DNA of 64,000 bases. It comes from Kribbella qitaiheensis (GTDB taxonomy: Bacteria > Actinomycetota > Actinomycetes > Propionibacteriales > Kribbellaceae). Every line of letters begins with the position of its first letter. Position 1 is the stretch's first letter. Below, piece by piece: positions 1-64,000 of the stretch. The DNA lies in contig NZ_CP043661.1 of assembly GCF_014217565.1 (NCBI RefSeq), positions 6,448,001 through 6,512,000 on the forward strand, given 5' to 3'. Position numbers and translations under genes: made by a program. The notes below the pieces were generated by a model. It had not been told where the DNA came from, searched no databases, and worked only from the letters and a program-made list of their open reading frames with translations.

Positions 1-2
1 TG

Positions 3-851
3 TCCGACCGGATGGCGAGCCAGTGTGGCAACGCCAAGACGCCGGAGATCGCCAGGTCCGATATCGCCGAGCTGATCGAAGCACTGTCCGATGCCTCTGG
101 TGTTCCGGTGGTTGTCGAGGCTGTTCGCCGGTCGTACCTGCAGCGGGCTCGTGCGGCGACCGGCTGGCCGGTCACCAAGTGGCTCGGGCGGTTCAAGCCG
201 GACCCGCTGCGGCGGCTCCACCTGGACCAGAGCACCAAGCAGCAGGGCAAGGCGGCGCGGAAGTCCGCCTCCAACGAGGTGTCGATCGCTCGGTCCTCGT
301 TGCCTGCGGCAACACCCGTGCAGCGCGCCCGGATGGACACAGCGGTCCGCAACATCACCACCAAGGCCGCGGACGGGCTGTCTCGCCCGTGGGCCGATTC
401 AGTCCGTACGGCGATTCGCCGGCGGGAGGAGTCGCTCGGGGATGAGCTGGACCAGGCAGTAGCTCGTACTGACCTCGGATCGAACAACAGTCCGGGGTGG
501 TGGACCGCAGCCCGGTTCCTGCAGTGGCTGCTGTTCTTGGTGGCACTGGGTGGTGCTGTGTGGCTGGCACTCGTCGGGTTCCTGCAGATCGGTGACCTGG
601 TGCTGCCGAGGTGGGAGAGCATCCCGTACGCGACGATCATGTTGGTCGGTGGCGTCGTGCTCGGTGTGGCCGTCTCCATCGCCTGCAGGCTCTTCGCCAG
701 CAGCGGAGCGAGCCGCCGCGCCCGGCTGGTAGCGAAGGCTCTCCGTACCGAGCTGGAAAAGGTTGCCGACAGCCACGTTGTCGCACCGGCACGCGAGGAA
801 CTCAACGCCTACAGCCTCTGCCGCGACAAACTGGCCATCGCCCGCCGGTAA
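3..851 (+). CDS. C-terminal part of a membrane-anchored YfjP/dynamin-like GTPase (5' end outside window)
   Basis: The reading frame is open to the left edge, so this is the tail of a longer gene. It shows a basic motif (TGWPVTKWL...PDPLRRLHL), a helical middle and two C-terminal hydrophobic segments (about residues 166-190 and 205-227), then a charged helical end. This matches the C-terminal half of actinobacterial 50S-ribosome-binding/YfjP-like GTPases, whose G domain would lie upstream. An ssb gene and ettA follow, the usual neighbourhood for this family. Function (membrane-associated GTPase, role not settled) is inferred from family resemblance; no G motifs are visible in the window. Confidence 0.7.
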   Translation, partial: SDRMASQCGNAKTPEIARSDIAELIEALSDASGVPVVVEAVRRSYLQRARAATGWPVTKWLGRFKPDPLRRLHLDQSTKQQGKAARKSASNEVSIARSSLPAATPVQRARMDTAVRNITTKAADGLSRPWADSVRTAIRRREESLGDELDQAVARTDLGSNNSPGWWTAARFLQWLLFLVALGGAVWLALVGFLQIGDLVLPRWESIPYATIMLVGGVVLGVAVSIACRLFASSGASRRARLVAKALRTELEKVADSHVVAPAREELNAYSLCRDKLAIARR

Positions 852-1043
852 CAGTACGCCCGCGCGGTACGGCGGATCAGTCGTGGGTGCCGCCTGCCTG
901 GTTTGAGTTCGTCGGTGGTCGGTTGAACCACCGCTGGATGAAGTTGGTTATCCCCAGTTGCGAATTCGCCGGCCGGAGTGGGCGGTGCCGGGTGCATCTT
1001 CTCTGTCGACAGGACTTCTGCGACTGAAAGGAAGGTGACCGGC

Positions 1044-1538
1044 GTGAGCGTCAACGAGACCACTGTGACCGTGCTCGGCTGGGTCGGCGGAGACGTCGAC
1101 TATCGGGAGGTGTCGGGCGGCGTCGGGGTGGCGAACTTCCGGGTCGGTACGACGCCGCGGCACTTCGACAAGACCGTCGGCGGCTGGGTCGACCGGCCGA
1201 CCACCTGGTTCCAGGTCGAATGCTGGCGGGGCCTGGCCGAGCATGTGCGCCAATCGGTCCAGCGCGGCCATCCGGTGCTCGTCACCGGCCGGCTGAAGAC
1301 GACCGAATGGGACGATGGGGAAGGGGGCAAGAGGACCAAGACCGTGATCGATGCCTTCTCCGTCGGTCACGACCTCGCCCGCGGCACCGCTGCCTTCACC
1401 AAGGCGGCGCGACGGCCTTATCGCACCGAAACCAGCTCCCTCGACGAGGACCCGACGGAGTTCCCGGAAGAACCCACGCCGGACTTCTCCACCACCGATT
1501 CCACTGACCCCTACGAGTCTGTGCCGAAGGCGGCCTGA
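1044..1538 (+). CDS. ssb: Single-stranded DNA-binding protein (OB fold)
   Basis: A 164-aa protein whose first ~110 residues form an SSB-type OB fold (VTVLGWVGGDV at the start, then TTWFQVECWRGLAEHV and VLVTGRLKTTEW). It binds single-stranded DNA during replication and repair. GTG at 1044 is chosen because AAGGAAGG lies about 9 nt upstream and the protein then begins at the conserved first strand; an upstream in-frame ATG at 978 would add a non-conserved leader. The acidic C-terminal half ends in ESVPKAA rather than the DDDIPF-like tip that recruits partner proteins, so this is probably a secondary SsbB-like paralogue. Confidence 0.88.
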   Translation: MSVNETTVTVLGWVGGDVDYREVSGGVGVANFRVGTTPRHFDKTVGGWVDRPTTWFQVECWRGLAEHVRQSVQRGHPVLVTGRLKTTEWDDGEGGKRTKTVIDAFSVGHDLARGTAAFTKAARRPYRTETSSLDEDPTEFPEEPTPDFSTTDSTDPYESVPKAA

Positions 1539-1653
1539 CTCTCCCTTTGCCCCGAGCTACTGGCGGTGGCGCTGTTGGTGGGTGCCGCGAGCTACTGGTG
1601 GTCGGCGGCGTCAGTGGGTGCCGCGAGGTGCTGGCGGTGGCGCCGGCCGGCGG

Positions 1654-1955
1654 CAGCCGGAGTACCGGCGCCGCCACCGCCGTCGCCCTGCGCGCAGGTA
1701 TGGGCGTCATCCTCACCCACCACAACAATCCTGATCGGCGGCGGACGTCGTCGGCAGGATCGCCGAACAGGGTGGTACGGCGGTGGCCCTGCGCCTCGAC
1801 GTCGGCGCCCTGGAGCACGGCTTCACTACGATCCGCGCTACTACGCCGCCAACGTCCTCGACCCGGACGGCCACAGTCTCGAATTCGTCTACCAGAGCTG
1901 GCAGCACTGGCCGGGCGTGGACGTCGGTTGGGTCCGGGTGGGGGTGTGGACATAG
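1654..1955 (+). pseudogene. Composite remnant: short-chain dehydrogenase N-terminus fused to a VOC/glyoxalase C-terminus
   Basis: No intact gene fits between ssb and ettA. Frame 2 (about 1654-1735) reads like an SDR beginning (TGAATAVALRAGMGVILTHHN). Frame 1 from about 1741 continues it (ADVVGRIAEQGGTAVALRLDV), as after a frameshift. At 1821 frame 3 takes over with the typical end of a VOC dioxygenase-fold protein (YYAANVLDPDGHSLEFVYQ), stopping at 1955. These are fragments of two unrelated families in three frames, so the stretch is read as debris of deletion/fusion rather than a working gene. The upstream part (1539-1650) has imperfect GGTGCCGCGAG-type repeats and no gene. Confidence 0.6.
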
Positions 1956-1965
1956 GCTCTGGGGT

Positions 1966-3645
<1,680 letters not shown>

Positions 3646-3648
<3 letters not shown>

Positions 3649-3691
3649 TCGACCTCGTCCGACCCCAGGCTGGATTGCCTGGGGTCGATCA
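3646..3691. terminator. Hairpin between convergent ettA and membrane-protein gene
   Basis: GACCCCAGGC (3661-3670), loop TGGATT, GCCTGGGGTC (3677-3686): perfect 10-bp arms. An outer pair TGATCGACC (3646-3654)/GGTCGATCA (3683-3691) can form an alternative stem. It sits exactly at the junction of two convergent genes, followed by TTTT at 3694-3697, so it probably serves as a terminator in the plus direction and possibly both. Confidence 0.7.
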
Positions 3692-3997
3692 AGTTTTGAG
3701 CTTGCCGAGGGCATCCTGCAAGGCGGAGCCGATCGCGTCCTGGCTGGCCTTGTTGACCGGCAGCAGGCCGAGCAGGGCCGGCAGGAGCAGGCTCAGCTGG
3801 ATGGTGAACAGACTGTCCGGATCGATCCCCGGCAGGTAACCGACCGCGAACGCGGCGACGACCAGGATCAGCGGCACGACCGATCGGCCGAGCCATCGCT
3901 TCACGGTCAGGCGCGGCTTGGCATCGCCGACGGCCTCGAACGAAGCCCACGAGTCGCTGCAAAGCTCGATGGTCTGCCGCCGCACGGTCGCGATCAA
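3689..3997 (-). CDS. 3' part of a frameshifted polytopic membrane protein
   Basis: The frame codes for 102 aa from a TTG; two hydrophobic segments are visible (SVVPLILVVAAFAVGYLPGI and FTIQLSLLLPALLGLLPV). Reading further upstream in the same frame gives non-random protein (WAESYAWRLTRSLHDHSHLLLQIDRTPQYDEL), continuing into the 3' end of the neighbouring 268-aa gene, with no ATG or GTG between. It is therefore better read as the C-terminal part of that gene, separated by a frameshift near 4085-4130. Function unknown. Confidence 0.45.
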   Translation of the reverse strand: MIATVRRQTIELCSDSWASFEAVGDAKPRLTVKRWLGRSVVPLILVVAAFAVGYLPGIDPDSLFTIQLSLLLPALLGLLPVNKASQDAIGSALQDALGKLKT

Positions 3998-4082
3998 TTC
4001 GTCGTACTGCGGGGTGCGGTCGATCTGCAGCAGCAGATGACTGTGGTCGTGCAGTGATCGGGTGAGTCGCCACGCATAGGAC

Positions 4083-4889
4083 TCAGCCCAGAGCCGGGCG
4101 CGGGCCGTCGTCGCTGTTCGCCCGAACAGAGCGGTCGATCCGGAGCGGCACCACCTCTTCCAGGGCGGCGAGCCTGGCCAGCAGGTGTCTTCTGATCACC
4201 GGGCGGCGCCAGTACGGCCGGTTCTCCCGCAGTAGGTGCCATTCGTCGACGAGCACCAGGGCGGCGGTGTGGTTCAGCCCCTGAGCGCCGACAGCTCGCC
4301 GGCGTTTCGCGTCCGTCCGGACGATGCCCGCCACGGTCGTCAGGGTGATCGCGAGAACGAGGACGGTGGCGGCGAAGACGGCACCGGGAAGGACGGCCTC
4401 CGATCGGCGCAGCTGGTTGAAGAGCACGATCAGGCCGGCGGTGGTCACGGCGATCAGGACGGAGGTGATCACCGATCCGCGGTTCGGCCAGCCCTCGGAC
4501 CAGACGGTACCCATTCCCAAGGCGATCGTCCCCACGACGAAGGCCACCACCAAGACGAACAGCAGATACAGCAGATGGATCCGGATCAGGTTGGAGACAG
4601 TGAGCTCCCGTCCCGCCAGGATCATCGTGACGGTGGGAAGTCCGATCCACAGCAGAAACAAGGGGATCAGCTTGAGGTCGGAGTCACGGCCGAGCTGAGG
4701 CCTGGCTCCGTCCAACACTGCCTTGCGCCGCAGGACCGGGACGAGGGCGCGTCGCTCCTCATCGGTAGCCCCGAGCTCCGCGATCCGTTCCCTGGCTGCG
4801 GCCCAAGCGATCCGGGCACTCTCCAACCCGGGCCACATCCCCGGCTCCTCAGGTGCTGGTACAGCAGCCGGAACCACAGGATCCACCAT
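4083..4889 (-). CDS. Polytopic membrane protein of unknown function (probably truncated by a frameshift)
   Basis: 268 aa from ATG at 4889, with a GGGGG-containing ribosome site about 8 nt upstream. The N-terminal ~70 residues are soluble and helical. Four hydrophobic segments follow (LIPLFLLWIGLPTVTMIL, IHLLYLLFVLVVAFVVG, SVITSVLIAVTTAGLIVLF, GAVFAATVLVLAITLTTVAGI), then a charged tail. The gene lies 10 bp downstream of the MarR gene on the same strand, so it is probably co-transcribed with it. The frame stops at 4083, but a neighbouring frame continues the protein for ~130 residues with two more hydrophobic segments. No function recognised. Confidence 0.55.
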   Translation of the reverse strand: MVDPVVPAAVPAPEEPGMWPGLESARIAWAAARERIAELGATDEERRALVPVLRRKAVLDGARPQLGRDSDLKLIPLFLLWIGLPTVTMILAGRELTVSNLIRIHLLYLLFVLVVAFVVGTIALGMGTVWSEGWPNRGSVITSVLIAVTTAGLIVLFNQLRRSEAVLPGAVFAATVLVLAITLTTVAGIVRTDAKRRRAVGAQGLNHTAALVLVDEWHLLRENRPYWRRPVIRRHLLARLAALEEVVPLRIDRSVRANSDDGPRPALG

Positions 4890-4902
4890 CACCCTCGCCC
4901 CC

Positions 4903-5346
4903 TCAGTCCATCGGTTGGGCGTTGGTGGTGGCGTCTGCGAGGAAGGTGGAGATGGTTTGGAGTTCGGATTCGGTGCGGGTGGCGAGGACGGCTTGGATGC
5001 GGCGGCCCTGTTCCTCGTAGAGGGGGATCAGTTTTTCCTGGATGGCCTCGAAGCTCGGGGTTACCAGGACTTTGCGGCGGTCGTTCGGGTCGGGCTGGCG
5101 GGTGATCAGGCCTAGGGATTCGAGGCGGTCGATCACGCCGGTGACTGTGCCTGAGGTTAGGCCGGTGTGTTCGGAGAGTTGGCGTGGAGTGAGGGGGCCG
5201 TGTGACTGGAGCAAGGTCATGAACTGGGAGTCGCTCGCGCCCAGGCCGAGCTTGGCCGAGACCGCGTGGTTGAACAGGATCACGTTCGCGATGAAGCGGA
5301 TCATCCGCTCCTGCAGTTCGGTACTGATCTCTTCCCTGCTGCTCAT
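4903..5346 (-). CDS. MarR-family transcriptional regulator
   Basis: 147 aa with a winged-helix core: GPLTPRQLSEHTGLTSGTVTGVIDRLESLGL as the DNA-recognition helices and QPDPNDRRKVLV as the wing. The ATG at 5346 is preferred over an upstream start at 5397 because GAGG lies 8 nt before it. It is divergent from the FAD monooxygenase gene at 5461; nested inverted repeats in the shared gap suggest that it represses that gene and itself and is released by an aromatic or similar ligand. The ligand is unknown. Confidence 0.88.
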   Translation of the reverse strand: MSSREEISTELQERMIRFIANVILFNHAVSAKLGLGASDSQFMTLLQSHGPLTPRQLSEHTGLTSGTVTGVIDRLESLGLITRQPDPNDRRKVLVTPSFEAIQEKLIPLYEEQGRRIQAVLATRTESELQTISTFLADATTNAQPMD

Positions 5347-5380
5347 GGCGCACACCTCGCTGGAAGTCTGACTCTTGCAT

Positions 5381-5436
5381 TTCTCTCGGATCTCCAAGAT
5401 ACTCGGTTTACCGAGATACTTGTGAAGCCGAGAGAA
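5381..5436. promoter_or_regulatory. Nested inverted repeats, likely MarR operator in a divergent promoter
   Basis: The outer pair TTCTCTCGG (5381-5389)/CCGAGAGAA (5428-5436) is perfect over 9 bp. An inner pair CTCGGT (5402-5407)/ACCGAG (5410-5415) is separated by 2 bp. Both share the core CTCGG, and both lie in the 114-bp gap between the divergent MarR and monooxygenase starts. The arrangement suggests two to four binding half-sites for the adjacent MarR protein. Confidence 0.6.
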
Positions 5437-5460
5437 CTGATCTTAGAGGAGTTGAGTGGG

Positions 5461-6822
5461 ATGAAGGTGCTGGTGATCGGTGGTGGGACCGGCGGACTCG
5501 CGCTGGCGCACGGGCTGAAGCGGGCCGGCATCGGCGTGACGGTGTTCGAGCGCGACGTACTGCGGACCGATGGGCTGCACGGCTACCGGGTGGGCATCGA
5601 CCCCGACGGCAGCCGGGCGCTGAACGCGTTGCTGCCCAAGGACCTGTACGACACGTTCGTGGCCACCAAGGCCCGCGACCCGAAGTACTTCAACATGCTG
5701 ACCGAGGACCTCAAGGAGGTGCTCTCGATGGACATCCTGCCCTCGACCGACCCGGTGGAGAGCGAGAAGTCGATCAGCCGGATGACGCTGCGGCAGGTGC
5801 TGCTGACCGGTCTGGATGAGGTCGTCGAGTTCGGCAAGGAGTTCGTCCGCTTCGAGCAGCGCGCCGACAGTGTCACGGCCTACTTCGCGGACGGGTCGGA
5901 GGCGACCGGTGATCTGCTGGTGGCCGCGGACGGATCAGGCTCGCGGGTACGCCGGCAGTACCTGCCGCAGGCGAAGACCGAGGAGACCGGCATCATCGCG
6001 ATCGCCGGCAAGCTCGCGCTGACCGACGAGAGCGCGAAACTCGTTCCGCCGAAGGTGTTCGAGGGCATCTCGCTGGTGAGCGCGCCGCATGGCATCGCCT
6101 GCATCATCCACGTGATGGAGTTCCAGTGGGACCGCGACGGCAAGGTCAAGCAGGGGATCGGCGGCAACACTGAGGATCTGATCCGGCAATGGCCCGGGCT
6201 GCAGTTCGACAACACCCGCGACTACATCAACTGGGGCCTGTCGGCGACCGCGGACAAGCTGCCGGCGAACGTGATGGACCTTCGCGGCCAGGAACTGATC
6301 GACCTGGCACTGCGGATCACTCCCGATTGGCACCCGAACTTCCGCCGGATGCTCGAGCTGACCGACCCGGGCACCTGCTTCCCGGTGAACATCTCCACCT
6401 CGGTGCCGCTGGATCCGTGGCCGAGCAGCAATGTGACCCTTCTGGGTGACGCCATTCACACGATGACGCCAGGTCGCGGCGTCGGTGCGAACACCGCGCT
6501 CCGCGACGCGCTGCTGCTGTGCCGCAAGTTGATCGAGGTACGCGACAACAAGGCCGAACTGGTCGCTGCCGTCCATGAGTACGAGGCGAAGATGATCGAG
6601 TACGGCTTCGACGCGGTACTGAAGTCGCGCGCCCAGATGAGCGCGAGCGACCCGATGCACAAGCCCGTGATCGGCCGGATCGTGCTGGCAGGCATGCGTA
6701 CTGCGATGCGCACGATCAACCATCTGCCGCCGGTGAAGCGCCGGATGCGCGACTCGATGATGGCCTACCGCGGCGAAGGCCGGGACGAAGCAGCCTTCGA
6801 GATCACGCCACCGGTGAGCTGA
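5461..6822 (+). CDS. FAD-dependent monooxygenase (PHBH/aromatic hydroxylase-like)
   Basis: 453 aa. An N-terminal Rossmann motif VIGGGTGGLALAHGLKRAG (residues 5-23) binds the FAD ADP moiety; a second FAD motif LLGDAIHTMTPGRGVGAN lies near residue 328; VAADGSGSRVRR is the DG motif. This is the class A flavoprotein monooxygenase pattern, using NAD(P)H and O2 to hydroxylate a usually aromatic or polyketide-like substrate. The ATG at 5461 has AGAGGA 10 nt upstream. It is divergent from and probably controlled by the MarR protein. The 3' end overlaps the convergent GDSL remnant by 20 bp. Substrate unknown. Confidence 0.85.
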   Translation: MKVLVIGGGTGGLALAHGLKRAGIGVTVFERDVLRTDGLHGYRVGIDPDGSRALNALLPKDLYDTFVATKARDPKYFNMLTEDLKEVLSMDILPSTDPVESEKSISRMTLRQVLLTGLDEVVEFGKEFVRFEQRADSVTAYFADGSEATGDLLVAADGSGSRVRRQYLPQAKTEETGIIAIAGKLALTDESAKLVPPKVFEGISLVSAPHGIACIIHVMEFQWDRDGKVKQGIGGNTEDLIRQWPGLQFDNTRDYINWGLSATADKLPANVMDLRGQELIDLALRITPDWHPNFRRMLELTDPGTCFPVNISTSVPLDPWPSSNVTLLGDAIHTMTPGRGVGANTALRDALLLCRKLIEVRDNKAELVAAVHEYEAKMIEYGFDAVLKSRAQMSASDPMHKPVIGRIVLAGMRTAMRTINHLPPVKRRMRDSMMAYRGEGRDEAAFEITPPVS

Positions 6823-7192
6823 CCGCATCGAGCCAGGCATCCGCGAGGATCCGCTGCCCGGCGTACGTCGGATGGATTCCGTCCCAGATCCAGTGCGATG
6901 CCGGGGCGCGATCGGCGCCGGCATCGTTGGCGCCGATCAGAATGCTCAGTACTGCGGGTCGCAGGTCGACCGCGTCGCGCTGGCACCGAGATGCCATCGC
7001 GGCCACCGTGTCGCCGCTGACCCCGCGGTTGACGAATCGCCAGCCGCTGCCCGGGGCCTGGGCGCCGGCCTCGCCCGCGATCAGGAACGGGTACGAGTGA
7101 CCGAGGATGTGGTTGGGGTCATCGGTAGGACCGCGGCCGCCGCGCGTGATCGAGTCGCCCTGGAACAGCACCAGGGCGCCCGGCTCCAGCAC
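6803..7192 (-). pseudogene. SGNH/GDSL-type hydrolase with an internal deletion
   Basis: 129 aa from GTG at 7192. Block I (LVLFQGDSITRGGR), a block II-like Gly region (VSGDTVAAMASR) and block III (LSILIGAND) are intact and are followed almost at once by block V (DGIHPTYAGQRILADAWLD). Typical family members have about 70-90 residues between blocks III and V. The Ser, Gly, Asn and Asp/His catalytic residues are all present, but the middle of the fold is missing. It lies 14 bp after the MarR gene. Most likely an inactive deletion derivative; a miniature functional enzyme is less likely. Confidence 0.65.
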
Positions 7193-7206
7193 CGCGGTCA
7201 GTCTGG

Positions 7207-7665
7207 TCAGCGTTGGCCGACGTGTTCGGCGACAGCGTCGAAGACGCGCCCGATCGCCGCGAAATCCTCGGGTGAGGCCACGTCGACCAGGTTCTCGCGC
7301 ACACCGTCCACGTGGTACGGCGCGGCTTGCTCGAGCAGCGACATCCCGGCGTCGGTGAGCTCGGCCCAGACGCCGCGCTTGTCGCTCTTGCACGACGTAC
7401 GCCGCACGAGCTCCGCGGCTTCGAGCCTGCCGACGGTGTGAGTCAGGCGGGAGCGGCTCTGGTGCAGCCGGTCAGCCAGTTCAGCCATCCGTAGTCGCCG
7501 ATCGGGCGTCTCGGAGAGCCGGACCAGGATCTCGTAGTCGTTGATGCCCAGGCCGAACTGACGTAGGTCGTCGTCGAGCTTGGCCATCAGGCGCGCGGTG
7601 CCCAGCAGGTACGCGCGCCACGCCACCTGCTGTTCGGAGGTCAGCCACCGGGTCCCAGTCGTCAT
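7207..7665 (-). CDS. MarR-family transcriptional regulator
   Basis: 152 aa from ATG at 7665. The winged helix is clear: DRRLRMAELADRLHQSRSRLTHTVGRLEAAELV and the wing TSCKSDKRGVWAELTDAG, with helical dimerisation ends. It is divergent from a YceI-family gene, with a perfect 16-bp palindrome in between, so it probably regulates yceI and itself. The upstream part of the open frame overlaps the yceI coding strand and is not part of the gene. Confidence 0.88.
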   Translation of the reverse strand: MTTGTRWLTSEQQVAWRAYLLGTARLMAKLDDDLRQFGLGINDYEILVRLSETPDRRLRMAELADRLHQSRSRLTHTVGRLEAAELVRRTSCKSDKRGVWAELTDAGMSLLEQAAPYHVDGVRENLVDVASPEDFAAIGRVFDAVAEHVGQR

Positions 7666-7695
7666 CGTCACGGGACCAGTGTACCGGGAATGTAA

Positions 7696-7760
7696 TTGAC
7701 TTTTAAACCGTTTCTGTCTACCGTCGTAGCCATCGGTTGATGCATCAACCCATTGGTTGA
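7696..7760 (+). promoter_or_regulatory. yceI promoter with MarR-type palindromic operator
   Basis: TTGACT (7696-7701) and TACCGT (7719-7724) are spaced by 17 bp, a plausible -35/-10 pair. Just downstream is a perfect 16-bp palindrome GGTTGATGCATCAACC (7735-7750), and a third GGTTGA half-site is at 7755-7760. The position at or after the transcription start fits a repressor operator for the divergent MarR protein. Confidence 0.6.
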
Positions 7761-7804
7761 GAGTTACGACGCCCCCACCCAGATTTGCTCGAGAGGAACC
7801 AGTA

Positions 7805-8368
7805 ATGACTGAGACCGCGACCGCTGCCAACACCATCCCCGGCCTGGTGACCGGCACGTACGCGCTGGACGTTGCGCACACCGAGATCGGCTTCACCGTC
7901 CGGCACCTGATGACCAAGGTCCGTGGCGTCTTCAAGGACTTCTCCGGCGAGATCGTCGTCGACGACTCCCTGGAGCAGTCGACCGCCAACGTCACTGTCG
8001 AGCTGGCATCGGTGTCCACCCGCAGCGAGCAGCGCGACGGGCACCTGCGCTCCGGCGACTTCTTCGACGCCGAGAACAGCCCGAAGATGACCTTCGTCAG
8101 CACCGGCTTCAAGCCCGAAGGTGACGACTACATCCTGGCCGGCGAGCTGACCGTCAAGGACGTCACCAAGCCGATCGAGTTCGGTGTCGAGTTCCTCGGT
8201 GTCGACCAGAACGCCTACGGCCAGACCATCATCGGTTTCGAGGCCTCCACCTCGATCAGCCGCAAGGACTGGGGCATCGACTTCAACATCCCGCTCGAGG
8301 GCGGCAAGCTCCTGATCGGCGACAAGGTCGACATCCACCTCGACGTCCAGGCCGCACTCCAGGCCTGA
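7805..8368 (+). CDS. YceI-family lipocalin-like protein
   Basis: 187 aa. The pattern YALDVAHTEIGFTVRHLMTKVRGVF near the start, then SGDFFDAENSPKMTF and GELTVKDVTKPIEFGVEF, then SISRKDWGIDF near the end, is diagnostic of YceI (isoprenoid-binding beta-barrel). No signal peptide is seen, so this member is cytoplasmic. ATG at 7805 follows GAGAGGAA. Actinobacterial YceI genes are often paired with a MarR regulator as here. The bound ligand (a polyprenoid in characterised members) is not certain. Confidence 0.9.
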   Translation: MTETATAANTIPGLVTGTYALDVAHTEIGFTVRHLMTKVRGVFKDFSGEIVVDDSLEQSTANVTVELASVSTRSEQRDGHLRSGDFFDAENSPKMTFVSTGFKPEGDDYILAGELTVKDVTKPIEFGVEFLGVDQNAYGQTIIGFEASTSISRKDWGIDFNIPLEGGKLLIGDKVDIHLDVQAALQA

Positions 8369-8383
8369 TCTTCCGTACGCCGA

Positions 8384-8420
8384 AAGGCCCCGCCCTCCCG
8401 ATTCCTGGGGGCGGGGCCTT
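8384..8420 (+). terminator. Rho-independent-type hairpin after yceI
   Basis: AAGGCCCCGCCC (8384-8395) pairs perfectly with GGGCGGGGCCTT (8409-8420) across a 13-nt loop. It sits between the convergent yceI and TetR genes and can act in both directions. Confidence 0.8.
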
Positions 8421-8426
8421 CGTCGT

Positions 8427-9071
8427 CTAGACCTGGACCATCCGGAGCGCCAGGTCGGCATAGAGCGCACCGAGTTCGGTGGGGTCCTGGCGGGCCGGTG
8501 AGTACCAGCGGGCCACGTCGATCGAGAGGGAGAGTACGGCGAGCGTCGTACCGTGCAGGTCGTCGACGGCGAAGGAGCCGTCCGCGATGCCGTCGGTCAG
8601 CACCTGCTCGATGAGCGCCGAGATCGCTCGCCTGATGGTCGCCACCTCGGCGAAGTGCTCGGGGCTGAGCGCTGCCAGCTCGTACTGCACAACCCGGGCG
8701 ATCGTGTGGTGCTCGGCATGCCACGCAGTAAAGGCCGAAACCATCGCCCGCAGGCGATCGGCGGGCGTCCGGCCGGATCCGGCGGTTACTGCGAGGGGGG
8801 CGCTGCCGGACGCATCGCCAGATTCCGCCTGGCTAAGGATTTCTAGCGCGGCTCGGTGGCCGTAGAGGCTGATTTCGAAGAGGAGGCGTTCTTTGGAGGG
8901 GTAGTGGACGTAGAGGGCGGCTGGGCTCATGCCGGCGCGGGAGGCGATGTCGCGGGTGGTGGTGGCCTGGAAGCCGCGTTCGGCGAAGGCGTCGATGGCG
9001 CCGGTGAGCAGCCGCCGGGCTGCCGGCGGCTGGACATGCTCCCAGACGAGGGGACTGGTGACGGCGGACAC
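8427..9071 (-). CDS. TetR-family transcriptional regulator
   Basis: 214 aa from GTG at 9071, with AGGG upstream. The N-terminal HTH is typical (LLTGAIDAFAERGFQATTTRDIASRAGMSPAALYVHYPSKERLLFEI, about residues 16-62); the rest is the helical ligand domain. It is divergent from an acyl-CoA dehydrogenase-thiolase-SDR operon across a perfect palindrome. Regulators of this arrangement usually sense acyl-CoAs and repress beta-oxidation-like genes; that role is inferred. Confidence 0.88.
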   Translation of the reverse strand: MSAVTSPLVWEHVQPPAARRLLTGAIDAFAERGFQATTTRDIASRAGMSPAALYVHYPSKERLLFEISLYGHRAALEILSQAESGDASGSAPLAVTAGSGRTPADRLRAMVSAFTAWHAEHHTIARVVQYELAALSPEHFAEVATIRRAISALIEQVLTDGIADGSFAVDDLHGTTLAVLSLSIDVARWYSPARQDPTELGALYADLALRMVQV

Positions 9072-9098
9072 GTTGACACCCTGCCCTAGATTGGTAAA

Positions 9099-9116
9099 GC
9101 TAAGCAAGCGCTTAGC
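9099..9116. promoter_or_regulatory. TetR operator palindrome
   Basis: GCTAAGC-AAGC-GCTTAGC: perfect 7-bp arms around a 4-bp centre, midway between the divergent TetR start (9071) and acyl-CoA dehydrogenase start (9148). The size and location fit one TetR dimer pair controlling both genes. Confidence 0.7.
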
Positions 9117-9147
9117 CACAGATCTCAGAGTTCGGGGAGGCCCAACG

Positions 9148-10293
9148 ATGGACCGCATCATCTTCGGCGAAGACCACCACGCCTTCCGGGCCAGTGCGAA
9201 GGAGTACGCCGACCGCTCGCTGGTGCCGCGGATGGAGCAGTTCCTCGAGGAGAAGACGATCGAGCGGGCCGCCTGGCTCGAAGCCGGCAAGCAGGGCTTC
9301 CTCGGTCTCGACGTACCGGAGGAGTACGGCGGTTCGTCCGTCGGCGACTACCGCTTCAACGCGGTGTTCGCCGAGGAGGTCTCGAAGGTCTCGGCCTCTT
9401 TGTCGAGCTGCTTCGGCATCCACTTCGACTGCGCCGCGCCGTACCTGGTCGACCTGGGCACCGAGGAGCAGAAGCAGCGTTGGCTGCCGAAGTTCTGCTC
9501 CGGTGAGCTGATCGCCGCGATCGGGATGACCGAGCCGTCCGGCGGCTCCGACCTGGCCGCGCTGAAGACGACCGCGAAGAAGACTGACGGCGGTTGGGTG
9601 GTGAACGGGTCGAAGACCTTCATCACCAACGGCGACATGGCCGACCTCACCATCACCGCCGCCCGGACCGATCCGAGCAAGGGCGCCAAGGGCATCACCT
9701 TGTTCGCGATCGAGGAGGGGATGGAGGGCTTCGCCCGCGGCCGCAAGCTGGACAAGGTCGGCCAGACCGAGTCCGGTACGTCGGAACTCTTCTTCGAGGA
9801 CGTATTCGTCCCGGACGAGAACGTGATCGGCGAGATCGACCGCGGCTTCATCCACATGATGGAGCGGCTGGCCCAGGAGCGGATCGGTGCCGCGGTGTCG
9901 AACATCGCGCACGCGACCCAGATCCTCGACGAGACGATCGAGTACGTGAAGCAGCGCAAGGCCTTCGGTCAGCCGGTCGGCTCGTTCCAGTACAACAAGT
10001 TCGTGATCGCCGAGCTCGTCACCAAGGCCGAGGTCACCCAGGCGTACGTCGACAACGCGATCGTCGCGCACGACGAGGACCGGCTGTCCGCGGTCGACGC
10101 GGCCAAGGCGAAGTGGTGGAGCGCGCAGATCCAGAACGAGATCCTGGACGCCTGCGTCCAGTTGCACGGTGGCTACGGTTACATGAACGAGTACCGGGTC
10201 GCGCGTGCCTGGCGGGACGCCCGGGTGACGAAGATCTGGGCCGGTTCGAACGAGATCATGAAGGAACTCATCGGCCGCGATCTGGGCCTCTGA
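9148..10293 (+). CDS. Acyl-CoA dehydrogenase
   Basis: 381 aa, the normal length of the family. The FAD/substrate motif IGMTEPSGGSDLA and the strand VVNGSKTFITNGDMADL are present, as is a C-terminal IWAGSNEIMKELIGRDLGL. The usual catalytic Glu of the medium-chain type is Ala here (IWAG); the base is probably the Glu in MERLAQERIGAAV, as in long-chain/isovaleryl-CoA dehydrogenases. It introduces the alpha,beta double bond into an acyl-CoA. GGGGAGG precedes the ATG at 9148. First gene of an operon with thiolase and SDR; expected to be under the divergent TetR. Confidence 0.92.
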   Translation: MDRIIFGEDHHAFRASAKEYADRSLVPRMEQFLEEKTIERAAWLEAGKQGFLGLDVPEEYGGSSVGDYRFNAVFAEEVSKVSASLSSCFGIHFDCAAPYLVDLGTEEQKQRWLPKFCSGELIAAIGMTEPSGGSDLAALKTTAKKTDGGWVVNGSKTFITNGDMADLTITAARTDPSKGAKGITLFAIEEGMEGFARGRKLDKVGQTESGTSELFFEDVFVPDENVIGEIDRGFIHMMERLAQERIGAAVSNIAHATQILDETIEYVKQRKAFGQPVGSFQYNKFVIAELVTKAEVTQAYVDNAIVAHDEDRLSAVDAAKAKWWSAQIQNEILDACVQLHGGYGYMNEYRVARAWRDARVTKIWAGSNEIMKELIGRDLGL

Positions 10294-10324
10294 AGTCAGT
10301 GCACTCTGAAAAGGAAGGCTGAAG

Positions 10325-11544
<1,220 letters not shown>

Positions 11545-11545
<1 letters not shown>

Positions 11546-12300
11546 TGAGTCTCAAGGACCGTACGGCGATCGTCACCGGCGCCTCCCGAGGAATCGGCCT
11601 GGCGATCGCCCAGCGCCTGGTGGCCGATGGTGCCCACGTGGTGATCACCGGACGTACGCAGGAGACGCTGGACCAGGCAGTGGAGTCCCTTGGCGGCAGG
11701 GAGAACGCACTGGCCGTTGCAGGGAAGGCGGCCGACCCGGAGCATCGGGCAAGCGTCGTAGCCGCTGCGGTAGCGACGTACGGATCGGTGGATCTGCTGG
11801 TGAACAACACCGGCATCAACCCGATCTACGGTTCGCTGCTGGATGTCGACCAGGCCGTGGCGACCAAGATGGTCGATACGAACGTGCTGGCGACCATCGC
11901 TTGGGTGAAGGCCTGCCGGGATGCCTGGATGGGCATCCATGGCGGTGCTGTGGTGAACCTGTCGTCGGTGGCCGGACTGTCGCCGTCACCCGGCATCGGC
12001 TGGTACGGCGCCACCAAGGCGATGCTGTCCCGGGTGACGAGCGAGCTGGCCGTCGAGCTGGCGCCGGTGATCCGGATCAACGCGGTCGCACCGGCGGTGG
12101 TGAAGACCAAGTTCGCGGGCGCTCTCTACGAGGGCCGCGAGGACAAGGTCGCCGCGTCGTACCCGATGAAGCGTCTCGGCCGGCCCGAGGACGTCGCCTC
12201 GCTCGTGTGGTTCCTGCTGTCCGACGAGGCCTCCTGGATCACCGGCCAGACCATCACCATCGATGGCGGCCTGACCCTCAACGGCGGCATCGTCGGCTAG
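11545..12300 (+). CDS. SDR-family oxidoreductase
   Basis: 251 aa classical short-chain dehydrogenase: TGASRGIG cofactor motif (residues 11-18), NNTG (variant of NNAG), catalytic Ser in NLSSVAG, YGATK (YxxxK) and a [29 protein letters not shown] end. The ATG shares its A with the thiolase stop codon, giving tight coupling. Probably a 3-hydroxyacyl-CoA dehydrogenase or ketoreductase of the same acyl degradation route; the cofactor preference is not clear from the motif. Confidence 0.9.
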
Positions 12301-12309
12301 TCGCCTGTA

Positions 12310-12852
12310 CTACGGACTGACGGCTGCAGCGCGGCGGGCGGCGAAGCGCTGGCGGACGATGACGGTGCCGTCGGGTGCTTCGTCTTCGTTGCGCCAGTTG
12401 AAGGTGCTGTCAGTCAGGTCGGTGAAGATCCAGCGGGTCTTCGTCGACGTGGGGTCGTTGGTTTCGAGGGTGATCGAGTTGTCGCCGGCACGGGCGACGA
12501 AGGTCTTCACCATGGCGTACTTCGGGCCCATCCAGGTGGAGCGGAAGGCGTTCAGGTCGGGGTCGTGGAGGCGGACGCTGAGCCCCCATTCGCCGTCGCC
12601 GTCGAGCTCGCGCCGGGCGCGGCTCGGGGTGATCCAGATGTCGGCCACCGCGCGGCCGTCGAGGGCCCAGGCGAAATGCCATTCGCCTTGGGTCTCGCGG
12701 ATCGGCCGGCCGTCGTCGTCGTACCAGGAGACGTCGAGATCCCAGCTGCCGATCAAGGAGGCGAAGGGTTCGAAGACTTGCTCGAACTCGGGTCGCGGCC
12801 GGTCGGAGACCATCAGACTTGCCAGGACCGAAGCTGGGTTTGCTGCTGTCAT
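12310..12852 (-). CDS. DUF1579-like protein of unknown function
   Basis: 180 aa from ATG at 12852. A lipocalin-like pattern of strands is visible: EPFASLIGSWDLDVSWYDDDGRPI, GEWHFAWALDGRAVADIWITP, FRSTWMGPKYAMVKTFVAR and WRNEDEAPDGTVIVRQRFAARR. This resembles DUF1579-type small beta-barrel proteins that act on no known substrate. It is the last gene on the minus strand after the ABC operon, 38 bp from the upstream permease, and may be co-transcribed. Confidence 0.65.
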   Translation of the reverse strand: MTAANPASVLASLMVSDRPRPEFEQVFEPFASLIGSWDLDVSWYDDDGRPIRETQGEWHFAWALDGRAVADIWITPSRARRELDGDGEWGLSVRLHDPDLNAFRSTWMGPKYAMVKTFVARAGDNSITLETNDPTSTKTRWIFTDLTDSTFNWRNEDEAPDGTVIVRQRFAARRAAAVSP

Positions 12853-12890
12853 GGAGACAGTGTGCCTCGAAGTCCGCCTGGGTGCAGAGG

Positions 12891-13607
12891 TTATTCCGCA
12901 GTTGAAAGGCTGAGGGACCGGAGCCGGGTGATGGCGACCGTGATGCCGATGGCGGTGACCGCGATGAGCAGGATCAAGGCGATCGGGAGTTTGACGGCCG
13001 ACGTCACGTGCGGGGCGTCGGTGAGTTGGTGGATGACTGCCAACGACCACTGCTGGACGCTGAGGGCCTTCGCGCCGCCGACGTACTGGCCCATCACGCC
13101 TTCCCAGAGCAGCGCGTAGAGCAGGCCGATCGTCACCGCGTTGCCCGAGGTCGCCGACAGGGCGATGAAGATGGCGGTGTAGGCGATCCCGGCCACCACG
13201 GTGCCGGCGCCGAAGGCGAGGGCGGTCTGCGGATCGTGTACGTCGAGGATCAGGGAGGCGATCACCATCGGCACCGCGCCGAGGGCGACGATCACCGCGA
13301 TGGCGACGAGCGCCTTGGTCACGATGATGGTGGACCGCTTGATCGGCTTGCTGAGCAGGTAGACGATCGAGCCGTCGTCGATCTCGGACGACAGCGCACC
13401 GGTCGCCGCGAGCAGCGAGATCAGCGGGACGATCACCGCCAGGCCGAACATCTGCAGCAGCGCCGTACTGAAGTCGGGGGAGTTGTCGACCGTCAGCGCC
13501 AGCAGCACGCACAGCGCGAGCAGAACGACGGGCAGGATGAAGAGCAGCAGTCCCCGCCGGTGCCCGAACAGGGTGGACATCGTCAACCGCGCGATCGTCG
13601 CGTTCAT
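12891..13607 (-). CDS. ABC transporter permease
   Basis: 238 aa with six hydrophobic segments (LLLFILPVVLLALCVLLAL, MFGLAVIVPLISLLAATGAL, ALVAIAVIVALGAVPMVIASLIL, AGTVVAGIAYTAIFIALSA, a short one, and LPIALILLIAVTAIGITVAI). ALSSEIDDGSIVYLLSKPIKR between TM2 and TM3 is typical of ABC-2-type permeases paired with CcmA-like ATPases. It starts 2 bp after the ATPase stop codon. Partner of the ATPase at 13610-14524. Substrate unknown. Confidence 0.85.
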   Translation of the reverse strand: MNATIARLTMSTLFGHRRGLLLFILPVVLLALCVLLALTVDNSPDFSTALLQMFGLAVIVPLISLLAATGALSSEIDDGSIVYLLSKPIKRSTIIVTKALVAIAVIVALGAVPMVIASLILDVHDPQTALAFGAGTVVAGIAYTAIFIALSATSGNAVTIGLLYALLWEGVMGQYVGGAKALSVQQWSLAVIHQLTDAPHVTSAVKLPIALILLIAVTAIGITVAITRLRSLSLSTAE

Positions 13608-13609
13608 CG

Positions 13610-14524
13610 TCAGCGCCTTCCGACCAGGTAGGAGAAGACGCTTTCGAGCGACTCGTCGGTCGGGGCGACCTCCAGCAACCGGATGCCGAGGTCGCGTGCC
13701 GTCGACGGCACGATCCGGCTGAACCGTTCGAAGTCGGCCACCTGCACCTGCAGCGCGTCACCGTCCAGATCGGCCCCGGACGTACAGGGGTCGGCGATCA
13801 GTGCGGACGCCAGCCGGCGGTCGTCGGACGAGCGCAGCCGGTAGAGCACCGGCCGGTCCGTCATCAGGGTGCGGATCGCCCGGTAGTCGCCCGAGGCCGC
13901 GTGCCGCCCGGACACCACCACCTCGATGTGGGTCGCGACCTGCTGCACCTCCTCGAGGATGTGCGAGCTGAACAGAACAGTCCGGCCGTCCGCGCCCATC
14001 TTGCGGAGCAAGTCCATCAGGTGCAGCCGCTGCCGCGGATCCATTCCGTTGAACGGTTCGTCCAGCAGCAGTACTGACGGTTCGTGCACGAGTGCCGCGG
14101 CCATCTTGATCCGCTGCTTCATGCCCTTGGAGTACGTCGAGATGCGGCGCTTGGCCGCGTCGACCAGCTCGACCGTCGCGATCGCCGTCGTGGTCGCGGC
14201 CGCTGGGTTCGGCAACCCTTGGAGCTCGGCATTGGCGCGGACGAACTGGGTGCCGGTGAGCGTGTCGTAGACCGCCTCGGTCTCGGGCACCAGGCCGATG
14301 TGCCGGTAGGCGGCCTGATTCCGCCAGACGGGGACACCGTCGAGGGTGACGGTCCCGGTCGACGGCGGCAGGAAGCCGGCCATCATGGTGATCAGCGTGG
14401 ACTTGCCGGCGCCGTTGGGCCCGAGCAGGCCGGTGACACCCGGGCCGATCGTCATCGTGACGTCGTTGACCGCCACGACATTGCCGTACCAGCGGGAGAC
14501 TTTGTCGATCTGGATCACGCTCAT
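13610..14524 (-). CDS. ABC transporter ATP-binding protein
   Basis: 304 aa. Walker A GPNGAGKST, signature STYSKGMKQR, Walker B VLLLDEPFNGMD and a SSHILEEV His-loop region are all present, followed by an ~80-residue C-terminal domain. The CcmA/NatA type energises an ABC-2 permease for export. Its start overlaps the stop codon of the upstream permease (ATGA), so the four ABC genes form one translationally coupled unit. Confidence 0.92.
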   Translation of the reverse strand: MSVIQIDKVSRWYGNVVAVNDVTMTIGPGVTGLLGPNGAGKSTLITMMAGFLPPSTGTVTLDGVPVWRNQAAYRHIGLVPETEAVYDTLTGTQFVRANAELQGLPNPAAATTTAIATVELVDAAKRRISTYSKGMKQRIKMAAALVHEPSVLLLDEPFNGMDPRQRLHLMDLLRKMGADGRTVLFSSHILEEVQQVATHIEVVVSGRHAASGDYRAIRTLMTDRPVLYRLRSSDDRRLASALIADPCTSGADLDGDALQVQVADFERFSRIVPSTARDLGIRLLEVAPTDESLESVFSYLVGRR

Positions 14525-15414
14525 CCGCGCGCCACCTTGGCGTAGCGGGCGTTGACGCCCCAGCTGCAGATCCCCACCACGGCCACGTAGACGGCCGCGA
14601 AGACGAGCCCCTCGCTCGTGCTAGGCACCCAGTCGCCGCCGCCGCGCAGGATGAACGTCGACAACACCTCGACCAGGCTGAACGGCGAGCCCAGGTTGGC
14701 GTACCGGGAGGCGACGCTGCGGTGTGTGCCCTCGGGATCGAGGATCGCTGTGACGACGATGACGGCGGTGAACGACACGATCAGGACCGCGATGATCGCC
14801 GCGACGGCGAAGCCCCGGCGCGGAGTCGCGGCCGCGATCAGCCCGCCGATCGCGGCCAGCAGGATCGACAGCAGCAACGCGGTGACCAGGCCGCTGAGGA
14901 ACTCCTTCGTCATCAGCGTGAAGTTGAACTTGGCCAGCAGCGCACCGGCGTACAGGATCACCATCGGCAGGCCCATCAGGACCATCAGCGCGAGCACCAG
15001 AGCGCTCAGCTTCGCCAGCGCGTAGTCCGTCCGGCGCAGGGGCCTGGCCAGGTAGAGGACGATCGAGCGGTAGCGCAGATCCCTGGAGAACAGCTGCGGT
15101 GCTTGCGAGGCCAGGTAGAGCGCGATGACGGCCTGCAGGAAGAAGATGTACCGCATCTGGGACAGCGGCGGGTTGTCGAAGTCCAGTGCGTTCTCGATGC
15201 CGACCATGATCGCGACCGGGACGACCATCACCGCGAGCAGCAGCAGCGGCATCACCTTTGACTTGCCGGATCGGCCCAGCCCGTACGCGTGCCGCAAACT
15301 GCTGACGGTCAATGCCTGGGCGATCGCGAACCGGCCCAGCCGAGGACCGTCGTAATGCCGGTAACCGATGTCGTGGATGACACCAACTGCGGGCGGAGGC
15401 AGCTGATCAGACAC
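14521..15414 (-). CDS. ABC transporter permease
   Basis: 297 aa from GTG at 15414, which overlaps the end of the upstream ATPase by 8 nt. An N-terminal cytoplasmic part (HDIGYRHYDGPRLGRFAIAQALTV) precedes six hydrophobic segments; LFSRDLRYRSIVLYLARPLRRTDYALAKL is the coupling-loop type motif of ABC-2 permeases. A longer frame exists upstream but runs inside the ATPase gene. Pairs with the ATPase at 15407-16306. Confidence 0.85.
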   Translation of the reverse strand: MSDQLPPPAVGVIHDIGYRHYDGPRLGRFAIAQALTVSSLRHAYGLGRSGKSKVMPLLLLAVMVVPVAIMVGIENALDFDNPPLSQMRYIFFLQAVIALYLASQAPQLFSRDLRYRSIVLYLARPLRRTDYALAKLSALVLALMVLMGLPMVILYAGALLAKFNFTLMTKEFLSGLVTALLLSILLAAIGGLIAAATPRRGFAVAAIIAVLIVSFTAVIVVTAILDPEGTHRSVASRYANLGSPFSLVEVLSTFILRGGGDWVPSTSEGLVFAAVYVAVVGICSWGVNARYAKVARG

Positions 15415-16306
15415 TGAAGACCTCTTCCAGCCGATGTCGATGCTGCTCGATCCGGACCAGCCCGAGCCCCAACTCGGCCACGGTGTCGCGGACCACGTCG
15501 TACGTCGCCTCGCCACTGATCTCGACCAGCACCAGCGGACCGTCGGCCCTGGCCCGCGCACCAGCACGCGCCAGCGCGGCACTCAGCCGATCCCGCCCGC
15601 TCAGATCCCGTACTTCGACAGCCAGTACGCCGGTCACGCCGGTCAGCGCCGCCTTGGACTCCGACCGGAGCAGCCGGCCACCGTCCAGTACGACGATGTG
15701 GTCGCAGACGTGCTCGAGCTCGCCGAGCAGGTGCGAGGTGATCAGGACCGGGATGCCGAACTCGGTGCCGATCCGGCGGACCAGCGTCAGCATCTCGTCG
15801 CGGCCGGCCGGGTCCAGGCCGTTGGTCGGCTCGTCGAGGAGAACCAACTGAGGATCGTGGGTGAGTGCCTGGGCCAGCTTGACCCGCTGCTTCATACCGG
15901 TCGAGTAGCCGCCCATCGGGCGGTAGCGCGCCTCGTCGAGCCCGACGTGCCGCAGTACGTCGGCCGCTCGTTCGCGAGCCGCGGTCGCGGGCAGGCCGGA
16001 CATCTGGCCGAGGTGGACGACGAACTCGGTCGCTGACACGTCCGGCGGAAGGCAGTCGTGCTCTGGCATGTAGCCGACGAGGGCTCGGACCGCCTCGCCG
16101 CCGGTGACCACGTCGTGTCCCAGCACGATGGCACTTCCGGCGGTCGGGGCGATCAGTCCGAGCAGGATCTTCAGCAGGGTCGACTTGCCGGCACCGTTGG
16201 CTCCGACCAGTCCGGTCACGCCGGACCCCACCTCGACTGTCAGCTCGTCCAGGGCCGTGACGCGCGGGTAGCGCTTGGTCAACGCAGTGGTCGCGATCAC
16301 GGGCAC
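15407..16306 (-). CDS. ABC transporter ATP-binding protein
   Basis: 299 aa from GTG at 16306. Walker A GANGAGKST, signature GYSTGMKQR, Walker B LVLLDEPTNGLD and TSHLLGELEHVCD are complete. A C-terminal extension (VLAVEVRDLSGRDRLSAALARAGARA...) resembles the regulatory tail of CcmA-type exporters. First gene of a minus-strand ATPase-permease-ATPase-permease operon; the second pair looks like a diverged duplicate of the first. Substrate unknown. Confidence 0.92.
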   Translation of the reverse strand: MPVIATTALTKRYPRVTALDELTVEVGSGVTGLVGANGAGKSTLLKILLGLIAPTAGSAIVLGHDVVTGGEAVRALVGYMPEHDCLPPDVSATEFVVHLGQMSGLPATAARERAADVLRHVGLDEARYRPMGGYSTGMKQRVKLAQALTHDPQLVLLDEPTNGLDPAGRDEMLTLVRRIGTEFGIPVLITSHLLGELEHVCDHIVVLDGGRLLRSESKAALTGVTGVLAVEVRDLSGRDRLSAALARAGARARADGPLVLVEISGEATYDVVRDTVAELGLGLVRIEQHRHRLEEVFSV

Positions 16307-16436
16307 CGGCCAACCCTAGTGCCCCTACGGCTCCGGACAGAATCACAGCCACCGCACAGCTGTTGCGATCACGTTCCAACTGCCCGATCTGGTTATTGCG
16401 TGGCGACTCCCCGGGCTGGTGGTTATCGTCCGAAGC

Positions 16437-16634
16437 ATGGAAATCAGACCGGTCGTGGCGGATGACGCTGAGGAGATCGCCAGGCTGCGCCGGGAGACCT
16501 TCGCCTACAAGGTGATGTCGCCCGCGGCGGCCCGGAACATGATCGACGACGAGAACGGTCCGATGCTTGCCATCAACAACTGGCTCGGCTATCGCCGGAT
16601 CGCGACGGAGCACGGACTGCTGAGGACGCTCTGA
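16437..16634 (+). pseudogene. GNAT acetyltransferase remnant (internal deletion)
   Basis: The 65-aa frame joins a GNAT beginning (MEIRPVVADDAEEIARLRRET) directly to the extreme GNAT end (GPMLAINNWLGYRRIATEHGLL). The same two ends frame the intact ~295-aa genes immediately downstream (for example MQIRPAELSDV and RPMLAVNDWLGYRRTATHSVL). The acetyl-CoA-binding motif A is missing entirely, so about 230 residues have been lost in frame. No catalytic function is expected. Confidence 0.7.
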
Positions 16635-17524
16635 TGCCGGTCAGGTCCGGCCGGCCGACGGACGCTGAAGGACTACTGACCTTGCGGAGCCGGGTTTTCC
16701 CGTACCGCGTGATGGCGCTGGCCGATGTCCGCAGCGGCCTGGACGAGGCGGCCGCCGATGAGCGCTTCGGCAGTTTCGCGGTCGAGGACGGCGACCGGCT
16801 GATCGGCTGGGGAGCGGCTTCGCCGGGGACCTGGTCGCCGGATCCGGGGGAGTTCCACGTGTTGCTGGTGGTCCATCCGGAGTTTCGTCGGCAGGGCATC
16901 GGTACGACGCTGGCCGAGGCCGTCGATGCGCACCTGGCCAAGTACGACGCCCGGCGCACGCTCTCCAGTGCGACCGAGGACGGCGTGGAATTCGCGCTCC
17001 GGCAGGGCTTTCAGGCTACCGACGTGCTGCACTACGCCAGGACCGATCCGCGGCTCGTACCGGACCCGCCCGCGGCTCCGGCCGGCGTCGAGCTGACCAA
17101 TCTGGCCGCGCTCGACCTGGAGTCCGTGTATGCCGCGTTCGTGGCGACCGCGGCCGACGTACCGGGGGACCAGGACTTCGGCCAGATCCCGCTGGAGGTG
17201 TTCGAGCGGGAGGTCTGGAAATCGGCCGGGCTCAACCGCGAGCTCAGTACGGCGGCAGTTGCCGACGGCAAGGTCGTCTGCTTCACCACGGTGCTGACCA
17301 CCGGTGACCGGCTCTGGACCGACATGACCGGCACGCTTTCGGCGTACCGGGGCAGGGGATTGGCGAAGGTGGTCAAGACCATCGGCCTGCGAGCCGCCGC
17401 CGCGGCGGGGATCACCAGCGCCTACACGGTGAACCATGACGTGAATCGTCCGATGCGGGCCATCAACGAATGGCTCGGATACTCGCGGGTCGCGAGCCAC
17501 ACCGGTATGGTCCGGATGAGCTGA
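16634..17524 (+). CDS. Tandem-domain GNAT-family N-acetyltransferase
   Basis: 296 aa with two GNAT halves. The first carries the acetyl-CoA loop HPEFRRQGIGTTLAEAV (about residues 78-94); the second has YRGRGLAKVVKTIGLRAAAAAGI and ends in INEWLGYSRVASHTGMVRMS. The ATG overlaps the stop codon of the preceding remnant. Two-domain GNATs of this type occur in actinobacterial resistance or metabolism, but the acceptor cannot be predicted. Confidence 0.85.
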   Translation: MPVRSGRPTDAEGLLTLRSRVFPYRVMALADVRSGLDEAAADERFGSFAVEDGDRLIGWGAASPGTWSPDPGEFHVLLVVHPEFRRQGIGTTLAEAVDAHLAKYDARRTLSSATEDGVEFALRQGFQATDVLHYARTDPRLVPDPPAAPAGVELTNLAALDLESVYAAFVATAADVPGDQDFGQIPLEVFEREVWKSAGLNRELSTAAVADGKVVCFTTVLTTGDRLWTDMTGTLSAYRGRGLAKVVKTIGLRAAAAAGITSAYTVNHDVNRPMRAINEWLGYSRVASHTGMVRMS

Positions 17525-17576
17525 CTTTGCCGCTCGCAAGGGTTATCTTCGCCAGAACTTCGCAGAAGGAGTTCCG

Positions 17577-18464
17577 ATGCAGATCAGGCCTGCGGAACTG
17601 AGTGACGTCGAGAGCGCGATCGCACTGCACGACGCCCTCGTGCCCTACCTCGCCTACACCAGCACCGCGTTGCGGCACCGGCTGAGTCGCGATCCCGTGC
17701 CCGGCCGCGCCACCTTCGCCGCGTTCGCCGACGACGGCGAGCTGGTCGGCTGGGCGGTCACCGGGGTGATCCCGGGGTCCTACCCGCTCGACGGCGAGCT
17801 CAGGGTGCTCGTGCATCCGGACCACCGCGGCCACGGGATCGGGACGAAGTTGCTGGCGGCAACGCACGAGGCCCTGCAGACCGCCGGGGCGACCAGTGCC
17901 CGGGTATTCGCAGATCCGGCGTCGGTCGACTGGGCGGCCCCCTGGGGATATGTGCAGACCCGGCAGGTGCACTACGCGGAGATCGATCCGAGCACGGCGC
18001 CCGCACTGCCCCCGGTGCCGGCCGGGGTGAGCCTGGTGGCGTTGGACGAGCTGGACCCGCGGCTGGTCTACGAGGCCGACGTGGTGGCCCAGCGGACCAA
18101 GCCGGGCGACGCGAAGATCACCGCGCGCCCGTACGACGACTGGTTCGCGACCGTCTGGCAATCGCCGGCGGTAGTGCTGGACCTGAGCATGGCCGCGGTC
18201 GAGGGCGGCAGAGTGCTCGGGTTCACGCTCGGCGACGGCGACCACAGCAAGATCTGGTCGAAGATGACGGCGACGATGCCGGAGTACCGCGGGCAGGGGC
18301 TGGCCAAGCTGGTGAAGTGTGCCGCTCTGCATCGGGCCGCCGCGGCCGGCGTACGAGGTGCTTACACCGCGAACTACGACGGCAACCGACCGATGCTGGC
18401 CGTCAACGACTGGCTCGGCTACCGCCGTACCGCGACCCACTCGGTGCTGATCTGCCCGCTCTGA
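17577..18464 (+). CDS. Tandem-domain GNAT-family N-acetyltransferase
   Basis: 295 aa, a clear paralogue of the preceding gene in length and end sequence. The first GNAT domain has HPDHRGHGIGTKLLAATHEAL; the second has YRGQGLAKLVKCAALHRAAAAGV and the C-terminal VNDWLGYRRTATHSVLICPL. AGAAGGAG sits before the ATG at 17577. The tandem arrangement points to local duplication; the acceptor is unknown. Confidence 0.85.
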   Translation: MQIRPAELSDVESAIALHDALVPYLAYTSTALRHRLSRDPVPGRATFAAFADDGELVGWAVTGVIPGSYPLDGELRVLVHPDHRGHGIGTKLLAATHEALQTAGATSARVFADPASVDWAAPWGYVQTRQVHYAEIDPSTAPALPPVPAGVSLVALDELDPRLVYEADVVAQRTKPGDAKITARPYDDWFATVWQSPAVVLDLSMAAVEGGRVLGFTLGDGDHSKIWSKMTATMPEYRGQGLAKLVKCAALHRAAAAGVRGAYTANYDGNRPMLAVNDWLGYRRTATHSVLICPL

Positions 18465-18469
18465 CATCG

Positions 18470-18519
18470 CTTACGTCCGAAGTACCCGAGGTCCTGCCCC
18501 TCGGTTGTTCGGACGCAAG
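18470..18519. terminator. Palindromic hairpin between convergent genes (repeat family member)
   Basis: CTTACGTCCGAA (18470-18481) pairs with TTCGGACGCAAG (18508-18519) with one mismatch; inside it CCGAGG (18486-18491) pairs with CCTCGG (18499-18504). It lies exactly between the convergent GNAT and MaoC genes. The outer arm is the same sequence as the palindrome at 60365-60416, so it may belong to a dispersed family. Confidence 0.65.
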
Positions 18520-18522
18520 GCT

Positions 18523-18975
18523 TTAGGGGACGAGCAGTACTACGGTTTCGGCGACGCAGGCCGGCTTGGTGGAGTTCTCCAGCTCGATCACCCATTGCAG
18601 CGAGACCTGGACGCCGGCCGGGGTCTCTTGCGCGCCGGCGATCGACGCACCGGCGCGGACCCGGGAGCCGACCGGGACAGGGGCCGGGAAGCGGACCTTG
18701 TTGACGCCGTAGTTCAGCTTCGCGGTGACGCCGGAGACGGAGAACAGCTCCTCGCCGAAGCGCGCGATCAGGCTCAGCGTGAGGTAGCCGTGCGCGATCG
18801 TCCCGCCGTACGGGCCCTTCGCGGCGCGGTCCACGTCGACGTGGATCCACTGGTGGTCGCCGGTCGCCTCGGCGAACTGGTTCACCTGCTCCTGGGTGAT
18901 CTCCAGCCACTGGGTCTCGCCGAGCTGGGTGCCGACCGCGTGAACGACCTCGTCGACACCGGTGAAGGTCTGCAT
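18523..18975 (-). CDS. MaoC-like hot-dog dehydratase/hydratase
   Basis: 150 aa. The catalytic region QFAEATGDHQWIHVDVDRA (Asp and His of the (R)-hydratase-2 motif) and GGTIAHGYLTLSLIARF are typical of MaoC-like (R)-specific enoyl-CoA hydratases. It hydrates trans-2-enoyl thioesters to (R)-3-hydroxyacyl thioesters. It is 15 bp downstream of a FabG-like SDR on the same strand, which would act on that product. Confidence 0.88.
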   Translation of the reverse strand: MQTFTGVDEVVHAVGTQLGETQWLEITQEQVNQFAEATGDHQWIHVDVDRAAKGPYGGTIAHGYLTLSLIARFGEELFSVSGVTAKLNYGVNKVRFPAPVPVGSRVRAGASIAGAQETPAGVQVSLQWVIELENSTKPACVAETVVLLVP

Positions 18976-18990
18976 CTTCTGGAACTCCCT

Positions 18991-19749
18991 TTAGTTTCTG
19001 GGTCCGCCGGCGACGTACAGGACCTGGCCGGAGACGAAGCCGGCCTCCTCGCTGCAGAAGAACGACGCGGCGGCGGCGATGTCCGCCGGCTTGCCGGTCC
19101 GGTTCACCGGGATGGCCGCCGCGGTCGCCTTCTTGAACTCCTCGAAGTCGACCCCGACCCGGGCCGCGGTGGCAGCCGTCATGTCGGTCTCGATGAAGCC
19201 CGGCGCGATCGCGTTCGAGGTGACGCCGAACTTGCCCAGCTCGATCGCCAGCGTCTTGGCCAGCCCCTGCAGCCCGGCCTTGGCGGCGGCGTAGTTCGAC
19301 TGGCCGCGGTTACCCAGCGCCGAGGTGGAGGACAGGAACACGATCCGGCCGTAGGCGGCCTCGACCATGTGGGCCTGGCACGCCTTCGACATCAGGAAGC
19401 TGCCGCGCAGGTGCACCGACATGACGGTGTCCCAGTCGTCCTCGGTCATCTTGAAGAGCAGGTTGTCGCGCAGTACGCCGGCATTGTTCACCAGGATCGT
19501 GGGCGCGCCCAGCTCGGCGACGACCCGCTCGACCGCGGCGGCGACCTGGTCGCTCTTGCTCACGTCGCAGCCGATCGCGACAGCCTTGCCGCCCGCGGCG
19601 GTGATCGCGTCGACCGTCCCGGCGCAGGCCGCCTCGTCGAGGTCCAGCACCGCGATCGCGTTGCCGTCGGCGGCGAGCCGCTGGGCCACGGCGGCGCCGA
19701 TTCCCCGGGCCGCCCCGGTCACGATCGCCACCCTCTGCTGCTCGCTCAT
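18991..19749 (-). CDS. FabG-like 3-oxoacyl reductase (SDR family)
   Basis: 252 aa. TGAARGIG (residues 11-18), NNAGVLRD, FLSSTSALGN (catalytic Ser) and YAAAKAG (YxxxK) are all intact; the C-terminal GQVLYVAGG is typical of FabG. It probably interconverts 3-oxoacyl and 3-hydroxyacyl thioesters with NADPH, together with the adjacent MaoC-like hydratase. AAGGAG precedes the ATG. Confidence 0.9.
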   Translation of the reverse strand: MSEQQRVAIVTGAARGIGAAVAQRLAADGNAIAVLDLDEAACAGTVDAITAAGGKAVAIGCDVSKSDQVAAAVERVVAELGAPTILVNNAGVLRDNLLFKMTEDDWDTVMSVHLRGSFLMSKACQAHMVEAAYGRIVFLSSTSALGNRGQSNYAAAKAGLQGLAKTLAIELGKFGVTSNAIAPGFIETDMTAATAARVGVDFEEFKKATAAAIPVNRTGKPADIAAAASFFCSEEAGFVSGQVLYVAGGPRN

Positions 19750-19843
19750 CCGCCGAACTCCTTCGTTAGCTGACTACAGGTCCGGGATGCACACTACCGA
19801 CGCCAGCTCGGCACTGGTGTGCCCCGGATGGGATGATCGTCGT

Positions 19844-20302
19844 GTGCATGATCACAGCGCTGATCACGATGCTGGTCACGAGGGCCCCCTCAACCGGCAC
19901 GTCTATCACTGTCCGCTCCGATGGGGCGACATGGACGCACTCGGTCATGTGAACAACGGCCGGTATGTCGACTACCTCCAGGACGCCCGGGTGGATTTCC
20001 TCTTCCGGACGGCCAAGGAGCTCGGCGCGGACGACCTGGAGACGGGCCTGCTGGTCGCCCGGCACGAGGTCCAGTACCGCGCGCCGCTCGTGTTCCGGGC
20101 CGAACCGGTCCGGATCGAGCTGTGGATCAGCGAGATCAAGGCCGCGTCCTTCATGGTCGACTACGAGATCCTGGACGCCGAGCCACGGCGTACGTACGTC
20201 GAGGCGCGGACCCGGCTGGTCCCGTTCGACTTCGCCGCCAACCGGCTGCGCCGGATCACTCCGGTCGAGCGCGAAGCGCTGTCGAAGCTGGTGGGCCGAT
20301 GA
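19844..20302 (+). CDS. Acyl-CoA thioesterase (4HBT hot-dog fold)
   Basis: 152 aa from GTG at 19844; an in-frame ATG at 19787 is an alternative start. The motif RWGDMDALGHVNNGRYVDYLQDARVDFL, with the Asp/Asn of the 4-hydroxybenzoyl-CoA thioesterase family, is clear, followed by VQYRAPLVFRAEPVRIE. A His/Asp-rich leader precedes it. It hydrolyses an acyl-CoA. The stop overlaps the ATG of a second homologous thioesterase, so the two are co-expressed and may form a heteromer. Confidence 0.85.
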   Translation: MHDHSADHDAGHEGPLNRHVYHCPLRWGDMDALGHVNNGRYVDYLQDARVDFLFRTAKELGADDLETGLLVARHEVQYRAPLVFRAEPVRIELWISEIKAASFMVDYEILDAEPRRTYVEARTRLVPFDFAANRLRRITPVEREALSKLVGR

Positions 20303-20718
20303 CCTTCACGCATCCGGTCCTGGTCCGCTGGTCCGACATCGATTCCTACGACCACGTCAACAACGTCCGGTACTTCGACTACTTCCAGGAAGCCCGGATC
20401 CTGTTCCTGGCGGAGGCTGCCGGGACCGGGCCGGACTACTTCGCCAAGTACCCGTGCGTGCTGGTCAGCCAGACGATCGACTACCTGCGGCCGATCCTGC
20501 TCCGGCACCCGCCGTACGACGTGGATGTCTGGGTCGAGTCGGTCGGCAATACGTCGTACACGCTGGGTTCGAGGATCGTCGATCGCGACGGTGAGACCGA
20601 GATCGTCTATGCCCGGGCCGCGTCGGTGATCGTCGCCGTTGACGCCGAGACGCAGGCCAAGCGGCCGCTCGGCGCGGTCGAACGGGAGTCCCTCGTCCGG
20701 CACGTTTCGGCGACTTGA
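20299..20718 (+). CDS. Acyl-CoA thioesterase (4HBT hot-dog fold)
   Basis: 139 aa; [28 protein letters not shown] is the family motif and closely matches the upstream gene. The ATG at 20299 overlaps the previous stop (ATGA). The paired thioesterases next to globin and OsmC genes are a common actinobacterial arrangement; the substrate chain length cannot be told. Confidence 0.87.
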
Positions 20719-20731
20719 GACACTGTTGGTG

Positions 20732-21151
20732 ATGACCGAATCGATGAGTTTCTACGACGCCGTCGGCGGGGCGGACACCTTCCACCGGCTGGTGGCGGCG
20801 TTCTATCGCGGCGTCGCCGCCGACCCGGAGCTGCGGGCGATGTACCCGGAGGAGGACCTCGGCCCGGCCGAGGAGCGCTTCCGGATGTTCCTCGAGCAGT
20901 ATTGGGGCGGCCCCCGGACGTACTCCGAACAGCGTGGTCACCCCCGGCTGCGGATGCGGCACAACCCGTTCGCCGTCACCCCGAGCGCGCGGGACAGCTG
21001 GCTGGGCCACATGCGGGCCGCGCTCGACGAGATCAAGCTCGAGCCGGAGCGCGACACCGAGATCTGGACGTACATGGTGATGGCCGCGCACAGCATGGTG
21101 AACACCGACGAACCGCAGTACCCCGGCGCGATCGACGTGTCCGGCAAGTGA
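20732..21151 (+). CDS. glbO: Group II truncated haemoglobin (trHbO-like)
   Basis: 139 aa. [33 protein letters not shown] covers helices A-C with the conserved Phe/Tyr positions. The proximal His is in [23 protein letters not shown], where the Trp of helix G typical of group II is also present. It binds haem and O2; roles in O2 delivery or in nitrosative and oxidative chemistry are proposed for the family. It sits between thioesterase and OsmC genes, consistent with redox defence. Confidence 0.9.
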
Positions 21152-21174
21152 CCTCTTAGGGAGACACAAAGAGC

Positions 21175-21606
21175 ATGGCTGCTATTCGCACCGCCAAGGC
21201 CCACTGGGAAGGTTCGCTGCTGGAGGGGGCCGGTCAGGTCAACCTCGAGTCGTCCAACCTGGGCTCCTTCGACGTCACCTGGGCCGCCCGGTCCAACGAC
21301 AAGGCCGAGGGCAAGACCAGCCCGGAAGAGCTGATCGCGGCCGCGCACTCGACCTGCTTCTCGATGGCGCTCTCGCACGCGCTGGCCGGCGCCGGCAACG
21401 CGCCGGAGGCGATCGACACCACCGCCGACGTCACCTTCGTCCCGGGTGAGGGCATCACCGGCATCAAGCTGTCGGTGAACGGCAAGGTCCCCGGCCTGAC
21501 CGCCGACCAGTTCGCCGAGTTCGCCGAAGAGGCGAAGAAGAACTGCCCGGTCTCGCAGGCGCTGACCGGCACCACGATCACCCTGGACGTCACCTTCACA
21601 GCCTGA
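21175..21606 (+). CDS. OsmC/Ohr-family peroxiredoxin
   Basis: 143 aa with the two redox Cys of the family: AAAHSTCFSMALSHAL and AKKNCPVSQALTGT. It starts with RTAKAHWEGSLLEGAGQV, as in actinobacterial OsmC. It reduces organic hydroperoxides using thiols. RBS AGGGAGA is before the ATG. A strong hairpin follows. Confidence 0.92.
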   Translation: MAAIRTAKAHWEGSLLEGAGQVNLESSNLGSFDVTWAARSNDKAEGKTSPEELIAAAHSTCFSMALSHALAGAGNAPEAIDTTADVTFVPGEGITGIKLSVNGKVPGLTADQFAEFAEEAKKNCPVSQALTGTTITLDVTFTA

Positions 21607-21617
21607 CGCTCCTTGCG

Positions 21618-21649
21618 AGGCGCCGGAACCTGTCATGGCTCCGGCGCCT
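21618..21649 (+). terminator. Hairpin after osmC
   Basis: AGGCGCCGGA (21618-21627) pairs with TCCGGCGCCT (21640-21649), extended inward by CC/GG with one mismatch, and is followed by TTCGCTT. It ends the globin-osmC transcript. Confidence 0.75.
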
Positions 21650-21727
21650 TTCGCTTGCCGCGCGAGGGAGGCTTTCGCCCACCCCGACTCGCGTTCCGGG
21701 AGAGGCGTTGTGCCCACCGACCATTTC

Positions 21728-21763
21728 CATAGACTATGAATATAAAAATGCTATGCTTCGAGC
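21728..21763 (+). promoter_or_regulatory. AT-rich promoter/operator before the MarR-MFS operon
   Basis: This is an unusually AT-rich patch. A small palindrome CATAG-A-CTATG is at 21728-21738, followed by TATAAA and another CTATGC. TTGTGC (21708-21713) and TAGACT (21730-21735) with 16-bp spacing are a possible -35/-10. Autoregulation by the adjacent MarR protein would be expected. Confidence 0.45.
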
Positions 21764-22252
21764 ATGAGTCGTCAAGACACCGCTCCTGGAGCGTCCGCCG
21801 CCATCGGGGCAGCCCTCTACGGCCTGGCCACTAGGGCCGCGAGACGCCTGCCCCGGGATATGAGCCTGACGTCCGCCGCCACCCTGGCCACCCTGGACCG
21901 GACCGGCCCGCGGCGCATCACCGATCTGACCGCGGTCGAGGGCATCACCCAGCCCGCGATGACCACCCTGGTCCGGGTGATGGAGGAGTCCGGACTGGTC
22001 GAGCGGCGGGGCGACGCGTCCGACAAGCGGGTCACGCTGGTGTGCCTGACCGAGGCCGGCGCCTCCTATGTCCGGACGCGGCGCCAGGCGGGCGTCCACG
22101 CGTTCGAGCGGTTGATCGGCGAGCTCACCGGCGACGAGGTCGAGGCGCTGGTGGCGGCCCTTCCGGCGCTGAAGCATCTGGCAGAGCTCGAAAGCCAGGA
22201 CCGCGAAGGGCCGAAGCAGCTACCGGGCAGCCGGTCGGCGGGGTCGCGGTGA
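21764..22252 (+). CDS. MarR-family transcriptional regulator
   Basis: 162 aa. The winged helix DRTGPRRITDLTAVEGITQPAMTTLVRVMEESGLVERRGDASDKRVTLVCLTEAG (about residues 43-97) is clear. Its stop codon overlaps the GTG start of an MFS efflux gene, the classic MarR-efflux pair, so it probably represses this operon until a toxic compound binds it. Confidence 0.9.
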   Translation: MSRQDTAPGASAAIGAALYGLATRAARRLPRDMSLTSAATLATLDRTGPRRITDLTAVEGITQPAMTTLVRVMEESGLVERRGDASDKRVTLVCLTEAGASYVRTRRQAGVHAFERLIGELTGDEVEALVAALPALKHLAELESQDREGPKQLPGSRSAGSR

Positions 22253-23652
22253 AGGCGTTCCCGGTGGCGCGTTCCGAGGCGCGGCTGCTGGTCCCCGCCC
22301 TGATGTTCGTCGCTCTGGTCGTGGCGGCGGTCGCCAGCCTCGGGACGCCGCTCATCACCAGCGTGGCGACCTCGTTCCACGTCTCGCTCGGCAGCGCGCA
22401 GTGGACGCTGACCGTCGCGCTGCTCAGCGGCGCCGTCGCCACGCCGCTCCTGGGCCGGCTCGGAGCCGGCCCGCACCGGCGGGCCACGATCCTCGCCACG
22501 CTGGCGGTCGTCGTCGCCGGCAGCGCGCTCACCGTGCTGCCGCTGCCGTTCGCGTGGCTGCTGGCCGGCAGGGCGGCCCAGGGCGTCGGGCTCGGGCTGA
22601 CGGCGCTGATGATGGGCGTGGCCCGGGACCACCTCCCCGAGGAGCGCAGCGCGGCCGTGATCGCCCTGATCTCGGTGGTCTCGATCATCGGGGCCGGCGT
22701 CGGCTACCCGCTGGCCGCACTGCTCGCCGAACTCGGCGGGGTACGGGCCGCCTACGGCCTCGGCCTGGTCGTCACCGCCGCCGCCCTCCTGACCGCGTGG
22801 CGCTCCATGCCCGAAGCCCCCGAAGGCCGCTCCGCCCACGTGGACGTGGCAGGCGCGGTCGTCCTGTCCGCTGCGCTGCTCCTGGTGCTGTTCCTCGCCG
22901 GCGAACGGAATCTGTGGAGCCGGCACCTCGCCGTGGCGGCGGGCCTCGCCGTCGTCGCGGTGGTGCTGCTCTGCATCTGGGCCGTCATCGAGCTGCGCAG
23001 CACGACGCCCCTGATCGATGTACGGGCGCTGCGGCACCCGGCGGTCGCCGGGACGAACCTCGCCATGTTCGTCGGCGGGATCGGCATGTACCTCCTGCTC
23101 ACGCTCATCACCCGGTTCGCGCAGACGCCGCACGGCGCCGGCTACGGCTTTGGGCTGACGACCTTCGTCGCCGGGCTGGTCCTCATCCCGTTCTCGGTGC
23201 TGGGGTTCGTCGCAGGCAAGCTCACGCCGCGGGTCCGGACGCGGATCGCCGACCCCCTGGTCCTGGCCGGCAGCGCCGTCGTGGTCGGCGGCGGGTTCGC
23301 CCTGTTCGCGGCCGCCCGGTCGGACCTGGCCGAACTGTTCGCGGCGATGGGCGTGCTCGGCTTCGGCGTCGGCGGCTTCTCGGCCGCGATGCCCGGCGTC
23401 ATCCTGGCCGTCACCCCCAAGAGCGAGACGTCGAGCGCCATGAGCTTCAACTACGTCGTCCGCAGCGTCGGGTACTCCCTGGGCAGTGCCATCGGCGGCC
23501 TGATCCTCGCCGCGGGCACCGGCCCCGGCCACCTCTTCCCCGACGACAGCGCCTACACCACCGCGGCGCTGGTCGGCATCGGCGCCATGGCGATCGCGAC
23601 GCTGACAAGCCTCGCTCTCGCCCGCCGACGGTCGTCCGAGACCAACCCGTAA
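22249..23652 (+). CDS. MFS drug efflux transporter
   Basis: 467 aa from GTG at 22249 overlapping the MarR stop. At least twelve hydrophobic segments are visible, beginning LLVPALMFVALVVAAVASLGTPLITSVA. The loop GRLGAGPHRRATIL resembles motif A of major-facilitator H+ antiporters, and AGRAAQGVGLGLTALMMGVARD is a TM4/motif B-like stretch. Exporter of unknown substrate; transcriptional coupling to MarR supports a drug efflux role. Confidence 0.88.
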   Translation: MKAFPVARSEARLLVPALMFVALVVAAVASLGTPLITSVATSFHVSLGSAQWTLTVALLSGAVATPLLGRLGAGPHRRATILATLAVVVAGSALTVLPLPFAWLLAGRAAQGVGLGLTALMMGVARDHLPEERSAAVIALISVVSIIGAGVGYPLAALLAELGGVRAAYGLGLVVTAAALLTAWRSMPEAPEGRSAHVDVAGAVVLSAALLLVLFLAGERNLWSRHLAVAAGLAVVAVVLLCIWAVIELRSTTPLIDVRALRHPAVAGTNLAMFVGGIGMYLLLTLITRFAQTPHGAGYGFGLTTFVAGLVLIPFSVLGFVAGKLTPRVRTRIADPLVLAGSAVVVGGGFALFAAARSDLAELFAAMGVLGFGVGGFSAAMPGVILAVTPKSETSSAMSFNYVVRSVGYSLGSAIGGLILAAGTGPGHLFPDDSAYTTAALVGIGAMAIATLTSLALARRRSSETNP

Positions 23653-23685
23653 GTCAGATGCACTCATCCCAACACTGGAGGTTCC

Positions 23686-23979
23686 ATGCCCAAGGGCTAC
23701 TGGGTCAGCGCCTACCGCACCATTTCAGACCCTGAGAAGCTGGCTGCTTACAACAAGCTGGCGGCTCCGGCCGTCAAGGCCGGGGGCGGTCGGACCCTCG
23801 TCCGTGGCAGTCGGGTCGTGGCGTATGACGCCGGAATCGCCGAGCGCACCGTCCTGGTCGAGTTCGACAGCTTCGAGCAGGCCGTCGCGGCGCACGAGAG
23901 TGCGGCCTATCAGGAGGCGCTGGTCGCCCTCTCCGACGGCGTCGAGCGCGACTTCCGCATCGTCGAAGGCATCGACTGA
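23686..23979 (+). CDS. DUF1330 family protein
   Basis: 97 aa. KGYWVSAYRTISDPEKLAAYNKLAAPAVKAGGGRTLVRG, then ERTVLVEFDSFEQAVAAHESAAYQEAL, matches the DUF1330 alpha/beta (dimeric ferredoxin-like) fold. No catalytic role is established for the family. GGAGG precedes the ATG; 33 bp after the MFS gene, so possibly in the same transcript. Confidence 0.88.
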   Translation: MPKGYWVSAYRTISDPEKLAAYNKLAAPAVKAGGGRTLVRGSRVVAYDAGIAERTVLVEFDSFEQAVAAHESAAYQEALVALSDGVERDFRIVEGID

Positions 23980-24467
23980 CCGAGGTCCCAGTCGGATCTT
24001 CACTGAAGGACCAGGCGAGCTGTCCCAGTCGGCATCTGGTACGGACAAGTGGGTCAGCTCGCCGACCAGTTAGTGCGCTGGCCGACCTCCGCCCGGCCCG
24101 TCAAGGGAACCATCGTGTGGTGTGGAATGCGGTCGCGGCTGCTAACGGGCTTGCTAACAGTGGCCACGAATCGGCAGGACAGCCCTGGACAGTCCGCAAA
24201 TTCGGCGGGTGCTCTCAGGAGCGCTGTGATCGAGGACGAATCCTCTGAAATCGACTACGGCTCCGGCCGGTCAGTAACGGTCACTCTCCAGCCGAACCCC
24301 ACACCCATCACTGCACCGCTCACCTAGGCGCAACAGCTCGTTTTGCCATAGTACGGAGAAGGATCAGAGGCGACGCGAGTTTGATCGGCGTGACCGCCGC
24401 CCCGCCATGGGGCCGGGTGGGCACAACGCCGCCGCCCGCGACGTGAGTCGGGGTGGGCGAGAGGCGC
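23980..24467. other. Gene-poor 488-bp interval
   Basis: No convincing gene. A 92-aa frame (24049-24327) has no recognisable motif or plausible ribosome site. Short direct repeats are visible: GTCCCAGTCGG near 23986 and again near 24023, and GCTAAC twice around 24140-24160. These could be relics of an insertion site but are too short to call. Confidence 0.4.
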
Positions 24468-25700
24468 TCAGCTGGGGACGGCAGCGGGCTGCGGGGAGGT
24501 AAGTGCCGCCAGCAGGCGGTCTTGTACTGCGGTGGTCGCGGAGCTCACCGCGCCGAGGAGGACGGCGTCGCCGGTTACACCGGTGACCTCCAACTGGGTG
24601 CCGAGTGGGGAACGAGCGGCCAAGGCGTCGACGACCTCGTCGCGCAGGGCCGTGCCGCCGGCCTGGGAGACTTCGCCTGCCAGCACGATCAGCGGTGGGT
24701 CGATCAGCGTGATGACCGACATCAGCCCGATCGCGACCCGCTCGGCCAGGACCTTCAGGAACTCGCGGGCGCGGTCGTCGTCGAGCGCCTCGACGGCCGC
24801 GGCGACCACTTCCTGCGGCGTACCGCCGGTGAGGCCGAACTGCTCACCGAGGTCGAGGACCGGACCGCCACCAACCAGGTCGTGGAAGTCGCGTGCTTCG
24901 GTCCCGATCGCCGGGACGGGCATGTAGCCGAGCTCACCCGCGCAGCCGTGAGCTCCGCGCATCAGCGTGCCGCCCTGGTCGATCGCGAAGCCGGAACCCC
25001 CGGCCAGCCAGAGCACCGTGAACGCGTCGACGTCAGCCGCGACGCCGTGCGAACGCTCGGCGATCGCCGCCAGGTTCACGTCGTTGTCGACCATCACCTC
25101 GGTCTCCAGCCGGGCCCGGATCTCGTTCACCAACCCGGGCCGGTCCAGCCCCGGCACGTCGATGTAGCGGATGTCGCCGGTACGCGGATCAGGCGAACCC
25201 GGTACGCCGAGTTGCACCTGCAGCAGCAGGTCGCGTGGGATCCGCGCCTGCCGGCAGAGCTCGCTGACGATGTCCGCCACGATGTCGACCGGGTCCGCGC
25301 CGTCGAAGGTCACATTGCTCTCGACGGTCGCCCGCACCTCGCCGGCCAGGTCCGCGATGATCGCCGAGACCGACGGCTGGTGGCTTCCCCCGACATCGCG
25401 GCCGCTGACATCGCGGATCGACAGCGCCGCGATGTAGCCGGCGTCGGCGTTCGCGGCGTACATGGCCGCGTTGGGCCCGGGGCCGCCGCTGGAGTGCCCG
25501 ACGACGATCGCCAGCCCGGCATCCTCCAGCCGCCGCAGCACCTCGGACGCGGTCGGCTTCGACAGCCCGGTCAGGTCCCGTAAGTCTGTCCGCGTCAACG
25601 GCCCGCGCTCGAACAGGTACGCCAGGGCGGCGGCCTCGTTCATTCCGCGCAGCAATCGCGCCGAACCTGCCGGTCGAGCCACCCCGAGTCCTTCCGCCAA
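24468..25700 (-). CDS. ROK-family transcriptional repressor
   Basis: 410 aa. The N-terminal winged helix (LFERGPLTRTDLRDLTGLSKPTASEVLRRLEDAGL, about residues 29-63) is followed by the ROK sugar-kinase-like domain: VQLGVPGSPD, VMVDNDVNLAAIAE, GGSGFAIDQGGTLMRGAHGCAGELGYMPV. The usual CxCGxxGC zinc motif is not present in the following region, which departs from the family norm. Such proteins repress sugar uptake and utilisation genes; the nearby malQ is a possible but unproven target. Confidence 0.88.
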   Translation of the reverse strand: MAEGLGVARPAGSARLLRGMNEAAALAYLFERGPLTRTDLRDLTGLSKPTASEVLRRLEDAGLAIVVGHSSGGPGPNAAMYAANADAGYIAALSIRDVSGRDVGGSHQPSVSAIIADLAGEVRATVESNVTFDGADPVDIVADIVSELCRQARIPRDLLLQVQLGVPGSPDPRTGDIRYIDVPGLDRPGLVNEIRARLETEVMVDNDVNLAAIAERSHGVAADVDAFTVLWLAGGSGFAIDQGGTLMRGAHGCAGELGYMPVPAIGTEARDFHDLVGGGPVLDLGEQFGLTGGTPQEVVAAAVEALDDDRAREFLKVLAERVAIGLMSVITLIDPPLIVLAGEVSQAGGTALRDEVVDALAARSPLGTQLEVTGVTGDAVLLGAVSSATTAVQDRLLAALTSPQPAAVPS

Positions 25701-25773
25701 CCAAAGTCACCAGTCGGTCAACGATATCCCGCTGAGACCGCTCTCAAACCGGAATCGCTCCCGGACGCGCTGG

Positions 25774-26610
25774 TCAGCTCTCCCGTTCGTGCCCACCGAC
25801 CCCGCGATGCGGTGCGGCCGGGTCGGACGCCGTACTGCGGCTCTCGGCCGGCTCGTCACTCGGTGTGTCGATCGAGACCAGTCCGTCGGCGGCCTCAGCG
25901 GCGCTACCCACGCCGGTCGTCGACGACCGCGGAGCGTCGGGGTCACGGGTGGTCAGGTTGCCGACCCGGAGCACCTCGCCGTTCCGCACGTACCAGGTGG
26001 TGCCGTCCTCGCCGCGCAGCTGGGTGACGCGCAGGCCGACCGCCTCGACGACGCCGGTGGCCTTCTCCATGTCGACCAGGTCGCCGACGGCGTACTGGTC
26101 CTCGAAGATCATGAACACGCCGGCCAGGAAGTCCTTCACCAGCGTCTGCGCGCCGAATCCGAGCGCGACGCCGATGATGCTCGCCGACGCCACCACCGGC
26201 AGGATGTTGAAGCCGAGCTCGGCCAGCACCATCACCACCAGGATGGCGGTCAGGATGATAGTGACCGTGCTGCACAGCAGCGACCCGATGGTCTCGGCGC
26301 GCTGGGTCCGGCGCTCGTTCAGCAGGTTCTGCTCGACGAACTCCTGGCCGCGCTTGGACCTGGCCAGGACGCCGGCCACGGCGCCGTTCCCGGTCCGCCG
26401 GGCGAATCGCCGGATCGCCTTGTGCAGCACCCATCGGATCACGAAGAAGGCCACGATCAGCCCGGCGATCCGGGCCGGCACGGCGACGATCTGATCGGTC
26501 ACTTCCAGCTTGCCGTCGTTGCCTCTACGGAAGAACGTCGGGAACGCTGCTGGGAGCGAAAACAGGGGGTGACTGAGCAGGGACACGGGGTGACTGAGCA
26601 GAATAGGCAT
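25774..26610 (-). CDS. Small mechanosensitive ion channel (MscS family)
   Basis: 278 aa. Three hydrophobic segments are followed by the MscS pore and beta domain: ASIIGVALGFGAQTLVKDFLAGVFMIFEDQYAVGDLVDM and GVVEAVGLRVTQLRGEDGTTWYVRNGEVLRV. The protein ends in an Asp/Ser/Pro-rich tail instead of the full cytoplasmic cage. The N-terminus has an in-frame 21-bp duplication (LLSHPVS-LLSHPLF). It releases osmolytes on hypo-osmotic shock. Confidence 0.9.
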   Translation of the reverse strand: MPILLSHPVSLLSHPLFSLPAAFPTFFRRGNDGKLEVTDQIVAVPARIAGLIVAFFVIRWVLHKAIRRFARRTGNGAVAGVLARSKRGQEFVEQNLLNERRTQRAETIGSLLCSTVTIILTAILVVMVLAELGFNILPVVASASIIGVALGFGAQTLVKDFLAGVFMIFEDQYAVGDLVDMEKATGVVEAVGLRVTQLRGEDGTTWYVRNGEVLRVGNLTTRDPDAPRSSTTGVGSAAEAADGLVSIDTPSDEPAESRSTASDPAAPHRGVGGHERES

Positions 26611-26689
26611 CTCGCCGCCCTACTGTAGTGATCCGTTCGCCGCTCAGGTTCCCCCACCCCGAGAAGTCCGCGAGGAGGAAGACAAGGTC

Positions 26690-27670
26690 ATGCCGACCCG
26701 GCTGGATGACGAGCTGCGCAGGCTGGTGAGTGCGGGTGTGCTCCGCGAGTACCAGGCGGACGCACTGCGCGACGCAGCCGAGGCCGACTCCTCCCAGCCC
26801 AGCTCCGGTACTGCGGACGCGGAGCCGCGTGCGCCAAGGACGCCACCTGCCGCCACCCACTCGTCCGCGTTGACCGAGGTGCTCGGCTACCTAGGCGGTG
26901 CGCTCCTCCTGGGCGCTGTGGCGCTCCTCACGCTCGCGAACTGGGGTGAGATGAGCCGCGCCGCCAGGATCAGTACGGGCGGCAGTGCGGCAGTCATCCT
27001 GCTCGGAACAGCCGTTGTCCTCGCCGTGCTCCAGCGCCGCGAACAGCTCAGCTCCGCGTTGGCTTCACTCGGCTGCTGCGTCGCCGGCTTCGCCACGTAC
27101 GTCGCCGTCGAGGGTGAGGCGGGCCGGGTCATCGGCGTCGCCGTCGCGCTCGCCCTGGCCGCCGTCGGGCTCTGGTGGCTCGCGGGCTCATCGTTGCTAG
27201 TGGCAACTTTCGCGGTGATGGGCGTCGGGGTCGTGGTGCTCACCGCGGACGTGTTGACACCCGACAACGGCACGGCCACCAACTCGGCCGGTATCGCCGG
27301 GACGGGGTTCATCCTGGTCGCGTTCGTGATGTCCATGCTCGGCCTGGTCCGGGATCAGGTGACCGCGTGGGCGCTGGGTGGGGCCGCGATGTTCAGCTCG
27401 TCGATCTGCTGGCTCATCCAGGAGCGCGGCGAGGTGATGGCCCTCGCTGTCGGTACTGCGGGCCCGGCGGCTCTCCTGGTCGCCTACGGTCGCCGCCACG
27501 CGTCGGCGTACGCGGTGGTCGGCTGCTCGATCCTGCTGGTCATCTGGCCAACAGCGCTCTACCAGTTGACCGACAACGTCGCCGGCGTCGCCATCGGCCT
27601 AGTGGTCGCCAGCGCTGCCTTGCTCATCTCAGTACTCCTCCTGACCCGCCGCCAACGCCAGGTCACCTGA
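26690..27670 (+). CDS. DUF2157-like membrane protein
   Basis: 326 aa. A soluble N-terminal segment typical of DUF2157 (LDDELRRLVSAGVLREYQADALRDAAE) precedes about nine hydrophobic helices, starting with EVLGYLGGALLLGAVALLTLANW. Family function unknown. It is divergent from the MscS gene across 79 bp; AGGAGGAAG precedes the ATG. Confidence 0.8.
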   Translation: MPTRLDDELRRLVSAGVLREYQADALRDAAEADSSQPSSGTADAEPRAPRTPPAATHSSALTEVLGYLGGALLLGAVALLTLANWGEMSRAARISTGGSAAVILLGTAVVLAVLQRREQLSSALASLGCCVAGFATYVAVEGEAGRVIGVAVALALAAVGLWWLAGSSLLVATFAVMGVGVVVLTADVLTPDNGTATNSAGIAGTGFILVAFVMSMLGLVRDQVTAWALGGAAMFSSSICWLIQERGEVMALAVGTAGPAALLVAYGRRHASAYAVVGCSILLVIWPTALYQLTDNVAGVAIGLVVASAALLISVLLLTRRQRQVT

Positions 27671-27737
27671 TCGAGACGACACCCCGGTTGCTGTGGTCTG
27701 TTCACCGGGGCGGCCTCCATACGGCAGACTCGCTCGC

Positions 27738-29855
27738 GTGACTGCTCCTACTCCTGACCTTGTCGAGCTCGCCGTCGCCCATGGGGTGGCGACTGAGTAC
27801 TGGGACTGGCAGGGGGAACATGTGCTGGTCTCCAGCGAGGTGGTCGCCGCTGTGCTGGCCGCGCTCGGGGTGGATGCGTCGACGCCACAGCGGGCCGCTG
27901 ATGCTCTGGCGGTGCACCGCCAAGTTCGCTGGCGCCGGGTGCTGCCCGCCACTGTCGTGCTGCGAGAAGGCTGGACGCCGTGGTTCGCCGTACACCTGCC
28001 GCATGGCTCGACGGCCGAGGTCTGGCTCGATCTGGAGGACGGCGGTCAGCGCCGGGATATCGCGCAGCAGGACCACCTGGTCGAGCCGGAGTGGGTGGAC
28101 GGCGTGCAGATCGGCGAGGCCACCTTCCAGTTGCCCGGTGATCTACCGCTCGGCTACCACCGGCTGTGCGCACGGATCGGCAGCAACCCGGAGATCTCCG
28201 TCGGCACGGTGATCGTCACCCCGCAGAAGCTCGAGCCGCAGAAGTTGCAGCGGACCTGGGGATGGGTGCTGCAGCTGTACTCCGTTCGCTCGCGCCGCTC
28301 CTGGGGGATCGGCGACCTGCACGACCTCGCGGATCTCGCCGCCTGGTCCGCCAACGACCTCGGCGCCGGCTTTGTCCTGATCAATCCGCTGCACGCCGCC
28401 GAGACGGCCGGCCGGATGGAGCCCTCGCCGTACCTGCCGGCGTCGCGGCGGTTCTCGAACCCGCTGTACCTGCGGATCGAGGACATCGACGAGTACGGCG
28501 ATCTCGCGCCGGCCGAGCGCGATCAGGTCCGGGCGCTCAGCCTGCAGACCCGCGCGCTGAGCGAGGACGCGAACGCACTGGACCGCGACACCGTCTGGGC
28601 CGCCAAGCGGGAGGCGCTGCAGTTGCTGTTCGGCGCCCGACCGTCGATCGGCCGGATCGCGGAGTACGGCGCGTACTGCGACCGGGAGGGCCAGGGGCTG
28701 ATCGACTTCGCCACCTGGGCCGCGATCGCCGACGTGCACGGGCCGGAGTGGAGCAAATGGCCCGAAGAGCTGCGCGATCCGTCCTCGGGACCAGTGGTTG
28801 CCTTTCGCAACGACAATCCGGATGCGGTCGAGTTCCACTGCTGGTTGCAGTGGCAGCTGGACGAGCAGCTGGCCAGGACCCAGGCGCGGGCGAAGGGCGC
28901 GGGAATGTCGCTCGGGATCCTGCACGACCTCGCGGTCGGCGTGCACCCGGACGGCGCCGACGCGTGGGCCTTGCAGCGGGTGCTCGCCGCTGGAATCCAC
29001 GTCGGCGCTCCGCCGGACGCGTTCAACCAGCAGGGCCAGGACTGGTCCCAGCCGCCGTGGCGGCCGGACGCCCTGGCCGAGACCGGCTACGCGCCGTGGC
29101 GGGACCTGGTCCGGGCGGTGATCCGGCACGGCGGCGGCCTGCGGATCGACCACATCCTGGGGATGTTCCGGCTCTGGTGGGTGACCTCGCCCGAGTCGCC
29201 GACCGCCGGCACCTACGTCCGCTACGACCACGAAGCCTTGATCGGGATCCTCGTCCTCGAAGCGGCCCGGGCCGGCATCGTCGTGGTGGGAGAGGACCTC
29301 GGCACGGTCGAGCCATGGGTGCGCGACTACCTCACCGAACGCGGCATCCTCGGTACGTCGGTGCTCTGGTTCGAGCGCGACGCCGATGGTCAGCCGCTGG
29401 CACCCGAGAGGTGGCGGGAACTCTGCCTGGCAACGGTGACGACGCATGACCTTCCGCCCACAGCGGGTTACCTGGCCGGCGATCATGTCGAACTCCGCGA
29501 TCGCCTCGGCCTGCTGACCCGGCCGGTCGCCGAAGAGCTCGCTGTGGACGAGGCGGATCGCGATGCGTGGCTGAACGCCTTGCGGGAAAGGCATTTGCTC
29601 GGCAATGCCGACGGTGACGTGGAACGGATCGTGGAAGCCCTGCACCGGTACGTCGCGCACACCCCGGCCAAATTGGTCGGTGTCGCGTTGACCGACGCGG
29701 TGGGCGAACGGCGTACGCAGAACCAGCCGGGCACCACCGACGAGTACCCGAACTGGCGGATCCCGCTCGGCGGCCCGGACGGAATGCCTGTCATGCTTGA
29801 GGATCTGCCCACCAACCACCGGTTGCGGCGACTGATCGGGACTTTGTCCATATAG
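27738..29855 (+). CDS. malQ: 4-alpha-glucanotransferase (amylomaltase, GH77)
   Basis: 705 aa from GTG at 27738; an in-frame upstream start at 27693 is less likely. The GH77 catalytic regions are present: LRIDHILGMFRLWWV (nucleophile Asp), VVVGEDLGTVEPWVRDYL (acid/base Glu) and VTTHDLPPTAGYLAG (transition-state Asp). The N-terminal ~150-residue beta domain is that of the long actinobacterial type. It transfers alpha-1,4-glucan segments in maltodextrin and glycogen metabolism. Confidence 0.93.
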   Translation: MTAPTPDLVELAVAHGVATEYWDWQGEHVLVSSEVVAAVLAALGVDASTPQRAADALAVHRQVRWRRVLPATVVLREGWTPWFAVHLPHGSTAEVWLDLEDGGQRRDIAQQDHLVEPEWVDGVQIGEATFQLPGDLPLGYHRLCARIGSNPEISVGTVIVTPQKLEPQKLQRTWGWVLQLYSVRSRRSWGIGDLHDLADLAAWSANDLGAGFVLINPLHAAETAGRMEPSPYLPASRRFSNPLYLRIEDIDEYGDLAPAERDQVRALSLQTRALSEDANALDRDTVWAAKREALQLLFGARPSIGRIAEYGAYCDREGQGLIDFATWAAIADVHGPEWSKWPEELRDPSSGPVVAFRNDNPDAVEFHCWLQWQLDEQLARTQARAKGAGMSLGILHDLAVGVHPDGADAWALQRVLAAGIHVGAPPDAFNQQGQDWSQPPWRPDALAETGYAPWRDLVRAVIRHGGGLRIDHILGMFRLWWVTSPESPTAGTYVRYDHEALIGILVLEAARAGIVVVGEDLGTVEPWVRDYLTERGILGTSVLWFERDADGQPLAPERWRELCLATVTTHDLPPTAGYLAGDHVELRDRLGLLTRPVAEELAVDEADRDAWLNALRERHLLGNADGDVERIVEALHRYVAHTPAKLVGVALTDAVGERRTQNQPGTTDEYPNWRIPLGGPDGMPVMLEDLPTNHRLRRLIGTLSI

Positions 29856-29880
29856 CCCGAAACCCCCACCCTGCAAGCTT

Positions 29881-29896
29881 TTCGATCCTGATCGAA
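29881..29896. promoter_or_regulatory. Perfect palindrome upstream of the cluster regulator
   Basis: TTCGATC-CT-GATCGAA, 7-bp arms with a 2-bp centre, lies ~155 bp upstream of the regulator start and just after malQ. Candidate operator for the regulator itself or another factor; alternatively a weak terminator of malQ. Confidence 0.4.
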
Positions 29897-30052
29897 TCGT
29901 TGTCACACCAGTGCCGCCCGGGTCTGATCAAATGCGCGCGATGGCCCGGCGGGTCAGTACTGTCGTTCGTAATGGCTCTTGGAGTTGATGCGAAGAGGCG
30001 GTCGAGGAAGGTGTCCGTCGACCGGGAGCCGGCTGCTTGGGGAGGCATATCG

Positions 30053-31120
30053 GTGAGAAGCGGATCCGTGGACGAACACATGCTCAGACCGTTGGGACTG
30101 TCGGCCGACGCCGAGAAGATCTACCGGTGTCTGCTGGAGGACCCCCGGACCGAGATTCCACCGCTGGCCGCCCGGGTGGGCTGGCCGGTCGACCGCCTCG
30201 AGGTCGGCGTCAACGAACTGCTCGAGCTCGCCCTGGTGCGCTACTCCTGGGAACGCCCGCACGAACTGCATCTGGTCAGCCCCGAGGTCAGCCTGGTGCC
30301 GCTGCTGACCCAGCAGGAGCTGGCGCTGCTGGACAAGCAGAAGGAGGTCGTGGCCAGCCGGGTCGCGATCGAGGAGATCGTCGCCGAGTACGGCGACCGC
30401 GCCGCCGCCAGCGGGTACCACGACGCCGAGCGGCTGGTCGGGCTGGACAATATCCGGCTCCGGCTGGAGGCGCTGATGGCCGGCGTCGAGACCGAGATTC
30501 TGGCCTTCTCCGACGGCGGTCCGCAGTCCGCGGCCAGCATGGAGGCGGGCCGGCCGCTGGACGAGTCGATGCTGGAGCGTGGGGTCCGGATGCGGGGTGT
30601 CTACCTGGACAGCCTGGCCAACGACGGTCCCACCGCCCGCTACGTCGGCTGGTTGCACGAGCGGGGTGCGCGGATCCGCACCACCGCGACGCTGCCGTTG
30701 CGGATGCTGATCACGGACCGCAAGTGCGTGATGGTGCCGATGGACGTCACCGACAGCGCACAGGGCGCGCTGCTGATCCGCGACACCGGTGTCGTCGCGG
30801 CTCTCTGCGCCCTCTTCGAAGCCGTCTGGGAGAAGAGCGCCGCGTTCGGCGGCAGCCGGTCCGGCCGCGACGACGTCGGTCTGACCCGGCAGGAACGGGC
30901 GGTCGTCCAATTGCTCGCCGAGGGTCACACCGACGAGGTGGTGGCTCGCCGGCTCGGTGTCTCGGTCCGGACCAGTCGCCGGCTGACGGCCGACCTGATG
31001 GTCCGGCTCGATGCCCGCAGCCGTTTCCAGGCCGGGGTCCGGGCGATTCGCGCCGGCTGGCTGCCGGTCGACGACGACGACCAGTTCCTGCCGGCGCCCG
31101 CGAGCTCCGACTCAGCCTGA
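30053..31120 (+). CDS. Cluster-linked transcriptional regulator (TrmB-like N-terminus, LuxR-type HTH C-terminus)
   Basis: 355 aa from GTG at 30053, which follows GGGGAGG by 7 nt; upstream in-frame starts lack such a site. Residues ~5-60 resemble a TrmB winged helix (LRPLGLSADAEKIYRCLLEDP, then VDRLEVGVNELLELALVRYS). The middle (about 120-265) is a TrmB/phospholipase-D-like effector domain. The C-terminus has a LuxR-type HTH (LTRQERAVVQLLAEGHTDEVVARRLGVSVRTSRRLTADLM). Proteins of this build often control actinobacterial biosynthetic clusters; its 3' end overlaps the convergent acyl gene at 31112. Confidence 0.85.
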   Translation: MRSGSVDEHMLRPLGLSADAEKIYRCLLEDPRTEIPPLAARVGWPVDRLEVGVNELLELALVRYSWERPHELHLVSPEVSLVPLLTQQELALLDKQKEVVASRVAIEEIVAEYGDRAAASGYHDAERLVGLDNIRLRLEALMAGVETEILAFSDGGPQSAASMEAGRPLDESMLERGVRMRGVYLDSLANDGPTARYVGWLHERGARIRTTATLPLRMLITDRKCVMVPMDVTDSAQGALLIRDTGVVAALCALFEAVWEKSAAFGGSRSGRDDVGLTRQERAVVQLLAEGHTDEVVARRLGVSVRTSRRLTADLMVRLDARSRFQAGVRAIRAGWLPVDDDDQFLPAPASSDSA

Positions 31121-32743
31121 GCCGAGGTGGCAGGCGGCAAGGTCGAAGGCCTGCCGGTCGCGGTGCCGGGCGAGCAATTCGGTCATCACGCGGTTCTCTA
31201 CGTCGGCCGGCAGGCTGGGGGTCGACTCGCCGAGCCGCTGCACCAGCCGATGCAGTGCCGCCGTCAGCCAGGCCGGGTCCTGGACGAAACCTCGCTGGTT
31301 GTGACGCCAGACCCCGATGCAGGAAGCCGCCGCGACCAGCACCGCATACCGTCCGGCCAACGCGAACGAGTCCGGGGTGGCCAGCGGCGTTCTGTCCCTC
31401 GGGGGCAGCGTCCTACTCCGCGCCTGCACCTGCCGTACGCCGGTGGCGAGCTGATCGCCGTACGACGCGAGCAGGTCCCCGGGGAGCAGCTCGGCTGTGA
31501 TGGCGGCCAACGGATCTCCCGGACTGGCCCGGGCCCTCGCCAGGTGGGCGAAGTCGAGATCCGGCAGCGGTTCGCCGAGACCGAACAGCGTGGCCGGGTC
31601 GGGGGAGTCGCGCTCGGACGCACCACCCGGTAGCTCCGGAATCAGAGCTGATCGACGCCGGGCGCCACCTGTCGCGACCAGCGGAGCGGCCTGCAGATCG
31701 CGCCGGTGCTTCTGGAAGATCGCGTACCGCCCGTCCCGCCGATGCGCCTCAATTCCGAGGACGCCGTCGAGTGCGGCGATCACGTCACGAGCCAGTACGA
31801 CGGCCAGTCGGTCTACAGCGTCCAGATAGCTCGCGGGGCGCCCAGGCATCAGGTGCAGCGCGCGTCCCGCGACGGTGGCCAGACAGTCGAGCACCAAGAG
31901 ATCGACGAAAGCTCCGGCCAGCGCGGACCGTACGTACGGCAGGCGCTGCCGTCGTTGAGCCGACTCGACAGCTGCCCGCAGTTGCGTGTCCAGCAGTCCA
32001 ACGGTGGCGCCGGCCAAGGTGGTCCGGGTGACAGCCAAGGCAGTCCTGGCCAGCTCGATGCCGCCGTTGAAGCCGCCGACCAGCTGTGCGTCCTGCCGCT
32101 GTTCTCCCAGGTCCAGGTCGCCGAACCGCAGTCCTCGAACGCCTGTGTGTTGCCGCGGTGCCGGAGGCGTCTGCCCATGCGGCAACAGCAGCACCGAGTA
32201 CTTCGTACTGCCCAGCGCGGAGCCTGTTCGCGCTACGACGGCGACCGGCGCATCCCAGCCGGTCAGGCCCGACACCGCGGGGCGCGATCCCTCCAGCGCC
32301 AGCTCGTCGCCGTACCGGCGTGCCACCAGCTCCGACCCGGCCAGCTGGCTGTCGGGCTCGCCGTACGACGCCAGCGGCAGGCGGTTGACGAGCATGGTCT
32401 TAGCGAGCGGCTCCTGCTGACTGGGATCGCCGGAGGACCAGACGAGCGATGAGCTGAGTAGTGGCGCTATCCCGGCACCGAGGCCGACTGTGGCGTCTCT
32501 GCGAAACAGCGGGCGCAGCAACTGAACCAGACGATCGGTCGTGCTCAGCCGTCCGCCGTGGATCCGCGGCACCAGCTCGGCACTCCAGTTGATCGCCTTC
32601 AGGAGTTCACTGGCACCAGGCAGCGGTACGGCGGCCTCGTCGGCACCGATGACAGCGTCGAAGCTGAACGGGTTGTGGGCGTCGGCCGCATCCCCGAGGG
32701 CCGACTCGACCTCGGCAGGCTGCAGTGTCGCGGTCGACGTCAT
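31112..32743 (-). CDS. Acyl-CoA dehydrogenase-like protein, catalytic Glu lost
   Basis: 543 aa. The overall pattern follows the canonical dehydrogenase at 38826-40580 (similar length, a matching RDGRYAIFQKHRRD stretch, and a C-terminal ~150-residue helical domain with FALAGRYAVLVAAASCIGVW). Aligned by eye, the catalytic IFEGT region is LVATG here, replacing the base Glu with Ala (about residue 357), and the FAD-contacting SEADHG motif is not recognisable. The start overlaps the stop of the next dehydrogenase-like gene by 4 nt (ATGA), so it is co-translated. Probably a non-catalytic partner subunit or a diverged carrier-binding protein. Confidence 0.75.
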   Translation of the reverse strand: MTSTATLQPAEVESALGDAADAHNPFSFDAVIGADEAAVPLPGASELLKAINWSAELVPRIHGGRLSTTDRLVQLLRPLFRRDATVGLGAGIAPLLSSSLVWSSGDPSQQEPLAKTMLVNRLPLASYGEPDSQLAGSELVARRYGDELALEGSRPAVSGLTGWDAPVAVVARTGSALGSTKYSVLLLPHGQTPPAPRQHTGVRGLRFGDLDLGEQRQDAQLVGGFNGGIELARTALAVTRTTLAGATVGLLDTQLRAAVESAQRRQRLPYVRSALAGAFVDLLVLDCLATVAGRALHLMPGRPASYLDAVDRLAVVLARDVIAALDGVLGIEAHRRDGRYAIFQKHRRDLQAAPLVATGGARRRSALIPELPGGASERDSPDPATLFGLGEPLPDLDFAHLARARASPGDPLAAITAELLPGDLLASYGDQLATGVRQVQARSRTLPPRDRTPLATPDSFALAGRYAVLVAAASCIGVWRHNQRGFVQDPAWLTAALHRLVQRLGESTPSLPADVENRVMTELLARHRDRQAFDLAACHLGSG

Positions 32744-34431
32744 GGCCGGCTCTCTTCGGAAAGGGGGTAGGGGAACAGGGACAGCAGCCGGCCGGAGCGC
32801 AGTTGCTGAACCATGGCAGGCATCAGCCGGCCGTAGGCGATCTGCACGGTCTCGGCGAGTCCCGCCGGCGGGACCCGCATCAGGCCGAGCAGCCGGACCA
32901 GACAGGCCTCCAGCCAGACGCCGCCGGTCCAGAGATCGTCTTTGGGATGGTCCGCGTAGTTCCGCAACCAGACCTGCAGGCAGGCGGACGCGGCGAAGCA
33001 GAGCGAGTACCTCTTGCCCAGCTCCAGCGCGACCGTCGGGTCGATGGCGTCGGCCAGCTGACAGTGCAGGTCGTTGGCGACACTCAGTACTACCTCGGCG
33101 CTCCCGGCGAGCTGATGGCTGACCACTCCCGCGTTGGCCAGCGATTCGAGCTCGGCCACCGCGACCGGCAGACCGTTCATCAGTGACGAGCCGTTGCGGG
33201 ACAACAGTTGCAGTTGATCCGCACGCAGCTCGGGCAGGTCGGTGGTCAGGGCCGCGGCAGGTGCTAGCGGCGCCGGTTGTCCATAGGTGCGGACCAGCAA
33301 CGGCAGCTGTCCCGCAAGGCTTCGCAGCACCCGGACCCCGCCAGAGACGGCACCGGCTGTCTGGTGATCGCGTAGCGCCTTGCCGACTCTGCCTTCGTCC
33401 GTCGTGAGTTCCGCGGCGAGCCGGATCAGGTCGTCGGCCCGGTCGCGAAGGAACACTGTCGCGGCCGGTCCGACCACCGCCAGTTCGTCCGTGCTGACCT
33501 GCACGCTCCTGGTGGCGACCAACGCCACCGCCTCGGCCGCGAGCAGATCCGCATAGGCCTCGGTGAGTCGCCGGCGCACCTGCGGCAGGTCGACCAGACG
33601 AAGGTCGTAGACGGTGTCCTCGATCACCCGGTCGAGGGCCAGCCGCAGTACCTGGTCGATGCCGCCCAGCGAGACCGCCGCGTCGACGATCCAGGTCAGC
33701 TGCCGGCTCTTCATGGCCAGCTCGACGCCTGAACCCTCGGTCCCGATCAGGTCGGTGGCCGCCACCTCGGTGTCGTGCAGGGTGAGGCTGCCGTGGTCCG
33801 TACCGCGAATGCCGTGCAGCCGGGCGGGCGGCGCGAGCTGAGCGCGCTCTGTCTCGACCAGGAACATCGACATTTCCATGAGGTCGTCACCGGTTCGAGC
33901 CAGCAGCCCGGTGAGCCCGCCACGAGTCCGCGGCGCTGCCGGTGTTGTTCCGGTCAGTACGTAGCCGGCCGGCGAGGCCGCTGCCACAGGTGGACCGATC
34001 GGATCCGGTGGACTGCTGGCCATGTCCAACGCGTCGCCCACCCCACCGCCCCGGAACCGCCGCTCGGCCCTGTGACCTCGCACCAGTTCGACCCCGAGTC
34101 GCAAGGCCAGCGGGGGTGCGGCGGCGATCCAGGTCGGCACCGCATCGACGTACGCCGCTCCGTGGGCGACCGCGACAGTCATGTCCCGCCGAGCCACCGT
34201 GCGCAGCAGCTGGAAGAGGTCCTCGTAGTTCTGCAACGCGCCGCCGTACTGCGGTGGCACGTAGTACGTCGATAGGCCCAGGCCGTCGAGCTGGTCGCAG
34301 ATGGCGGCCGGGAACTCGTCCCGTGCGTCCAGGCCTGCGCAGTTCTCGTACGAGAAGAGCTGATCGGGGTCGGTGGGGTCGCCCAGCCTGGCCTCGAGCT
34401 CGGCAGCCAACTGGTGCGGCTTGAGCATCAC
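32740..34431 (-). CDS. Acyl-CoA dehydrogenase-like protein, catalytic Glu lost
   Basis: 563 aa. The N-terminus (LDGLGLSTYYVPPQYGGALQNYEDLFQLLRTVARRDMTVAVAHG) matches the canonical paralogue's WGYPLHYVPAAEGG...RSLARRDMTPALSSG. At the catalytic position the paralogue has IFEGTSHV; here it is AVSGGVRV, giving Ser (~residue 363) for Glu. The C-terminal helical domain (GKRYSLCFAASACLQVWLRNY) is kept. Both ends overlap neighbours by ATGA. The intact frame argues for a maintained non-catalytic role, for instance as one half of a heteromeric dehydrogenase. Confidence 0.78.
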   Translation of the reverse strand: MMLKPHQLAAELEARLGDPTDPDQLFSYENCAGLDARDEFPAAICDQLDGLGLSTYYVPPQYGGALQNYEDLFQLLRTVARRDMTVAVAHGAAYVDAVPTWIAAAPPLALRLGVELVRGHRAERRFRGGGVGDALDMASSPPDPIGPPVAAASPAGYVLTGTTPAAPRTRGGLTGLLARTGDDLMEMSMFLVETERAQLAPPARLHGIRGTDHGSLTLHDTEVAATDLIGTEGSGVELAMKSRQLTWIVDAAVSLGGIDQVLRLALDRVIEDTVYDLRLVDLPQVRRRLTEAYADLLAAEAVALVATRSVQVSTDELAVVGPAATVFLRDRADDLIRLAAELTTDEGRVGKALRDHQTAGAVSGGVRVLRSLAGQLPLLVRTYGQPAPLAPAAALTTDLPELRADQLQLLSRNGSSLMNGLPVAVAELESLANAGVVSHQLAGSAEVVLSVANDLHCQLADAIDPTVALELGKRYSLCFAASACLQVWLRNYADHPKDDLWTGGVWLEACLVRLLGLMRVPPAGLAETVQIAYGRLMPAMVQQLRSGRLLSLFPYPLSEESRP

Positions 34432-36143
34432 TGCGCCGCCACGGCCGGGACAGCGGCGTTCCTGCGTCGGGCCGGCACCGCGGGTGCCGGCAGTGGCTCG
34501 GTGAAGCGGAACCGTTGACGGGTCTGACGGCCCAGCACCTCGTAGACGGGAGCGAGCGCGTCACTGCGGAACAGCTCGCGCATCAGCGTGCGCTGCACCC
34601 GCCCAGCGACTCGGTGGATCTGCCCTGGCCTCAGGAAGACGACATTGGCGACCCGCACCCGGTACCGATCCCGTAGCGCGTCGCGGACGGCAGTCGCCAG
34701 CGCGGTCAGATCTCCGTTGCTGGTGCGTGCCGGGACCTCCTGCAGGACAACGAGTTCTTCCCGCGGTACGTCGACCGCGCAGACGCAGCCGGGCAGGTCG
34801 GCGAAGGCAGGCTCGAGCTGGCTGAGCTCCTGCTCGATGTCGTGGGCGTAGAGGCTGCGGCCGTCGATGGCCAGCCGGTCGTTGACCCGGCCGGTCCGGT
34901 ACAGCTGGCCGCCGTGGATCACGCCGAGATCGCCGGTCGGCGCATAGCCGTCCAGCCAGATCTCACCGACCAGGCCGTCCAGCAGCTCGGTCTGGGTCGC
35001 GGAGTTGAAGACCTGCAGCCCGGTGCCTTCCACGGGACCGCAGCTGACCAGGTCGAGTCCACCGGCCGCGGGCTGCAGGGTGTCGCGTTCGAGGGCCCAG
35101 CGATCGGCCGGCGTGACGAGCGGGCCGTCGATCCGGTCGCCGGGTGGGGAGACGGTGATCAGCCGGGCGCCGTCGGCCGGACCGTAGGCGGGCGTGAGCG
35201 CACGCGGGTTCAGCCCGGACGGCGCGAAGCGCTCAGCGAAGGCAGTCAGGGTGGCTGCCGAGACCGGCTCCGGCCCGTTCACCGCAGTACGAAGCCTGGA
35301 CAGGTCGAAGATGCTCGCGACCTCGGCGGAGATCCTGCGGACGCAGTGGTCGTAGGCGAAGTTCGGCGCCGCGGTCAGCCGGATGTCGAAGGTGTCGATC
35401 AGCTGCAGCCACCGCTGCGGGTGCTTCAGGAACTCCGTCGGGGACATCAGCACGCTGGTCGCGCCGACCGCCAGCGGCGCCAGCAGCAGGCCGACCAGGC
35501 CGAGGTTGTGGTGCATCGGCAGCCAGCCGCCGATCGTGCCGTGCGCGGCCAGGTCCAGCGTGTTGTCGAGCATCTCGATGTCTCGGGCCAGGCCCGCATG
35601 CGAGATCGAGTGCCCGGCCAGGTCCGTGCCGGTCGAGGTGTACTGCACGAATGCCGGCGACGACCCGTGCACCTCGATCGGTCCGGCGGCCTGCACCCGG
35701 GACAGGTCGACCAGGTCGGTGGCGAACAGGGCCAGCTCGTTCAGCCGGTCCTGGATCAGCCAGTCCGCCACCCCGTCCAGGTGCTCGGTGTCGGTCAGCA
35801 CCAGCCGCGGCCCGGCATCCAGGGCGATGCCGGTGGTGAGCGACAGGTGATGACCGAAGGTGCCGGGCAGCGGAGCCGGTACCGGCACGCAACCGGCGTA
35901 CAGACAACCCCAGAACGCCTTGGCGAAGTCGATCGAGGACGGGTAGAGCAGCAGCACCCGGTCGCCGGGGACCGCGTGGGCCCGCAGCCACCCGGCGATC
36001 GCCCTGGCCCCGTCATGCAGTTCCCCGTACGTCGCGGTGCCGGTGGCGGCCCGCCCGTCCCGGTGGCTGACCTCGATCAGCGCCGGGCGGGACGGGTCGT
36101 CCCGCACCTGCCGGCCGAACCTGGTGACCAGATCCTCGTTCAC
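34428..36143 (-). CDS. Fatty acyl-AMP ligase-like protein with degenerate adenylation motifs
   Basis: 571 aa from GTG at 36143, with AGGAGG 7 nt upstream. The FAAL fold is recognisable throughout (RVLLLYPSSIDFAKAFWGCLYAGCVPVPAPLPG; APNFAYDHCVRRI). The ATP-binding loop that reads TSGSTSEPRGV in the second FAAL is TSTGTDLAGHS here (from residue ~169). The YGMAE motif is YGPAD, and the C-terminal catalytic TSGKVRR is VAGRVQR (Lys to Arg). ATP-dependent activation is therefore doubtful. It overlaps the next gene by ATGA and may bind an acyl chain or ACP rather than adenylate. Confidence 0.8.
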   Translation of the reverse strand: MNEDLVTRFGRQVRDDPSRPALIEVSHRDGRAATGTATYGELHDGARAIAGWLRAHAVPGDRVLLLYPSSIDFAKAFWGCLYAGCVPVPAPLPGTFGHHLSLTTGIALDAGPRLVLTDTEHLDGVADWLIQDRLNELALFATDLVDLSRVQAAGPIEVHGSSPAFVQYTSTGTDLAGHSISHAGLARDIEMLDNTLDLAAHGTIGGWLPMHHNLGLVGLLLAPLAVGATSVLMSPTEFLKHPQRWLQLIDTFDIRLTAAPNFAYDHCVRRISAEVASIFDLSRLRTAVNGPEPVSAATLTAFAERFAPSGLNPRALTPAYGPADGARLITVSPPGDRIDGPLVTPADRWALERDTLQPAAGGLDLVSCGPVEGTGLQVFNSATQTELLDGLVGEIWLDGYAPTGDLGVIHGGQLYRTGRVNDRLAIDGRSLYAHDIEQELSQLEPAFADLPGCVCAVDVPREELVVLQEVPARTSNGDLTALATAVRDALRDRYRVRVANVVFLRPGQIHRVAGRVQRTLMRELFRSDALAPVYEVLGRQTRQRFRFTEPLPAPAVPARRRNAAVPAVAAQ

Positions 36144-36242
36144 GTCATCGCCTCCTACCGAACTGTTACGACTGGTGTGGCCGTTCGTCGTCCTATCGGT
36201 GAGTATTGACGACTTCATCAGCTCGAAGTGCGGTTCCGACTG

Positions 36243-37010
36243 TCATGAAACGCCGACTGCAAGTTGCTGCCAATCGATCGCCGGCCAGCTGATCTCGACC
36301 GGTGGCAGACCCGCTTGAAGTGCCAGTGCGGCGACACAGCGCGACCCCGCGGACAGGTCCTGGACCGACCAGGCAGAGGCGCCGACGATGGCTTCGTGGG
36401 ACACCGTCACCAGCCCGTTGGAGGCAGGCTGGACGTCGATCTCGCGCAGTGGTGCCATCAGACCGATCCCGCTGGCTTTCAGCACCGCCTCCTTTCTGGT
36501 CCAGCAGCGCAGGAACAATGCCTTCCGGGCCTGTGCGTCAGGTTCGGCGCGCAGCGCTGCCAGCTCGGCAGGTGTCATCACCATCGGCGCGACCCGATCG
36601 AAATCGACCGCGGCGGCACCTTCGATGTCGACCCCGACCAAGCGGTCCTTGGTAACCGCGAGCAGCCAGTCGTAGTCGGATCTGGAGAGGCTGAACGCCA
36701 GCCCTGTCCGTGGCTTGATCAGCTCTGGCGGTCCGTGGTCAGGACTGCCACAGCCAGGACAGATCCGTCGACCGAAGCCCAGCCGGCCCGGCGTCTCCCG
36801 GACGTACGCGGCCAGGATTCGCCGTACCGCGGCCCGTGAACCGGCGAACTGCGCGCCGGCCGACGGCACCATCCGGGCGAACCGCTCCAGCTCGGCGGCA
36901 TCCAGCACCGCCAGGTCGGCCGCGTCCGGCTCGGTCGGGGCCCTGCCCCGGAACAGGTGCACCGCGCCGCTTGTCGGCGGTGGTGGGAACCCATGGGTGT
37001 ACACGGTCAT
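36243..37010 (-). CDS. Sfp-type 4'-phosphopantetheinyl transferase
   Basis: 255 aa from ATG at 37010; an overlapping longer frame belongs to the FAAL gene. Family motifs are present: FSLSRSDYDWLLAV, LVGVDIEGAAAVDFD (Mg2+-binding Asp/Glu) and LFLRCWTRKEAVLKASG (catalytic Glu and Lys), plus a Cys-rich RRICPGCGSPDHGPP. It converts apo carrier domains of the NRPSs and ACP to the holo form. It lies immediately after the FAAL gene and should serve this cluster. Confidence 0.92.
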   Translation of the reverse strand: MTVYTHGFPPPPTSGAVHLFRGRAPTEPDAADLAVLDAAELERFARMVPSAGAQFAGSRAAVRRILAAYVRETPGRLGFGRRICPGCGSPDHGPPELIKPRTGLAFSLSRSDYDWLLAVTKDRLVGVDIEGAAAVDFDRVAPMVMTPAELAALRAEPDAQARKALFLRCWTRKEAVLKASGIGLMAPLREIDVQPASNGLVTVSHEAIVGASAWSVQDLSAGSRCVAALALQAGLPPVEISWPAIDWQQLAVGVS

Positions 37011-37011
37011 C

Positions 37012-38796
37012 TCACACTCCGGCTCCGGCGAGTGCCTCCATGACGCTTGCCCGGTGCAACTTCTTGACCGAGGGCTCGAGGTCCTCGAAGTGCGGCTGCA
37101 GCCGGTCGGTGACGAACAACTCCCGCATGCTGGTCCGGCGGACCTTGCCGCTGGTGGTGCGGAGTACGCCGCCGCGCTTGACGAAGCACACGTTCGCGAC
37201 CGGGCTGCCGGCGTACGCCGAGAGCTCGGACTTGACCAGATCGGCGAGCTGCTGGAGCTCGGTCGGCGCGGCCGCTCCGGCGGTCCGGATCTCCTGGATG
37301 ACGACGATCCGCTCGGCGCCGTCACCGGGAACACCGAACGCGGCGCTGGCACCCTCGGACAGGGCCGGGTGCAGCAGGCCGAGCTTGCGCTCCAAGTCCT
37401 GCGGATAGATGTTGCGGCCGTTGACGATGATGAGTTCCTTGATCCGGCCGGTGATGTAGAGATCGCCGTCGTGGCAGACGCCCAGGTCGCCGGTCCGCAG
37501 GTACGGGCCTTCGTCGTCGTTGGTGTAGGCGTCGAACACGGCCGCGCTCTCGTCCGGCTTGCCCCAGTAGCCCAGGGCGACACTCGGACCGCTCAGCCAG
37601 ATCTCGCCGATCCGGCCGTCCTCCAGCGGGGTGCGGGAGTCCGGATCGACGATCCGCAGGTCGAAGCCGGTCGGGACCGGCCCGCTGCTGGTCAGCTCGC
37701 GGCCGGCGGCCACGTCGTCGGTGGGAGTGAACAGGCGGCGCTCGATGTCGGCGGCGTCGACCCGGACCGGTTGCGCCCGCCGGTTCTCGTCGGTGCCGGT
37801 GACCAGCAGGCCGACCTCGGCCATCCCGTAGCAGGGCCGGATCGTCTCCGGCCGCAGGCCGGCCGGGGCGAAGTGCAGCTCGAACCGCCTCAGGGTGGCG
37901 GGGTCGACCGGCTCAGCGCCGTTGAGTGCGTGCCGCCAGCGGCTCAGGTCGAGCTGCTCGACCTGAGCCGGCTTGATCCGCCGTACGCAGAGGTCGTAGG
38001 CGAAGTTCGGCGCCGGGCTGATGTGGATGCCTTCTTGGTCGATCAGGTCGAGCCAGCGGTACGGGTCGCGCAGGAAGCTCATCGGCGACATCAGCCAGAG
38101 CGTGCCGCCGAGGAAGATCGTCGACAGTGACCCGCCGATCAGGCCCATGTCGTGATAGTGCGGCAGCCAGGACGCGACCTTCGCGCAGGTCGGCAGGCCG
38201 AAGGTCCGCTTGATCAGGTCGAGGTTGGCCCAGAGGCTCTCGTGCGAAACCATCACGCCCCGTGGCTCGCTGGTCGAACCCGACGTGAACTGCAGCAGGG
38301 CAAGCGTTTCCGGCCGGATCACCGGCTCGCGCCAGCCGTCCGGGTCGCCGAGGTCGTCGGCGTCGGTGGCGGCGCAGAGGATGTCGTGGTCGATCAGTTC
38401 AGCGAGCTGCTCCTGCAGGTCGGCGAGGTTCGCGTGGTCGGTGAAGAGCACGGAACAGCCGGCCGCGTTGACGATCGTGCGGAGCCGGTCGACCTTGCCC
38501 TTGCCGTCACCGGCGGGCAATGGGGCCGGCACCGGGATCATCCCGGCGTACAGGCAGGCGAAGAAGGCAGTCACGAAGGCGGCACCGGGCGGATAGAGGA
38601 GCAGCACGCGGTCGCCCGCGGCGCGGTGCTCCTGCAGCCAGGAGGCCAGTCGCCGCGACCGGAGGTCGAGCTCGCCGTAGCTGAGCTCGGTCCGTACCGC
38701 CGAACCGGGACCGTCGGGCAGGAAGACGATCGCGTTCTGATCGCCGATCACCTGCGCGTACTCCCGGGTCGAGTGGAAGATGTCGTTGTGCTGCAT
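37012..38796 (-). CDS. Fatty acyl-AMP ligase (FAAL)
   Basis: 594 aa from ATG at 38796, preceded by AGGAAGG. Adenylation motifs are intact: LQFTSGSTSEPRGVMVSH (residues ~169-186), SWLPHYHDMGLIGG, CYGMAE, YLRTGDLGVCHDGDLYITGR and RTTSGKVRRTSMREL (catalytic Lys). The N-terminal GDRVLLLYPPGAAFVTAFFACLYAGMIPVPAP is typical of FAALs. It activates a fatty acid as acyl-AMP and transfers it to the ACP encoded two genes upstream, committing the lipid tail to the pathway. Confidence 0.92.
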   Translation of the reverse strand: MQHNDIFHSTREYAQVIGDQNAIVFLPDGPGSAVRTELSYGELDLRSRRLASWLQEHRAAGDRVLLLYPPGAAFVTAFFACLYAGMIPVPAPLPAGDGKGKVDRLRTIVNAAGCSVLFTDHANLADLQEQLAELIDHDILCAATDADDLGDPDGWREPVIRPETLALLQFTSGSTSEPRGVMVSHESLWANLDLIKRTFGLPTCAKVASWLPHYHDMGLIGGSLSTIFLGGTLWLMSPMSFLRDPYRWLDLIDQEGIHISPAPNFAYDLCVRRIKPAQVEQLDLSRWRHALNGAEPVDPATLRRFELHFAPAGLRPETIRPCYGMAEVGLLVTGTDENRRAQPVRVDAADIERRLFTPTDDVAAGRELTSSGPVPTGFDLRIVDPDSRTPLEDGRIGEIWLSGPSVALGYWGKPDESAAVFDAYTNDDEGPYLRTGDLGVCHDGDLYITGRIKELIIVNGRNIYPQDLERKLGLLHPALSEGASAAFGVPGDGAERIVVIQEIRTAGAAAPTELQQLADLVKSELSAYAGSPVANVCFVKRGGVLRTTSGKVRRTSMRELFVTDRLQPHFEDLEPSVKKLHRASVMEALAGAGV

Positions 38797-38825
38797 GGGT
38801 TTCCTTCCTAGGGGCGTCGGTCGGG

Positions 38826-40580
38826 TCAGGCAGCCGCGGTGCCGCCGAGCCGGAGCGGGACGAGGGAGAAGAGCCGCTCGTCCTCCCAGCTGCTGAGCAT
38901 CTCGGCCTCGACCACGACGAGGCTGTCCGGATCGAGCTGCTGGTCGGGGATGAGCCGGGTGAGGATCCGCTGCAGGGCGAGCACGACCCACTCGGGCCGG
39001 CCGACGAATCCGCCACGGCCCGCGTTGGCGTTCCAGGTGTGCAGACAGGCCGCCGCCGCATGGACCAGGCAGTGCTGTCGCGCCAGGGTGAAGCCGCGTG
39101 AGTTGGAGTGCAGGTCATTGCCCTGCTTCACCAGTTCCCGGACGCCTTGCTGCAGTTTCTCCTGTACCGCAAGGACTTCTCCGGCCACCTGCTCGAGCGT
39201 CACGTACTCCGCCGGGATCGCCGCGACGACGTCCGGAAGGCTCTGCGTGATCTCGTCCAGGCCACCGTTGGTGAGCTTGAACCGGTCGAAGCGCAGATCC
39301 CACTCCGGCGGCTCGTACTCATGGTCGTAGAGGTCCTGCAGCAGGGCCTCGGTGTTCAGGTCGTACTCGGGCCGCAGCAACAGCGAAGGTAACTGGCTGG
39401 CCACCACGTGCTGGTGGACGTGGCTGGTTCCTTCGAAGATGCTGACGATCCTGTTGTCCCGCAGCATCTTCTGGAAGATGCCGTCGTTCACGCCCTCGCG
39501 CATGAAGTGCCGCGCGGCCAGGACCGAGCCGAGACTGCTCAGCACCTCGTCGATCAGACCAGGGACCAGGTACTTCGTGACCGACGACCACAGGCTGAGC
39601 CGCGCCGGCATGACCGAGATGGCCCGTGCCGTGGCTGCCGTGGTGCATTCGGCGACCAGCAGATCGACGTACGCCGCCAGTACTTGTTCGCGGATCACCT
39701 GGATCTCGTGCACGGTGCGGCCGTAGAGCCGGCGGCCGCGGATGTGGTCGAGAGTGGTGCGGAGACCGGTGTCGGCGACTCCCATCGACATCGCGGTCAC
39801 CAGGGTCCGGCTGATCTGCAGGGTCTTGATGGCCTCTTCCATCCCGCGACCACGGCTGCCGATGACGGCACTGGCCGGGACCGGGCAGTCGTTCAGGGTG
39901 ATCCCGGAGACGTCCGCGCCGCGCAGGCCGAGCGTCTTCACCCGCGGCTCGGTTGCCCAGTGCAACGGGTTGAGATTCTCCTTGTCCACCAGGAAGGCGG
40001 AGAAGCCGCGCGGTCCGGCCGGCCCGGTCCGGGCGAAGATGGTGGCGAACGTACTGCGGATGCCGTTCCCGATCGGCCACTTGGTCCCGGTCAGCAGGTA
40101 GCCCGCCTCATCGCCGCCCTCGGCGAGCACCTCGCCGGCCACGACGTCACAACCGTGATCAGCCTCGGACAGGCCGAAAGCTCCGAACGCACCGCCCTTG
40201 ATCAGCTCGGCGACCCGGGCCCGCTGGGCATCGTCACCCCAGCCCCAGACCGGCATCGCACCGAGGAAGGTGGCGCCCGAGCTCAGCGCCGGGGTCATGT
40301 CACGGCGGGCCAGCGAACGGATCAGCCCGAACATCCGCTCCATGTCGTGGAACCGGCCACCCTCGGCCGCCGGTACGTAGTGCAGTGGATAGCCCCACTC
40401 GGCCAGCGCGTCGAACGCCGGGACGGCCTTCTCCTCGCGCTCGTCGTACTCCATCTGCTCCGCGAACGTGATCCGGGAGCCCGGGGCGCGCGGGTCGCCG
40501 AGGAACTCCTCGAAGTCCTCGACGGTTTCGTGTACCGAGCTCCGGCCCGCTCTCACCTCCGGGTGAGTGGCGGTGGACAT
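38826..40580 (-). CDS. Acyl-CoA (acyl-ACP) dehydrogenase with intact active site
   Basis: 584 aa, about 200 longer than primary-metabolism dehydrogenases because of a C-terminal helical domain. AFGLSEADHGCDVVAGE corresponds to the FAD/substrate motif. VSIFEGTSHVHQHVV carries the catalytic Glu (~residue 383). The ATG overlaps the ACP stop codon (ATGA), so it is made together with the ACP. Comparable dehydrogenases next to FAAL/ACP genes desaturate the ACP-bound chain in lipopeptides such as ramoplanin and friulimicin; the bond position here is unknown. Confidence 0.9.
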   Translation of the reverse strand: MSTATHPEVRAGRSSVHETVEDFEEFLGDPRAPGSRITFAEQMEYDEREEKAVPAFDALAEWGYPLHYVPAAEGGRFHDMERMFGLIRSLARRDMTPALSSGATFLGAMPVWGWGDDAQRARVAELIKGGAFGAFGLSEADHGCDVVAGEVLAEGGDEAGYLLTGTKWPIGNGIRSTFATIFARTGPAGPRGFSAFLVDKENLNPLHWATEPRVKTLGLRGADVSGITLNDCPVPASAVIGSRGRGMEEAIKTLQISRTLVTAMSMGVADTGLRTTLDHIRGRRLYGRTVHEIQVIREQVLAAYVDLLVAECTTAATARAISVMPARLSLWSSVTKYLVPGLIDEVLSSLGSVLAARHFMREGVNDGIFQKMLRDNRIVSIFEGTSHVHQHVVASQLPSLLLRPEYDLNTEALLQDLYDHEYEPPEWDLRFDRFKLTNGGLDEITQSLPDVVAAIPAEYVTLEQVAGEVLAVQEKLQQGVRELVKQGNDLHSNSRGFTLARQHCLVHAAAACLHTWNANAGRGGFVGRPEWVVLALQRILTRLIPDQQLDPDSLVVVEAEMLSSWEDERLFSLVPLRLGGTAAA

Positions 40581-40891
40581 CAGGCGAGGCTCTCGGCGCT
40601 CGCCAGCTGCTCGGAGATCAGCGCGATGGTCGGGTAGGACCAGGCCAGGTGGTCCGGCACGTGCGTGCCCAGCCACTCCTCCAGCTCGGCCACCAGCTCC
40701 ATCGCGTGCACCGAGTCGACGCCGATCGACGCCAGCGGTGCCGTCGGGTCCACCTCGTCCGGCGTCACCCCGATCATCCGCGCCACCCGGCCGCGCAGGA
40801 ACTCGCTGAGTTCGGCGGCGGTGACCACCCGGTTCACGACCGGGGTCTCGGTTTCCCCCGGCGTAGAACCTTTCCAGTCTATCTGCGACAT
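40580..40891 (-). CDS. Acyl carrier protein
   Basis: 103 aa. The carrier motif LASIGVDSVHAMELVAELEEWLG gives the phosphopantetheine Ser (in GVDSV); a ~25-residue N-terminal leader precedes the four-helix domain. First gene of the minus-strand acyl block; it would accept the fatty acid from the FAAL, be acted on by the dehydrogenase, and hand the chain to the NRPS. AGAAGGAG precedes the ATG. Confidence 0.93.
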   Translation of the reverse strand: MSQIDWKGSTPGETETPVVNRVVTAAELSEFLRGRVARMIGVTPDEVDPTAPLASIGVDSVHAMELVAELEEWLGTHVPDHLAWSYPTIALISEQLASAESLA

Positions 40892-41617
40892 GTCGTCTCG
40901 CTCCTTCTGCGCACACCTTCGTGCTTTCGGCTACTCGGATGCCGAGCACCATCCAGGGGTCTCCGGCCGGACCCACGATCCAGAGCGCGCCTATATTCCG
41001 CCGATAGCTCTCGGAGCGGCGGGGGAGGTAAAGGGCCTCTCCTGACGCATGTGCGGATCAGAGTCAGCGGCAGGCACGCCGCTCGTCCGTCCTGTTTTCA
41101 CGTTCTGTGGCCGGGTGGCTGGACCTTGGACAGGATGTCGGGGGCTCGGACAAGCTATTTCGTGTCCCAGCCGCCGGCAGGGTGTCCCAGCCCCCGGCAG
41201 GGTGTCCCAGCCCCCGGCAGGGTGTCCCAGCCCCCGGCAGCACGTCCCGGGTTCGGGCGGGGTGCGACTTTGTGCACCGGGATCTGTGATTGCCCGGCCG
41301 GTATCTGCTCAGACCGTGCACAGAGTCTCGCTGCGGATGGCTGACGCCGGTGGGGGTCGGTGCGGCGGCTGGGCGGCGTACTGGTCCGGCGGGGTCGACT
41401 ACCAATTCCGACCTCAACGCCTTTATCGCGGCACTGGCCCACCGGAGTGGTGTACGACGTCCGGCTGAACGGCGGTTCTGGCCCGCATGTACGTCAGGAG
41501 AGCCCGTATAGGGGCGATATGGCGGTGCCGGTGAGTCTTCAAGGGAGTTCGTGAGTCCCCTGAAAGGTCGCCCGGGCACTGTCCCGGCCGGCCACCGGCG
41601 AAGCAGTGAGGTTGGTG
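40892..41617. other. Divergent intergenic control region of the cluster (726 bp)
   Basis: This gap separates the minus-strand acyl block from the plus-strand peptide block and must hold both promoters. No gene is supported in it. It contains four 20-bp tandem repeats (41162-41241). TATATTCC at 40991-40998 gives an AT-rich patch that could be the -10 region for the ACP operon. The main plus-strand promoter cannot be fixed by eye. Confidence 0.6.
41162..41241 (+). repeat. Four tandem 20-bp repeats
   Basis: Unit GTGTCCCAGCCCCCGGCAGG is repeated at 41162, 41182, 41202 and 41222; the first copy has one G for C and the last diverges in its final base. There are no spacers and 20 is not a multiple of three, so it is neither CRISPR nor coding. 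The location in the divergent control region suggests regulator binding sites or a slippage-prone tract. Confidence 0.9.
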
Positions 41618-42631
41618 GTGACAAAGATGACGCGAAAAGTTGTGCCGAGCATTCTCGACAGCATCGGTGACACGCCTCTGGTGGAGCTGGGGAACCTGAT
41701 CCCCGGTTTCCACTCCCGCGTTTTCGCGAAGATGGAACGGTTCAATCCCAGCGGCAGCATCAAGGACCGGACGGCTTACAGCATGATCCGGGCGGCACTG
41801 GCGTCAGGCGAGCTGGTTCCCGGGCGGTCGGTGGTGGTGGAGTCGAGCTCGGGCAACCTCGCCATCGGGCTGGCCCAGATCTGCCGGTACTTCGGCCTGC
41901 GGTTCATCTGCGTGGTCGACCGGAACACGACGGAGCGCAACCTGGCGATCCTGGACGCGTTCAAGGTCGAGGTGGAGGTGGTCACCGAGCCCGATCCGGC
42001 CGGTGGGCTGCTCGCCGCCCGGCTGCGGCGGGTCCGCGAGCTGGCCGCGACCGTCCCGAACGCCTACTGGCCGAACCAGTACGCCAATCCGATGAACCCC
42101 CGCGCACACCACGAGACGATGCGCGAGATCGAAGAAGCCCTGGCCGGCAAGGTCGACTACCTGTTCGCCTCGGTGAGCACGTTCGGCACCCTGCGCGGCT
42201 GCGCCGACCACATCCGCCGGGCCGGCCTGCCGACCACGGTGGTCGGGGTCGACGCCGTGGGCAGCGTGATCTTCGGCGGGTCGCCGGCGTCGCGACTGCT
42301 GCCGGGGCACGGCGCCTCGGTCCGGCCGCCGCTGGCCGACAACTCGATGGTCGACGAGGTGGTGCACATCTCCGACCTGGAGGCGGTGGTCTCCTGCCGC
42401 CGGCTGCTGATGACCGAGGCGATCCTCGGCGGCGGTTCGTCCGGCGCGACCGTGGCCGCGCTGGAGAAGTTCTCCGACCGGGTCCCGGCCGGCTCGAACT
42501 GCGTCCTGATCTTCCCCGACGGCGGCGACCGCTACGTCGACACCGTCTACTCCGACACCTGGGTCCGCCGGAACTTCGGCGAAGTCTCCCACCTCTGGAA
42601 GGAACCCTTTGAGATGAGCGTTCCCGCATGA
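41618..42631 (+). CDS. sbnA: SbnA-like N-(2-amino-2-carboxyethyl)-L-glutamate synthase (PLP)
   Basis: 337 aa from GTG at 41618 with GAGG upstream; ATG 41627 and GTG 41606 are alternatives. It is a cysteine-synthase fold with the PLP Lys in NPSGSIKDRTAYSM, SSSGNLAIGLAQIC and GGGSSGATVAAL. SbnA condenses O-phospho-L-serine with L-glutamate to give the precursor of L-2,3-diaminopropionate (Dap). It overlaps the SbnB-like gene (ATGA), the standard Dap pair seen in staphyloferrin B, viomycin and zwittermycin clusters. Confidence 0.93.
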   Translation: MTKMTRKVVPSILDSIGDTPLVELGNLIPGFHSRVFAKMERFNPSGSIKDRTAYSMIRAALASGELVPGRSVVVESSSGNLAIGLAQICRYFGLRFICVVDRNTTERNLAILDAFKVEVEVVTEPDPAGGLLAARLRRVRELAATVPNAYWPNQYANPMNPRAHHETMREIEEALAGKVDYLFASVSTFGTLRGCADHIRRAGLPTTVVGVDAVGSVIFGGSPASRLLPGHGASVRPPLADNSMVDEVVHISDLEAVVSCRRLLMTEAILGGGSSGATVAALEKFSDRVPAGSNCVLIFPDGGDRYVDTVYSDTWVRRNFGEVSHLWKEPFEMSVPA

Positions 42632-43617
42632 TCATCCTCGGTCATTCGGACGTGCGGGAGATCCTGTCCGGCAGCGAGCAGCAGACCCTCGAGGTGGTCC
42701 GGTCGGCGTACCGGCGGCACGACGAGGGCCGCTCCGCGGTACCGCACTCGGTCTTCCTGCGATTCCCCGGCGACAACCGCAACCGGATCATCGGGCTGCC
42801 TGCCTTCGCGGGTGGCGACAAGCCGGTCGCGGGCATGAAGTGGATCGCCTCCTTCCCTGGCAACGTGGAGCGGGGGCTGCAGCGCGCCAGCGCCGCGATC
42901 TTGCTCAACTCGCTGGAGAACGGTCACCCGGAAGCCCTGATCGAGGGCTCCCAGATCTCTGCCCGCCGTACGGCGGCGAGCGCGGCCGTCGCGGCCCAGG
43001 AGCTGACCGCGGGCGACCCGCCGACCGGCGTCACGCTGATCGGCACCGGCGTCATCAACCTGGAGGTGTTCCGGTTCCTCACCGAGGCGTTGCCCTCGAT
43101 CGAGGAGCTCACCGTCTTCGACACCGACGCCGAGCGGGCCGCGTCGTTCGCCGAGAAGTGCCAGGAGATCAAGCCGGTCAAGGCCAACCAGGCCGCCACC
43201 ATCGACGAGGCCATGGCCGCGCAGAAGCTGATCTCCTTCGCCACCACGGCGATCGAGCCGCACACAGGTCTTGACGCCTGCCAGCCGGGCACCGTCGTAC
43301 TGCACCTGTCGCTGCGTGACCTGTACGCCGACGCGATCGTTGCCGCGCGCAATGTTGTCGACGACGCGGACCACGTCTGCCGGGAGGGCACCTCGCTCTA
43401 CCTGGCCCAGCAGCAGACCGGCGGCCGCGCCTTCATCGACGCGCCGATCGGCGCCCTGCTCCGCGGTACGGCGAACGTCGACCGTGGCCCGGACGAGATC
43501 GTCGTCTACTCGCCATTCGGCCTCGGCGTACTGGACATGGCGCTGGCCGACTTCGTCCGGACAGAGGCGGAGCAGCGCGGTCTGGGCGCGACCTTCAACG
43601 ACTTCATTCCTGCCTGA
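42628..43617 (+). CDS. sbnB: SbnB-like N-(2-amino-2-carboxyethyl)-L-glutamate dehydrogenase
   Basis: 329 aa of the ornithine cyclodeaminase/mu-crystallin family: GMKWIASFPGN, ISARRTAASAAVAAQ, TLIGTGVINLEVFRFL (NAD-binding Rossmann loop) and VYSPFGLGVLDMALADFV. SbnB oxidatively cleaves the SbnA product to Dap and 2-oxoglutarate. Co-translated with the SbnA-like gene. Confidence 0.93.
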   Translation: MIILGHSDVREILSGSEQQTLEVVRSAYRRHDEGRSAVPHSVFLRFPGDNRNRIIGLPAFAGGDKPVAGMKWIASFPGNVERGLQRASAAILLNSLENGHPEALIEGSQISARRTAASAAVAAQELTAGDPPTGVTLIGTGVINLEVFRFLTEALPSIEELTVFDTDAERAASFAEKCQEIKPVKANQAATIDEAMAAQKLISFATTAIEPHTGLDACQPGTVVLHLSLRDLYADAIVAARNVVDDADHVCREGTSLYLAQQQTGGRAFIDAPIGALLRGTANVDRGPDEIVVYSPFGLGVLDMALADFVRTEAEQRGLGATFNDFIPA

Positions 43618-43633
43618 GAGAGGAGCAAGAAAG

Positions 43634-43852
43634 ATGCCTGAAGCAACTGACGACCGCTCCTATCTGGTGGTCCGCAACGACGAGGAGCAGTACTCGCTAC
43701 TGCTCGCTGACCGGCCGCTTCCGAAGGGCTGGCGGCCGGCTGGGTTCGAAGGCGACCGTGAGGCCTGCCTGGCGCACATCGGTGCGACCTGGACCGACCT
43801 GCGCCCGCTGAGCCTGCGCCGCCGCCTGGCGAGCGCGTCCACCACTGCCTGA
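43634..43852 (+). CDS. MbtH-like protein
   Basis: 72 aa. SYLVVRNDEEQYSLLLADRPLPKGWRPAGF, then CLAHIGATWTDLRPLSLRRRL, is the MbtH signature (conserved Trp residues and SLR end). It binds and stabilises NRPS adenylation domains. GGAGCAAGAAAG precedes the ATG at 43634; it is directly before NRPS1. Confidence 0.95.
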   Translation: MPEATDDRSYLVVRNDEEQYSLLLADRPLPKGWRPAGFEGDREACLAHIGATWTDLRPLSLRRRLASASTTA

Positions 43853-43889
43853 AACCCGTTCCATCCTTTCCCGCCAGGAGACGACTGCC

Positions 43890-44939
43890 ATGAGTGTGCA
43901 GACCACCGACAACTCTTTGATCCCTGCCCTCGTGGCCCAGCAGGCGGCGAGCTCGCCGAACGCGACGGCTGTCGTCGACGGTGATCGTGAGCTCAGCTAT
44001 GCCGAGCTGGACCAGCGGGCCGGCCGGCTCGCCCACCTCCTGCTGGAGGAAGGCGCCGGGCCGGAGACCGTGGTCGGTGTCGCGCTGGAGCGCGGCATCG
44101 ACCTGGTGGTCGCACTGCTCGCGGTGTGGCGGACCGGGGCCGGCTTCGTGACCATCGACCCGTCGTATCCGGCCGCGAGGTTGCAGTGGCTGCTGAGCGA
44201 CACCGGCGCCGAGCTGGTGCTCGCCGAGCACCAGCTCACCGAGGCGATCGAGAGCACCGGCGCACGAGTGATCGTGCCGTCCCGGCTGGTGACCGCGATC
44301 GCCGTCCGGCCGATCGAGCCGGCCCGGACGCCGGACCCGGACGGGCTCGCCTACGTGATGTACACGTCCGGTTCGACCGGTCAGCCCAAGGGCGTCGCGG
44401 TCACCCATGCCGGGATCGCGAACCGGGTCCGCTGGGCCGTCGACGCGCAGGCGCTGACCGAGAACGACCGGATCCTGCAGAAGACCCGGATCACCTTCGA
44501 CGCCATGGTGTGGGAGTTCTTCGGACCTCTCGTCAGTGGCGGCACCGTCGTACTGGCGCCCGCGGGCTCCGAGAGCGACCCCAAGGCCTTGCTGGAGGCG
44601 GTAACCCGGCAGCGCATCACCGTGCTCCAGGTCGTCCCGTCCGTACTGCGGTTGCTGGTGGACGAGTCCGGCTGGGATGCGACCGGTTCGCTGCGACTCG
44701 TGTCCTGCGCGGGCGAACCGCTGCACGCCGAGCTGGCTCAGCGGTTGCTGAAGTGCACCGATGTCGAGCTGTGGAACACCTACGGACCGACCGAGTGCTC
44801 GATCGACGTGACGGCGTTCCGTTTCGACGCGGAGCAGAAGACGGGGGCCGGTGCCGATCGGCCGGCCGATCAAGGGCATGCGCGTGCTGGTCCTCGACCC
44901 GGTCACCGGTTCGCCGGCAGCGGTCGGTGCCGTCGGTGA
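43890..44939 (+). CDS. NRPS1, 5' part: first adenylation domain (frame broken at 44841-44850)
   Basis: The frame begins with an A domain (LSYAELDQRAG, YVMYTSGSTGQPKGVAVTH, TFDAMVWEFFGPL, WNTYGPTECSIDVTAF) and runs in phase to FDAEQKTG at 44846. After that it becomes meaningless until a stop at 44937-44939, while the next frame picks up VPIGRPIKGMRVLVLD, exactly the continuation of the domain. Removing one G from the GGGGG run at 44843-44847 restores TGPVPIGRPI. Read as one 1634-residue protein, 43890-48795, with a single-base insertion or sequencing error. There is no C domain before this A domain. Confidence 0.8.
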   Translation: MSVQTTDNSLIPALVAQQAASSPNATAVVDGDRELSYAELDQRAGRLAHLLLEEGAGPETVVGVALERGIDLVVALLAVWRTGAGFVTIDPSYPAARLQWLLSDTGAELVLAEHQLTEAIESTGARVIVPSRLVTAIAVRPIEPARTPDPDGLAYVMYTSGSTGQPKGVAVTHAGIANRVRWAVDAQALTENDRILQKTRITFDAMVWEFFGPLVSGGTVVLAPAGSESDPKALLEAVTRQRITVLQVVPSVLRLLVDESGWDATGSLRLVSCAGEPLHAELAQRLLKCTDVELWNTYGPTECSIDVTAFRFDAEQKTGAGADRPADQGHARAGPRPGHRFAGSGRCRR

Positions 44940-47900
44940 GCTGTTCGCCGGTGGTGTGGGCGTGGCCCGTGGCTACCTGAACCGGCCCGACCTGACTGCC
45001 GAGCGGTTCGTGCCGGACCCGTACGGCAAGGACGGCTGGCGGCTGTACCGGACCGGCGACCTGGTCCGCTGGCGCGAGGACGGCAACCTCGAGTACGTCG
45101 GCCGCACCGACGACCAGGTCAAGATCAACGGAGTCAGGTTGGAGCCGGGCGAGATCGAGGCCGCGCTGACGGCTCACTCGAATGTCGCGGGAGCAGTAGT
45201 CACCGCGAAGGCCAAGGCGGACGGCAGCACTCAGCTGATCGCCTATGTGACGGCAGTCAGCACCGACGGGCTACGCAACCACCTGCTGGACCGCCTTCCC
45301 GAGACCCACGTACCGAGCGTGTTCGTTGCCGTCGACGAGTTCCCCCTGACGCCCAACGGCAAGGTGGACAAGCAGGCCCTGCCTGACCCGTTCAGCCGCG
45401 ACGACCGCGAGTACATCGCGCCGCGGACGACCGCGGAACAGTTGGTCGCCGACGTCTGGCGGCAGTTGCTCGGCGTCGAGCAGATCAGCGTCCACGACAG
45501 CTTCTTCGAATTGGGCGGCACCTCGCTGACCCTGACCCGGTTGGCCAACCAGCTGCGCGCGACCGCGGGTGGCGAGATCCAGCTCCGCGGGTTGCTTCGG
45601 GCAACGACCGTCGAGGCCCAGGCGAAGCTCATCTCCGTCGTGATGGACGACGGCACCCAGCTCACCGCCGTACCGCGGACCGGCGCCCTGCCGCTGTCCG
45701 CGAGCCAGCGACGCCTGTGGTTCATGGAGCAGCTGGAGACGGGTAGCAGCGAGTGGGTCGCCCCGACCTTCCTCCGGGTCCCCTCGGACACTCCCTTCGC
45801 CGCCGTTCAGAAGGCCGTCGACGCATTGGTCGCCCGGCACGAGCCGCTGCGTACCCGCTATCACGTGGTCGATGGTGAACCCACGCAGGTGATCGACGCG
45901 CCGGTGCCAGTCGAGCTTCGCGTGCTGGACATCGAGGTCGACGAGTTGGCCGCCATCCTGACCGAGGAGTTCAGCACCGGCTTCGACCTGGTCAACGGCC
46001 CTGTACTGCGGGTGCTGCTGACCCGTTCGAGCCGCGAACACCTGCTCACGCTCGCGATTCACCACATCGCCACGGACGGCTGGTCAGCTTCTGTCCTTGC
46101 TCGCGACTTCGCTGCCCTGCTGGAAGGCAAGACGCTCGAGCCGCTGGAGTTCCAGTACGCCGACTACGCGGCCTGGCAGCAGCGGACCCTGACCGAAGAG
46201 GTCGTCGCCCAGGAGCTCGACCACTGGCGCACCGCGCTCGACGGGGTCGTCCCGCTCGACCTGCCGACCGACCACACCCGGCCGCTGACTCGCGACCCGC
46301 ACGGCGCGATGGTGACCTTCACGATCCCCGCCGAACTGGCCACCGCGCTCGACGCGCTTGGCCGCAAGCACGGCTGTACTCCGTTCAGCACCCTGCTGAC
46401 CGCGTACGCAGGAGTGCTCGCCCGGTTCAGCGGGACCTGGGACGTGACCGTCGGCGCACCGGTCGCCGGTCGTGACCTCGGTCAGCTGGAGGACCTGGTC
46501 GGCTTCTTCCTGAACACCGTCGTACTGCGCTGCAAGCTGACCGCCGACGTGTCGTTCGACGAGGCGCTCGACCTGGTCCGGGCCTCCTGCGAGGACGCAT
46601 TCGCCCACTCGGGTCTGCCCTTCGACCGGCTGGTCGACGAGCTGGCCCCGGACCGCGACCTGTCCCGTACGCCGCTCTACCAGGCCGCCTTCGACTTCCA
46701 CGGTGAAGGCTTCTCCGGTGCCGAGGGCGACGAGGCGGACCTGGCCACGATCGAGGCGGCCCTGCAGGTGGCCAAGACCGACCTGACGCTGAACATGCGC
46801 AAGCTCGCCGACGGTTCATTGCTAGGAGCAATGGAATACGCGACGGCCCTGTTCGACCGCGGCACCATCGAGCGGATCACCGCGGCCTTCCTGCAGTTGC
46901 TGGAAAGCTTCGCCGCGGCGCCGGCAACGGCACTCGGAGCGGTGGATCTCCTCTCGGCGGCCGACCGGCACCAGCTGATCGTCGGTTGGAACGAGACGAC
47001 CATCGAGGTACCGGCTCTGACCGCCGCAGAGCGGTTCGAGGCACAGGCTGCCGAAACGCCGGACGCGATCGCGGTCTCGAGTGAGACCGGCGAAAAGTCG
47101 TACAAGTGTCTGGACAGGAACGCCAACCGGGTAGCGCATCACCTGGCAGCTCGTGGAGTCAAGCCGGGCGATGTCGTAGCCGTCCTGCTCGATCGTGGTC
47201 CGCTGTTGCTTGCCTCGATGCTGGGCGCATGGAAGGCGGGTGCGGCGTACCTGCCGATCGACCCGTCGACTCCGGACGACCGGATCGCTTACCTGCAAGA
47301 GGATGCGGCCGTCCACACCACCATCAGCCAGAGCCGGTACGCCGAGGTTGCCGGGAGCAACGTATTACTGGTCGACCAGGATGCCGACCTGATCGCCGCA
47401 CGATCGAGCGAGCCGCTTGAGGTCGAGGCCGACCTGGATGCGGCGGCATACGTGATCTACACGTCCGGCTCGACCGGCAAGCCGAAGGGCGTCGAGGTTC
47501 CGCATCGCGGCCTGGTGAACCACCTGGACTGGGCGGCGCGGGAGCTGGCCGGTGCGGGCACGGGCGGAGCGCCGGTGTTCTCGTCGGTCGCCTTCGACCT
47601 GGGCGTGCCGAACCTCTGGGCACCGCTGCTGGCGGGACAGACCGTGCACATGATGCCGGCGGACCTCGACCTCGGCGACCTTGGCAAGGCGATGGCCGAC
47701 CACGCGCCGTACAGCTTCGTGAAGCTGACCCCGTCGCACCTGGAGATCCTGTCCGCACAGCTGACCGCTGAGCAGGCACAAGGACTGGCCGAAGTACTGG
47801 TAGTAGCCGGGGAGCCGTTCACCCGCCGCGCGCTGGAGGCCTGGCGCGCACTGGCGCCGGACGTCCGGGTCATCAACGAATACGGACCCACCGAGGCCTC

Positions 47901-48795
47901 GGTCGGTACTTCGATCTACCCGGTGCCGGCGGACGACAAGTCCGACGTCCTGCCGATCGGGCTGCCGCTGCCGAACATGGCGATGTACGTCCTTGACGCC
48001 AACCAGCACTTGGTGCCGGTCGGAGTGGTGGGGGAGCTGTACGTCGGCGGCACCGGCGTCGCCAACGGCTACATCAACCGCCCCGAGCTGACCGCCGAGC
48101 GGTTCGTCAAGAGCCCGTACGGTCGTCTCTACCGCACCGGTGACGTGGTCCGGCGCCGGCCCGATGGGAACGTCGAGTTCCTCGGCCGGACCGACCACCA
48201 GGTGAAGATCCGCGGCTATCGGATCGAGCCGGAGGAGATCCAGATCGTCCTGGCCGGTCACGCCGGCGTCACCGACGCCCTGGTGATCGCCCGCGAGGAC
48301 AAGCCCGGCGACCTGCGGCTCGTCGCGTACTACGTGGGCACGGCCGGCGAGGAAGACCTGGCCGCGCACGCGACCAAGTCGCTCCCGGACTACCTGGTCC
48401 CGGCCGCGTTCGTGGTGCTCGACAAGCTGCCGCTGAACGCCAACGGCAAGGTCGACCGCGCCGCACTGCCGGTCCCGGAGAACACTGCGGCCGGCGAGCT
48501 GGAACTGCCGGGCACCGTCGTCGAGGAGCGGATCGCCGAGATCTGGGCCGAACTGCTCGACCGCGAGGTCGGCATCCGGGAGAACTTCTTCCGTAGCGGC
48601 GGCAACTCGATCCTGGCGATCCGGCTGATCGCGAAGCTCCAGAACGCGTTCGAGATCGACCTGCCGGTCCGGGCCGTCTTCGAGGGCCCGACGGTCGCCG
48701 AGTTGGCAGCAGCCGTCGAGGACCGGATCCGGGCCGAGATCGAGGCACTTACCGACACCGAAGTAGCACTCGCATCCACCGTTGAGGAGAACTAG
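44851..48795 (+). CDS. NRPS1, remainder: A1 C-terminal part-T-C-A-T
   Basis: In order: rest of A1 (LYRTGDLVRWREDGNLEYVGR, LTPNGKVDKQALP); T1 (FFELGGTSLTLTRL, Ser codon 45523); an LCL-type C domain (LPLSASQRRLWFMEQLE, HHIATDGWS at 46060); A2 (VIYTSGSTGKPKGVEVPH, FSSVAFDLGVPNLWAPLLAG, VINEYGPTEASVG); and T2 (NFFRSGGNSILAIRL, Ser codon 48607). Selectivity positions of A2 read by eye give D-L-P-K-V-A-E-V-G, close to Asn-type codes. There is no epimerase. The stop lies 3 bp before NRPS2. GTG 44851 is probably not a real start but the frame resumption point. Confidence 0.88.
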   Translation: MPIGRPIKGMRVLVLDPVTGSPAAVGAVGELFAGGVGVARGYLNRPDLTAERFVPDPYGKDGWRLYRTGDLVRWREDGNLEYVGRTDDQVKINGVRLEPGEIEAALTAHSNVAGAVVTAKAKADGSTQLIAYVTAVSTDGLRNHLLDRLPETHVPSVFVAVDEFPLTPNGKVDKQALPDPFSRDDREYIAPRTTAEQLVADVWRQLLGVEQISVHDSFFELGGTSLTLTRLANQLRATAGGEIQLRGLLRATTVEAQAKLISVVMDDGTQLTAVPRTGALPLSASQRRLWFMEQLETGSSEWVAPTFLRVPSDTPFAAVQKAVDALVARHEPLRTRYHVVDGEPTQVIDAPVPVELRVLDIEVDELAAILTEEFSTGFDLVNGPVLRVLLTRSSREHLLTLAIHHIATDGWSASVLARDFAALLEGKTLEPLEFQYADYAAWQQRTLTEEVVAQELDHWRTALDGVVPLDLPTDHTRPLTRDPHGAMVTFTIPAELATALDALGRKHGCTPFSTLLTAYAGVLARFSGTWDVTVGAPVAGRDLGQLEDLVGFFLNTVVLRCKLTADVSFDEALDLVRASCEDAFAHSGLPFDRLVDELAPDRDLSRTPLYQAAFDFHGEGFSGAEGDEADLATIEAALQVAKTDLTLNMRKLADGSLLGAMEYATALFDRGTIERITAAFLQLLESFAAAPATALGAVDLLSAADRHQLIVGWNETTIEVPALTAAERFEAQAAETPDAIAVSSETGEKSYKCLDRNANRVAHHLAARGVKPGDVVAVLLDRGPLLLASMLGAWKAGAAYLPIDPSTPDDRIAYLQEDAAVHTTISQSRYAEVAGSNVLLVDQDADLIAARSSEPLEVEADLDAAAYVIYTSGSTGKPKGVEVPHRGLVNHLDWAARELAGAGTGGAPVFSSVAFDLGVPNLWAPLLAGQTVHMMPADLDLGDLGKAMADHAPYSFVKLTPSHLEILSAQLTAEQAQGLAEVLVVAGEPFTRRALEAWRALAPDVRVINEYGPTEASVGTSIYPVPADDKSDVLPIGLPLPNMAMYVLDANQHLVPVGVVGELYVGGTGVANGYINRPELTAERFVKSPYGRLYRTGDVVRRRPDGNVEFLGRTDHQVKIRGYRIEPEEIQIVLAGHAGVTDALVIAREDKPGDLRLVAYYVGTAGEEDLAAHATKSLPDYLVPAAFVVLDKLPLNANGKVDRAALPVPENTAAGELELPGTVVEERIAEIWAELLDREVGIRENFFRSGGNSILAIRLIAKLQNAFEIDLPVRAVFEGPTVAELAAAVEDRIRAEIEALTDTEVALASTVEEN

Positions 48796-48798
48796 GCG

Positions 48799-51700
48799 AT
48801 GAGCACCGCTGACGCCCGCGAAGAACTGCTCCGCCGCCGGCTGGCCGGCGCGCGGGGAGGCAACCGGTCCACGATCGCCCGTGCGGACCGGGACAAGCCA
48901 CTGCCGTTGTCCTTCGGCCAGCAGCAGATGTGGTTCCTGAACCGGCTCGACACCGACAGCTCGGAGTACCTGCTGCCGGCGGCCCTACGGATGCGTGGGC
49001 CGCTCGACCTGGACGCCCTGCGCCGGGCATGGTCGGAGCTGCTGGCCAGGCACGAGATTCTCCGCACCCGGTACGAACTGCGCGATGGCGAGCCGGTCCA
49101 GGTCGTCGACGTTACCGGCGGGAGCGAACTCGGCCTGGTGGACGTCAGTGATGTACCGGCCGCCGAACGCGAGGCCAGGCTGACCGATCTGGTCACGCTG
49201 GAGACCTCGGCGGGCTTCGACCTCGAACGGGAGTGGCCGGCCCGCGCGACTCTGTTGCGTGCGGCAACCGACGATCACCTGCTGGTCGTGGTGTTGCACC
49301 ACATCGCCGGTGACGCCTGGTCGACCGAGCAGCTGTCGGCCGAGTTGAGCGAGCTGTACGGCGCTCACGCAGCCGGCATCACGCCGTCTCTCGACGAGCT
49401 GCCGCTGCAGTACGCCGACTTCGCCTCCTGGCAGCGGTCACAGGATCTGACCAAGGAGATCGGCTGGTGGCGTGAGCAGCTGGCCGGTATCCGACCGGTG
49501 GACCTGCCTTCGGACCGGCCGCGTCCGGCGGTCCGGAGCAAGGCCGGTGCCGACCTTCCCTTCGCCCTGCCGGACGGCCTGGCCGGGAAGGTGCGCGAGC
49601 TGGCCAGGAAGCACGACACCACGCCGTTCGTGGTCATGCTGACGGCGTACCAGCTGATGTTGTCTCGCTACACCGGCGAGCAGGACGTTGCCGTCGGCAC
49701 CGTTGTTTCCGGCCGCACCCGGCCCGAGCTGCAGCAGATGATCGGCTACGGCATCAACACGCTGGTGATCCGCAACCAGTGGTCGGGCGACCCGACCTTT
49801 GACGCGCTGGTCAAGGAAACGCGGGCTCGCGTGCTCGACGCCCACGACCATCAGACCGTGCCGTTCGCCAAGCTGGTGGACGACTTGCGGCCCGAGCGGG
49901 ACATGTCCCGGCCGCCGCTGTTCCAGGTCGCCTTCATCGTGCGGCAGGCGCAGCCCGACGCGTTCACGCTGGGCGAGGTGGTGGTCGAGCCGGTTCAGAG
50001 CGACTTCACCGTGGCGAAGTTCGACCTCAACCTGAAGCTCACCGAGACGACCGACGGTGCGCTGGACGGCGTACTGACCTATGCGACCGCGCTGTTCGAC
50101 CAGTCGACCGTGCAGCGGATGGCCGGTCACTTCGTCCGGCTGCTGGCCGCTTCGGTCGAAGCACCGCAGACCCGGCTGTCTGCACTGGAGATGTTCGGCG
50201 CAGACGAGTTCGACCAGCTGACCATCGGCTTCGCGAGCAGTGGCGGCGAGCTGGAGATCACCGAGCCGGTGTACCTCCAGGTGGCTCGCCAGGCTGCCGG
50301 CGAACTCGCAGTCGTCGACGGCGAGTCCCGGTTGTCGTACGGCGAGTTGAACGGCCGCGCCAACCGGTTGGCCCGGTTCCTGGTCGACGAGGGCGTCGGA
50401 CCCGAGTCGCGGGTCGCTGTCGCGATGCCGCGGTCCGCCGACCTGATCGTTGCCGTACTCGCCGTTCTCAAGGCCGGCGGCGCTTATGTTCCGATCGATC
50501 CGGACTACCCGGCCGACCGGAACAGCTACATCCTCGAGGACTCCGACCCGGAGCTGATCCTGGTCTCGGGCGCTTCGACTTCGGGGCTGCCGGCAACTTC
50601 CGTACCGACCGTGGCCGTCGACTACCAGGCCCGCTTCGCCGGCTTCTCCACCGAGGATCTCGGCATCACGGCCGGCCCCGACAACCCGGCTTACCTGATC
50701 TACACCTCCGGCTCGACCGGGCGGCCGAAAGGCGTAGTGATCGAGAACCGGCAGCTGTCGGGCTACCTCGCCTGGTGCGCCCGCGAGTACGACGGTCTGG
50801 CCGGCTCCTCGCTGCTTCACTCGTCGGTCTCGTTCGACCTGACGGTGAACGCATTGTGGGGCCCGCTGGTGCTCGGCGGGCACGTTGTCATCGGCTCCCT
50901 GGACGGCAGCGCGCCCGCCCCTGCAGTGGCACCCACGTTCGTCAAGGTGACCCCCAGCCACCTGCCGTTCCTGGTCGAACTGCCGGCCGGGTTCTCCCCG
51001 ACGGTCGACCTGATGACCGGTGGTGAGGCGCTGACCGGCGAGTCGGTCGACGCGTGGCGGGCCAAGTTCCCCGGCGTCACGGTGATCAACGAGTACGGGC
51101 CGACCGAGACGACCGTCGGCTGTACCGCGCTGCGGATCGAGCCGGACGACGAGCTGCCCGCGGGCGGACTGGCGATCGGCAAGCCGATGCCGAACTCGCG
51201 CATCTACGTGCTCGACGCGTTCCTGCGGCCGGCCCCGGTCGGCGTCGTCGGCGAGGTCTACGTCGCCGGTGACTGCGTCGCTCGCGGCTACCTGAACCGT
51301 CCCGATCTGACCGCGGAGAAGTTCGTCGCTTGCCCGTGGGGTGCTCCCGGTGAGCGGATGTACCGCACCGGCGACCTGGCGGCCTGGGACCTCGACGGCA
51401 CGCTGACCTGCCCGAGCCGGGTGGACAACCAGGTCAAGATCCACGGCTACCGCATCGAGCTCGGCGAGATCGAGACGACGCTGCAGCGGCATACCGGGAT
51501 CAGTCAGGCGATCGTGATCGCTCGCGACGGGCTGGCCGGCGACAAGCGGCTGGTCGCGTACGTCGTACCGGCGGCCGGTGTGGAGCTGAACCAGGCCGGG
51601 TTGCGTGGGCACGTGCAGGAGTGGCTGCCGGAGTACATGGTGCCGTCGGCGTTCGTCGTCCTGGACGCGATCCCGCTGACCGAGAACGGAAAGTCCGACC

Positions 51701-54700
51701 TTCGCGCGCTGCCGGCTCCGGGTGCTCCCGAGCAGACCTCGGCGCAGACGGTCGTTGCCCGGACCACGACCGAGGAGCAGTTGGCCGCGGTCTGGGGCAA
51801 GGTGCTCGGCCTGACCGAGGTCGATGTCCACACCAGCTTCTTCGAGCTCGGCGGCGACTCGCTCAGCGCGGTCGCGGTGGTCGGCGCACTGCGCGAGACC
51901 GGCGTGGACGTGGCGGTCTGGGACGTCTTCGAGTACCGCACCGTCGCGGCGCTGGCGGAGAAGCTGACCGGCCGGGCAGCGAAGGGGGAGACGTTCGTCG
52001 CTCCCTTCGCGCTGATCCCGGCCGACGACCGCGAACAGCTGCCGGAGGGGGTGACCGATGCCTATCCGTTGTCTCAAGCGCAGACCGGCATGGTGGCGGA
52101 GATGCTGGCTGGAGAAGACGAGGCGCACTACCACAACACGACCTCGCACCGGATCCTCGACGATCAGCCACTCGCGCCCGCCGCGCTGCAGCGAGCGGCC
52201 GACGTACTGGTCGAACGACACGCGAACCTGCGCACGTCGATCGATCTAGGCACCTACTCACGACCGCTGCAGCTGATTCACGCCACCGCCGCGATGCCGA
52301 TCGGGATCACCGACCTCGGTGCCGTGACGGCCGAGCAGCGGGACGAAGCGCTGCGGGCGTTCCGTGCCGCGGAGCGCTCCAACCCCTTCGACCTCACATC
52401 GCCCGCCCTGCTGCGCTTCCACGTGCACACGACGGCGGAGACCGACGGCTGGTGGCTGACCAGCACCGAGTGCCACGCGGTTTCCGAGGGGTGGAGCTAC
52501 CACTCGCTGCTGATGGAGCTCGTGACCACCTACCGCGCGATCCGCGACGGCGTCGAACTGGAGCCGGTCGAGACGCCGAAGGTCCGGTACGCCGACTTCA
52601 TCGCCGGCGAACTCGCCGCCGTCGCCTCCGAAGAGGACAAGGCCTACTGGCTGAACGTTGCCACCGGCTACACCCCGGTCGAGTTGCCCGCGGGCTGGGG
52701 CGAGCAGGGAGAGGCCCACGTCCTGTACGCCGGTGCGCGCAGCATGGATCTGGAGGACGGTCTCCGGGCGCTGGCCGCAAAGGCCGACGCGTCTCTCAAG
52801 AGCGTGATGCTTGCCGCGCACATCAAGGTGATGAGCCTGCTGAGCGCCGAGACCAGCTTCACTACCGGACTGGTCTGCGACGCCCGGCCCGAGGCCGCCG
52901 GCGCCGACCGCGTGCACGGGATGTACCTGAACACGTTGCCGTTCCCGGTCGAGCGTGGCGCCCGGACCTGGCTCGAGCTGGTCGAGCAGACCTTCGCGCG
53001 TGAGCTGGAGCTCTGGCCGCACCGCCGCTACCCGATGCCGCAGATCCAGCGCGACGCCGGCCAGCGGCTGATCAACGTGTTCTTCAACTACCAGGACTTC
53101 CGTCAGCTCGACGACAACCTGGTCGACCCGTACGCCGGTGAGACCTACGAGTCGATGGACGACATGCCTGTCGTCGCCTCGCGCCGGACCAGCCTGCAGA
53201 ACGAGAGCATCACCGAGGTCCCGCTGACGGTCTCGTCCCGTGGCGGCTACATCATCCTGACCGCCGACTCCCGCGTCATCAGCCGGGAGAACGCCGAGCG
53301 GCTGGCCGGCATCTACCGGTCGGTGCTCGAAGCGATGGCCGCCGATCCCGATGGCGACGCGCGTCTCGGTCACCTGCCGGCCGGTGAGGCTGCCCAGGTG
53401 TTGAAGGAGTTTGCCGAGGGGCCGGACGGCGACCCGGAGCCGCCGATCCTGCTCGACCTGATCGAGCAGTCGGTGCTGCAGAACCCGCACAAGACCGCGC
53501 TGCTCGCGCCCCGGCTCGAGCTGACGTATGCCGAACTGGACGAGCAGGCGAACAAGCTGGCCCGGTTGCTGATCACTCGTGGCGTCGGCCCGGAGTCGCG
53601 GGTCGCCGTGGCGCTGCCGCGGTCGCCTGAGCTGATCGTCGCGCTGCTCGCGGTGATCAAGGCCGGTGGCGTCTACGTGCCGATCGACCCGGAGAACCCG
53701 GCCGATCGGGTGGAGTACGTCCTCGCCGACTCGACGCCGCTCCTGCTGCTCACGGCCGACAACTTGCTCGACCGGCTGCCCGTCGGCGACGTACCGGTGC
53801 TGCTGACCGACGCAGCGTCGTACGCCGATCAGTCGGGTGAGCCCGTCACGAATGCGGACCGGCTGCAGCCGCTGCGGCGGGAGAACGCGATCTACGTGAT
53901 CTACACGTCCGGCTCGACGGGCAAGCCGAAGGGTGCCGTCCTCGAACACCGCCAGGTCGCGAACTACCTGGCCTGGGTGGCTCAGGACTGCGCCGCACTC
54001 GGCGAGTCGTCGCTGCTGCACTCGTCGGCTTCGTTCGACCTGACGGTCAACGCCCTCTGGGGGCCGCTGATTCTCGGTGGCACCGTGATCGTCGGGGTGC
54101 TGGACGGGACCGAGGAAGAGCCGATGGCCAAGCCGGCCTTCGTCAAGGTGACCCCGAGTCACCTGCCGATGCTGGCCGAGCTGTCCCAGGACTGGTCGCC
54201 CGCTTGGCATTTGATGACCGGCGGAGAACCCCTGCTCGGTGAGGTCGTGCAGACCTGGCGGGCGGCCAACCCCAGAGGTGTCGTGACCAACGAATACGGC
54301 CCGACCGAGACCACGGTCGCCTGTACGGCGATCACCTTCGCGCCGGGCGATCCGCTGGCCGACGGCCCGGTCGGCATCGGCCGGCCGATGCCGAATATCC
54401 GGATCTACGTGCTGGACGCCAATCTGCAGCCCACGCCGATCGGCGTGACAGGCGAGATCTACATCGCCGGACCGCAGGTCGCTCGTGGCTACCTGAACCG
54501 CCCGGACCTGTCGGCGGCCAAGTTCGTCGCCTGCCCGTGGGGCGCGCCAGGGGAGCGGATGTACCGCTCGGGTGACCTCGCGGCCTGGAACGCGGACGGG
54601 ACGCTGAGCTGCCCGACCCGGGTGGACGACCAAGTCAAGATCCACGGTTACCGGATCGAGCTCGGCGAGGTCGAGACGACGATCCTGCGGCACCCGGCGG

Positions 54701-57700
54701 TCGGGCATGCGACGGTGATCGCCCGTGAGGACCGGCCCGGCGACAAGAAGCTGGTCGCGTACGTCGTACCGGCGGGGCCGCCGCCTCCCGCCTTCCTTCC
54801 CTCATCTTCGCCACGCACTGGACTAGCGGAGCTGCGTCCTTTGGATCTCGATGAGTTGCGGGACGTCGTGGCCGGCTGGGTGCCGGAGTACATGGTTCCT
54901 GCCGCCTTTGTGCAGTTGCCTTCGCTGCCGCTCACCGCGAGTGGGAAGCTCAACCGGGCCGCCTTGCCGGCGCCTACGTTCACGGTCGAGACGACCGAGT
55001 TCGTGGCACCGCGGACCGCGGCTGAGCAGCAGGTGGCGGCAGTCTGGCGCAAGGCACTCGGGATCGACCGGGTCGGTGCGTACGACAGCTTCTTCGACCT
55101 CGGTGGCGACTCGATCAGCGCCGTCTCCGTCGTCGGTGGACTTCGCCGCGCCGGGCTCGACGCCGGCGTACGGGATGTCTTCGAGCTGCGCACTGTGGCA
55201 GCCCTGGCTGAAAAGATCACCGGTCGGCCTGCTGTCGTGGCCGAGGCCGCGGTCGAGCCGTTCGCGCTGATCGACTTGGCGGATCGGGCGCTGGTGCCGG
55301 CGGGGGTCGTGGATGCGTACCCGCTCTCCGAGGCGCAGACGGGGATGATGGTCGAACTGCTGTCGAGCGAGACGCCGCGGAACTACCACAACGTTGTCTC
55401 GACGCGGCTGACCGACGAGAAGCCCTTGTCTGTCGAGGCTTTGCGGCAGGCGGCTGCTCTGCTGCTGGAGCGTCACGAAGTACTGCGGACCGGCGTCGAC
55501 CTGGAGAACTTTTCCGTCCCGATGCAACTGGTGCACGCCACGGCGGAGCTTCCGCTGCACGTGGAGGACCTCACCGGTCTTTCCTCGGCCGCACAGGCAG
55601 AAGCCATCGCATCCTTCAAGGCTCGTGAGCAGGCGACGCACTTCCAGCACGAAGCGCCGCCGCTGCTGCGGCTGGCTGTGCACAAGATCGACGAGCACAG
55701 CTGGGAGGCGACCGTCACCCAGAACCACGTGATCCTGGAGGGCTGGAGCCACCACGGCCTGGTGATGGAGCTGCTCGACTACTACCTGCGCTTCCGCGAC
55801 GGGGTCTCACAGGAGGCATACGAGGCTCCGCCGGTCCGGTTCGCCGATGCGATCGCAGGCGAGCTCAAGGCGCTACGCTCCGACGAGGACCGCGCGTACT
55901 GGTCGAAGGTGGCCGCGCTGCAGAAGTTCTCCATCCCGGCGGGCTGGGCCGGTGACACGTCGGCCGAGCGTACGGCGTACCGGATCGAGGTCTCGTACGC
56001 CGACCTGGAGCAGAAGCTGCGCGCGGTCGCGTCGGAGGCGCAGACGTCGCTGAAGAGCGTCTTCTTCGCTGCCCACCTGGCAGTGCTCAGCTCACTGACG
56101 GACAGCCGCGAGTTCCACAGCGGCCTGACCTGCCACATCCGGCCGGCCATCGAAGGTGCCGAGCGGGTCTACGGCATGCACCTCAACATGCTGCCGGTGC
56201 CTCATCGCCGCGAGGCGGGAAGTTGGCGGGAGCTGGTTGCCCGGACCTTTGCGGCCGAGTCGGACCTGTGGCCGTACCGGTTCTTCCCGATGCCTGTCAT
56301 CCAGCGGGACCTGAGCAAGCAGCGGCGACTGCTGGACGTGTTCTTCAGCTACCAGGACTACTCGTCGGTGGCGGCGAAGGCCGCTGGGACCGGGATCGAA
56401 GGACTGGACGCGAGCGTTGCCAGTGGGACGACCGAGTTCCCGCTGTCGGTGGCGACCGGGCCGGGGTACCTGGCCGTTCGCTCCAACACCCACGCACTCG
56501 ACCGGGTGGCGGCCGACAAGCTCGCCGCGATGTACCGGAAGGCGCTCGAGGCGATCGTCGAAGCACCTGATGCTCGCTGGGACACCTACGAGTTGCTGCC
56601 AACCGCTGACCGTGCCGGGCTGACGGCCGCACCTGTGGAGAAGGCTGAGGCAGGTCCGGCGTTCGTGCCGCCGCGGACGGAGACGGAGCGGATCCTCGCG
56701 AAGATCTGGGCGAAGCTGCTCGACATCCCGCGGGTGGGTGCGTTCGACCACTTCTTCGACCTGGGCGGCTACTCGATGCTGCTGGTGAAGACGGTCTCGA
56801 AGGCCAAAGCGAAGGGGCTGCCGCTGTCCCTGTTCATGTACTACGACAGTGACCGGCTCGACCACCTCGCACTGGCCGTCGACGCCGCCATCGCCGCCGA
56901 GCGCGGCACCGCGCCTGCCAGTTGGTACGGCGTCGGTGTCGACATGTTGCCTCAGGCAATGGAAGAGCTGAAGGTGCCTGGTGCGACGGTCGCGGTGATG
57001 GAAGGCGGCGAACTGGTCGCGGTCAGGGCGTTCGGCACGGTGTTCGAAGGTGGCGAGGCGGTGACGGGGGAGACGCTGTTCACGGTGGCGTCTGTCAGCA
57101 AGCTGGTCTCCTCGGTCGGTGCGCTCAAGTTGGTCGACGACGGTGTGCTGGATCTCGACGAGGACATTCACACCTACCTGACCAGCTGGGAGGTGCCTGG
57201 TCGTCCGCGGGTCAGCTTGCGGCAATTGCTCGGGCACCGGTCCGGATTCACTGCGTCGCCTGGTGGCGGGGTTGCTCCCTCTGAAGAGGCGCCGACGCTG
57301 CTCGACGTACTGAACGGGAAGGCGCCTGCGACGAACGATCCGATCCGGTGCGAGCACCAGCCGGGGGAGAAGTTCGTCAAGGCCGGTGCCAACTTCGTCG
57401 TACTGCAGCAGGTGATCGAGGACGTCACCGGAGAGTCCTTCGAGACGGTCATGCGCCGGCTCGTACTGGACCCGCTCGGGATGGCGGGATCGAGCTACGA
57501 CCCGTCGTTCCCTGTTGTCTCCGGACGGACTGTTGCCCTCGGCCACCTTGCCGAAGGGGAGCCGCTCGAGGGTGGCTGGCGGGTGCGGGCGGATGCCGCC
57601 TCGGGCGGTCTTTGGACCACGGCCGGTGACATCGCCACGCTGACTCTGGAGATCCGCCGGTCCTACCTCGGCCGGCCGCGGGCGCTGCTCTCGCAGGCGA

Positions 57701-57927
57701 TCGCGCGGCAGATGCTGACCCCGTCCGGGGACGGCTCGTTCGGTCTCGGCGCTACCGCGGAACTGAACGGCGACGACGTGCAGTTCGGCCACGGCGGCGA
57801 ACCGCGCGGGTACTACGGCGGCACCATCTGCCGCACCGGTCCCGGCCACGGCTTCGTCCTGCTGGCCAACGGCACCGCCGGCAAGAACCTCGCCCAGGGG
57901 CTGGCCAGCCGGCTCGCCTCTTCCTAA
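48799..57927 (+). CDS. NRPS2: C-A-T-C-A-T-C-T with C-terminal PBP/beta-lactamase-like domain
   Basis: 3042 aa. C1 (PLSFGQQQMWFLNRLD; HHIAGDA, residues 167-173), A3 (~485-960), T3 (Ser1021), C2 (DAYPLSQAQTGM; CHAVSEG 1225-1231), A4 (~1550-2010, with a Pro-rich insert near its end), T4 (Ser2105), C3 (NHVILEG 2309-2315), T5 (GGYSM, Ser2659) with no A domain before it, then a serine-hydrolase domain of the PBP/class C beta-lactamase fold (SVSK 2765-2768; KAG 2861-2863 where YxN is expected; HGG 2998-3000). A3 and A4 codes read D-L-N-K-M-G-E-V-G/A. There are no E or MT domains and no classical GxSxG thioesterase. It assembles at least two residues and releases the chain. Confidence 0.92.
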   Translation: MSTADAREELLRRRLAGARGGNRSTIARADRDKPLPLSFGQQQMWFLNRLDTDSSEYLLPAALRMRGPLDLDALRRAWSELLARHEILRTRYELRDGEPVQVVDVTGGSELGLVDVSDVPAAEREARLTDLVTLETSAGFDLEREWPARATLLRAATDDHLLVVVLHHIAGDAWSTEQLSAELSELYGAHAAGITPSLDELPLQYADFASWQRSQDLTKEIGWWREQLAGIRPVDLPSDRPRPAVRSKAGADLPFALPDGLAGKVRELARKHDTTPFVVMLTAYQLMLSRYTGEQDVAVGTVVSGRTRPELQQMIGYGINTLVIRNQWSGDPTFDALVKETRARVLDAHDHQTVPFAKLVDDLRPERDMSRPPLFQVAFIVRQAQPDAFTLGEVVVEPVQSDFTVAKFDLNLKLTETTDGALDGVLTYATALFDQSTVQRMAGHFVRLLAASVEAPQTRLSALEMFGADEFDQLTIGFASSGGELEITEPVYLQVARQAAGELAVVDGESRLSYGELNGRANRLARFLVDEGVGPESRVAVAMPRSADLIVAVLAVLKAGGAYVPIDPDYPADRNSYILEDSDPELILVSGASTSGLPATSVPTVAVDYQARFAGFSTEDLGITAGPDNPAYLIYTSGSTGRPKGVVIENRQLSGYLAWCAREYDGLAGSSLLHSSVSFDLTVNALWGPLVLGGHVVIGSLDGSAPAPAVAPTFVKVTPSHLPFLVELPAGFSPTVDLMTGGEALTGESVDAWRAKFPGVTVINEYGPTETTVGCTALRIEPDDELPAGGLAIGKPMPNSRIYVLDAFLRPAPVGVVGEVYVAGDCVARGYLNRPDLTAEKFVACPWGAPGERMYRTGDLAAWDLDGTLTCPSRVDNQVKIHGYRIELGEIETTLQRHTGISQAIVIARDGLAGDKRLVAYVVPAAGVELNQAGLRGHVQEWLPEYMVPSAFVVLDAIPLTENGKSDLRALPAPGAPEQTSAQTVVARTTTEEQLAAVWGKVLGLTEVDVHTSFFELGGDSLSAVAVVGALRETGVDVAVWDVFEYRTVAALAEKLTGRAAKGETFVAPFALIPADDREQLPEGVTDAYPLSQAQTGMVAEMLAGEDEAHYHNTTSHRILDDQPLAPAALQRAADVLVERHANLRTSIDLGTYSRPLQLIHATAAMPIGITDLGAVTAEQRDEALRAFRAAERSNPFDLTSPALLRFHVHTTAETDGWWLTSTECHAVSEGWSYHSLLMELVTTYRAIRDGVELEPVETPKVRYADFIAGELAAVASEEDKAYWLNVATGYTPVELPAGWGEQGEAHVLYAGARSMDLEDGLRALAAKADASLKSVMLAAHIKVMSLLSAETSFTTGLVCDARPEAAGADRVHGMYLNTLPFPVERGARTWLELVEQTFARELELWPHRRYPMPQIQRDAGQRLINVFFNYQDFRQLDDNLVDPYAGETYESMDDMPVVASRRTSLQNESITEVPLTVSSRGGYIILTADSRVISRENAERLAGIYRSVLEAMAADPDGDARLGHLPAGEAAQVLKEFAEGPDGDPEPPILLDLIEQSVLQNPHKTALLAPRLELTYAELDEQANKLARLLITRGVGPESRVAVALPRSPELIVALLAVIKAGGVYVPIDPENPADRVEYVLADSTPLLLLTADNLLDRLPVGDVPVLLTDAASYADQSGEPVTNADRLQPLRRENAIYVIYTSGSTGKPKGAVLEHRQVANYLAWVAQDCAALGESSLLHSSASFDLTVNALWGPLILGGTVIVGVLDGTEEEPMAKPAFVKVTPSHLPMLAELSQDWSPAWHLMTGGEPLLGEVVQTWRAANPRGVVTNEYGPTETTVACTAITFAPGDPLADGPVGIGRPMPNIRIYVLDANLQPTPIGVTGEIYIAGPQVARGYLNRPDLSAAKFVACPWGAPGERMYRSGDLAAWNADGTLSCPTRVDDQVKIHGYRIELGEVETTILRHPAVGHATVIAREDRPGDKKLVAYVVPAGPPPPAFLPSSSPRTGLAELRPLDLDELRDVVAGWVPEYMVPAAFVQLPSLPLTASGKLNRAALPAPTFTVETTEFVAPRTAAEQQVAAVWRKALGIDRVGAYDSFFDLGGDSISAVSVVGGLRRAGLDAGVRDVFELRTVAALAEKITGRPAVVAEAAVEPFALIDLADRALVPAGVVDAYPLSEAQTGMMVELLSSETPRNYHNVVSTRLTDEKPLSVEALRQAAALLLERHEVLRTGVDLENFSVPMQLVHATAELPLHVEDLTGLSSAAQAEAIASFKAREQATHFQHEAPPLLRLAVHKIDEHSWEATVTQNHVILEGWSHHGLVMELLDYYLRFRDGVSQEAYEAPPVRFADAIAGELKALRSDEDRAYWSKVAALQKFSIPAGWAGDTSAERTAYRIEVSYADLEQKLRAVASEAQTSLKSVFFAAHLAVLSSLTDSREFHSGLTCHIRPAIEGAERVYGMHLNMLPVPHRREAGSWRELVARTFAAESDLWPYRFFPMPVIQRDLSKQRRLLDVFFSYQDYSSVAAKAAGTGIEGLDASVASGTTEFPLSVATGPGYLAVRSNTHALDRVAADKLAAMYRKALEAIVEAPDARWDTYELLPTADRAGLTAAPVEKAEAGPAFVPPRTETERILAKIWAKLLDIPRVGAFDHFFDLGGYSMLLVKTVSKAKAKGLPLSLFMYYDSDRLDHLALAVDAAIAAERGTAPASWYGVGVDMLPQAMEELKVPGATVAVMEGGELVAVRAFGTVFEGGEAVTGETLFTVASVSKLVSSVGALKLVDDGVLDLDEDIHTYLTSWEVPGRPRVSLRQLLGHRSGFTASPGGGVAPSEEAPTLLDVLNGKAPATNDPIRCEHQPGEKFVKAGANFVVLQQVIEDVTGESFETVMRRLVLDPLGMAGSSYDPSFPVVSGRTVALGHLAEGEPLEGGWRVRADAASGGLWTTAGDIATLTLEIRRSYLGRPRALLSQAIARQMLTPSGDGSFGLGATAELNGDDVQFGHGGEPRGYYGGTICRTGPGHGFVLLANGTAGKNLAQGLASRLASS

Positions 57928-57954
57928 TCGGCACGGCCCCTAGGGAGTATTGAA

Positions 57955-58926
57955 ATGCATAAAGACAAAGGGAAAGACAAAGGGAAGGCGGGGGTAGGGG
58001 TGCGACACCTGATCTCGACTGACGACCTGACCGACGACGAACTGCGGTACGTGGTGGACCGCGGCGACGACTTCTCATCCGGCCGGGCCACGCTGGACCT
58101 GCCGCTGGCCGGTCAGATCGCCGGGATCTACTTCCGCAAGACCTCGACCCGGACGCGTACGGCCTTCTCGGCCGGCGCGCTCCGGCTCGGCGCGCAGATC
58201 GTTGCCTACGGCCCCGATGACCTGCAGCTGAACACCGGCGAGACGAGCGAGGACACCGGCGCGGTGTTCTCCCGGATGCTCGACGTCCTGGTCGCCCGGA
58301 CCGCCGGCGACCCGGCCGAGATGCGGGCCTGGGCCTCCCAGGACCGGATGTCGGTGATCAACGCGATGAGCTCGGCCGAGCACCCGACGCAAGCGGTGAC
58401 CGACCTGGTCACCTTGCAGCGCCGCTTCGGCAAGATCGAGGGACTGCGAGTCCTGTACGTCGGGGAGGGCAACAACTCGGCTGCTTCGATCGCGCTCGCC
58501 GCCACCCGCTACCCCGGCGTACACCTCGAACTCCGAACGCCGGCCGGCTACGGCCTCGACCCGGAGATCGCGGCCCGCTCGACCGCCCACGCCGAACGCT
58601 GCGGCTCGACCCTGATCGAACGCCACGACATGAACGACCTGCCGGACAGTCTGGACGCGATCTACACCACCCGCTGGCAGACCACCGGCACCACCAAGCC
58701 GGACGCGAACTGGCGCGACATCTTCGACCCGTTCCAGGTGAACGCCGCCCTGTGGGACCAGAACCCGCAGGCGATCTTCCTCCACGACCTCCCGGCCCAC
58801 CGCGGCGAAGAGGTCACCGCCGAAATCCTCGACGGCCCGATGAGCATCGCCTTCGACCAAGCAGAAAACAAAATGCACGCCGCCATGGCAGTCCTCGACT
58901 GGTGCCGCCGCGGGACAGTGGAATGA
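57955..58926 (+). CDS. OTCase/ATCase-family carbamoyltransferase with modified substrate motif
   Basis: 323 aa from ATG at 57955 with AGGGAG 8 nt upstream; GTG 58000 would remove a Lys-rich leader encoded by a 12-bp duplication. Carbamoyl-phosphate motifs are intact: KTSTRTRTAF (STRTR 64-68) and SAEHPTQAVTD (HPTQ 143-146). The ornithine-type HCLP is HDLP (277-280) and the SMG-like loop reads VGEGNNSAASI. A carbamoyltransferase in a Dap-NRPS cluster parallels VioL and ZmaT, which build ureido groups on Dap. Its own acceptor is likely Dap or a peptide amine, not ornithine. Confidence 0.88.
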   Translation: MHKDKGKDKGKAGVGVRHLISTDDLTDDELRYVVDRGDDFSSGRATLDLPLAGQIAGIYFRKTSTRTRTAFSAGALRLGAQIVAYGPDDLQLNTGETSEDTGAVFSRMLDVLVARTAGDPAEMRAWASQDRMSVINAMSSAEHPTQAVTDLVTLQRRFGKIEGLRVLYVGEGNNSAASIALAATRYPGVHLELRTPAGYGLDPEIAARSTAHAERCGSTLIERHDMNDLPDSLDAIYTTRWQTTGTTKPDANWRDIFDPFQVNAALWDQNPQAIFLHDLPAHRGEEVTAEILDGPMSIAFDQAENKMHAAMAVLDWCRRGTVE

Positions 58927-60341
58927 CCACCCCGGCCGACCAACACCCCCCACTCCCACCCCCGGGCCCCCTCCCAACCTCCAGCGCCCCCACTTCCAGC
59001 ACTCCCACTTCCAGCACCCCAACCCCCAGCACCACCACCATCACCCCAACGGTCACCTCTGCCTTCCCTACCACCACCACCACCACCACCGAAGGTGGGG
59101 GTGGGGAGCCCTTGGCTCTGTGGAAAAACAAAGACTTTGGGTTGCTTTGGTCCGGTGCGGCGTTCTCGATTCTGGGGATGCGGGTCAGCTCGATCGCCTG
59201 GCCGTTGCTGGTGATCTTCGACGGGGGATCGCCGGAGCGGGCCGGCCTGGTTGGCTTCGCCGCGTTGCTCCCGCAGTTGGTCATCCAGTTGCCGGCCGGT
59301 GTGGTGGTCGACCGCTGGGATCGCAAAAAGGTGATGATCGCCTGCGACGTGATCGGTATGGTCGCCATCGGCAGTGTGCTGGCCGCGCTGTTCATGGGCG
59401 GCCTGTCCCTGCCACACCTCCTGATCGCCGCCTTCTTGGAGGGCAGCGCGGCGATCGGCTATCAGCTGAGCGAGCGCGCCGCAGTACGAGCTGTCGTGCA
59501 CCCGGAACAGTTGCCTACAGCCCTCTCCCAGAACGAAGCGCGGAGCAAGGGCGCTGGTTTGCTGGGGCAGCCGATCTCGACCGGCCTGCTGTCGCTCGCG
59601 CTATGGATGCCCTTCATCATCACGGTGCTCGGTCACCTCTTCTCGCTGCTGACCCTGCTAGCCATCCGTACGCCGTTCCAGAAGGAGCGTCGCAAAGCCC
59701 CGCGAAGCGTGCCGACCGAACTTGCCGAAGGCCTCCGCTGGATGCACGGCCAGAAGCTGCTCCGCAGTGCCTTGGTACTGATCTCGGTCACGAACATCAT
59801 CACCCAGGTACTGAGCCTCTCGATGGTGCTGATCATCCGCGAGAGCGGCCGCTCCGTGGCGACGATCGGCGTGATCGGAGTCGCCAGCGGCATCGGCGGA
59901 CTGCTAGGCGCCCTGTGTGCCTCATGGTTCATGTCCCGCCTGTCAATGAGCACCCTGTTCGTCGGCACCCTTCTGCTGCGCTTCCTGATGATCCCGACGA
60001 TCGCCTTCACGGACAGCCCGCTCGTACTCGGTGCGCTGTTCGCCGCGATGAGCTGGGCAGGTGGCCTGATGAACGTGGTCGGCGGCGTCTACCAGGTCCA
60101 GATCACCCCAGAAGAGATGCAGGGCCGAGCAGGCAGCGTCAGCTCCCTGGTCACCTCCGGCGCGAACTCCCTAGGCCCCCTGACAGCCGGCCTCCTCCTA
60201 GGCGCTGTCGGTACTACGCCAACGGTCCTCTCCGCTGCCGTAGTAATGGCCGTCCTCGCCGGCGCCGCCGCAGTAGCCGCCTACCGTTTCCGCCCAACCC
60301 CCGAACCGGCCACCAACCATGCACTCCCAGTGCAGGTCTGA
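58923..60341 (+). CDS. MFS transporter (EntS-like), probable product exporter
   Basis: 472 aa; the ATG overlaps the carbamoyltransferase stop. Residues 1-62 are an unusual Pro/Thr/Ser-rich leader made from short direct repeats. The MFS body starts at LWKNKDFGLLWSGAAFSILG and has about ten to twelve hydrophobic segments, with VVVDRWDRKKVMIACDV (motif A loop) and LAIRTPFQKERRK. The position at the end of the assembly operon suggests export of the peptide or self-protection. A strong palindrome follows the gene. Confidence 0.88.
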   Translation: MTTPADQHPPLPPPGPLPTSSAPTSSTPTSSTPTPSTTTITPTVTSAFPTTTTTTTEGGGGEPLALWKNKDFGLLWSGAAFSILGMRVSSIAWPLLVIFDGGSPERAGLVGFAALLPQLVIQLPAGVVVDRWDRKKVMIACDVIGMVAIGSVLAALFMGGLSLPHLLIAAFLEGSAAIGYQLSERAAVRAVVHPEQLPTALSQNEARSKGAGLLGQPISTGLLSLALWMPFIITVLGHLFSLLTLLAIRTPFQKERRKAPRSVPTELAEGLRWMHGQKLLRSALVLISVTNIITQVLSLSMVLIIRESGRSVATIGVIGVASGIGGLLGALCASWFMSRLSMSTLFVGTLLLRFLMIPTIAFTDSPLVLGALFAAMSWAGGLMNVVGGVYQVQITPEEMQGRAGSVSSLVTSGANSLGPLTAGLLLGAVGTTPTVLSAAVVMAVLAGAAAVAAYRFRPTPEPATNHALPVQV

Positions 60342-60364
60342 CGCCGGCCTGGTCACCAGCTGCC

Positions 60365-60416
60365 CTTACGTCCGAAGAAGTGGAGCACACGTCCCCTTCA
60401 CTTCTTCGGACGTAAG
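60365..60416. terminator. Strong palindrome with 18-bp arms after the MFS gene
   Basis: CTTACGTCCGAAGAAGTG (60365-60382) pairs perfectly with CACTTCTTCGGACGTAAG (60399-60416) around a 16-nt loop. It lies 24 bp past the MFS stop. The first 13 nt are the same as at 18470-18482 (CTTACGTCCGAAG), so it may be both a terminator and a member of a dispersed palindromic element. Confidence 0.7.
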
Positions 60417-60599
60417 CGTCTCGCGGGGGGATGTGGCGGGCCGCCCGCCGTCGATGACCCACCCCCCACCCATCGTGCCCGGGCGTACCGCGGGTCGAGA
60501 CGGTAGGTGTAAGTGGGGAGTGCGGTCCGAGCAGTTGGGCCGTATGAGTGGGACCTCAACTGAAGCTTGGTCGCCCGGTACCGGCCTGATCGGGTGACC

Positions 60600-60651
60600 T
60601 TGTGCATGAGCTGAGCAATCCGCCGCGCGGAACTACTCACGTCATGCACAA
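60600..60651. repeat. Inverted repeat in the intergenic region
   Basis: TTGTGCATGA (60600-60609) pairs with TCATGCACAA (60642-60651); GAG/CTC pairs further inside. The 32-nt centre is GC-rich. It could be a regulator site or hairpin; no poly-T follows. Confidence 0.5.
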
Positions 60652-60921
60652 AGTCGCCCCCAACTGGCTCCCGTCGCCGGCCCCGTCGCCGGCCCCGGCC
60701 CCGGCCCCGGCCCCGGCGGTGCGGTGGGGCGGCGGGGCGGGTGCTGCTCGGCAGTGGTGCCGGCGTCGTGGTCCTGGACGACCTGGCGATGAGCAACGGT
60801 GTGCCGCCCGTCGGCCCTGGGGCTGCGGGTGATCTGTCTGCCTTGTATATAAGGGAAATGTATGGGCGGTGCTGGCACCGTCGGGGGTCCGGTAAGAACG
60901 GACTCCGCGGAGGACAGACCC

Positions 60922-61860
60922 ATGACACGAGCTGTGACTCAGCGCCGGCCCCGAACCGCGACCAGGGTCGCGGTTGTGGGCATCGACGGCGCCGGGCGTA
61001 CGACGATCTGCCGGCTGCTGCAGGATGGCGCCTTCGTCAAACAACGCCGGATCGACCAAGACCTGACCGTGGTTCACGCGCTCCGGCCCTACGAGACGCC
61101 CGGGGCACCGTTCCGGCATCTCTCCCGCAAGCTCCATTCGCTGGCTACCGCGGCGGAGCTGCTCGGCCAGCCTGAACTCAAGGCCGCGGCGCTGTACCTG
61201 CAGCTGTCGACGTACGCGCCGGTCGAGCACTTCCTCTGTGAGGCGTACCTACCGGAGACGCTGGTCACCGCCGGCCATCCGCTGGTCGACACCCTCGCGC
61301 ATCTGCCGATCCAGCGCCCGCCGGCGGTCGCGTCTGAAGGCGACTGGCAGCACGCGATCGATCCGGACGTGCTGGCGGCCGCTGAGGCCTGGGCCGACGG
61401 GATCGGTTGTCCCACAGACCTTCGCGCTCTCGGCCACGACGTGTTGTCGCTGTACGGCCTTCCGGTGGAGCAACTGCTCGAGCGCTTCCGTCGCCGCTTC
61501 CGGGTGAACCTGCCCGAGGTCGTCATCCTGCTCGACGTCGACCCTGCTGAAGCCGTACGGCGGTTGGGCGGCGAGGGCGACGGTGATGCGTTCGCGCTCG
61601 CCCAGCGGCTGGGCGGTCGGGACGTGTCCGAGGCCCGGCTGGCGATCCTGCGTGAGCAGTACCTGCGGACTGCCGACTGGTTGGAGACGACGGGAGTGGT
61701 TGTGCACCGGATCGACGTGACCGGCCGGTCGGCTCCCAGAGTGGCGAACCTGGTCCGCGGCAAGCTCCCGCGCTCGTGGTCCGTGCCGATCAGTCCGCCG
61801 CGGCAGGAGGCACCGCACCTGCAGTGGGCCGGCGACCTCGTGGCCGGAGTACTGGCATGA
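60922..61860 (+). CDS. Thymidylate kinase-like P-loop protein
   Basis: 312 aa from ATG at 60922 with GGAGGA upstream. VAVVGIDGAGRTTICRLL (residues 17-34) is a dTMP-kinase-type P-loop in which the Walker A Lys is Arg (R26). PEVVILLDVDPAEAVRRLGG and a late YLRTADWLETTGVVVHRIDVTG resemble the LID/C-terminal part of the family. The ~80 residues in between are unlike true dTMP kinases, so the substrate is probably not dTMP. The stop overlaps the next gene (ATGA). Possibly a kinase acting on the product or its precursor. Confidence 0.6.
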   Translation: MTRAVTQRRPRTATRVAVVGIDGAGRTTICRLLQDGAFVKQRRIDQDLTVVHALRPYETPGAPFRHLSRKLHSLATAAELLGQPELKAAALYLQLSTYAPVEHFLCEAYLPETLVTAGHPLVDTLAHLPIQRPPAVASEGDWQHAIDPDVLAAAEAWADGIGCPTDLRALGHDVLSLYGLPVEQLLERFRRRFRVNLPEVVILLDVDPAEAVRRLGGEGDGDAFALAQRLGGRDVSEARLAILREQYLRTADWLETTGVVVHRIDVTGRSAPRVANLVRGKLPRSWSVPISPPRQEAPHLQWAGDLVAGVLA

Positions 61861-62606
61861 GCGCCAAGTCGAAGCCGCTGCCGGCCCGTGGCGAACCGGG
61901 CGGTCCGCTCGAGCGGCAGATCATCCTCCGCAAGATCTCGCAGCGCCGCTGCGACCGGGCCCGCCGAGGCCTGCCAGCAGCCACCCCGATCGAATGGCTC
62001 GGCTGGGAGCCCCGCCGCCCACCGGCGGCAATGCCGGGCGCGTCGGCGCTCTCGGTGATGGCTGTGGTCGGCGATGTGGACTGCGAAGGCTTCATCGCCG
62101 GCCTGCTCGAGTTCGTTCACACCGTGCCGTTGGAAGACCGCGACTCCTGGTGGCGGAACCTCACGAAGACACTGTTTTTCAGAGGAAGCCCGACCGAGCA
62201 CGGCGCGATCGCATGGCTCGGGCCGGGTACGGCGGAACAGTTCGCCGACCTCGGCCTGGAGCGGTTCCACGAAACCTTGAAGCTGCCCGACGAACTCGAG
62301 CTCTACGTCCCCGGCGGTCCGCCCACCGGGCGGCGGATGTCGTTGCGAGTGGCAACGAAAGAGGTCACCGGCCGGGCGTATCTGACGCATCTGCAGCACG
62401 TGCTCAGCGAGGCCTACCTGCGCAGCTTCCTGCGGCCGGGGGATCGGCTGGAGGTACGGCACGAGGACAACCTCGACCCGGTCGAGGAGATCCCGGCCGG
62501 CAATCGCGACTTCGAGGCGCGGATCGCCAGCGACCCACGCAGTCCCGGCTGCCTGCGGCTGTACGCGAACCTCACGGTCGTCCCGGCGCTGCACGGAGCC
62601 CCCTGA
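61857..62606 (+). CDS. Protein of unknown function, translationally coupled to the kinase-like gene
   Basis: 249 aa, not recognised. A basic N-terminus (PLERQIILRKISQRRCDRARRGLP) is followed by a mixed alpha/beta protein: LSVMAVVGDVDCEGFIAGLLEFVHTVP, WWRNLTKTLFFRGSPTEHGAIAWLGPG and SLRVATKEVTGRAYLTHLQHVLSEAYLRSF. There is no signal peptide or membrane segment. It overlaps the kinase-like stop codon and is 73 bp before the first dioxygenase gene, so it should belong to the same transcript and pathway. Confidence 0.65.
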   Translation: MSAKSKPLPARGEPGGPLERQIILRKISQRRCDRARRGLPAATPIEWLGWEPRRPPAAMPGASALSVMAVVGDVDCEGFIAGLLEFVHTVPLEDRDSWWRNLTKTLFFRGSPTEHGAIAWLGPGTAEQFADLGLERFHETLKLPDELELYVPGGPPTGRRMSLRVATKEVTGRAYLTHLQHVLSEAYLRSFLRPGDRLEVRHEDNLDPVEEIPAGNRDFEARIASDPRSPGCLRLYANLTVVPALHGAP

Positions 62607-62679
62607 CGCAGTAGCGAAAAAGTATGGCCGCGCTGATGAGAGTGGAAGCAGGAGAGGGACCGATGGAAGGGCTGGACAG

Positions 62680-63630
62680 ATGAGCGCAGTGCAGCATTGG
62701 GAGCCGCGGGTGATCACGCCCGCCGAAGCCGGCGTGGCGCCGAGCGCGGCCGGGCTGATCGACTATCTGCGGGACCGCACCGATCAAGGGACCCTGGACC
62801 AGCTGCTGGTCGAGGAGAAGGCGCTGGTGTTCCGCGGCTTCGGCGTGGACCCCGACCACCTGGACCCGGTGATGGACCTGCTGCTGCCGGGCCGGCTGGC
62901 CTACGTGCATGGCAACTCGCCGCGGACCAAGGTCGGCGACAACGTCTACACCTCCACGGAGTACCCGCCGGAGTACACGATCTCGATGCACAACGAGCTC
63001 TCGTACGCGCACTCCTACCCGTCCCGGCTGATGTTCTTCTGCCAGCAGGCGGCCGAGACCGGCGGCGCCACCCCGGTGGTGGACGGCGTGCGCTGGCTGG
63101 AGGCGCTGGACGACGAGATCACCGCCGCCTTCGCCGATGGCGTCCGCTACCTGCAGAACCTGCACGGCGGGATGGGCCTGGGCAAAAGCTGGCAGGACAC
63201 CTTCGAGACCTCCGACCGTGACGAGGTGACCGCCTTCCTGGCCGAGTCCGCCGCCCAGGTGGAGTGGACCAAGGACGGGGGGCTGCGGATCATCCAGTTG
63301 CGTCCGGCAACGATCAAGCATCCGGTGACGAACACCGAGGTCTGGTTCAACCAGGCCGACCAGTGGCATCCGGCCGGCCTCGGTGACGAGACCGCGCGGG
63401 CACTGGCCCAGATCATGCCGGCCGAGGAACTGCCGCAGGCGGTCACGCTCGCCGACGGTACGCCGGTTCCGGACGCCTGGGCGGTGCAGATCCGCGACCG
63501 CGGCCTGGACTCGGCCGTCGACGTGAACTGGAACAGCGGCGACGTGCTGCTGATCGACAACCTGCTGGTCGGCCACGGCCGGCGCCCCTTCACCGGCGCG
63601 CGACGGGTTCTCGTCGCCATGTCGGCCTGA
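62680..63630 (+). CDS. TauD/SyrP-type Fe(II)/2-oxoglutarate-dependent dioxygenase
   Basis: 316 aa. ALVFRGFGV at the start and EYPPEYTISMHNELSYAHSYPSRLMFFC place the iron ligands His and Glu (HNE). GDVLLIDNLLVGHGRRPFTGARRVLVAMSA carries the distal His and the 2-oxoglutarate Arg. The clavaminate-synthase-like/SyrP branch hydroxylates amino acids, often on carrier proteins or as free Asp, Asn or Arg. A substrate in this cluster could be the Asn- or Dap-like residue. AAGGG lies 8 nt before the ATG. Confidence 0.9.
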   Translation: MSAVQHWEPRVITPAEAGVAPSAAGLIDYLRDRTDQGTLDQLLVEEKALVFRGFGVDPDHLDPVMDLLLPGRLAYVHGNSPRTKVGDNVYTSTEYPPEYTISMHNELSYAHSYPSRLMFFCQQAAETGGATPVVDGVRWLEALDDEITAAFADGVRYLQNLHGGMGLGKSWQDTFETSDRDEVTAFLAESAAQVEWTKDGGLRIIQLRPATIKHPVTNTEVWFNQADQWHPAGLGDETARALAQIMPAEELPQAVTLADGTPVPDAWAVQIRDRGLDSAVDVNWNSGDVLLIDNLLVGHGRRPFTGARRVLVAMSA

Positions 63631-63662
63631 GAATCCCGAACCCTGAGTAGGAGAGAAGAGCC

Positions 63663-64000
63663 ATGAGCACCCTGCCGTACGTCATCACCGGCACCCCGGA
63701 CGGTCCGGGCATCGTCGAGCGGCTGACCGCCGACGGCGCCGAGATCCGCAAGCTGCTGACCACCCACGGCGCGGTGATGCTGCGCGACTGCGAGGTCGAG
63801 GGCGTCGAGGGGATGGAGGAGGCGGTCAGGGCGCTGTCCGGCGAGCCCCTCAAGTACGCCGAGCGCTCGTCGCCGCGGCGGTCCATCAAGGGCAACGTCT
63901 ACACCTCGACGGACTACCCGCAGACCGAGGAGATCTTCCTGCACAACGAGAACTCCTACCAGGCGGCGTGGCCGCGGCTGCTCTACTTCTACTGCGACAT
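63663..64000 (+). CDS. Second TauD/SyrP-type dioxygenase (3' end outside window)
   Basis: The first 112 residues are seen. GAVMLRDCEVEGV, then SIKGNVYTSTDYPQTEEIFLHNENSYQAAWPRLLYFYCD, parallels the upstream dioxygenase, including the HNE iron-binding motif. GGAGAGAAG precedes the ATG at 63663; 32 bp after the previous gene. The distal His and Arg are beyond the edge. Probably hydroxylates another position or residue of the same product. Confidence 0.88.
   Translation, partial: MSTLPYVITGTPDGPGIVERLTADGAEIRKLLTTHGAVMLRDCEVEGVEGMEEAVRALSGEPLKYAERSSPRRSIKGNVYTSTDYPQTEEIFLHNENSYQAAWPRLLYFYCD

Follow-up and report, generated by a model that had tools for sequence, protein, structure and literature searches.

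A probable lipopeptide gene cluster of Kribbella encoding diaminopropionate supply, a diaminopropionate transcarbamylase-type enzyme and a fused PBP-fold release domain

The DNA analysed here is a window of 64,000 nucleotides from the soil bacterium Kribbella qitaiheensis, and the cluster in question begins near 31 kb and reaches 76.9 kb, thus overrunning the 64-kb window. Its left part is formed by lipid genes on the reverse strand. A third acyl-CoA dehydrogenase (ACAD)-like gene (31112..32743, -) codes for a protein with no Pfam or NCBIfam match; the gene is syntenic in the Kribbella genomes G361, G352 and G331 but not in G357, and the protein aligns at 28% to the ACAD1 region of G357. It is followed by another ACAD-like gene (32740..34431, -; weak PF02771/PF00441 matches), which is absent in G357 and whose product may desaturate the acyl chain, and by genes for a second FAAL-like AMP-binding protein (34428..36218, -; PF00501, 128 bits; FAAL models below cut-off), a 4'-phosphopantetheinyl transferase (36243..36983, -; PF01648, 66 bits; start approximate, from the overlap with FAAL1), the fatty acyl-AMP ligase-like protein FAAL1 (37012..~38799, -; below the NCBIfam cut-offs), the acyl-CoA dehydrogenase-like ACAD1 (38826..40526, -; PF00441, PF02770) and a free-standing acyl carrier protein (40580..40891, -; PF00550, 53.9 bits). 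The initial annotation had proposed a FAAL/ACP lipid starter. The carrier protein is clear, whereas the FAAL model match lies under the curated cut-off (397 bits versus 775 for PRK05850), and the ligases are therefore called FAAL-like.

Further downstream, the adjacent genes for SbnA (41606..42631, +; TIGR03945, 422.6 bits, cut-off 350) and SbnB (42628..43617, +; TIGR03944, 390.3 bits, cut-off 327) each score above the cut-off of their equivalog model, in line with the earlier suggestion that the two enzymes supply L-2,3-diaminopropionate (Dap). The first NRPS gene comprises an A domain core with the code DAWQxATID, which is probably specific for Dap (43890..44939, +; 3' part frame-broken in this genome), and a second piece that, according to domain search and codes, encodes the remainder of this A domain followed by T, C, A (DLPKVAEVG) and T (44851..48795, +). 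At position 299 of this code, the residue differs with the alignment used (S when aligned by hand, V with the HMM), and it is written x; a code of the form D(A/L)(W/L)QxAT(I/V)D was present in 11 of 16 loci holding SbnA at a level of at least 55%. The next NRPS (48799..57927, +) has the order C-A(DLNKMGEVG)-T-C'-A(DLNKMGEVA)-T-C'-T-PBP, in which C' denotes C domains with the motif [C/N]HxxxEGW. Its last module lacks an A domain, and the final T domain was recognised by its motif only and not by Pfam at 0.001. The domains with [C/N/S]HxxxEGW might have a dual role in condensation and epimerisation, but a second His motif was not seen by eye, and this reading was not adopted. The third NRPS (nrps3, 3381 aa) lies outside the window (65680-75825); its first-module C domain may be of the starter type, as suggested by the motif HHVTFDGY. 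The Asn, Ser, Thr and Gly codes were read at the Stachelhaus positions in their usual sense, and the code DLTKLGEVG presumably stands for Asn. A half A domain with a Ser code precedes a complete Asn A domain. Purifying selection acts on the half domain no less strongly than on the complete A domains next to it, and it might therefore be a working part. An Asp code was absent among the A domains of the line, which speaks against the Asp-rich calcium motif of daptomycin-type calcium-dependent lipopeptides.

The release domain of PBP/beta-lactamase fold at the end of the second NRPS (56869..57927, +; PF00144) is in line with the PBP-type release proposed before. It matches SurE (6ksu) by sequence profile (1.4e-29) and also by fold, and Ulm16 was likewise matched by sequence profile. 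The SxxK and HxG motifs are present in the compared domains (Ser in 41/41, Lys in 41/41, His in 40/41). In the PBP fold, Tyr serves as the general base. The Tyr position of the YxN motif, assigned from the alignment with R61, is occupied by Lys in 36 of 41 domains and by P, Q, R, N and E in one each, and never by Tyr. Moreover, the matched part stops at residue 366-367 of the 471 residues of SurE, and the lipocalin-like C-terminal domain is not there. An E domain, expected before release if the C-terminal residue is D, was not seen in the last module, though the C' domains might bear on the configuration.

Beyond the carbamoyltransferase gene described below, the cluster encodes an MFS exporter (59082..60341, +; PF07690; start approximate) and the TauD-type dioxygenases 1 (62680..63630, +; PF02668; HNE iron motif by eye) and 2 (63663..64673, +; PF02668), of which the latter runs past the window end at 64000. 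Two dioxygenases had been noted initially, and both TauD genes stand; since the cluster extends past the window, the total is three, with an AsnO-type hydroxylase at 75866-76870. The latter matches the AsnO structure 2og5 at 1.7e-112, which is consistent with the A code DLTKLGEVG. A capreomycidine pathway was rejected because the VioC-like protein is this AsnO homologue: the VioC model TIGR03946 gave 162 bits against a cut-off of 419, and AsnO 2og5 is far closer.

Directly after the NRPS ending at 57927, as the initial annotation had it, follows a carbamoyltransferase gene (57955..58926, +; PF02729 and PF00185), whose product is of the L-2,3-diaminopropionate transcarbamylase (DPTCase) type. 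According to PMC4581275, Dap transcarbamylases are characterised by HDLP and by (T/S)RWQTTG in place of DxxxSMG, and the family carbamoylates Dap itself. The window enzyme contains LHDLPAHRGEE, with the HDLP motif, and TRWQTTG. Among 86 compared copies, for which some genomes were counted twice, HDLP was found in all 86, xRWQTTG in 84 (80 T, 2 A, 2 S) and TRWETTG in 2, and SMG in none. A housekeeping ornithine carbamoyltransferase was rejected, as the genome has a separate ArgF (L002), 34% identical, that retains the ornithine motifs DxxxSMG and HCLP, both of which are absent from the window enzyme.

The carbamoyltransferase is also linked to Dap synthesis. A close SbnA was found in 29 of 29 searched genomes with the enzyme (30 submitted), and in an even class sample, from which the own genome was left out, in 8 of 11 carriers versus 2 of 284 non-carriers; the three carriers without a close SbnA at E 1e-100 were G141, G180 and G288. 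The two genes are 1.9-27.8 kb apart in eight same-contig pairs (16.3 kb in the window). Within Kribbella, 6 of 38 genomes have the carbamoyltransferase, and the same six have SbnA at a spacing of 16.1-16.3 kb. Two loci of Plantactinospora (L015, L018) have a single stop-free open frame that covers both the PBP end of the NRPS and the carbamoyltransferase, with 57 residues separating the two matches, and the enzyme thus appears to be tied to the PBP-ended kind of NRPS. Because of the linkage to a close SbnA, the carbamoyltransferase most likely makes beta-ureidoalanine (Uda), judging from sequence.

Four other Kribbella genomes (G361, G352, G331, G357) show synteny of the gene set with small differences, and this includes synteny of the lipid genes with the NRPS. 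The A-domain codes are identical across the Kribbella relatives except for one position in the truncated A domain of G357. Other actinomycetes also carry related gene sets, among them genomes of Streptomyces, Actinomadura and Plantactinospora. For instance, the clusters of G162 and G290 combine FAAL-like, ACAD-like, sbnAB, NRPS with PBP, carbamoyltransferase, MFS and both TauD genes, and within the stretches fetched an AsnO match and a counterpart of nrps3 were absent from both. The gene set had initially been said to match no recognised family, and indeed no characterised cluster with the same gene set, nor an assigned product, was found in the open-licence PubMed Central literature.

Taken together, we consider it likely, on the strength of gene content, that the Kribbella locus is an NRPS lipopeptide cluster for an acylated peptide with the rare amino acids Dap and Uda and with PBP-fold release; the predicted product has about seven residues. 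The possible ureidoalanine-containing lipopeptide suggested at the outset is thus supported at gene level, and from the genes we infer that Uda is incorporated. In the proposed route, the FAAL-like protein, the carrier protein and the ACAD-like enzymes would prepare a fatty acyl chain, probably unsaturated, which the first C domain of the third NRPS would join to residue 1. SbnA and SbnB would make L-Dap, and the carbamoyltransferase would convert Dap and carbamoyl phosphate to Uda. With an assembly order of nrps3, nrps0/1 (the split first gene) and nrps2 (48799..57927), the chain would read acyl, Asn (with the AsnO homologue as its hydroxylase), an epimerised residue X, Dap, three residues with Asn-like codes and the A-less module; Uda may be one or more of these three residues. 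As in capreomycin, the Dap A domain perhaps loads the last module in trans, and the fused PBP-fold domain would free the chain, with the side-chain amine of Dap as the probable site of ring closure. The enzyme families, the Dap transcarbamylase signature, the order of domains and their conservation are read from sequence, while we infer the A-domain substrates, the order of the three proteins, the ring closure and the roles of the TauD enzymes.

The carbamoyltransferase could instead be specific for ornithine or 2,4-diaminobutyrate (Dab) and form citrulline or its lower homologue, which we regard as very improbable. Its best NCBIfam matches are ornithine carbamoyltransferase models and homologues are annotated as such in databases, but both models score below their cut-offs (248 versus 306 and 242 versus 281), DxxxSMG is absent and HDLP present, the sole known Dab enzyme has SMG where this one has TTG, and the enzyme is linked to SbnA; on sequence, the comparison favours Dap. 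A metallophore, in which Dap and hydroxy-Asn/Asp residues from the AsnO and TauD enzymes would bind iron, likewise has a slim chance. SbnA and SbnB serve siderophores too and such hydroxylases are encoded; however, genes for siderophore uptake and for hydroxamate or catechol formation were absent among the genes identified (part of the ORFs was scanned), and we know of no chelating role of carbamoylated Dap. The line might also be decayed and silent in this strain if the Dap A domain truly carried the frameshift. The pieces at 43890 and 44851 lie in different frames in the window genome only, and the same gene is one open frame in four Kribbella relatives (1639-1698 aa, stop to stop). However, the break, an apparent one-base offset, occurs in one genome near a run of five G, thus pointing to an error of sequencing or a mutation of recent date, and no further break was seen among the core genes. 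A decayed cluster is rather unlikely.

A more serious alternative, albeit still less probable than free Uda as a substrate of the line, is that Dap is carbamoylated after loading or on the finished peptide, and that the Asn-like A domains load Asn or hydroxy-Asn. One line of evidence is the code DLPKVAEVG. A domains with this code are present in four genomes of one genus (g22) without DPTCase or close SbnA; in G190 of this genus, the only one in which the surroundings were read, the domain stands beside a TauD1 that is 70% identical. G253 also has the code and lacks both DPTCase and close SbnA. Thus, neither this code nor TauD1 is tied to Uda, and DLPKVAEVG as a Uda-specific code is weakened. 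Moreover, within the fetched stretch, the DLPK code was not seen in six DPTCase loci (L045, L049, L054, L057, L063, L066), and the enzyme-PBP fusion would also suit carrier-bound Dap. On the other hand, a DLPK/DMPK code tracks DPTCase in the even sample (8 of 11 carriers versus 5 of 284 non-carriers, with codes read in 30 of 47 matching genomes and the best five candidates scored per genome), and PMC4581275 describes the family as acting on Dap itself.

Within the preferred reading of a Dap- and Uda-containing lipopeptide, a bolder proposal, which we consider rather unlikely as a whole, is that the fused PBP domains are a new class of cis NRPS cyclases with Lys for Tyr, which form a lariat lactam on the Dap side chain and do not depend on epimerisation of a residue to D by an E domain. 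In Kribbella, the A-less terminal module would be trans-loaded, so that one Dap A domain would serve two positions, and the half A domain would be functional. The terminal module could serve as a second system for testing trans-loading with Dap. Antibiotics against resistant Gram-positive bacteria have lipopeptides as one of their main sources, and a cluster family with Dap and probably carbamoyl-Dap that has no assigned product in the searched literature is a concrete target.

The initial annotation drew a parallel to viomycin and zwittermicin, which holds for the DPTCase signature and fails for the acyl start, the PBP release and the capreomycidine genes. The Dap of viomycin and capreomycin is made by SbnA/SbnB-type enzymes. 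Zwittermicin A is produced by a hybrid PKS-NRPS of Bacillus, its Dap transcarbamylase gene is named ZmaT, and to our knowledge it lacks such a lipopeptide line. A Dap transcarbamylase is described for viomycin/capreomycin as well as for the NRPS-containing zwittermicin A cluster (PMC4581275), and an A-less NRPS module that is trans-loaded with Dap for the former (PMC12400406, in which the loading of CmnI was read from the added mass, +86 Da for Dap). In contrast to viomycin/capreomycin, the Kribbella cluster has an acyl start and PBP-fold release, capreomycidine genes are absent among the genes identified, and its A-less unit stands at the end of the line, in cis to the PBP domain. When a plasmid collection was searched for a zwittermicin copy, the nearest among 40 of 91 records were all Streptomyces. 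The rotihibin cluster of Streptomyces scabies, as described in PMC8552735, shares FAAL, two ACADs, ACP, MbtH, an asparagine oxygenase, a type II-like TE and an A-less module with the present one; it differs by Dab and citrulline instead of Dap/Uda, by reductive release and by a gene table without a carbamoyltransferase. Rotihibin, taeanamide and enamidonin/autucedine/olenamidonin were rejected as products, as their residues or enzymes, so far as the consulted descriptions go, do not fit. The surugamide-type cyclases SurE, Ulm16, PenA, WolJ and FlkO have the PBP fold, SxxK and HxG in common with the release domain. As stated in PMC11735501, these cyclases are stand-alone enzymes with a lipocalin-like domain that link an L residue at the N-terminus with a D residue at the C-terminus, whereas the Kribbella domain is fused in cis, has no extra domain, carries Lys at the Tyr position and follows a last module without an E domain. 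If the fused domain cyclises in cis, it would widen a cyclase class that was called stand-alone in a 2024 review.

The gene set flagged in the initial annotation is real, conserved and more strongly supported than that annotation could tell, the gene order of the window being kept in all four Kribbella relatives compared (genomes G361, G352, G331 and G357). The window occupies positions 6448001-6512000 of a one-contig genome of 8.16 Mb. On the plus strand, sbnA is followed by sbnB, two NRPS genes, the carbamoyltransferase gene (57955-58926), an MFS exporter gene, an uncharacterised gene, a DUF6182 gene, TauD1 (62680-63630) and TauD2 (63663-64673), and further by genes for a type II thioesterase, MbtH, an NRPS of 3381 aa (nrps3; L005:5680-15825, corresponding to 65680-75825 in extended window coordinates) and an AsnO homologue, the last of which ends at 76870 in the same coordinates. 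The minus-strand arm comprises, reading away from sbnA, an ACP (40580-40891; PF00550), an ACAD-like protein (38826-40526), a FAAL-like protein (37012-38799), a phosphopantetheinyl transferase (36243-36983), a second FAAL-like protein (34428-36218) and, at its far end, two further ACAD-like proteins extending to 31112. The cluster is flanked by a LuxR-type regulator and MalQ at one side and by TetR, SDR and a BTAD-type regulator at the other.

The two genes between the exporter and TauD1 (60862-62606), which show a weak kinase-like match and DUF6182, are common to the window and G361 only; no match to them was found in G352, G331 and G357. G361 carries about 4.7 kb of additional DNA after the exporter; its stretch ends within the third NRPS, and the AsnO region lies outside the comparison. 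G357 lacks the two accessory ACAD-like proteins, which matched it at only 28-29%, in the ACAD1 place. The A-domain codes are identical across the five Kribbella clusters, except that the truncated A domain of G357 differs at one position. In the four relatives, a single open frame encodes the first NRPS, which occupies two frames in the window genome. Here, the A domain that probably takes 2,3-diaminopropionate (Dap) is split (43890-44939 and 44851-48795) by what looks like a one-base shift of the reading frame close to five consecutive G.

According to a published study, L-2,3-diaminopropionate transcarbamylases are marked by HDLP and (T/S)RWQTTG, the sole known Dab enzyme by TRWQSMG and ornithine enzymes by DxxxSMG (PMC4581275). 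The window carbamoyltransferase contains TRWQTTG and HDLP. It was aligned with 80 loci (the best 80 of 331 relatives, ranked by similarity to the window protein), five Kribbella loci and two controls from the window genome, its ArgF (L002) and its aspartate-type enzyme (L003), giving 88 sequences. HDLP is present in all 86 non-controls and xRWQTTG in 84 of them, the other two having TRWETTG; L007 and L089 belong to the same genome and L008 and L088 probably do as well, and therefore the 86 copies are not all independent. Specificity for ornithine, which the initial annotation had named as a refutation of its own proposal, is disfavoured by the motifs, which are of the Dap type as opposed to DTWVSMG and HCLP in ArgF. 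Among the best 80 of the 331 relatives, the nearest enzymes come from Kribbella monticola, at 92%, and from K. catacumbae, at 87%. A relative at 59%, which carries no annotation in the plasmid table consulted, is encoded on the large plasmids NZ_CP045850, NZ_CP027859 and NZ_CP086233 of Streptomyces clavuligerus.

The carbamoyltransferase is linked to a close SbnA. With 30 loci put in, all 29 searchable carrier genomes encode an SbnA of at least 59% identity. An even sample of the class (296 genomes; thresholds E 1e-90 for the carbamoyltransferase and E 1e-100 for SbnA; best seven candidates per genome scored) revealed the carbamoyltransferase in 12 genomes, a close SbnA in 11 and both in 9. 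When the own genome is left out, 8 genomes have both, 3 the carbamoyltransferase only, 2 SbnA only and 282 neither (Fisher p 5.6e-12, a value that is too small because the sampled genomes are related). The genes lie 1.9-27.8 kb apart in eight same-contig pairs from seven genomes of this sample, and on separate contigs in G068. Within Kribbella, 6 of 38 genomes have the carbamoyltransferase and the identical six have SbnA, at a spacing of 16.1-16.3 kb.

Motif and Pfam analyses assigned the domains C-A*-A-T-C-A-T-(T)-E-C to nrps3, A* being a half A domain, A-T-C-A-T to nrps0/1 (43890-44939 and 44851-48795) and C-A-T-C'-A-T-C'-T-PBP to nrps2 (48799-57927). Two T domains precede the E domain in the window and G361, and one in the other three Kribbella clusters. 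The line would run from nrps3 via nrps0/1 to nrps2, the only order in which the three NRPSs can be joined without a gap. The codes, some positions of which were assigned by hand, are DVWHFSLID (A*), DLTKLGEVG and DVGYLGQID in nrps3, DAWQxATID and DLPKVAEVG in nrps0/1, and DLNKMGEVG and DLNKMGEVA in nrps2. We take the A* code to specify Ser and DLTKLGEVG to be an Asn code. The code D(A/L)(W/L)QxAT(I/V)D was found in 11 of the 16 loci with an SbnA of at least 55% inside the fetched stretch; it is absent from L061, L065 (only 6.5 kb), L069, L070 and L076, and L082 has it without SbnA inside its stretch. This co-occurrence supports, but does not prove, that the DAWQxATID domain loads Dap. A like line is present in two genomes of one genus (G162, G290), in which neither an AsnO match nor an nrps3 counterpart was found within the fetched stretch. 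The genus of these two also includes G172, whose SbnA has the same location as that of the Streptomyces genome of L022.

The Dap transcarbamylase also occurs beside other codes. A Streptomyces group (L020, L038, L058, L022, L027, L031) combines it with DITQQGEIA-DLPKIAEVG-DLPGVAEVA, and the first three of these six loci have a VioC/AsnO-like gene at 50%. Another cluster type (L054, L057, L063, L066, L082) has DAWQ(V/F)ATID, DVDE... and DARSVSQMT; SbnA was seen in the first four. When the even sample was scanned with the DLPKVAEVG domain (codes read in 30 of 47 matching genomes, five candidates per genome scored), DLPK or DMPK codes were the best matches in 13 genomes besides the own, covering 8 of the 11 carbamoyltransferase carriers. 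They also occur in G253 and in four genomes of one genus (G190, G045, G170, G116). Among these four, the neighbouring genes were read for G190, where a short cluster (L134/L135) encodes a C-A(DLPKVAEVG)-T-TE-MFS protein adjoining a TauD1 homologue (70%), together with a carrier-domain protein and a glycosyltransferase. In G253 and the four genomes of this genus, the carbamoyltransferases are distant (34-35%), as are the SbnA-like proteins (at most 38%). DLPKVAEVG and TauD1 can thus work without beta-ureidoalanine, which speaks against DLPKVAEVG as a code for that residue.

Unusual domains were also observed. In the NRPS frames of the 80 listed loci and the extended window, 60 of 104 [HCSNAGP]HxxxD/EGW matches are of the EGW type, the C domains concerned having [C/S/N/A]HxxxEGW. 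In nrps3, A* is a Ser-coded A core that is truncated, with A6-A10, T and C all missing, and is fused straight to the complete Asn A domain. It is kept in all five Kribbella clusters, and its identity to the window is 292/304, 237/301 and 240/302 in the three relatives compared (complete A domain: 405/480, 342/475 and 348/475). In the three window pairs (NG86, own script), dN/dS is 0.06-0.25 for A* versus 0.19-0.33 for the adjacent A core, 0.16-0.26 for the remainder of the complete A domain and 0.09-0.27 for the preceding C domain. A* is under purifying selection in these pairs.

The C-terminal end of nrps2 is a PF00144 domain of the penicillin-binding-protein (PBP) fold. Forty-one copies were aligned (window, 36 of the 80 listed loci and four Kribbella regions, L007 and G331 being the same genome). 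The SxxK Ser and Lys are present in all 41 and the HxG His in 40; the YxN tyrosine position is Lys in 36 and Tyr in none. Copies in frames uncut by a locus edge lie at the end of a long NRPS frame and are followed by no more than about 70 residues; the L030 copy lies in a 530-aa frame at the locus end. Exceptions are the Plantactinospora loci L015 (3386-5465) and L018 (8822-10946), where the carbamoyltransferase comes next in a single open frame with no stop between, which we read as a natural fusion. An A domain starts at most 2.6 kb before the PBP domain in 30 of 34 non-Kribbella loci and at most 2.9 kb before it in L026 and L032; in L011 and L030, the preceding stretch is cut short. In Kribbella, C-T without A takes this place.

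The AlphaFold model of the domain (mean pLDDT 86) matched PBP-fold proteins in Foldseek; SurE, at TMq 0.69 and rmsd 5.8, is one of them, and the R61 DD-peptidase is another. The PBP domain may cyclise the product, and hydrolysis is equally compatible with the fold. A profile search ranked general esterases and DD-peptidases before SurE (1.4e-29) and Ulm16 (1.3e-17), and we therefore only infer cyclisation. No cis-fused PBP cyclase was found in the open-licence PubMed Central literature searched, which does not prove its absence. Judged from its genes, the locus is a new form of an established kind of NRPS lipopeptide system, in which a Dap transcarbamylase is combined with a fused PBP-fold release domain.
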